This document shows positions 1 to 21,133 of a DNA stretch of 21,133 nucleotides, in pieces. The stretch covers positions 1 to 21,133 of IMG/VR virus record IMGVR_UViG_3300026186_000012, one strand, 5' to 3'. Within the stretch, counting starts at the first letter, position 1. The number at the start of each line of letters is the position of its first letter. The translations under genes were made by a program, and so were the position numbers. Origin of the DNA: a virus. Under the pieces are notes generated by a model that was not told the DNA's origin, did no database searches, and saw only the letters and a list, made by a program, of their open reading frames with translations.

Positions 1-36
1 GTCCAGTCGGGCCAGGAGGTTGTTCTCGTCGGTCAT
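1..36 (-). CDS. 5' end of a leftward gene, truncated by window edge
   Basis: Reading the minus strand from an ATG at 36 gives twelve codons that run off the window: MTDENNLLARLD. Only the start is visible, so no function can be given. The fragment is about 61% G+C by count (22 of 36), visibly richer than the phage genes to the right, which might mean a different origin (host flank or another phage module), though 36 bases is too few to rely on. The gene faces away from the structural operon, so 37-437 would be a divergent control region. No clear ribosome-binding site precedes it. Confidence 0.4.
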   Translation of the reverse strand, partial: MTDENNLLARLD

Positions 37-437
37 GATTCAGTTAGCGAGGTGCTAGAAACGATCGCTCGTCTCATGTCACTAGCCTACTGTCTGTCGT
101 TGTGCATCACTAGTCAGTAGGTATGTACTGCAAAGCACTAGAGACACTGCGCTGCAAGGGTTTTGGGTCAATGTGACGGGTGAGGTAGTGGCTGGAATCG
201 AAAAAAGTGGCACAATTCGCGTCTGTGGAGAACTGCCATAATTGAGAAAACTGGCACAAGACACTAGGTTTTTCTGCGCTGGTGATACCGAATTCGTTCA
301 CAAAGTACGGGTGCACTAGAGCTGAAATACATTGCGCTGTAATCGATCTGCCCGAAATAGTACAAGGGTATCTGTGGGAAAGTGTGAAATATGGCCAAGT
401 GTGCCAGTTGAATTACAAAACTTAAACACCATAGATA
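37..437. other. Non-coding region with short repeats
   Basis: About 400 bases with no convincing gene. The open frames on the minus strand here have no ribosome-binding site and look random in composition. The region holds three TGGCACA sites (208-214, 252-258, and inverted at 400-406) and five copies of CACTAG (80, 108, 136, 262, 314). Lying between a leftward gene start and rightward small genes, it probably holds divergent promoters and possibly repressor sites, but I could not identify a promoter with good spacing. Confidence 0.45.
249..409. repeat. Inverted repeat pair AACTGGCACA / TGTGCCAGTT
   Basis: AACTGGCACA at 249-258 recurs exactly as its reverse complement at 400-409, with a partial third copy (GTGGCACA) at 207-214. 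The 141-base gap is too long for a simple hairpin, but paired operator-like boxes would look like this. A ten-base inverted match in 400 bases can occur by chance. Confidence 0.35.
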
Positions 438-569
438 GTGCGTGATGAGATCGGAATTGATAACCCAGACCCTAGGCGCTCGCTGATGTTCTGGTCTTTC
501 GCACGTAAAAACATCTTTTGCTATTCATTCCGCCATATAACAGAGGAGTCCTTTCGGAGAGACAACCGG

Positions 570-734
570 ATGAGTAACCTAACCCGCAAGTGGGAATACG
601 AAAAAACACTTCGTAATTTTCACCGGCAGTTCGGAACTTCTGACTACTACCGCAACGGGGAAACTTGGGAACGCACCCAGACCGCCGAACGCGAGCTAGC
701 AGCAGCAGACGCCGCCGAGAACGCCCCCCTTTAA
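570..734 (+). CDS. Small hypothetical protein, 54 residues
   Basis: I chose the ATG at 570 because GGAGAG (556-561) sits at good ribosome-binding distance. The frame stays open upstream to a GTG at 438 and an ATG at 486, but neither has a matching site. The product begins MSNLTRKWEYEKTLRNF, is rich in charged and aromatic residues, has no membrane segment, and ends in an Ala/Glu-rich stretch. It is not a family I recognise. The stop codon lies inside the loop of the terminator that follows, so the gene and its terminator form one compact unit typical of small accessory phage genes. Confidence 0.6.
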   Translation: MSNLTRKWEYEKTLRNFHRQFGTSDYYRNGETWERTQTAERELAAADAAENAPL

Positions 735-747
735 CTGGGGGTTTTTT
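724..747 (+). terminator. Intrinsic terminator
   Basis: CCCCC (725-729) can pair with GGGGG (737-741) across a seven-base loop, followed at once by six T. The stop codon of the 54-residue gene (732-734) lies in the loop. Confidence 0.8.
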
Positions 748-748
748 A

Positions 749-777
749 TTGCATAGCGCTAGTGAGTATGCTAGTAT
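749..777 (+). promoter_or_regulatory. Candidate sigma70-type promoter with extended -10
   Basis: TTGCAT (749-754) and TAGTAT (772-777) are separated by exactly 17 bases, and TG-C immediately precedes the -10 (769-771), an extended -10 arrangement. The -35 matches the consensus at only three of six positions. It lies directly behind a terminator and about 40 bases ahead of the gene at 820, which is where an independent promoter is expected. Confidence 0.5.
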
Positions 778-819
778 TTGTTCGGATCGAGAGATCTACT
801 GCACCTCGCAAACTGAATC

Positions 820-1014
820 ATGGGATTTTCACCCAATTGGGACGCACTTCTACCTGCTCCTGCTTCTTACGAGACCACGGTTGATTCCAAGTCGACTAAA
901 GCTGATCTCACTGAAGCACTGAAGGAACGGGAGGCAGTCATCTCAACGCTCAAGGAGCAACAGACTGCTTTGTTCATCATTGCCGGTTTGCTCGCTGCCT
1001 TCTGCGTCATGTAA
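820..1014 (+). CDS. Small tail-anchored membrane protein, 64 residues
   Basis: The product has a charged, probably helical middle (residues 22-48, Lys/Glu rich) and a hydrophobic C-terminus, ALFIIAGLLAAFCVM, at residues 50-64. That predicts a single C-terminal membrane helix with most of the protein on the cytoplasmic side. There is no obvious ribosome-binding site before the ATG. It lies between its own promoter and terminator. Small single-span proteins near phage structural genes are sometimes lysis or superinfection-exclusion proteins, but nothing here identifies either, so it stays a hypothetical membrane protein. Confidence 0.65.
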   Translation: MGFSPNWDALLPAPASYETTVDSKSTKADLTEALKEREAVISTLKEQQTALFIIAGLLAAFCVM

Positions 1015-1020
1015 AACTCA

Positions 1021-1047
1021 CGGCCTCCTTTTTGGGGGCTTTTTTAT
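1021..1047 (+). terminator. Intrinsic terminator
   Basis: GCCTCC pairs with GGGGGC (one G-T pair) around a T-rich loop, followed by a run of T (1040-1046). It sits six bases past the stop of the small membrane protein and only 13 bases before the next start codon at 1060. Confidence 0.75.
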
Positions 1048-1059
1048 TGCCTTAGCGTT

Positions 1060-1290
1060 ATGTCACCACCGCCATTTTCTACCTACCGAGCTGCGTTTTT
1101 TCTTTCTGGTCTTGTTGTCGTGGCTGTTATGGGATTCAGCACTTCTTTAATGTGGCCAACTACTGAATCACTAGTAGAGCGTTGTAAAATGGGCAAAGGT
1201 GATCTCGAAGCGTGCCGACAGTTAAACCGTAGATTTATGCCTTGGAATGGACCAACCAAAACAATCGAGAGAATTGAACACAATGTCTAA
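1060..1290 (+). CDS. Small membrane or secreted protein, 76 residues
   Basis: Residues 11-31 form a hydrophobic stretch (AAFFLSGLVVVAVMGFS) preceded by a short N-terminus with one Arg, so this is either an N-terminal membrane anchor or an uncleaved signal. The remaining 45 residues are soluble, basic, and carry two cysteines (42 and 52) that could form a disulfide if exported. The ATG lies only 13 bases after the T-run of the preceding terminator, leaving no room for a separate promoter. Expression would therefore need readthrough, which makes that terminator a possible attenuator. No family is recognised. The gene overlaps the next by eight bases. Confidence 0.55.
   Translation: MSPPPFSTYRAAFFLSGLVVVAVMGFSTSLMWPTTESLVERCKMGKGDLEACRQLNRRFMPWNGPTKTIERIEHNV
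1246..1264 (+). repeat. 19-bp direct repeat, copy 1
   Basis: AATGGACCAACCAAAACAA here is repeated exactly at 1476-1494. This copy lies in the 3' end of the 76-residue gene; in another frame it reads MDQPKQ. Confidence 0.85.
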
Positions 1291-1468
1291 AAAGAAGGAA
1301 AACTGGACCCCGGCATTAACACTCAAGGTGACAAAGCTAAAAGCCGCAGGCCCTAAGGGTGCCCAATCGACAGAGGCCTTTATGGTTGGCAGAGAACGAC
1401 TAAGTAGGCGATGGGATAGGAAGATGGGAGGGGGGTCTTCGCGTCAAGTGGAGGAATCTAATGTGTGA
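1283..1468 (+). CDS. Small basic hypothetical protein, 61 residues
   Basis: The ATG at 1283 is preferred over the in-frame ATG at 1247 because a purine-rich GAGAGAA lies upstream and the start overlaps the stop of the previous gene, as in translationally coupled pairs. The product begins MSKKKENWTPALTLK and is rich in Lys and Arg, with a Gly/Ser patch near residue 52. There is no membrane segment. It could bind nucleic acid, but I see no recognisable fold. The gene is bracketed by the two copies of a 19-bp direct repeat, which suggests the segment was gained or duplicated as a unit. Confidence 0.45.
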   Translation: MSKKKENWTPALTLKVTKLKAAGPKGAQSTEAFMVGRERLSRRWDRKMGGGSSRQVEESNV

Positions 1469-1475
1469 TTGCTTT

Positions 1476-1494
1476 AATGGACCAACCAAAACAA
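1476..1494 (+). repeat. 19-bp direct repeat, copy 2
   Basis: Exact second copy of the repeat at 1246-1264. From its ATG (1477) a mini-frame of eleven codons, MDQPKQQRIPD, ends at 1512. It opens with the same six residues as copy 1 and is probably a remnant of the duplicated start, not a functional gene. Confidence 0.85.
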
Positions 1495-1512
1495 CAGAGG
1501 ATACCTGACTAA

Positions 1513-1676
1513 ACCCGCTGGGGAGCCTGACGCCTTAGGGCTGAAAGTCATAAAATACTCTCTTGAGAGAGGAAGACAGGGCGGCTGACTACTTGCGAGG
1601 TGCTTAGTCGATCCATACCCCGGCAACATTAATTGAATAAGTTGGCAATTTCAAAGAAGGAATTAGAGCAAAATGA
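1513..1676 (+). other. Non-coding portal leader with hairpins
   Basis: No gene fits in this 164-base gap. It can form several small hairpins: CTCTC/GAGAG with loop TTGA at 1558-1571, GACTA/TAGTC around 1585-1610, and AGCC/GGCT around 1530-1550. No tRNA signature (TTCRANNC loop) and no riboswitch I recognise is present. The end of the gap carries two versions of the start-associated motif. It may be the 5' leader of the long structural transcript. Confidence 0.4.
1622..1652 (+). promoter_or_regulatory. Start-associated motif (degenerate, doubled)
   Basis: GGCAACATTAATTGAAT begins at 1622, 55 bases before the portal start, and a weaker TTGGCAATTTC begins at 1642. The first matches the GGCAAC core found ahead of eight other genes here. 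A purine-rich AAGAAGGA (1654-1661) follows, but rather far from the start codon. Confidence 0.5.
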
Positions 1677-3149
1677 ATGGCTGGCAGCTCCATCGATACA
1701 GATTTATTTGATGATAGTGAACTGCCAACATGGAAACACCCGGTTTTGCGGGACATTGAGCTAGACCTAGACCTCTTGGCTGATTGTTGGACAGGGTTAC
1801 GGGGTGTCGAATCAACCTACTTACCACAGGAACAGAAAGAACCGGATAAGGCATTTGAGGCGCGATTGAGTAGGGCAACCTATGTGCCTAGTTTTCGTAA
1901 AGCAATAGAAGCAATGGCAGGCATATTTGCACAATTCACCCTAACGGATTTACCTAGCTCTATTGAGGCACAATTAGAAGATGTTGATCAGCTTGGCAAT
2001 AATTTAACCGCGTTTAGCTCAATGGCAGATGCCCTAGCGATGAGGGATGGCGGTTGTTGTGTAATGGTTGAAATGCCGCCGCAAATTGCCATAGAAAGTG
2101 AAGCTGACAGGATCGCATTAGGTCGTCAGCCGTATCTAATCCTGATTGAGCGAAAGAATATCCTAAATTGGAAAACTGAATACATAGCAGGGCAAGAGAG
2201 ACTACAGCAAGCAACTGTCCTGGAATGGAGAGAAGAGCCAGTCGGTGAGTATGGGTTTGAGCTGCAACCGTTCTTTCGTGTATTAACACCTGGCGCATTT
2301 CAAGTTTATAAAATCAACAACAAAATCGGCTCACAGCAAAAGCTAATTCTTGTGGAAGAGGGTTTTACGTCGCTTGATGAGATTCCGCTCACTTGGTATT
2401 CTCCACAACCTCAAAGATGGGGCCATGGGCTGCCGCCGTTCCGTGAATTATCGTTGCTTACGTTGCAGCATTACCGCAGCAGAAGTGATCTAAACGAACT
2501 ACTCCACCGCTGTTGCCTGCCCGTACCTGTCAGAACTGGGGCTTTGTTTAGCGATGGAACCCCGCCGCCTTTAGTAATAGGGCCTAATTCAGTAGTTGAT
2601 ATTCCCGAAGGAGCGTCCTTCCATTTCGCCGAACCAACAGGTGGCTCATTAGACCAACAGGCAGCGCATCTGAGGCATATAGAAGAGTTAATCAACAAGG
2701 AAACACTCGCTTTTATGAGTGGGCAAGACGCAGCTATGACAGCAACACAGGCACGGTTACAAGCTGGTCAAGTTCAAAGTGGTTTAAGTCTTGCAGCACA
2801 GCAAAAAGCATCAATGTTTGAAGAGATACAGATGTTGTGGTGCTCTTATACCGGGGAAGAACCAACCGGCAGCCTTGAAGTTGCAGCCCAGGCGCTTGAG
2901 GCAAAATTAGAACCGCAACAAGTGGAGCAACTTAAGGGCCTTGCTGATGGTGGTTACCTATCAAAAGAAACAACGCTAGAGCTACTCCAACGCGGCGGCG
3001 TGCTCCCTATCACCTTTGATGTAGAAGAGGAAGTTCATCTAATGGAAGGACGTGATCAAGCCCTATTGAAGAGTCAACTAGAACGCGATAGAAGGATGAT
3101 GGAAGAAGGCTTTATGGCACCACCTAATCAATTTCTACCCGGTAACTAA
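1677..3149 (+). CDS. Phage portal protein (DUF4055-type)
   Basis: At 490 residues this has the length and pattern of the DUF4055 family, which are portal proteins forming the dodecameric DNA gate at the capsid vertex. Visible hallmarks are the N-terminal CWTGLRGVESTYLP region (residues 37-50) with RATYVPSFRKAIEAMAG soon after, the central segment with HGLPPF and LTLQHYRSRSDLNEL, and the C-terminal ATQARLQAGQVQSGLSLA block. The family normally lies between terminase and MuF genes. MuF follows here with a one-base TAATG overlap, but no terminase precedes it in the window. A competing ATG at 1673 is out of frame and closes quickly. Confidence 0.9.
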   Translation: MAGSSIDTDLFDDSELPTWKHPVLRDIELDLDLLADCWTGLRGVESTYLPQEQKEPDKAFEARLSRATYVPSFRKAIEAMAGIFAQFTLTDLPSSIEAQLEDVDQLGNNLTAFSSMADALAMRDGGCCVMVEMPPQIAIESEADRIALGRQPYLILIERKNILNWKTEYIAGQERLQQATVLEWREEPVGEYGFELQPFFRVLTPGAFQVYKINNKIGSQQKLILVEEGFTSLDEIPLTWYSPQPQRWGHGLPPFRELSLLTLQHYRSRSDLNELLHRCCLPVPVRTGALFSDGTPPPLVIGPNSVVDIPEGASFHFAEPTGGSLDQQAAHLRHIEELINKETLAFMSGQDAAMTATQARLQAGQVQSGLSLAAQQKASMFEEIQMLWCSYTGEEPTGSLEVAAQALEAKLEPQQVEQLKGLADGGYLSKETTLELLQRGGVLPITFDVEEEVHLMEGRDQALLKSQLERDRRMMEEGFMAPPNQFLPGN

Positions 3150-5080
3150 TGACTGCCGGTGATAGCTGGGAAAGACTCAGTGATGCAATCGACGGCCCCT
3201 TTGAACGTGACATTATTGATGGCCTTGTAAATGGTTATAAAGCCTTAGAACCAAGGATCGAAAGGGCATATAAAAAGGCAGTTTTAGGCGCTGGTGATTA
3301 CCCCTTGAGGCGATTACTGACCTTAAGGCAAGAGCTAGGGCAACAGTTGAGTGGCTTGCAGGTATCTGGCACATCACAAAAGAAGATCTTAAAAGCACTT
3401 GCAGAAGGACAAAAAGCAGCAGATGAATGGGCTAAAGCAGGTTTATACAAGAAAGACCCTAAGAAGTTTGGAAATCTAGGAATAGGTCTGACGCCTGGAA
3501 TGGCACAGCAAAACCCCGAAGCATTGATTGCAGCCGCACAACGTACCCACGCTTTGTCTAACTATGCACTAGGGGCAAAAGGTTCGCAGACTATAGCGTT
3601 GATAAATAAAATTTCTGATACTGATTTGCGTGGCCGCATTATGGGAGCTGTTGAATTTCACTTAGCGCAAGGAGATAGCTGGCGAAATCTTGAGAAAACG
3701 CTGAAAGATTCCTTGGAGTTTGCTAAGAATCGCGCTGAAACAGTAGCAAGAACTGAAATGGCGTCTGCAATGGTGGAAGGTGCAAAGATGAGATATCAAG
3801 AGGAAGGGATCGAATATGTGCAATGGAATGCCACGGGGTCTAGCCGTACTTGTGGATACTGTGCCCCTAGGGAAGGGAAAGTTTATGAATTAGGTAAGAC
3901 CGTATGTCCTGCTCACCCTAACTGCAGATGTGCGCTGACGCCTTGGGATCCAGACTGGCAGGAACTAGGGATAGCAAGCGCTGAGGAGGACGCTAAACAA
4001 CGTGATGAGGTGCTAGAGGAACTAGAGGCCGCAGGAAAGAAACCAATCAATTCAGCATCACCATTTGAGCGGGCATTAGGACTTGAGGAACCCCCAGGCG
4101 TTATATGGGAACCGTCAGCAATCACGAAAAAACCTAAGAAGTTCTCGTTTGGCATTGATTATAAAAAGATAAAAAAAGATATGGAAGATATGCAGGCAAA
4201 GCTCGCGAATGCACTCTCTGGTAATCTACCTTCCTCTAGTGATTCACCCGCTGAGGTTATATCGAAGATTGGATCATACAAGGATGTTGTAAAAGAAATG
4301 GATGATCAGATGGCAAAGATGGAACAGGACATCGCACTGATTTCTATTGACCCTAAACCATTCGATAAAAAGCCTACATTACCTTCTACAACTTCAAAAC
4401 TACGCAAAAAGAAAGTCACTGATGTTGATTTCTCTTATGGTGATATTATTGATGACCTTGGCTATTCAAGTAGAGAGGAATATGAGAAGGCTGTTCAATC
4501 TATTGATAGGTGGATAGGGTCAAGCTCTTCTAATATCAGGGGAGCCGAGGCACTGCAGGCACTTGAGGAAGGTAAAGACCTTAGTGGATATGCTAAAGAC
4601 ATGGCAGAAGAACTCAAGGCAGCAGCGTCTATCTCTAACTTATCTAACAAGGATTACATACAGGGCTATAAAGATGTAGCTGACAGCATTGAAGACTTCA
4701 TTGATAGAGCACCTATCTACAAAGGCGAAGTGCATAGGGGTATAAACTTTAGCTCCAAGCAACAAGCTGATGAATTTATAGCTAGACTAGATTCTGGGGC
4801 CAAGTCAGTAGCGACTGAATCCTGGACAGCCTACGCACCCGTAGCAGAAGGTTTCGCGACTGGAGAAAATGCACCTGTATCAGGCAAGTTTGCCGTTATT
4901 CTTCATGTTCAAAACAAACGCGGAGCACCTGTTGACGTATTTAACCCAATGGAGGAATCAGAAGTATTAATCCCTAAAAATAGTGCTTATAAGGTTAAGC
5001 GAGTAAGTCATGGCGCGACGTTACAGGGAATAGGAGGAACGACAATGAAGGTGGTTAATGTGTTCCTAAAGGCCCTATAA
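3149..5080 (+). CDS. MuF head morphogenesis protein fused to ADP-ribosyltransferase
   Basis: A 643-residue protein with two recognisable parts. Residues about 140-265 match the Mu gpF / SPP1 gp7 minor head family: ARTEMASAMVEG (200-211), W226, then a zinc-type cluster C235, C238, C253, H256, C259 and C261. MuF proteins sit on the portal inside the head and can enter the cell with the DNA. The last 130 residues look like an R-S-E ADP-ribosyltransferase: R530 in VHRG, the strand motif SWT at 558-560 followed by AxxxxxF, and the catalytic-loop pair E603-S-E605 followed by VLIPKNSAYKV. The two parts are joined by a charged, helical linker (about 275-510). The ExE motif is that of arginine-specific enzymes. 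Target unknown. Translation is coupled to the portal. Confidence 0.88.
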   Translation: MTAGDSWERLSDAIDGPFERDIIDGLVNGYKALEPRIERAYKKAVLGAGDYPLRRLLTLRQELGQQLSGLQVSGTSQKKILKALAEGQKAADEWAKAGLYKKDPKKFGNLGIGLTPGMAQQNPEALIAAAQRTHALSNYALGAKGSQTIALINKISDTDLRGRIMGAVEFHLAQGDSWRNLEKTLKDSLEFAKNRAETVARTEMASAMVEGAKMRYQEEGIEYVQWNATGSSRTCGYCAPREGKVYELGKTVCPAHPNCRCALTPWDPDWQELGIASAEEDAKQRDEVLEELEAAGKKPINSASPFERALGLEEPPGVIWEPSAITKKPKKFSFGIDYKKIKKDMEDMQAKLANALSGNLPSSSDSPAEVISKIGSYKDVVKEMDDQMAKMEQDIALISIDPKPFDKKPTLPSTTSKLRKKKVTDVDFSYGDIIDDLGYSSREEYEKAVQSIDRWIGSSSSNIRGAEALQALEEGKDLSGYAKDMAEELKAAASISNLSNKDYIQGYKDVADSIEDFIDRAPIYKGEVHRGINFSSKQQADEFIARLDSGAKSVATESWTAYAPVAEGFATGENAPVSGKFAVILHVQNKRGAPVDVFNPMEESEVLIPKNSAYKVKRVSHGATLQGIGGTTMKVVNVFLKAL

Positions 5081-5085
5081 CGATT

Positions 5086-5265
5086 CTATTCGTCAAACTG
5101 GAAATTAGACTTTTTAGCCAGTGCCTCTAAGAATCCCGGTTCCCCTGGCTTGATGTTGTCTATGGGCGCTACTTCCTCTGGGCCGGTAAGCATTGGGGGT
5201 GCATTCCATCTATCGGCGGTTAATTCTTTCTTTGATGTTGTGGTTTTAGGGGTTTCTTCCGTCAT
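5086..5265 (-). CDS. Leftward 59-residue hypothetical protein beside the ADP-ribosyltransferase
   Basis: The minus strand from ATG at 5265 to TAG at 5088-5086 encodes a 59-residue protein starting MTEETPKTTTSKKELTADRW and ending FLEALAKKSNFQFDE. It is mildly acidic (about 11 Asp/Glu against 7 Lys/Arg), with no cysteine and no membrane segment. It fills the only sizeable gap in the structural operon, is the only internal gene facing left, and has a perfect TATAAT just ahead of its start. It ends five bases from the 3' end of the MuF-ADP-ribosyltransferase gene. That position allows an immunity or regulatory role, but this is inference; no family is recognised. Confidence 0.6.
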   Translation of the reverse strand: MTEETPKTTTSKKELTADRWNAPPMLTGPEEVAPIDNIKPGEPGFLEALAKKSNFQFDE

Positions 5266-5271
5266 GGGGTA

Positions 5272-5277
5272 ATTATA
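5272..5277 (-). promoter_or_regulatory. TATAAT -10 box of the leftward gene
   Basis: Reading leftward, a perfect TATAAT is separated from the ATG at 5265 by six bases (TACCCC). Transcription would begin at or next to the start codon, implying a leaderless mRNA. No good -35 is visible, and the place where one would fall overlaps the rightward motif at 5290. Confidence 0.45.
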
Positions 5278-5289
5278 GCGAAAGCTGAC

Positions 5290-5306
5290 GGCAACCTAAT
5301 AAAAAG
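5290..5306 (+). promoter_or_regulatory. Start-associated motif
   Basis: GGCAACCTAATAAAAAG lies 28 bases before the ATG at 5318. No Shine-Dalgarno sequence lies between motif and start. Confidence 0.6.
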
Positions 5307-5317
5307 ACTTCTTTGCT

Positions 5318-5686
5318 ATGGCTTGGGTATCTACTGATAAGGAAAAGATCCGCCGTCATCTCTCAATCCCTGCTACCGCAATGGCACTAGAGGAACTGTC
5401 ATTTTTGATGGATTCCGCCGCCACAGATCAGATTACCTCTGCACAAACTGCAATTGGCAAGCTAGACACACTTGAGACTAACTTCGAGACTAAGGCAGGG
5501 GAGGATCTAGCGCTAATCAAAGCTGATGTTTTGGAATGGGAAACCGGCAGTCCAGAGGCCAAGCTCACAGGCATTCGTAGCCAGCAGTCCTATTGGCGGG
5601 ATCAGTTATCGCTAGCGCTTGCTTATGACGGTCGATTCTCTTCTGCTGCTGGTATTGGTGAGCAAGCTGTTTTATTACGCTCTTGA
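5318..5686 (+). CDS. Probable head-tail connector/neck protein, 122 residues
   Basis: A 122-residue mostly helical protein beginning MAWVSTDKEKIRRHLSIP. Its size, its helical make-up and its place after the MuF gene and before the tail tube fit a connector or adaptor of the neck (gp6/gp15-like), which adds a ring beneath the portal. No diagnostic motif is visible, so the call rests on context. The two central helices (about residues 25-75) are rich in Ala, Thr, Glu and Lys. It has its own start-associated motif and a 54-base gap behind it, so it is a single-gene translational unit. Confidence 0.45.
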   Translation: MAWVSTDKEKIRRHLSIPATAMALEELSFLMDSAATDQITSAQTAIGKLDTLETNFETKAGEDLALIKADVLEWETGSPEAKLTGIRSQQSYWRDQLSLALAYDGRFSSAAGIGEQAVLLRS

Positions 5687-5698
5687 ATTCTGATAGTT

Positions 5699-5715
5699 GG
5701 CAACTTAACGCAAAC
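5699..5715 (+). promoter_or_regulatory. Start-associated motif
   Basis: GGCAACTTAACGCAAAC, 42 bases before the ATG at 5741, without a ribosome-binding site in between. Confidence 0.6.
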
Positions 5716-5740
5716 CACCACATCAACGGATTTTGTAGTC

Positions 5741-6211
5741 ATGGCATTTATGAGCGCTATCGGTTATCAATTATGGCTGAAAACCGCCACAACCGCCGAT
5801 GATTCGCACCCGACCAGTGACAGTGGGATGACAGAAATTGCAAATCTTACAAACGCCGGTATAGAAGGCTCTACAGAAACAGAGGAAGTTACTGATTACT
5901 CAACAACTGGCGGCTTTACTAAGGCAGTTGCTACTAGCCAGAGCTACTCAATCCCGATGTCTATGAATTTGGACACAGTTGACGCTGGTTATATTTTGTT
6001 AAAGGACCTGGCCTACGGTGCGCCAACTGGCAGTTATTGCCAATGGTATAGGGAAAGCCCGGATCCAGGAGCGTCGGTGACGACTATTGAGAAGCACGCT
6101 GGTATCGGCATCATTACCGACTTTAGTGAATCAATTGAAGCCGGCGGAATCGCTACTGTCAGCTTTACTTTACAGGGTTATGGTGCCTACACCCATACTG
6201 ATGCAACTTGA
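5741..6211 (+). CDS. Major tail tube protein
   Basis: A 156-residue beta-rich protein with the layout of siphovirus tail tube subunits, which polymerise in hexameric rings to make the tail shaft. The sequence has an early polar loop (ADDSHPTSDSG), the ETEEVTDYSTTGGF segment typical of tube proteins that bind neighbouring subunits, a central SIPMSMNLDT strand pair, and a C-terminal SFTLQGYGAY closing strand. Length and position upstream of completion and tape-measure genes fit. In most siphophages the tube gene follows the completion genes; here it precedes two of them. Confidence 0.7.
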   Translation: MAFMSAIGYQLWLKTATTADDSHPTSDSGMTEIANLTNAGIEGSTETEEVTDYSTTGGFTKAVATSQSYSIPMSMNLDTVDAGYILLKDLAYGAPTGSYCQWYRESPDPGASVTTIEKHAGIGIITDFSESIEAGGIATVSFTLQGYGAYTHTDAT

Positions 6212-6219
6212 TTTGATTG

Positions 6220-6615
6220 ATGGTTAGCCCGCTTGCTAATTTCGCCAATGGGGAGTTAACTTTTCAGCTTCCCACTAGCGGCACCACTACCGACCAATAC
6301 ACCGGCAATGTTGTTGCAAATGTTGTTAGCGCGGCCTATCGTGTATTCATTGCAGAAAGTGGTGCAACAGTTGGTCAGGATTTATCAGGTCTAGATGTCA
6401 GAACTTCACGCTTTCAAGGTTATGTGACAGATCCGACTATCCTTGATGATAAAATTGTAGAAGGAATGCTAGGTACATTGTCAATTGATGATGGTTCAAC
6501 TTATGACGTTACCCTAATTGCTGCAAGGGGTGCTCATGGTCGCAAAGGTATTGGTAAAAAGACTGAAGAAGCTATAGGTCATGCGGTGATACTTGATGCT
6601 GTCCGTCAGGAGTAA
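6220..6615 (+). CDS. Probable head closure/completion protein, 131 residues
   Basis: The ATG at 6220 (MVSPLANFANGEL) is preferred over the TTG three bases earlier. The gene starts eight bases after the tail tube stop and has neither Shine-Dalgarno nor start-associated motif, so it is probably translated by reinitiation. It is a beta-rich protein with a GYVTDPTILDDKIVEG segment and a basic GAHGRKGIGKK stretch (about residues 106-116). Small beta-barrel proteins at this locus are often head-closure (stopper) proteins that seal the portal. The assignment is from size, fold type and neighbours, not from a diagnostic motif. Confidence 0.4.
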   Translation: MVSPLANFANGELTFQLPTSGTTTDQYTGNVVANVVSAAYRVFIAESGATVGQDLSGLDVRTSRFQGYVTDPTILDDKIVEGMLGTLSIDDGSTYDVTLIAARGAHGRKGIGKKTEEAIGHAVILDAVRQE

Positions 6616-6617
6616 TA

Positions 6618-7049
6618 ATGACAAAAGAAGTTCACACAAGTGAAGGGATTACGCTAACAATTGACACAGAAGAATTAGAAGGTAAGATTTTTGTTGCATT
6701 TGCTAAATATACTCAAAGATTAGAAGCTCAGTTTACAAAAGAAATAAGTAAAAAGCAATTCGATTGGCCTGCTGCTACTACTCGTGGGATGTCTAGCAAA
6801 AATAGTCGTGAAATAATAGAAAGCGGCAACAGAGACATCATTGACAGTGGTGCATTTAGGCGAAGCATTCAACGCAGAAAGACTGGTAGCGGTTCCTATC
6901 GCTTTACCTGGAACGTTCCATATTCGCTCTACATCCTAAAGGGTTACCAGACTAAGAACAATCAATGGCCTGCTAGAAACTGGATATCCAAAGCGCTTAA
7001 AAGACTGCCGCCATTGCTTACCCTCAAATCCATGCTAGCCAAGATGTAA
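6618..7049 (+). CDS. HK97 gp10-like / minor tail completion protein
   Basis: A 143-residue protein with the order of features seen in HK97 gp10-like and tail completion proteins: an N-terminal helix carrying basic residues, the RDIIDSGAFRRSI motif around residues 74-86, a strand pair (YRFTWNVPYSLYILKGY) and a closing WPARNWISKAL helix. These proteins act at the head-tail joint or tail terminus. It has one of the clearest ribosome-binding sites in the window (AGGAG at 6608-6612, five bases before ATG) and starts two bases after the previous stop, so it needs no start-associated motif of its own. Confidence 0.65.
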   Translation: MTKEVHTSEGITLTIDTEELEGKIFVAFAKYTQRLEAQFTKEISKKQFDWPAATTRGMSSKNSREIIESGNRDIIDSGAFRRSIQRRKTGSGSYRFTWNVPYSLYILKGYQTKNNQWPARNWISKALKRLPPLLTLKSMLAKM

Positions 7050-7066
7050 GGCAACTTTATATTAGC
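7050..7066 (+). promoter_or_regulatory. Start-associated motif
   Basis: GGCAACTTTATATTAGC, starting in the last base of the previous stop codon's neighbourhood and 29 bases before the GTG at 7079. It contains TATATT, a possible -10 box. Confidence 0.6.
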
Positions 7067-7078
7067 TTTGAGTGTTAA

Positions 7079-9676
7079 GTGGCTGGTATCTCCCTAGGTG
7101 AGGCTCTATTTGATATTAGTCTTGATTTATCTTCCTTTAGGTCGCAATTTGATCAAGTTAAGAAGATAGCAGCAGATGCTGGCAAAAGTGTTAATAGGTC
7201 TGTCATAAGTGGCACGGAAGGAGAGGATTTTGCAGGTTTAAAAGGCAAGCTCGTACTTTTGAAAAAACAGCAAAAAGAACTTGATGCATTAATTTCTAAG
7301 TGGAAAGACTACGGAGCAGCGGGCAGGAGTTTAAGAGGTATCAGTGGATTCAAGAAGCAAACAAAAAGAGCTGCTGAACTTAAACTACAGATAGAAGCGG
7401 TTACCAAAGCCACAAAGAAGCTAAAAGTCGCTAGAGCTGCTGATCTTAAGCTACAACAACAAGAAGCTCAAAAAGTTAAGGCAGCTTATGATGCTCTAAA
7501 GGCAGCTAAAAAGGGTAGTTTTATCAGGCGAAAAGGCACTTTAGGCGGCCTAGAAATGAGGATTACAAGCCTTAAAGAAGAGATTAGACAGGTAAAGATA
7601 GGTAGCACTAGATATAAACAGCTTGCAAAGGAGATCAGGAAAGCAACAGCAGAAAGCACAAAGGCAAGAGGTGTGTTTGAAGGTGGCGGACTGAGTAAAG
7701 CTGCAATCAAAGCTGCCACTATTACAAGCATCATTGCTTTAGGTGTAGCACTTACACAGTCAACAAAGAAAGCAATTGAATTTCAGAAGCAGACAGCCAA
7801 AATAGCTGTAACCCTTGGCGAAAGTGGTGCTGCAGAATCTATTAAATTTGTAAGGGAAACAGCGAACGAATTAGGCGTTTCTTTTGATGGATTAATAGGG
7901 AGTTTTGGTGGTTTCACTGCAGCCGCAACAGGTGCCGGGATCGCGCTGGAGGATCAGAAAGACCTCTTCAAGGCAGTATCTAGAGCAGCTAGCCAAATGG
8001 GTGCTAGTCAGGAATCAGTCAACTCTATGTTCCTAGCGTTGGAACAAATGGCGGGTAAAGGCGTCGTTTCAATGCAGGAATTAAAGACTCAGTTTGGTCA
8101 ACAGTTACCGACTGCGATGAAAGCATCAGAAATAGGAATGAATCTGAACTATAAAGGATTAATGTCATTAGTAGAAGCAGGGGATTTAACAGCTCGTGAG
8201 TTCTTCCCTAAATTAACAAAAGGTCTTAATCAAATACATAAGGGTGCTGGTGGCGCTAGAACTACATCGATGAATCTGGCTAAATTGGCTAATGAATGGG
8301 GCCATCTTCAAGTAGCAGTAGGTCAAAACTTACTACCTGCCACTAATGTTGCAATTTATAATATGGGAGAGGCTTTGGAATTTGCTGCAAATAATACTGG
8401 AACCTTAATATCAGCCCTAGCAGGCATCGGAAGTGCAGCCGCTGTTTTCTATATATTAGCTAATGCAACGGAGATTGCCGCAAAAGCTCAACTCGCATTA
8501 AGTGCAGCCGCTTCAGTTGCCCAGTCTATTATGAACCCGGCTAATATATTAAAAATTGCAGCAGCGCTAGCAGTTGGGGCCGCTGTTTATTCTGGGATGT
8601 CAGTTTATATCGAAAACGCAGGAAAGGCAGAGGATAAGTTAACTGACAAGCGTGACGCTGCTATTAAAAAAGCGAATGCGTGGGGGGCTAAGAGAGCAAG
8701 ACAAGAGGCAGCATTGAAAGCACTTAAATTGCAGACGCTTCTTGTAGACAGAGAAAAGGCCACCGCAGAGCTGCAATCAATAGCCACTGGTAAGTTAAGA
8801 ATCTCAATGCTACAAAAAGAGCAGGATTTAGTTAATAATATTGCAAACACAAGAAACCAGTCAATTATTAGCCGTGCTACTACTATCAAGAGCCTTTTAG
8901 GTATAGAAAGCAATCACGCGCAAGCTATGGCCGCAGATGATAAAACAAGACAACAAATTAAGGAAAACTATGGTGCTAGGATCTATAGGCAAACAGTGAA
9001 GGAATTCTCGCTAAGGGCTAAAGCATTAGTAGCTGAGCAAGAAGGCGCAAGAGTAGCGCTGCAGTTTAAGCAACAAGGGGTAAGGATAGCTTTAAGGCAA
9101 AGAAAGATAGAAGCCGATATTGCGCTAATTGATGCAAAAGCAAAGGCAGCAGAGAAACCAAACGATGCGAACTTAAAAAGAATTGTTGAATTAAGGAAGG
9201 CTGCGCTGCTATTGGTGCAAAATGAGAGTAGAGAACTCCAAGGACAGCAAACCCTAGAGAATGAATTGCTAGGAGTGCAGCAAACAGCCGCTAAGGATCG
9301 CTTAAAAGATGCAAAGGTATTAGAACTAGCCTCACAGAAACAGTATGCTAATGCAGATCAACTCGGTCAGTTGCAAGGTGAAATCAATGGTTTGTATAGA
9401 GGCCAAACAACGAACATAAAACAAGCTACTGTCGCAGCAACTGATTTTAGAACCCAAATAGAAGGTTCAGCAAAGTCTCGGGCAAATTTATCTGACCAGT
9501 TTCAGGCAACAGTTAAAACAACCCTAGACGGCAGCCAGACATTTAGCACAATGAATAAAACATTGACCAACATTGAAACCAACACTGCTAACGCAGCAAA
9601 ACAACCAATTAATATTTATATGACTACAAACCCACAAGGCCAAGTAACTTCCGCAACCTCAGGCACTCAACCATGA
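7079..9676 (+). CDS. Tape measure protein, 865 residues
   Basis: The longest helical protein here and a clear tape measure, which sets tail length and helps DNA entry. Residues 25-200 are a Lys/Ala-rich coiled coil. Residues about 235-390 match the tape-measure N-terminal domain, including MAGKGVVSMQELKTQFGQQLP (split here at 324-344) and EAGDLTAREFFPKLTKGL. LANEWGHLQVAVGQNLLP (403-420) is the usual element after it. Hydrophobic segments at 208-226, 441-461 and 485-510 could insert into the host membrane. A second coiled coil fills 515-800. At about 1.5 angstroms per residue, tail length would be near 130 nm (family rule, not measured). The start is GTG, with no Shine-Dalgarno. Confidence 0.9.
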   Translation: MAGISLGEALFDISLDLSSFRSQFDQVKKIAADAGKSVNRSVISGTEGEDFAGLKGKLVLLKKQQKELDALISKWKDYGAAGRSLRGISGFKKQTKRAAELKLQIEAVTKATKKLKVARAADLKLQQQEAQKVKAAYDALKAAKKGSFIRRKGTLGGLEMRITSLKEEIRQVKIGSTRYKQLAKEIRKATAESTKARGVFEGGGLSKAAIKAATITSIIALGVALTQSTKKAIEFQKQTAKIAVTLGESGAAESIKFVRETANELGVSFDGLIGSFGGFTAAATGAGIALEDQKDLFKAVSRAASQMGASQESVNSMFLALEQMAGKGVVSMQELKTQFGQQLPTAMKASEIGMNLNYKGLMSLVEAGDLTAREFFPKLTKGLNQIHKGAGGARTTSMNLAKLANEWGHLQVAVGQNLLPATNVAIYNMGEALEFAANNTGTLISALAGIGSAAAVFYILANATEIAAKAQLALSAAASVAQSIMNPANILKIAAALAVGAAVYSGMSVYIENAGKAEDKLTDKRDAAIKKANAWGAKRARQEAALKALKLQTLLVDREKATAELQSIATGKLRISMLQKEQDLVNNIANTRNQSIISRATTIKSLLGIESNHAQAMAADDKTRQQIKENYGARIYRQTVKEFSLRAKALVAEQEGARVALQFKQQGVRIALRQRKIEADIALIDAKAKAAEKPNDANLKRIVELRKAALLLVQNESRELQGQQTLENELLGVQQTAAKDRLKDAKVLELASQKQYANADQLGQLQGEINGLYRGQTTNIKQATVAATDFRTQIEGSAKSRANLSDQFQATVKTTLDGSQTFSTMNKTLTNIETNTANAAKQPINIYMTTNPQGQVTSATSGTQP

Positions 9677-10419
9677 GCGTTACTATCGGCGGGTTAACAA
9701 TTTCTAACCTCACTGCGCAACCCCTTAGCTATGAAGGCACCGATGTACGCGCAGGTTTAGCCGCTAGGCAATGGGAAGTATCAGGTCTGCTTAATACAAC
9801 ACAACTAGCATCTTTTAGTGGTATTTGGGAGACATGGCTAGGTAACAGGCAAGACGATGGTGATGACCTTGCTGATGGGGTTGGCTCTACCGTCGCGCTG
9901 TCATTCTCGGCTAATGGTTTAACGGCCAGTGGTGTTGCATGCTATTTCACTGAAGCGCCTCAGTATCAACAGGTTGGTGCCTATGTTCAGCTCACAACAA
10001 CGCTTATTGATGCAAACCAAGCCTTAAATATTCAGAAGCTTGAATTAGAAAAAAGTGTTGCAGCAGGTGATGCCCTAAAGCCGGATCTTGGCACCATCAC
10101 TCTTGGGACTGTGGTCATTACACTAGACGAAAGCGCCGAAACTCTTAGCGATATGCCGACACTAGAACGCACTGCTGGCGGTTTTCCTTACATCAAGGGG
10201 CCGTTACGTAGCTCAGCAGTTAGGAATATCAGCGGCACTGTGGTTAATGAAGCTGCATTTAATACGCTCAGGAATTGGGTAGCGACAACAGTTCAATCCA
10301 CACCATCCGCTGATGACTGGTATCCAACTAGTGCCCCAACTGCCTCAGTAGAATCCAAGATGGTAAATGGCGTTATAACTGAAGAATGGAAGGTCAGCCT
10401 CACTGTTGAGCAGGTTTAA
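9673..10419 (+). CDS. Distal tail-type protein, 248 residues
   Basis: A beta-rich protein (MSVTIGGLTISNLTAQPL) that follows the tape measure with a four-base ATGA overlap, the usual location for distal tail or minor tail proteins linking tube and tip. It appears to contain two similar halves: strands ending in SGVACYFTEAPQYQQVGAY in the first, and a second domain opening at about residue 135 with GTITLGTVVITLDESAE and closing with EEWKVSLTV. The tandem tail-tube-like domains are typical of such adaptors. No catalytic residues are seen. Function by position; family membership not certain. Confidence 0.55.
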   Translation: MSVTIGGLTISNLTAQPLSYEGTDVRAGLAARQWEVSGLLNTTQLASFSGIWETWLGNRQDDGDDLADGVGSTVALSFSANGLTASGVACYFTEAPQYQQVGAYVQLTTTLIDANQALNIQKLELEKSVAAGDALKPDLGTITLGTVVITLDESAETLSDMPTLERTAGGFPYIKGPLRSSAVRNISGTVVNEAAFNTLRNWVATTVQSTPSADDWYPTSAPTASVESKMVNGVITEEWKVSLTVEQV

Positions 10420-13400
10420 TGGTTTTAGATGTACGCGCCGAAATCATTAGCAACCTAGGGCCGGTCATTTCTGGTAGTGTTCGCGACGATCACATTCAAG
10501 GGCAAGGTTTAATATTTACCAGTGGAGAATTGACAATTGCCGGATTAATCACACCTGCTCGTGGTGCTGTTGTAAATTTAGCTTATATTACTCCTGATGG
10601 TGGCACAGCCGCACGTTTTCCGCGTGGTCCTTTTCGTGTTGTTCAATCATTTGCTAATCCTTTAAGTAATGAAAGTCAAATATCAATAGCTAATGAACTA
10701 GCATTTCACAAAAACCAAGGTGGCGGTTCTATCAATTCTGATGTCACTGCTGGAGTGAATGGTAGGGATCCTTCAATCATTGCCACTACGAACCTACGCG
10801 AAACCGCCGGGATGATTTGCGGCCGTCTCAGTATTGAAGTAGGTAATTTAGGCACTTGGGATTTACCTAAGCAACAAATGGCTATTCAATGTGATGATTA
10901 TATAGAAACCCTATCAGAAATTCTTGCTAGCGCTGGACGGGTTGGCTATATGTCTGCCGAAAACAAGCTAGAAGTTATTGAGTATGCTTCGCTTGGTAAT
11001 GGTGGCCCTACACTTACCTTTGAAAACATTGTAGATGTAAACCCTAACGCAGGCGGCTTAGATTTCAGTGAAAGGCCACTAGGAGAAGGGGAAGCGCAAA
11101 CACTAGAGGAGGAAGATGATGATGATGATGATGATGATGATCTAGCACGCTACCTAATTACCAATAGCGGTTATGGAAAATTTAAGGAAACTTGGACTCA
11201 AACAAGGAGTGACAATTGGAGTGAGTTAAGTCTTTTGCTAACTAATGGCTCCAATATTACTTATAAAACTCAAGAAACAACAAAGACAGAAGAGTTACAA
11301 AAAGAACCAGACAACAGGACCATTAGTAGAAAACAGTCAATTATCAACCCGCTAGTTAAGATAAATAGTCAATACATACAGGACCACCTTAATGCCGGCA
11401 CTTCTGCAGATAGTATCAGCGCAGCAAATACTCTGATCGGGTCAACTGTAACTGATACCTATGAATACAAAGAAACACGCGGGAGTTGGGGGCGATTTTC
11501 GTGGACAAAAGAAGAGAAGGAACAATTTGACCAAGAAATAGAGACAGCTCGCCAGAATTTTTCAGGTAATCGGCTTGACATTAAGCTACTACCTGAACTG
11601 CCTACTTATCGGCTAGAATCGGTAACTTCTGAGCGTAAAATGTCAGAGGTAGAAGCATTAGGCCGTATAGGATTTAAAGATTATTCTGTGTTGCCATCCT
11701 TACCTAATGGTTACGGCATAGAGTCAAGAGAAGTGACAAGATACATATATAATGGCGGAAAGATTAAAGAAATCAGAAATACATACATAGCGCATGGATT
11801 AACTCAAATAGGCCAGCAGTCACTAGCAGCAGCAGCAGAAACCATTGATCCGGCAGTGAGTAATTATTTTGATATTTTCCTTAAAGCATTTTGGGGTCTT
11901 GTTTTAGATAATCATTCAGTGCAGATTTATGATGATCCATCTATTTCTGAAGAGGACGTAGTACCGGGCTATATGTCACACGCAAAAAATGCAGATATTG
12001 TCTATAGGGGTACGTCACAAATCCAAGTCGGCGAACCAGACACACCTTCTAGCGCATCAAATGCTGTAACTGCCTTTGATCCTGCCTTTTTACCTGATGA
12101 TGTGATGAACGATGACGGAACAATAACAACAGCCGCAGAAGAGTCAGGGGAATCAGCTTATGATGCACTGGTTAGATATGCAGAAGAACAAAATCTATTG
12201 CTGCTTGGTCATCGCCTTGGGATGCAAATTGTAACGTCATTAGGAAGACTGCCCATAGATCCATTAGCTGCTTTTCATGTGCAAAATGATGGCATAACAG
12301 CAATGTATAGAACCAATGGCATGAGTTGGGCTTTCGATTCTGATAGCTGCCTCGTTAGCACTGATGCTCTTTACTGGGGCTTAGTAGGTGGAGATATAAA
12401 TGGGCCGAGGTGGTCTCCAGTAGCTCCTGGCATCACTGCATTACCAACACCCCCTGCAGTCGTTAACAATGGTGCCCAAGACCCTGCTAATAGTATTGCC
12501 TTGACTTCTACCGTTGACGTAAGCAACCAAACGGCTGTAAATACTCTGATAAATTCTTTACCTGATACCCAGACGCAGACATTCCCAACACAGCTCACGC
12601 CAACAAATATAAGCAAACCTTTCAACGTAATCAAAGAAGTATCTTTAAGTGTCGGGCCTCGGATAACAGTCAAGACAGTCCCTGGCGGAATTAATAGAGA
12701 TATGGGCAGCGTCGTCATAGCAACAAAGCCAAAAATTTCAGTTATAGAAAAGACAGAAGCCCAAGTTATTAAGGCTAAAGTTAATGTGACCGGACCAACG
12801 TGGAGTCAATTTACGATAGACCTAGATTTAGATGTTACAGCGACAACGTCTGCAGTTACCTCTCCCACTAATTGGACCATTACTACGGGTGATACAGACG
12901 ACGATTACCCGCTGCATGGACATCATAGTTTCTACGCTGATCAAGCCGCTATAGAGGCCGATGGGTTCACCTTTATAGGTGCTGATGAGGATGACGAGGC
13001 GTTGGAATTTACACCCTCTGCTGCGTTCCAGGGTATCGAATTTTTAGATGGTAAAGTACCAAACAGCCCCTCTCATGCATGGCGGCTAAATACAAATGGC
13101 GGCGTTTATTATGACAGCGATTCAACCAAAGAAATCAAGGCATACAATAAAGATAAAATTACTGACATTGGTTCTGCTGACCTCTATGTGGGGTGGTGGC
13201 CTGGTGATACTTATGTAAGGCTGGCAGGTTTCTTAGAGTTCAATGATGGAACTAGAGACTGGTTAGTGGTCAGGGCTGATATGGCAGTTCCTTACGATTC
13301 TACTAATGATGGTTTTTCTGTTGAGGCATGGTTCGCAACTGATGGATCTATCTCCGTTCGTTATAGCGCTGCTGAGAGATATGATGATCCTAATGTGAGC

Positions 13401-13562
13401 CCTGCATCTATGGCGGCAGGCGGGTACTCACCTCATGCTACTTATGACGCTAACTGCATTGTTACTAATGGGCAAGAAGTAGACAATATGGGCAATTATT
13501 CAGACCGCTATGTGGGGCTGACTATCCATGGAAATTATGCGGTTAACTTCTTGATGAATTGA
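10419..13562 (+). CDS. Tail tip / baseplate hub candidate, 1047 residues
   Basis: Starts one base inside the previous stop (TAATG). Its size and place after tape measure and distal tail protein fit the tail-tip hub, which closes the tube and carries the receptor-binding parts. The first 200 residues are beta-rich (TSGELTIAGLITPARGAVVNL, split at 34-54; then SLGNGGPTLTFENIVDVNP later). Residues 230-241 are EEE followed by nine Asp, encoded by a GAT repeat. The middle is helical and polar. The last 200 residues form a distinct beta domain rich in Tyr, Trp and Asp (GWWPGDTYVRLAGFLEF) that might bind carbohydrate. No peptidoglycan hydrolase motif found. Confidence 0.6.
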   Translation: MVLDVRAEIISNLGPVISGSVRDDHIQGQGLIFTSGELTIAGLITPARGAVVNLAYITPDGGTAARFPRGPFRVVQSFANPLSNESQISIANELAFHKNQGGGSINSDVTAGVNGRDPSIIATTNLRETAGMICGRLSIEVGNLGTWDLPKQQMAIQCDDYIETLSEILASAGRVGYMSAENKLEVIEYASLGNGGPTLTFENIVDVNPNAGGLDFSERPLGEGEAQTLEEEDDDDDDDDDLARYLITNSGYGKFKETWTQTRSDNWSELSLLLTNGSNITYKTQETTKTEELQKEPDNRTISRKQSIINPLVKINSQYIQDHLNAGTSADSISAANTLIGSTVTDTYEYKETRGSWGRFSWTKEEKEQFDQEIETARQNFSGNRLDIKLLPELPTYRLESVTSERKMSEVEALGRIGFKDYSVLPSLPNGYGIESREVTRYIYNGGKIKEIRNTYIAHGLTQIGQQSLAAAAETIDPAVSNYFDIFLKAFWGLVLDNHSVQIYDDPSISEEDVVPGYMSHAKNADIVYRGTSQIQVGEPDTPSSASNAVTAFDPAFLPDDVMNDDGTITTAAEESGESAYDALVRYAEEQNLLLLGHRLGMQIVTSLGRLPIDPLAAFHVQNDGITAMYRTNGMSWAFDSDSCLVSTDALYWGLVGGDINGPRWSPVAPGITALPTPPAVVNNGAQDPANSIALTSTVDVSNQTAVNTLINSLPDTQTQTFPTQLTPTNISKPFNVIKEVSLSVGPRITVKTVPGGINRDMGSVVIATKPKISVIEKTEAQVIKAKVNVTGPTWSQFTIDLDLDVTATTSAVTSPTNWTITTGDTDDDYPLHGHHSFYADQAAIEADGFTFIGADEDDEALEFTPSAAFQGIEFLDGKVPNSPSHAWRLNTNGGVYYDSDSTKEIKAYNKDKITDIGSADLYVGWWPGDTYVRLAGFLEFNDGTRDWLVVRADMAVPYDSTNDGFSVEAWFATDGSISVRYSAAERYDDPNVSPASMAAGGYSPHATYDANCIVTNGQEVDNMGNYSDRYVGLTIHGNYAVNFLMN
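11115..11141 (+). repeat. (GAT)9 trinucleotide repeat coding poly-Asp
   Basis: Nine perfect GAT codons encode Asp 233-241 of the tail-tip protein, preceded by three Glu codons. Changes of whole units keep the frame, so copy number could vary without breaking the gene. Confidence 0.95.
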
Positions 13563-13563
13563 T

Positions 13564-13580
13564 GGCAACCTAACTTAAAA
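13564..13580 (+). promoter_or_regulatory. Start-associated motif
   Basis: GGCAACCTAACTTAAAA, directly after the hub stop codon and 26 bases before the ATG at 13590. No Shine-Dalgarno follows. Confidence 0.6.
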
Positions 13581-13589
13581 GCATCTGCC

Positions 13590-14084
13590 ATGGCCATCGA
13601 TATCACACGGAATAAACAGGTTAGTCGTGCTGCTGCATGGTGGCTATATGAAGGTGCGACTTTTACGGTGTATTTGATGGATACAACAGGCGCTACTAGT
13701 CCACCAGATAATTTCGCACCCTATGACGATTGGATTTCACCGACTGATTACAGGGTTGATTCTCAGCTAGACCTTACTTTGACAGGGGGGAACGTTAACT
13801 ATGGCATTTTGGATAATCATATTGTCTACGTTCCTCAGCTTGTCATTACCCTGAACTATCCAACGTTGACAAGCTATGGTGATTACACCTTCACTGACCT
13901 TGTTGTCACATCAACTATTTCAAAATCAAGTTCACTAGCCAGTGGTGATCCTGCTTGGGCGGGTACTTTTACAGTCGCTACTATCCATGAAGATCCCGCA
14001 ATTACGATGGACGCCTCAGACGATGCAAAAATCTATTATTTAGACATCACCGCAACTTCTGCAGTCTCTGAAATTGAAGCCTAA
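13590..14084 (+). CDS. Structural protein, 164 residues, related to the next gene
   Basis: A beta-rich protein, poor in Lys and Arg and rich in Thr, Asp and Tyr, as expected of a virion tip or decoration component. The N-terminus has a helix ending in AAWWLYEGATFTVYLMDTT (residues 14-32), and the C-terminal half has a YTFTDLVVTSTISKS strand pair. The same pattern (YEG, hydrophobic strand, TT, later FTHLVVL) recurs in the 242-residue protein at 14119, so the two are probably diverged duplicates. No named family recognised. Likely a minor tail or tail-tip accessory protein, by position between hub and fibres. Confidence 0.5.
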   Translation: MAIDITRNKQVSRAAAWWLYEGATFTVYLMDTTGATSPPDNFAPYDDWISPTDYRVDSQLDLTLTGGNVNYGILDNHIVYVPQLVITLNYPTLTSYGDYTFTDLVVTSTISKSSSLASGDPAWAGTFTVATIHEDPAITMDASDDAKIYYLDITATSAVSEIEA

Positions 14085-14089
14085 ACGCT

Positions 14090-14106
14090 GGCAACTTTAA
14101 CGTATA
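14090..14106 (+). promoter_or_regulatory. Start-associated motif
   Basis: GGCAACTTTAACGTATAA, 29 bases before the ATG at 14119. TATAAA within it (14103-14108 region) is a possible -10 box. Confidence 0.6.
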
Positions 14107-14118
14107 AATCCTAGTGCC

Positions 14119-14847
14119 ATGGCAGTAACCGCAGCGCATACAAAAGCAGAACTAGCGCGGATGATGAGGCTTGCTTATGAAGGTCAAAACGTAGCAATTT
14201 GTTTAATTAATACAACTGCCGCGCTAGCAACAGATGACCCAATAGAAACATGGCTTCAATATGAAGTGTTGCCTATCTCTAATGGTTATACAAGGTTCTT
14301 CACTGGGGTATTACCTGCCGGAACTTATAGCACAACAGCAGAACGAAATGAACAGTCTGCGCTTGATGTTGAATTCACGGCCACAACTAACAGCATATCC
14401 TTCACACATTTAGTTGTATTGCTGGATTCATATACGCCCGCAAGTTATACGTCAGGCCTAGGCCCTAGTAGTTTGGTTGGATCAGTGACCTTGTCTAGTG
14501 GCGTTGAGCTTAGTGGTGATCAATTAACGCTAAATGCTGTTCACGATGACCTAAGCGACGGTGACCCGGTGACGATTACGATTGATGCTGGTGGCACAGT
14601 TCCAACAGGCTTAACAGAAGGTACGCTCTATTATGTTGATGACACTGCAACTGATAAAATCACATTACACACAGCCACCCCTGTAGCATCTGGGAATAGG
14701 GTTGATATTACTGCAATAGGAACCGGTACTATGAGGGTTAGGAGATGCAGGGGCAGCGTCTACTCGGTGATGACAGAAAGTGCCGCAACTGTTATTAACG
14801 ACTCAGCAAAAGTAGGCTACTTGGTTACGCTAGCGGTTGATGACTGA
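14119..14847 (+). CDS. Structural protein with inserted beta domain, 242 residues
   Basis: The N-terminal 110 residues parallel the previous protein: LAYEGQNVAICLINTT at about 18-33 and FTHLVVLLDSYTP near 94-106. A segment of about 80 residues (roughly 130-208) is extra. It includes HDDLSDGDPVTITIDAGG, PTGLTEGTLYYVDD and a closing GTGTMRVRR, the pattern of a small beta module that recurs in many phage tail proteins (high-to-low GLxxGTxYYV motif). The tail end (SVYSVMTESAATVIN) resumes the base fold. This looks like domain insertion into a duplicated tail-tip protein. Exact role unknown. The stop TGA overlaps the next ATG. Confidence 0.5.
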   Translation: MAVTAAHTKAELARMMRLAYEGQNVAICLINTTAALATDDPIETWLQYEVLPISNGYTRFFTGVLPAGTYSTTAERNEQSALDVEFTATTNSISFTHLVVLLDSYTPASYTSGLGPSSLVGSVTLSSGVELSGDQLTLNAVHDDLSDGDPVTITIDAGGTVPTGLTEGTLYYVDDTATDKITLHTATPVASGNRVDITAIGTGTMRVRRCRGSVYSVMTESAATVINDSAKVGYLVTLAVDD

Positions 14848-15035
14848 TGGCAGATCGTGCAAAAGTTTTCAACTTACCTTCCGCTGGTAGCAGTGCATTG
14901 CGTCAGCGCTTACAGGGTGTTGTAGATGCCAATAGAATCGCCCTTAATATGCGCAGCCAACGATCAACAACAATAGACAAAGCAACTAAAAAGGCATCGC
15001 GTAAAGTATTAGCAGCAGTTAAAAAGAACAGATGA
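14847..15035 (+). CDS. Small basic protein, 62 residues
   Basis: Begins in the stop codon of the previous gene (TGATG) and overlaps the following gene by four bases (ATGA), so it is translated as part of a tightly coupled trio. The product is strongly basic, with about 13 Lys/Arg, especially toward the C-terminus (KATKKASRKVLAAVKKNR). No membrane segment or cysteine. Such a short, basic protein could be an assembly factor or bind DNA or the acidic partner encoded next door (the 589-residue protein is rich in Asp and Glu), but that is speculation. No family recognised. Confidence 0.5.
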   Translation: MADRAKVFNLPSAGSSALRQRLQGVVDANRIALNMRSQRSTTIDKATKKASRKVLAAVKKNR

Positions 15036-16801
15036 ACCGTGTAGTTAGGGTTTTTCAGAACTCATGGCCTGGGTTAAGGTCTAAACCTATTCAACGCTAC
15101 AGACCTGCAGCAAAGAAGGGAACGGCCACCGTAGCAGTCGCGATAGTGCTAAGTGCTGTTGAACATTCTAACTATAAAGTTGATACGTGGGGAACTAATA
15201 ATAATCTTGCGTTGTCGAAGCATAGAGAGAATGCTGATTGGTATTGGTTATTTGCTATGGATAGGGAGAATATTGAAGACGGTTTTCCTTCTTACTATGG
15301 CGATTATTCATTACACCATCAAGAAGTCGATGATATAAAAGACGATAAGTTGGAATGGGATGATCAGCCATCCGTGAAATGGCACGAACTAAGAGAACAA
15401 TTGGCTAAGAATTTTGGCTACAAGGATGAATATGACAAGGGGGAAACCAAGCATCAAGTTCCTATCTATGTCTTATGGCAAAAAGGTTACACCGTTAGAT
15501 ATATGCCGCCGCTTTATGATGAAGATGCAATTGAAGCAGAATGGGAAGCCAAGGTAGATGCTTTTGCAGATGAGTATCACTTGTATATGCATAGATATAA
15601 TAGGTTGACTGACTACGGAATAGGAAGTTTGCGATGGCCCAGAACTGTTATATTCCCTAGATCAGAGCCCTATTATACGTATAGCCACTATCATGGAACT
15701 CCAGGAGGTGAGGAAGATGAAGACAATCCAGATGGTCTATGGCAGGAACTAGGTGACCCTATGTGGATGAGTAAGGGCAGTTGGACCGGCAGCTCAGATC
15801 ATCAGTATGGACCTTATGGGCAAGACGGTTATCTATATTCTGGAGCCACAACCACTCTAGAAGGTTTTTGGGATCGACAAGGCAGCCCTCCTATAGTTAA
15901 GGATGGTGTTGAGTGGATTAGTTTCGATAAAGGGATGCATCAAAATCACATGCAAGAATATGAATACATACGGAAAAAACATAAGACTAGAGATGAATCT
16001 TGGGAGCTAAGAGAGCACGTTTGGGGGCCACCTAAACAATGCTTCTGGGATACTTCAGACCCTAATTACCCTAGTGGCAAATGGAGTGCAAACGAAGATA
16101 GCCCTGATGCCTGGGGTGATGACTATAACTGCTGGGATAAAGAAATAGGGCCTGCTGATATTGCTGCAGTTTTAGAATATAAAGCCTATAAAGATAACCG
16201 AGACTATGATACTACTGTTAGTTCTGGCTCTAATCAAACAGTTTATGAGGCTGTTTATCTAGGAGACTATAAAGCGGTTGGGATTCAGTTACCTGCTGAT
16301 GTTTCACAAGTCGATGACTGGTATGGAGCGCTAGGGTTTGAAGGCGATGTGGATTTCTTTGGTAATACTACCTACTCTAGGTCTGCAAGTGGTGCCCCTA
16401 AACGTGCAAGCAACATTGTTCTACATATAGATGATGGAACACTTCCTGATCATGTAAGGGTAGGCTATGAGGACTTTAAGCAATTGATTGATTCAGATAA
16501 TTCACGGGTTCTCTGCTCAGCTACACTCGTAACACCTTATGGCGTAGGGGGTGGAAATTGGAGCACTCCATTTTATGCAGAGGAAGCCCATAAACCCCTT
16601 ACCATATCTGGAGCCTTTGATTTCGGCACTGATTTTTCAGACATTTTGGTTGAATTTAACTATGACCCTTACAAAAGTTTTCTAGCGGCAATTTCTGGTA
16701 GTGATAGCCCTTGGCTTGATTATCCGTCAAATACAGACCCACGTTACTGGTTCACAAGCTCAGACGCTGCAGATGATTTTAGTATACTTTTTAATGATTA
16801 A
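15032..16801 (+). CDS. Unknown aromatic- and acidic-rich protein, 589 residues
   Basis: I do not recognise this protein. After a basic N-terminus and a short hydrophobic stretch (TATVAVAIVLSAV, about 32-44) come some 330 residues extraordinarily rich in Trp, Tyr, His, Asp and Glu, for example DWYWLFAMDREN, KWHELREQLAKNFGYKD and EEDEDNPDGLWQELG. I count roughly 25 Trp. The last 200 residues change character to a beta-rich, Ser/Asp/Gly composition resembling an adhesin or virion-surface domain (GDYKAVGIQLPADVSQVDDW). Position between tail-tip genes and the scaffold suggests a tail or fibre component. The N-terminal hydrophobic stretch could be a membrane-active or packing segment. Confidence 0.55.
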   Translation: MNRVVRVFQNSWPGLRSKPIQRYRPAAKKGTATVAVAIVLSAVEHSNYKVDTWGTNNNLALSKHRENADWYWLFAMDRENIEDGFPSYYGDYSLHHQEVDDIKDDKLEWDDQPSVKWHELREQLAKNFGYKDEYDKGETKHQVPIYVLWQKGYTVRYMPPLYDEDAIEAEWEAKVDAFADEYHLYMHRYNRLTDYGIGSLRWPRTVIFPRSEPYYTYSHYHGTPGGEEDEDNPDGLWQELGDPMWMSKGSWTGSSDHQYGPYGQDGYLYSGATTTLEGFWDRQGSPPIVKDGVEWISFDKGMHQNHMQEYEYIRKKHKTRDESWELREHVWGPPKQCFWDTSDPNYPSGKWSANEDSPDAWGDDYNCWDKEIGPADIAAVLEYKAYKDNRDYDTTVSSGSNQTVYEAVYLGDYKAVGIQLPADVSQVDDWYGALGFEGDVDFFGNTTYSRSASGAPKRASNIVLHIDDGTLPDHVRVGYEDFKQLIDSDNSRVLCSATLVTPYGVGGGNWSTPFYAEEAHKPLTISGAFDFGTDFSDILVEFNYDPYKSFLAAISGSDSPWLDYPSNTDPRYWFTSSDAADDFSILFND

Positions 16802-16852
16802 TGGATTTGATGCGTTGATGTCCATTTAGACTAGTGAGCGCTAGCATATCTC

Positions 16853-16858
16853 TAAAAT
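16853..16858 (+). promoter_or_regulatory. Possible -10 box before the scaffold-like gene
   Basis: TAAAAT in the 66-base gap 16802-16867 matches five of six -10 consensus bases, but no good -35 lies 16-18 bases upstream. This is the only sizeable gap before an uncoupled structural gene that lacks the GGCAAC motif. A five-codon frame (MDLMR) at 16801 is not considered a gene. Confidence 0.25.
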
Positions 16859-16867
16859 TCTTTCTTT

Positions 16868-17569
16868 ATGGCTGATACACCTGAAAATGTTTCACCTGAC
16901 ACTCCCGAAGCTGAACCCGATAGTCTCGGACAGGCTGGAATGGCAGCACTCAAACAGGAACGCCAGAAGGTAACAGAACTAGAGCGAAAACTAAAACGCT
17001 ATGACAAGCACCTCGACGGTATAGAAATAGAAGAAATTCGTCAGCTCAGGGATAGCCAAAAATTGGAGGATGAAATCAGGGCAGAATATGATAAGCAGCT
17101 AGAAGTAGCTAAGACAGAAGCGCAAAAGGAAGCAAAGGCACAGCTAGAAATTAAAGATCAAAAATTCCTTGATGCTGTTGGGGAGAAAAATTCGCTATTA
17201 CAAAAGCAGCTCCTGAGCAATGCCTTCCAAGTCGCAGGTGGTCGCAGTGGTGGAGCAGAAGATGGAACAACCTATTTTGATGCGCTCTTAGGTGCTGTCG
17301 GTAATCAATTTAAGCTCAATGAAAACGGCGACGTGATTGTTTTAGATCCCAAAAATGGAGAGACTCGCTTGACTGCTGATGGTGATCCAATGACCCCTGC
17401 TGCATACCTCGAAAGCCTGAAAAATCACCCGGTATATGGTCATTTCTTTGCGCCCACTTCTGACGGTTTTGGGTCTGGAATGCGAGGTAGTGGGAACCTA
17501 ACCAGTGGACAGGTGCAAAGCATGAGCCCTCTCGAAAAACTTAGCTATGGCCTGGGAGGTGGAAAATGA
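16868..17569 (+). CDS. Scaffold-like capsid assembly protein, 233 residues
   Basis: The composition and order match phage scaffolding proteins, which template procapsid assembly and then leave. A Pro/Glu-rich disordered start (residues 1-18) is followed by LGQAGMAALKQERQKVTELE (20-39), a long charged coiled coil to about residue 118 (Lys/Glu/Gln heptads), then a globular C-terminal part with AYLESLKNHPVYGHFF (179-194) and a glycine-rich tail. Such genes normally stand immediately before the major capsid gene; here the next genes are a tail assembly chaperone and fibres. It lacks the start-associated motif that its neighbours carry. A minor structural coiled coil unrelated to scaffolding remains possible. 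Confidence 0.65.
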   Translation: MADTPENVSPDTPEAEPDSLGQAGMAALKQERQKVTELERKLKRYDKHLDGIEIEEIRQLRDSQKLEDEIRAEYDKQLEVAKTEAQKEAKAQLEIKDQKFLDAVGEKNSLLQKQLLSNAFQVAGGRSGGAEDGTTYFDALLGAVGNQFKLNENGDVIVLDPKNGETRLTADGDPMTPAAYLESLKNHPVYGHFFAPTSDGFGSGMRGSGNLTSGQVQSMSPLEKLSYGLGGGK

Positions 17570-18126
17570 CGTTAGATCTGCCCTTTGTTACTGCTCCGAC
17601 TAAACATAAGCAACGCCGTGTTGGTACTAAAGCAACTGGTATCCTGTCAATCCCTGTCTATGGTTGCTTACAGGTTGGGGAAGTGGCCGCCGCTAGTGAT
17701 TTAGCTGATGGTGATCAAGCGATTGTAGTTGGTGCCAAACTTGCACAGCGTATTTCTGTAGAGCAAAAGATCACTATCCTCGAAGCGTTTCAAGTTGTGG
17801 AAGATGCTGCTATAGGTCGCGAATTATCAAAAGAAAAGGCATCTATTAGGCTTAAGTATTTGCCAGAAATTGCAGAGCTAACACGTATATATATAAATGC
17901 TGGTAGAGAACGCCAAATCGCCTCTGTAACGGCATTAATACGTCATAGGTTAGAACGTCCAGGTTGGGCGCTGACTGATACTGCAAAGCTCCCTCAGCCC
18001 CTAATGGAAGCGCTTTATATATTATTTGAAGATGAACGGGCTAGCGGTGATGATGATAGCGGAGCGCCCCCAAGCGAGGAAGAAATAAAAAAATTGCAGC
18101 CGGGGATTGGAAACGAAACCAAGTAG
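17566..18126 (+). CDS. Tail assembly chaperone, zero-frame product (G-like), 186 residues
   Basis: Overlaps the scaffold gene by four bases with a strong GGGAGG (17554-17559) six bases before ATG. The C-terminal half (LKYLPEIAELTRIYINAGRE and then RLERPGWALTDTAKLPQPLM) is the helical pattern seen in tail assembly chaperones, ending in an acidic disordered tail (EDERASGDDDSG). Chaperones of this class coat the tape measure before tube polymerisation and are made in two forms by ribosomal frameshifting, like G and GT of lambda. A slippery run lies ten codons before the stop, and the -1 frame beyond it is open. In lambda-like order this gene adjoins the tape measure; here it is 8 kb away. Confidence 0.7.
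   Translation: MTLDLPFVTAPTKHKQRRVGTKATGILSIPVYGCLQVGEVAAASDLADGDQAIVVGAKLAQRISVEQKITILEAFQVVEDAAIGRELSKEKASIRLKYLPEIAELTRIYINAGRERQIASVTALIRHRLERPGWALTDTAKLPQPLMEALYILFEDERASGDDDSGAPPSEEEIKKLQPGIGNETK
18087..18093 (+). other. Programmed -1 frameshift site (A AAA AAA)
   Basis: In the zero frame the codons ATA AAA AAA TTG contain the heptamer A AAA AAA, a classic -1 slippery sequence. After slipping, the frame continues without a stop from 18093 to 18767. Downstream, TTGG/CCAA (18107-18122) and GCCCA/TGGGC (18131-18148) can form hairpins that might pause the ribosome. This is the standard arrangement for tail assembly chaperone genes. Confidence 0.78.
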
Positions 18127-18767
18127 ATTGGCCCACTATATTCTGGGCGCTTTGTAAATCCTTCCCTGGCCAATTTAATAGAAAAACCTTTTCACAGGAG
18201 CTTGTTACTGTTGTCATGGGTGCCTATCGATCACTGCAACAACTAGAAAGGGAACAACTAGCACTTAATGAATTACAAGGCGCTCAATTATGCAATCTAA
18301 CCTATAACCTTAACCGTGATCAAAAGAAAGGTAAGATACTGACCCTGCAAGACTGGCAGTTTTTCCATACAGAACAACGCAAAGAAGAAGACAAGCTGCC
18401 TGCAGTTGTTGCCCACATTTGTCTTGCCCTACGTCATGAGGAGAAGCTGCCAAGTTTATTATTAGGTATCTGGAAGGAAGTTATAGCGCAAGCAAGCCAA
18501 GGGGTAGAAATGCCTGAAATTCGTTGTTTAGTTTCGGCTGATCAAAATTGTATTGCAGTTGCTCCTGTATGGGAAAGCAAAAACCTACGGACATTTCTAG
18601 CAGTGAAGACAAAAAAACAAGGTGAACTAGTGGAATTGTTTGATATTGATAGACCAATGCTCAGCTATAAGTTCAAGCTACCACTAGATATTCAAGCGAT
18701 CCACTATGAGGCCGGTGTTCTCTTGTTAAGTGGAAACGATAAAGGTGGTTTGGCAACTTCTACCTAA
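18093..18767 (+). CDS. Tail assembly chaperone frameshift extension (T-like)
   Basis: This frame is read after the -1 slip: 176 residues of the chaperone plus 224 from here give a product of about 400 residues. The joining part reads IAAGDWKRNQVDWPTIFWAL and continues through CKSFPGQFNRKTFSQELVTVV, 41 open codons ahead of the only ATG at 18216. Those codons look protein-like and the ATG has no motif and only a distant GGAG, so I interpret 18216 as an internal Met, not a separate gene. The body is helical (LQQLEREQLALNELQGAQL) then mixed. In the chaperone family the extension binds tail tube subunits, the first part binds the tape measure. Confidence 0.72.
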   Translation: MAAGDWKRNQVDWPTIFWALCKSFPGQFNRKTFSQELVTVVMGAYRSLQQLEREQLALNELQGAQLCNLTYNLNRDQKKGKILTLQDWQFFHTEQRKEEDKLPAVVAHICLALRHEEKLPSLLLGIWKEVIAQASQGVEMPEIRCLVSADQNCIAVAPVWESKNLRTFLAVKTKKQGELVELFDIDRPMLSYKFKLPLDIQAIHYEAGVLLLSGNDKGGLATST

Positions 18768-18768
18768 A
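18752..18768 (+). promoter_or_regulatory. Start-associated motif inside upstream 3' end
   Basis: GGCAACTTCTACCTAAA overlaps the last codons of the chaperone extension and its stop, 25 bases before the GTG at 18777. Confidence 0.55.
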
Positions 18769-18776
18769 GCCTTGCA

Positions 18777-19370
18777 GTGGACATTCTCACCCTACGGACA
18801 ACGCTGGCCACAGAATTAACCAATCATTTAGGCACCTATACGCTAGGAAACGGTAGCACTACTGATAGTATCGCTGTACGTGACCCAGGCGTTGGAATGC
18901 CAGCGGGGACAACTTGCACAGGGCTTGAGGTAATTATCATTTCTGTTCCTGAATTAGCGCAAAATTTACAATATGAAGATTCCCCCTTTGCACAAACTTG
19001 GGATATTTTTTTAGTTGACTGGGGTGGTGGTGATCCTGAAGGCGCTGCAGTTCTAGTACAGTCTGGATTTCCTGGCACTACATCTAACATTGTTTCGGTT
19101 ACTGAGGATAACGGCCCTAAACGTCAGTTACAGCTAAGGATTCCCCTTTCCCGTGATGGTGGTCAAAGTGCTTTCCAGGTGCCAGCTACGTTACAAGTTC
19201 AGAGTGTTAACGGTCTCACTGGTTACGTCTCACTAGGCCTTGATGACTTAAATGATGTTTCTTCTACTGGGTTGGTTGATGATGCAGTTCTTGTTTATGA
19301 CAGTGCCACGTCTTCTTATGTTTTGAATACTCACACGACTTTAACGCTCACAGATGGCGGCAACTTTTAA
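18777..19370 (+). CDS. Chimeric tail protein: terminator-like N-terminus, fibre-like C-terminus
   Basis: A GTG start gives 197 residues with two unlike parts. Residues 1-130 are a compact alpha/beta region (LRTTLATELTNHLG, EVIIISVPELAQNLQ, AQTWDIFLVDW, KRQLQLRIPLSR) of the size and style of tail terminator or completion proteins. From about 144 the sequence becomes a fibre linker: VNGLTGYVSLGLDDLNDV (144-161) and AVLVYDSATSSYVLNTH, a pattern common in phage fibres, and it ends in DGGNF. This looks like a fusion of a tail-end protein with a fibre attachment module, or a short fibre whose N-terminus docks on the tail. Both parts are by pattern only. Confidence 0.5.
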   Translation: MDILTLRTTLATELTNHLGTYTLGNGSTTDSIAVRDPGVGMPAGTTCTGLEVIIISVPELAQNLQYEDSPFAQTWDIFLVDWGGGDPEGAAVLVQSGFPGTTSNIVSVTEDNGPKRQLQLRIPLSRDGGQSAFQVPATLQVQSVNGLTGYVSLGLDDLNDVSSTGLVDDAVLVYDSATSSYVLNTHTTLTLTDGGNF

Positions 19371-19375
19371 TTAAG
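19359..19375 (+). promoter_or_regulatory. Start-associated motif inside upstream stop
   Basis: GGCAACTTTTAATTAAG. Its first twelve bases encode Gly-Asn-Phe-stop of the preceding gene; the GTG start at 19393 is 34 bases downstream. Confidence 0.55.
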
Positions 19376-19392
19376 AAATCAGCCGGTAGCTA

Positions 19393-20217
19393 GTGGCAAA
19401 CACTATCAGGATCAAGCGTAGAGCATCGGGCGGTTCAGGCGCACCCTCAACACTAGAAAACGCAGAGCTAGCTTTTAATGAAGTTGATGAAACCTTATAC
19501 ATAGGAAAAGGTACTGGTGGTGCAAATGGTTCGGCTTCCACAATCCTTGCAGTTGCAGGCCCTGGGGCATTCGTCTCTACATCAGCAACACGAACTAAAA
19601 ATACAATCCTTGCAGGACCAACAACTGGCTCAGATGCAGCGCCAAGTTTTAGAGCATTAGTTGCTGATGACATCCCGGATATTTCGTCGTCTTATCTCGA
19701 TCTTGGTGGCGGCACAGTAAACGGAAATGTGATAATCAGCGGGAATTTTACGGTTAACGGAACGACTACAACAGTAAACAGTACGACCGTACAAGTTGAT
19801 GATAAAAACCTAGAGCTAGGCACCGTCTCTAATCCTGATGACAGTACAGCCGACAATGGTGGAATTACGTTGAAAGGCACTACAGATAAAACCTTCCAAT
19901 GGCTAAACGCTACTGATTCCTGGACTTCTTCAGAGCATATCGACCTAGCAAATAGCAAATCTTTCTATATCAATGGCAGTGTTGTCTTAAGTGGTGGTGC
20001 TTTAGGTAGTGGGGTTACAGCTTCGAGTCTTACTAGTGTTTCCACTATCTCAAGCGGTATTTGGCAAGGTACTGAAATAGCAGTAGCAAATGGCGGTACA
20101 GGTGCAACAACCTTGACGGGACTTATTAAGGGATCAGGAACTAATGCTCTTACCTCAGCTACTGCAGGCGTTGATTATTTGGCGGCGGACGGAGACATAG
20201 ACGGTGGCACGTTCTAG
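19393..20217 (+). CDS. Tail fibre protein, 274 residues
   Basis: GTG start. The first 45 residues (MANTIRIKRRASGGSGAPST, then LENAELAFNEVDETLYIGKG) match the N-terminal virion-docking module found in many phage fibres and in the Mtd N-terminal domain. The rest is a low-complexity, Gly/Thr/Ser-rich beta repeat region: DLGGGTVNGNVIISGNFTVNG, ELGTVSNPDD and a late IAVANGGTGATTLTGL, all typical fibre shaft sequences. It stops after DIDGGTF, without a globular adhesin head, so the receptor-binding tip may be on a following protein. The next gene has a matching N-terminus, suggesting a duplicated array. Confidence 0.8.
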   Translation: MANTIRIKRRASGGSGAPSTLENAELAFNEVDETLYIGKGTGGANGSASTILAVAGPGAFVSTSATRTKNTILAGPTTGSDAAPSFRALVADDIPDISSSYLDLGGGTVNGNVIISGNFTVNGTTTTVNSTTVQVDDKNLELGTVSNPDDSTADNGGITLKGTTDKTFQWLNATDSWTSSEHIDLANSKSFYINGSVVLSGGALGSGVTASSLTSVSTISSGIWQGTEIAVANGGTGATTLTGLIKGSGTNALTSATAGVDYLAADGDIDGGTF

Positions 20218-20226
20218 ACAGACCAC

Positions 20227-20243
20227 GGCAACTTTATAGCGTC
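20227..20243 (+). promoter_or_regulatory. Start-associated motif
   Basis: GGCAACTTTATAGCGTC, 47 bases before the ATG at 20274, the longest spacing after the portal copy. Confidence 0.6.
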
Positions 20244-20245
20244 CC

Positions 20246-20257
20246 GGTTATATAACC
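20246..20257 (+). repeat. 12-bp perfect palindrome GGTTATATAACC
   Basis: Lies between the start-associated motif and the fibre start codon. Could be a protein-binding site or, through TATATAA, a -10 region. Chance occurrence is possible. Confidence 0.5.
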
Positions 20258-20273
20258 ACCCAACGGACGCCAC

Positions 20274-20744
20274 ATGGCAAACACAATTCAGCTCAAACGT
20301 TCAAGTGTCGCTTCAAAAGTTCCCACCACTTCAGATTTAGAACTTGGCGAACTAGCCCTTAACACAAGCGACGGCAAACTTTTCACGAAAAAAATCGATG
20401 ATGGAACCGCTTCAATCGTTGAGCTATCAGGTGGTGCTACTGGAGTAATCGCTCAAACACAGCGAACGATTAGCGAAGATTATGCCTTAACTGCTGATCA
20501 CAATGGTCTATCTGCTGGCCCTGTTGAAGTCGCTGACGGCGTAACCGTAACTGTTCCGCAGACTTCAGACTGGCAAGTTATTAATGGACAGCGACAACAC
20601 GGCGTAATTGCAGAAATGCTTAGAGCTATCAATTCTGATTATGCAATTTCTCATCACTCTCATGGGTTGTCTTATGAAGATGTCGCAATAGGTGGAAGCG
20701 CCACCATCACAATTCCATCTACTTCAACCTGGAGGATTCTCTAA
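20274..20744 (+). CDS. Short tail fibre/adhesin with internal duplication, 156 residues
   Basis: The N-terminus (MANTIQLKRSSVASKVPTTS, then LGELALNTSDGKLFTKKI) repeats the docking module of the previous fibre. The rest contains two copies of a roughly 40-residue unit 53 residues apart: residues 64-103 (with SEDYALTADHNGLSAGPV and VTVPQTSDW) and 117-156 (with NSDYAISHHSHGLSYEDV and ITIPSTSTW). This DYA...GLS...VTVP...W unit is a familiar C-terminal element of phage fibres and is likely part of the tip. The protein is short for a fibre, so it may work as an adaptor or a branch. Confidence 0.7.
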   Translation: MANTIQLKRSSVASKVPTTSDLELGELALNTSDGKLFTKKIDDGTASIVELSGGATGVIAQTQRTISEDYALTADHNGLSAGPVEVADGVTVTVPQTSDWQVINGQRQHGVIAEMLRAINSDYAISHHSHGLSYEDVAIGGSATITIPSTSTWRIL

Positions 20745-21133
20745 TGGCATACGGTAAGCTCAAAGTCGACAAGATCGAGACGACAGCAGAAGAACTAACG
20801 CTGCCAACTAGCGCGGGATCCTCTGGGCAGGTGCTTACTACTGACGGAAGTGGCGTTCTTTCGTTTGTGTCAAACCCCGCTGATACAGATTTAAGTGTTG
20901 CCGCAAATAGCACAAGTCTGACCGTTGAATCTTCCTCAGGAGATAATGTTCAACTTCCTGCCGCTAGTTCGACCAGTTGGGGGGTCATGACCGATGAAGA
21001 TAAATCCAAGCTAGACTTAATCGAACCTCTTGCTACTGCTGATCAAACAGACGCTGAGATAAGGGCGGCTGTAGGGGCTGCGACAGACTCGAATATCTTC
21101 ACGGATGCGGATCATCTAAAACTAAATGAAATC
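20744..21133 (+). CDS. Tail fibre protein, 5' part, runs off window
   Basis: ATG overlaps the previous stop (TAATG) and has a good GGAGG (20731-20735) eight bases upstream. The 130 visible residues stay open to the edge: MAYGKLKVDKIETTAEELTL, then SGQVLTTDGSGVLSFV, DEDKSKLDLIEP and TDSNIFTDADHLKLNEI. The start and the GQVLTTDGSG segment are common in phage fibre proteins that lie beyond the docking fibre. The remainder, probably including the receptor-binding tip, is outside the window. Confidence 0.75.
   Translation, partial: MAYGKLKVDKIETTAEELTLPTSAGSSGQVLTTDGSGVLSFVSNPADTDLSVAANSTSLTVESSSGDNVQLPAASSTSWGVMTDEDKSKLDLIEPLATADQTDAEIRAAVGAATDSNIFTDADHLKLNEI

Follow-up and report, generated by a model that had tools for sequence, protein, structure and literature searches.

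This locus raises the question of why a short sequence, GGCAAC followed by A, C or T and then by T, recurs just ahead of late genes in a fragment of a virus genome. The window, which is the whole 21,133-nucleotide stretch of DNA that was analysed, encodes portal, minor head, tail, tape measure, scaffold-like and fibre-like proteins. A first-pass annotation of this DNA had listed nine such motifs lying 25 to 55 nucleotides before start codons, and had proposed that they might represent promoters, translational signals or recombination boundaries. All nine positions were recovered exactly, and the observation is real. Over the entire window, GGCAAC[ACT]T matches the plus strand at 10 places and the minus strand at none, whereas shuffled versions of the window sequence yield 2.6 matches on average and no shuffle reaches 10. 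Nine of the 10 matches fall within 25–55 nucleotides 5' of a start codon, a zone that comprises 1.4% of strand positions (P about 2e-16).

The motif is associated with 9 of the 11 uncoupled late genes (starts at 1677, 5318, 5741, 7079, 13590, 14119, 18777, 19393 and 20274), in agreement with the earlier statement that nearly every gene of this kind carries it. The exceptions are the genes at 16868 and 18216, which are preceded by gaps of 66 and 89 nucleotides, respectively, and lack GGCAAC[ACT]T upstream. Genes that overlap or abut their upstream neighbours are without the motif, as had also been noted, and the gene at 9673 has a degenerate version (CGCAACCT at −21), carrying one mismatch through loss of the first G. 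Few Shine-Dalgarno sequences are found ahead of the motif-bearing genes of the window. Two internal GGCAAC matches reported previously do exist, although their exact positions are 6825 and 9505 rather than 6822 and 9503.

All sites reside on the plus strand, and the transcription start (+1) given for each is predicted from sequence only. Copies of GGCAACCT are located at 5290–5297 (ORF 5318–5686; predicted +1 at A5304) and at 13564–13571 (ORF 13590–14084; A13578). Copies of GGCAACTT are located at 5699–5706 (tail protein ORF 5741–6211; A5713), 7050–7057 (tape measure ORF 7079–9676; A7064), 14090–14097 (ORF 14119–14847; A14104), 18752–18759 (ORF 18777–19370; A18766), 19359–19366 (structural protein ORF 19393–20217; A19373) and 20227–20234 (tail-fibre-like ORF 20274–20744; G20241). 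Two tandem sites precede the portal gene. The one originally listed, GGCAACAT at 1622–1629, is present, but its spacing of 55 nucleotides is poor and it is probably not the main site. Better placed is GGCAATTT at 1644–1651, which lies 33 nucleotides before the ATG at 1677, has the usual distance from motif to start, and predicts a +1 at A1658. The tenth match, a copy of GGCAACCT at 1874–1881 that was absent from the earlier list, is within the portal ORF and probably occurs by chance.

The nearest named phages are the Synechococcus and Prochlorococcus siphophages S-CRES1 through S-CRES3, S-CBS2 and P-SS2, whose portal proteins are 36–40% identical to that of the window. No nucleotide match to any named phage was found for the window, and an Rfam search of the window likewise gave no match. 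Closer relatives are provided by about two dozen IMG/VR contigs with portal identities of 73–78%, and in these GGCAAC[CT]T precedes orthologous genes. For example, L001, L006, L017 and others keep the GGCAACCT site at 5290 ahead of the corresponding orthologue. The GC content of these relatives is mostly higher than that of the window (52–61% in the measured contigs that carry a full motif set), and the GC-rich ones keep the motif without an AT-rich tail. The AT-rich stretch previously described as following the motif therefore holds for this AT-rich phage and not for the group. Across 309 kb including the window, 70 motif sites are start-associated versus 23 intragenic and 4 on the minus strand, counts that are not independent because the compared loci share ancestry. 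As the first-pass annotation had anticipated for a genuine signal, the motif is rare in coding sequence and conserved before orthologues.

Motif discovery, using random starts and no preset pattern, returned GGCaactTt for the window and GGnAnnCTA-like motifs for S-CRES3, S-CBS2 and P-SS2, and each result exceeded the coding-sequence controls. In these three isolates, the parent motif GGnAnnCTA is located 28–33 nucleotides 5' of starts, and patterns of this type show about sevenfold enrichment between −40 and −21 relative to starts. The median distance between motif and start is about 31 nucleotides. Sites of the pattern lie mostly in the morphogenesis half, and they precede genes with an upstream gap much more frequently than abutting ones (Fisher P 4e-13). 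Positions 3, 5 and 6 vary freely in the isolates. The window clade uses GGCAAC, whereas S-CRES3, S-CBS2 and P-SS2 vary the middle positions of what appears to be the same promoter architecture. Neither S-CRES3 nor S-CBS2 has the motif ahead of its major capsid gene, which, like the two exceptions in the window (16868 and 18216), counts against the promoter reading. No motif enrichment was observed in two control siphophages without an annotated group-3 sigma, namely KBS-S-2A, which has an RpoD-type sigma factor, and P-HS2, whose genes are annotated as hypothetical.

We consider it probable (roughly 0.85) that the GGCAACYT elements are late promoters consisting of a −10 element only, and that they are read by a phage-encoded group-3 sigma factor. 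Promoters of the sigma70 family are recognized in part through A-11 and T-7, two bases that sigma region 2 reads after they are flipped out. Alignment of the motif as a −10 element gives G-14 G-13 n A-11 n n Y-8 T-7. A-11 is present at 85–94% and T-7 at 88–89% of sites in S-CBS2 and P-SS2, and the corresponding values in S-CRES3 are 80% and 76%. A further candidate, GGCAACTC, is conserved before the orthologue of gene 9673 in relatives and was set aside because it carries a C at position −7. No conserved block was found upstream of the motif, and this lack of a −35 element fits the −10-only promoter class and excludes the −35/−10 class.

Additional evidence comes from the nucleotide 7 positions after T-7, where transcription would begin. 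This predicted +1 played no part in choosing sites, and 77 of the 93 sites carry a purine there (83%, P 5e-11), compared with 40–66% for neighbouring positions. The same is true for 8 of 8 sites in the window and for 89% of distinct leaders in the IMG/VR set.

Intrinsic terminators are also positioned in a manner that supports initiation at these sites, independently of the +1 purine. A terminator lies 5' of the motif in 15 instances. At 8 sites, a terminator lies 3' of the motif with a 5' arm that begins before the predicted +1, and six of these are convincing: S-CRES3 60710 and 61130 (L028:10710 and L028:11130), S-CBS2 L029:32976, 33383 and 34705, and P-SS2 L031:2777. The cases at S-CRES3 49307 and S-CBS2 23009 were discounted for a poor T run. 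RNA arriving from upstream would form the terminator hairpin and stop, whereas RNA begun at +1 would read on, since little or none of the 5' arm would be present in it. The overlapping terminators would thus serve as insulators that block read-through and pass the promoter's own RNA. It is difficult to see why the 5' arm should be interrupted at the predicted +1 if RNA synthesis did not begin at that point.

A candidate for the protein that would recognize these promoters is encoded between terL and the portal gene in relatives of the window; the lower-GC IMG/VR relative L013 also has it. This sigma factor is 197–211 amino acids long (~207) and matches Sigma70 region 2. Its PDB matches (SigF, FliA), of which the best is 1l0o, span regions 2 and 3 only; the alignments stop at region 3 and the remaining tail is too short for region 4. 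An AlphaFold model of the protein is weak (mean pLDDT 56), too much so to serve in comparing folds. Group-3 sigmas of the Bacillus SigF and FliA type share regions 2 and 3 with the phage protein, but they also have region 4 (PMC10141391) and use −35 elements. The sigma of the window's relatives has homologues in S-CRES3 gp21 and P-SS2 ORF003 (38–39% identity over about 90 amino acids). These proteins, together with S-CRES1 gp20 and S-CBS2 gp077, are likewise encoded adjacent to terL and have a longer C-terminal part than the sigmas of the window's relatives; the extra portion in the S-CRES and P-SS2 proteins is 60–100 amino acids in length and has no recognised fold. A search of bacterial genomes for relatives of the factor confirmed none. 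The authors of the P-SS2 study predicted that its group-3 sigma serves its own regulon, and the accessible part of that report names no target sequence (PMC2784084).

We infer that this factor binds the motif, that RNA starts at the predicted positions, that the genes are expressed late and, since the window is a virus fragment lacking the terL–sigma region, that the window phage carries the sigma gene at all. If so, the group-3 sigma would direct host RNA polymerase to the GGCAACYT −10 element with no −35 element, and RNA would start at the purine 7 nucleotides past T-7 to yield a short leader. Uncoupled late genes, or pairs of genes, would each have a single promoter. In S-CRES3 (L027:12542), S-CBS2 (L030:6801) and P-SS2 (L031:2058), GGTAGACT lies ahead of the sigma gene, an arrangement that suggests autoregulation in these phages and would give a positive loop. 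The S-CBS2 gene, gp077 (L030:6832–7700), is shorter than its homologues, and the missing C-terminal part is found in another frame, indicating a frameshift within the recorded sequence of this gene.

An unlikely alternative, though the best of those considered, is that the motif is a real promoter but is recognized by a different sigma, either the primary one of the host or a second, RpoD-like phage protein. A protein of the latter kind is present in S-CBS2 (gp061) and P-SS2 (ORF113), and GGTATACT variants in S-CRES3 and S-CBS2 look like extended −10 promoters. However, GGCAACCT agrees with TATAAT at A-11 and T-7 only, KBS-S-2A has an RpoD-like sigma and is without the motif, and the region content of the group-3 sigma suits a −10-only site.

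We regard it as still less probable that the motif RNA is a translational enhancer that promotes ribosome loading where a gene has no Shine-Dalgarno sequence, for example by pairing with 16S rRNA. GGCAACT complements AGTTGCC in helix 39 of 16S rRNA, and pairing of GGCAACTTAAG with this helix was our first idea. It was abandoned because the isolates show GGnAnnCTA, and free variation at positions 3, 5 and 6 in S-CRES3, S-CBS2 and P-SS2 destroys the pairing. The scarcity of Shine-Dalgarno sequences and the restriction of the motif to the sense strand agree with a role in translation, as does the tight distance to the start codon; the spacing of 28–33 nucleotides is tighter than a promoter alone needs and counts against the promoter reading. 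Nevertheless, an enhancer does not account for a purine peak exactly 7 nucleotides after T-7, and the motif would be at the outer edge of the ribosome footprint. Moreover, with six intrinsic terminators between motif and start, transcription of those genes from upstream is hardly possible.

Two other explanations have very little to recommend them. One short contiguous element repeated ahead of late genes would also be expected of a promoter for a single-subunit, T7-like phage RNA polymerase, yet the gene annotations of the relatives reveal no such enzyme, and the A-11/T-7 logic suits a sigma factor. A Pfam search gave no match to a T7-like polymerase, and the positive controls of this search gave no match either. 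A recombination or mosaicism boundary would place the motif at gene borders, where it is indeed found, but is hardly credible for a sequence that is invariably sense-oriented, keeps a set distance from starts and a set +1 purine, and is missing from abutting borders. Among the three options first put forward, the promoter is thus strongly supported, and the translational and recombination options are not.

If the promoters are read by the group-3 sigma as proposed, a second feature of this protein might bear on the timing of late transcription. When nine sigmas are aligned, an invariant GQL followed by [SA][FL] stands out in an otherwise variable N-terminal tail. Most sigmas of the window clade (L034:8369–8992 and relatives) carry GQL[SA][FLW]x[LF] near the N-terminus, the L013 protein has GQLAWDLL, and a QLSLPL variant in L003 and L037–L040 is identical to the beta-clamp peptide of Hda (PMC3836487; PMC11139829). 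The S-CRES1 and S-CRES3 sigmas (L027:12572–13306; L055:12308–13042) instead end in QGSLF, an ending that is present in another frame in S-CBS2, whose annotated sigma gene is cut short. Both peptides are rare: among 378 proteins a Q.SLF ending is found in the S-CRES3 sigma only, and a scan of 82,616 residues gives a single QL[SA][LF]x[LF]. At the position filled by L or M in known clamp motifs, several N-terminal peptides carry F or W, the final hydrophobic residue is missing in the L047 clade (QLSLWD), and no clamp-like peptide was seen in the P-SS2 sigma.

The T4 late sigma gp55 is tied to its clamp via a short hydrophobic and acidic tail (PMC2988020). No DNA_pol3_beta match indicative of a phage sliding clamp was found in 10 records, some of which are fragments, and no phage DnaN, PolA or DnaE-type polymerase was detectable in the records searched, so the clamp on phage DNA would be that of the host. 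We therefore put forward, as a tentative idea that we judge somewhat more likely to be wrong than right, that a sigma comprising only regions 2 and 3 acts on −10-only late promoters while tethered to host DnaN by a short linear motif. The tether would be located in the disordered N-terminal tail in the window clade or at the extreme C-terminus (QGSLF) in S-CRES1 and S-CRES3. Late transcription would then depend on replication, with late genes coming on only while viral DNA is copied, and the arrangement would be a second, independently evolved instance of the gp55–gp45 principle.

The general kind of system proposed here, a phage sigma acting on −10-only late promoters, is already known from T4. 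The late promoters of T4, which rely on gp55, gp33 and the clamp gp45 (PMC2988020), likewise lack a −35 element, drive late genes and use a sigma without domain 4, a trait that holds for the sigma of the window's relatives. The short clamp-binding tail of gp55 may have a counterpart in the clamp-like peptide found in a flexible tail of the present sigma. Unlike the T4 system, the promoter sequence is GGnAnnYT, the sigma is a group-3, SigF/FliA-like protein in which region 3 can be recognised, a DNA_pol3_beta search of 10 records, some of them fragments, detected no phage clamp, and no gp33 counterpart is known. The peptide proposed as a tether would suit the beta clamp of the host and is N-terminal in the window's relatives. 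As a described sequence the GGnAnnYT element is apparently new, with no description found in the literature searched. Cluster K mycobacteriophages carry short start-associated sequences just before starts, unrelated in sequence to the present motif. The comparison with these drawn in the first-pass annotation fits in position and in nothing else, and a promoter is the better interpretation of the GGCAAC motif.

These findings provide a probable target sequence for the group-3 sigma noted in P-SS2 in 2009, predicted late-gene start points for the whole group of Synechococcus and Prochlorococcus siphophages, and a minimal sigma/promoter pair without a −35 element. If the clamp link is true, replication-coupled late transcription evolved outside the T4-like phages by way of the host clamp. 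Isolates in culture make all of these predictions testable.

Several other features of the window were observed. A GAT repeat at 11103–11150 encodes an acidic run in a 1047-amino-acid ORF that has no PHROG match. The region 5' of the portal gene (1–1676) contains only small ORFs and terminators and, unlike in the relatives, no terL–sigma pair, which may reflect either a different gene order or a junction. A gene-poor stretch there is flanked by a 22-nucleotide inverted repeat (34–55 and 801–822; 95% complementary, 745 nucleotides apart), and a direct repeat beginning AATGGACCAACCAAAACAA is located at 1246–1269 and 1476–1499 (92%), also 5' of the portal gene.

What the first reader, a model, noticed from the sequence alone, without database searches (positions are those of the whole stretch)
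4700..5080. MuF protein carrying a C-terminal ADP-ribosyltransferase with intact R-S-E residues
R530, SWT at 558-560 and E603/E605 appear in the right order and spacing for an active enzyme. MuF proteins reside in the head and can be injected, so this could be a virion-delivered effector that modifies host proteins at the onset of infection, or a MuF polymorphic toxin of the kind described from temperate phages, chiefly of Firmicutes. A cyanobacterial-phage version would be less familiar.
Basis: partly seen in the sequence, partly recalled or inferred. Interest (0 to 1): 0.7.

Follow-up and report, generated by a model that had tools for sequence, protein, structure and literature searches.

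The report
Cyanophage head-protein ADP-ribosyltransferase with tiny partner
A virus that probably infects marine cyanobacteria carries, fused to a protein of its head, an apparently intact enzyme of a toxin-like family, and next to it lies a tiny undescribed gene that accompanies this enzyme in most related viruses and may hold it in check.

Summary
ORF 3149-5080(+) is a MuF head protein whose C-terminal domain (residues 430-643, larger than stated) is an ADP-ribosyltransferase: confident AlphaFold2 model (pLDDT 91), best matches Vis and Tre1, and R530, S558-W559 and E603-x-E605 kept in relatives. E605 is the likely catalytic Glu. MuF-ART fusions are already known (Bxa, EFV toxin, Microbacterium phages). 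Homologues exist in cyanophages P-SS2 and S-2L; the P-SS2 protein was found abundantly in purified virions in 2009, under the name major capsid protein. (1) In a cyanophage clade the C-terminus is swappable: MuF parts 98% identical carry either this ART or a metallopeptidase, and most relatives carry nothing. (2) A 49-68-residue gene sits directly after the ART gene, in no Pfam or PHROG family, under purifying selection. A profile found it in 30 of 40 ART loci and 0 of 72 bare-MuF loci; in the window it lies on the opposite strand (5086-5265). The peptidase version has a different small gene. This is the arrangement of an effector with a cognate inhibitor. Activity, injection and inhibition are inferred, not shown. 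New variant of a known kind.

The parts
3149..5080 (+). muF-ART gene, 643 aa; its ATG overlaps the portal gene's stop (TAATG, 3147-3151)
   Evidence: PF04233
3647..3937 (+). MuF domain (residues 167-263); R201, T202, C238, P254, H256, R260 invariant in 20 full-length proteins
4436..5077 (+). ADP-ribosyltransferase domain (residues 430-643), N-terminal helices plus ART core
   Evidence: AlphaFold2 pLDDT 91.3; fold matches; profile matches
4736..4738 (+). R530, the R of R-S-E (HRG)
4820..4828 (+). S558-W559-T560, the S motif
4955..4963 (+). E603-S604-E605, ExE motif; E605 is the invariant Glu
5086..5265 (-). Small convergent gene, 59 aa: ART-linked microprotein, candidate inhibitor or partner
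   Evidence: homology to + strand small ORFs after other ART genes, held-out E 8.3e-7 of 4304 frames and 7.9e-6 of 26213
5272..5277 (-). TATAAT, a -10-like box ending 6 nt before the ATG of the small gene; inference only
   Evidence: read; the promoter scan found no full sigma-70 site
1677..3149 (+). Portal gene; nearest relatives are in Synechococcus/Prochlorococcus siphophages (host inference)
   Evidence: phrog_145

Best explanation
The gene makes a head protein (MuF) of a probable cyanophage whose C-terminal third is an R-S-ExE mono-ADP-ribosyltransferase. SHOWN here by computation: MuF domain, ART fold, catalytic residues kept, purifying selection on the ART in relatives, swapping of the C-terminus in a related clade, and a conserved small gene directly after the ART. 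SHOWN by others: the homologue of P-SS2 is in the virion. INFERRED: the protein is built into the head, enters the cell with the DNA, and ADP-ribosylates arginines of host proteins early in infection (ExE is the arginine-type motif; recalled family knowledge, not tested). INFERRED: the small neighbouring protein binds the ART and keeps it inactive in the cell that makes the virions, or protects that cell against other virions carrying the same enzyme, as Bsi does for the MuF-ART toxin Bxa.
For: MuF. ART fold and residues. dN/dS of the ART part 0.05-0.23 in 11 informative of 13 pairs of relatives; 1 pair identical, 1 saturated. P-SS2 ORF030, average 96.5 peptides in purified particles (Table 2 of PMC2784084); that protein has MuF and matches the ART profile at 5.1e-56. 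Cargo swap: L053 and L054 share 98.2% of the first 396 residues but carry a peptidase and an ART. Small gene: 30 of 40 ART loci by profile, no hit elsewhere in 26,213 frames, 0 of 72 bare-MuF loci; pooled pN/pS 0.13 (+) and 0.15 (-). The peptidase type has its own small gene, in L053, L039-L042 and Prochlorococcus phage MED4-184. Precedent: Bxa with Bsi and BAH (PMC11699363).
Against: No activity, toxicity or binding data. The window's ART alone does not reach Pfam or PDB sequence thresholds. The small gene was not found with L028, cyanophage S-2L or, convincingly, P-SS2 (gp032 E 31); in L018, L020, L022, L030 and L031 the match to the held-out profile is weak or absent. In the window it is on the opposite strand to its partner, which is unusual for an immunity gene. 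Its model is mostly disordered (pLDDT 61.9). Two phages with near portals, S-CRES3 and S-CBS2, have neither MuF nor ART. No ADP-ribosylhydrolase or Macro gene in 15 records, unlike Bxa. The swap was seen in a sister clade, not in the window's own MuF lineage, and there rests on one peptidase locus (L053) among 80.
Confidence: 0.6

Rival explanations
1. Alt-like injected effector without immunity: the ART is packaged, injected and reprograms the host (for example RNA polymerase) as T4 Alt does; the small gene is a packaging chaperone, an activator, or unrelated to control of toxicity.
For: P-SS2 homologue abundant in virions; phage ARTs are often head-packaged and many are fused to MuF (PMC9503650, passages); integrase found in only 2 of 15 records.
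Against: A specific small gene goes with each type of cargo and is swapped with it, which plain Alt does not need.
Confidence: 0.27
2. Structural relic: the domain is kept for head assembly and its catalysis no longer matters.
For: Most MuF relatives do without any extension (72 of 80), so the domain is dispensable for infection and could drift.
Against: Catalytic residues kept and dN/dS low; dispensability itself argues against an assembly role.
Confidence: 0.06
3. The enzyme acts on NAD+ itself or on nucleic acids or small molecules (NADase, counter-defence) rather than on protein arginines.
For: The ART superfamily includes NADases and nucleic-acid modifiers (general knowledge; PMC9503650 passages).
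Against: ExE motif and nearest matches (Vis, Tre1, HopU1) point to arginine transfer; motif-to-target rules are imperfect.
Confidence: 0.15

Closest known systems
Bxa of Bacteroides stercoris prophage PhiBxa, with immunity proteins Bsi and BAH (PMC11699363: outline, passages, section 6)
   Same: MuF N-terminus, C-terminal arginine ART, small adjacent gene(s); homologues with other toxin domains
   Different: Different hosts; no hydrolase gene found here; our small protein is 49-68 aa and in the window convergent. Homology to Bsi not tested.
MuF polymorphic toxins (Jamet 2017, PMC5576092: passages)
   Same: MuF plus ART or metallopeptidase; 89.4% of 191 MuF toxin genes followed by a small ORF
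   Different: Described as exclusive to temperate phages, mainly of Firmicutes; the word cyanobacteria does not occur in its main text. Lifestyle of the window phage unknown.
P-SS2 ORF030 (gp30) and S-2L gene 17
   Same: MuF plus homologous ART in cultured cyanophages
   Different: gp30 is 1499 aa with a zeta-toxin domain and further C-terminal sequence; no confirmed copy of the small gene
MuF-VIP2 fusions of Microbacterium phages, clusters EH and EJ (PMC7302621: passages)
   Same: MuF fused to an ART, in phages described as lytic for EJ
   Different: Other hosts; sequence relation not tested here
T4 Alt
   Same: Works like: head-borne ART injected with DNA
   Different: Alt is a separate internal protein, not a MuF fusion (general knowledge)

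Membership tests
ADP-ribosyltransferase superfamily, R-S-E clade | ART fold | tested here: met
ADP-ribosyltransferase superfamily, R-S-E clade | R, S motif (here S-W-T) and ExE in order | tested here: met
ADP-ribosyltransferase superfamily, R-S-E clade | NAD-dependent transferase activity | not testable with these tools
   needs an assay
Pfam ADPrib_exo_Tox / ART models | score above curated cut-off for the window's own domain | tested here: not met
   12.9 vs 23.4 and 12.2 vs 22.3 bits; the homologous PaV-LD ORF079 passes ART at 24.2. So the window is not filed as a member of these two Pfam models
MuF proteins (PF04233) | domain above cut-off, gene directly after portal | tested here: met
MuF polymorphic toxins | variable C-terminal enzyme on a conserved MuF | tested here: inconclusive
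   met in the related clade; window's own MuF lineage has no close relatives to compare
MuF polymorphic toxins | small cognate gene adjacent | tested here: met
   as gene arrangement only:
MuF polymorphic toxins | immunity function of the small protein, toxicity of the enzyme | not testable with these tools
   needs co-expression
MuF polymorphic toxins | temperate phage | tested here: inconclusive
   PF00589 in 2 of 15 records, not in the window; most are fragments
T4 Alt-type virion effectors | present in the virion and injected | not testable with these tools
   virion presence published for the P-SS2 homologue only

The most novel reading that the evidence does not exclude
Siphophages of cyanobacteria carry an exchangeable set of head-borne enzymes (ART, metallopeptidase, or none), each exchanged together with its own tiny inhibitor; the ART inhibitor is a new family of 49-68-residue, largely disordered proteins that occlude the active site, encoded on either strand, in the window from its own minus-strand promoter so that it can be made independently of the head genes.
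Probability: 0.4. Interest if true: 0.75.

Novelty: new variant of a known kind. Interest (0 to 1): 0.62.

Why it matters
If true, cyanophages deliver a protein-modifying enzyme at the start of infection, and cultured relatives (P-SS2, S-2L, MED4-184) make it testable, with published virion data at hand for P-SS2. A specific ART partner of about 50 residues would be unusually small, and MuF effectors with cognate partners would extend to phages of Prochlorococcus and Synechococcus.

Tried and rejected
Chance motif: rejected by fold and profile evidence. Pfam and single-sequence PDB searches of the window alone: no significant ART. P-SS2 gp032 as the small partner: it looked similar by eye but scores E 31; not claimed. 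gp031 gave no hit in the same test. The genome-contig scan (A4) found no relative, and its second scan was not used. No ARH or Macro domain in 15 records, no PADLOC hit in 8 window proteins, no tRNA in the window, no full promoter near the small gene. First impression that no small gene is shared downstream (plus strand only, at least 50 aa) was wrong and was corrected. Families missing from the fold lists were not taken as evidence of absence.

Full report
WHAT IS THERE. The window is a 21,133-base virus record. The ORF at 3149-5080(+) is 643 aa, starts on the last base of the portal stop (TAATG), and has a MuF domain at residues 167-263 (PF04233, E 1.4e-13). R530, S558-W559-T560 and E603-S604-E605 are present as reported. 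The gene lies between portal and tail tube and tape-measure genes.

IT IS AN ART. tblastn of the C-terminus found six phage records: cyanophage S-2L (one), P-SS2 (three) and Planktothrix phage PaV-LD (two). A profile of six domains from these phages and the window (A1) matched in PDB sequences Vis (2.5e-8), Tre1 (4.6e-5) and XopAI; 7 of 8 hits up to E 10 are ARTs. With 23 rows (A5; window plus 22 of the loci, chosen to limit redundancy) Vis rises to 3.2e-11, all six hits at E 0.001 or better are ARTs, and four of 14 up to E 10 are not. AlphaFold2 gave pLDDT 91.3 and pTM 0.86 for residues 430-643. Foldseek against PDB listed ARTs in its first 33 rows, the best at E 2.3e-7; VIA-align Z was 14.2 for Vis (rmsd 3.3, 171 aligned) and 14.2 for Tre1 (2.9, 153). 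In the viral library the best matches were a 1499-residue protein (C7F476, TM 0.87) and a 489-residue protein (A0A7T5QUH7, TM 0.75), lengths equal to P-SS2 gp30 and S-2L gene 17. Against this, the single sequence scores below Pfam cut-offs and alone finds no ART in PDB sequences.

RESIDUES AND SELECTION. In 36 rows (window plus 35 loci) R and S-W are kept in all, E-x-E in 35; L025 is cut by an in-frame stop before it. The search patterns contained ExEVL, so the E count is biased; R and S-W were not in any pattern. Loci fetched by the MuF part only match the ART profile at about 1e-58, and the two alignments printed whole (L050, L054) show R, S-W-T and E-G-E. In PaV-LD ORF085 the first E of ExE is T, so E605 is the invariant one. 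In 20 full-length proteins (of the 35 loci plus window; fragments and near-duplicates left out) MuF is found in 20 of 20, ADPrib_exo_Tox in 12 and ART in 8 at E 0.01. dN/dS of the last 200 codons is 0.05-0.23 in 11 of 13 pairs; one pair was identical, one saturated.

VIRION. Sullivan et al. 2009 (PMC2784084; passages and outline seen) detected 35 proteins in purified P-SS2 particles; ORF030 (17648-22147, 1500 aa) averaged 96.5 peptides, second only to the tape measure (102) in the part of the table shown, under the name major capsid protein. That ORF is gp30, with MuF and a zeta-toxin domain and the ART (5.1e-56). Peptide number grows with protein length and is not copy number. 'adp-ribosyl' does not occur in that paper (0 occurrences).

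HOST. The first eight portal hits are records of Synechococcus or Prochlorococcus phages at 36-40% identity; the next, a Pseudomonas phage, is at 28%, and cyanophage KBS-S-2A follows at 30%. The ART relative L008 lies upstream of a scaffold and a major capsid gene; homologues of these genes lie downstream in many of the other loci. The capsid of L008 is 69-78% identical to those of KBS-S-2A, S-H1, MED4-184, P-HS2 and MED4-117, next best 41%. The host is inferred, not shown. S-CRES3 and S-CBS2 have neither MuF nor ART by these profiles.

SWAPPABLE CARGO. The MuF parts of four ART relatives are 38-54% identical to those of these cultured phages, which end without an extension (KBS-S-2A 416 aa, S-H1 407 aa) or carry an HExxH metallopeptidase (MED4-184, 761 aa). 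A scan with the MuF part (594 relatives, 80 best kept) gave 72 with no extension, 5 ART, 1 HExxH, 2 cut by the contig end. L053 (peptidase) is 97.7% and 98.2% identical to L050 and L054 (ART) over the first 396 residues, and its C-terminus has no blastp match to theirs but matches L039 (44%, 5e-83) and MED4-184 (7e-23). L039 is 1007 aa with MuF, ART and peptidase in one chain; the Pfam peptidase match is weak (ATLF, 4e-4, below cut-off). DNA similarity of L050 and L053 stops inside the gene and resumes 172 nt after the ART stop, so the exchanged piece includes a small ORF.

THE SMALL GENE. A profile from four such ORFs, run over 4304 reading frames downstream of ART, peptidase and bare MuF genes, hit only ART loci among its 30 hits up to E 1. 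Iterated, 33 hits, all ART loci. As a held-out test a profile of 16 plus-strand copies alone scored the window's minus-strand ORF 5086-5265 at 8.3e-7, and at 7.9e-6 against 26,213 frames of all 128 loci held (0.90 Mb), where every hit up to E 0.5 adjoins a MuF-ART stop: 30 of 40 ART loci (two further rows are refetched pieces of the window). The 16 seeds match by construction; the window, L002 and L007-L011 were held out. The 30 fall into 8 of 14 ART clusters at 70% identity. Of the other ten ART loci, L018, L020, L022, L030 and L031 have minus-strand ORFs with a similar pattern but weak or no held-out score; L039-L042 have the peptidase-type small ORF instead; L028 has none. None of 72 bare-MuF loci has it (71 with at least 200 bp downstream). 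Plus-strand copies start at or within a few nt of the ART stop in most cases. pN/pS pooled over pairs (not independent) is 0.126 for plus and 0.153 for minus copies. Pattern: RF..PP, later KPGD.GFLEALA...GFKFVD. No Pfam or PHROG match for five members; one member found no convincing match in the phage collection. In the window TATAAT ends 6 nt before its ATG, which could give a leaderless transcript; the scan found no full promoter. The peptidase-type small gene belongs to phrog_36872, unknown function. Model of the small protein: pLDDT 61.9, one short helix at 45-53; no fold is claimed.

MECHANISM. Most likely the ART is built into the head by its MuF part, enters with the DNA, and modifies arginines of host proteins, while the small protein keeps it inactive where virions are made or protects that cell. 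The precedent is Bxa: a MuF-fused arginine ART, antibacterial, blocked by the small protein Bsi that binds it and reversed by the hydrolase BAH (PMC11699363: abstract, passages, section 6). No hydrolase or Macro gene was found in 15 records here. Alternatives for the small protein are packaging adaptor or activator.

LITERATURE AND NOVELTY. MuF-ART fusions as head-packaged effectors are described (PMC9503650 passages; PMC5512222 passages; PMC7302621 passages; PMC5576092 passages). Jamet et al. [quoted passage not shown] Searches for cyanophage with MuF, ADP-ribosyltransferase or polymorphic toxin listed no paper whose title, or abstract start where shown, describes this; the library is partial and the listed papers were not all read. 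I therefore call it a new variant of a known kind: known architecture, new phage group, new partner family, and a direct view of cargo exchange.

Noticed in passing
L003 7554-12053 (P-SS2 gp30): Published as major capsid protein, but it has MuF, a zeta-toxin kinase domain (9.8e-22) and an ART, plus about 450 further residues; looks like a polyvalent virion protein.
   Followed up: partly
L003 12050-12673 (P-SS2 gp031-gp033): Three small genes after gp30, one convergent, each with 1-2.5 peptides in the virion data; possible partners of the gp30 domains, but homology to the small ART gene was not supported.
   Followed up: partly
L005 (PaV-LD ORF079, ORF085): Planktothrix phage PaV-LD has five places matching the ART profile, two of them in tandem in one protein in which no MuF was found.
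   Followed up: no
L025 around 5327: One ART relative has an in-frame stop inside the domain while the small gene is kept; broken copy or read error.
   Followed up: no
L046 2051-4336 and L048 2050-4336: The MuF-peptidase gene is one ORF in MED4-184 and two overlapping ORFs in MED4-117.
   Followed up: no
window 16868-17569: Head scaffolding protein (phrog_206) placed after the tail genes, an unusual order.
   Followed up: no
L004 5041-6510 (S-2L gene 17): The 2-aminoadenine cyanophage S-2L also carries a MuF-ART, without a detectable small partner gene.
   Followed up: partly
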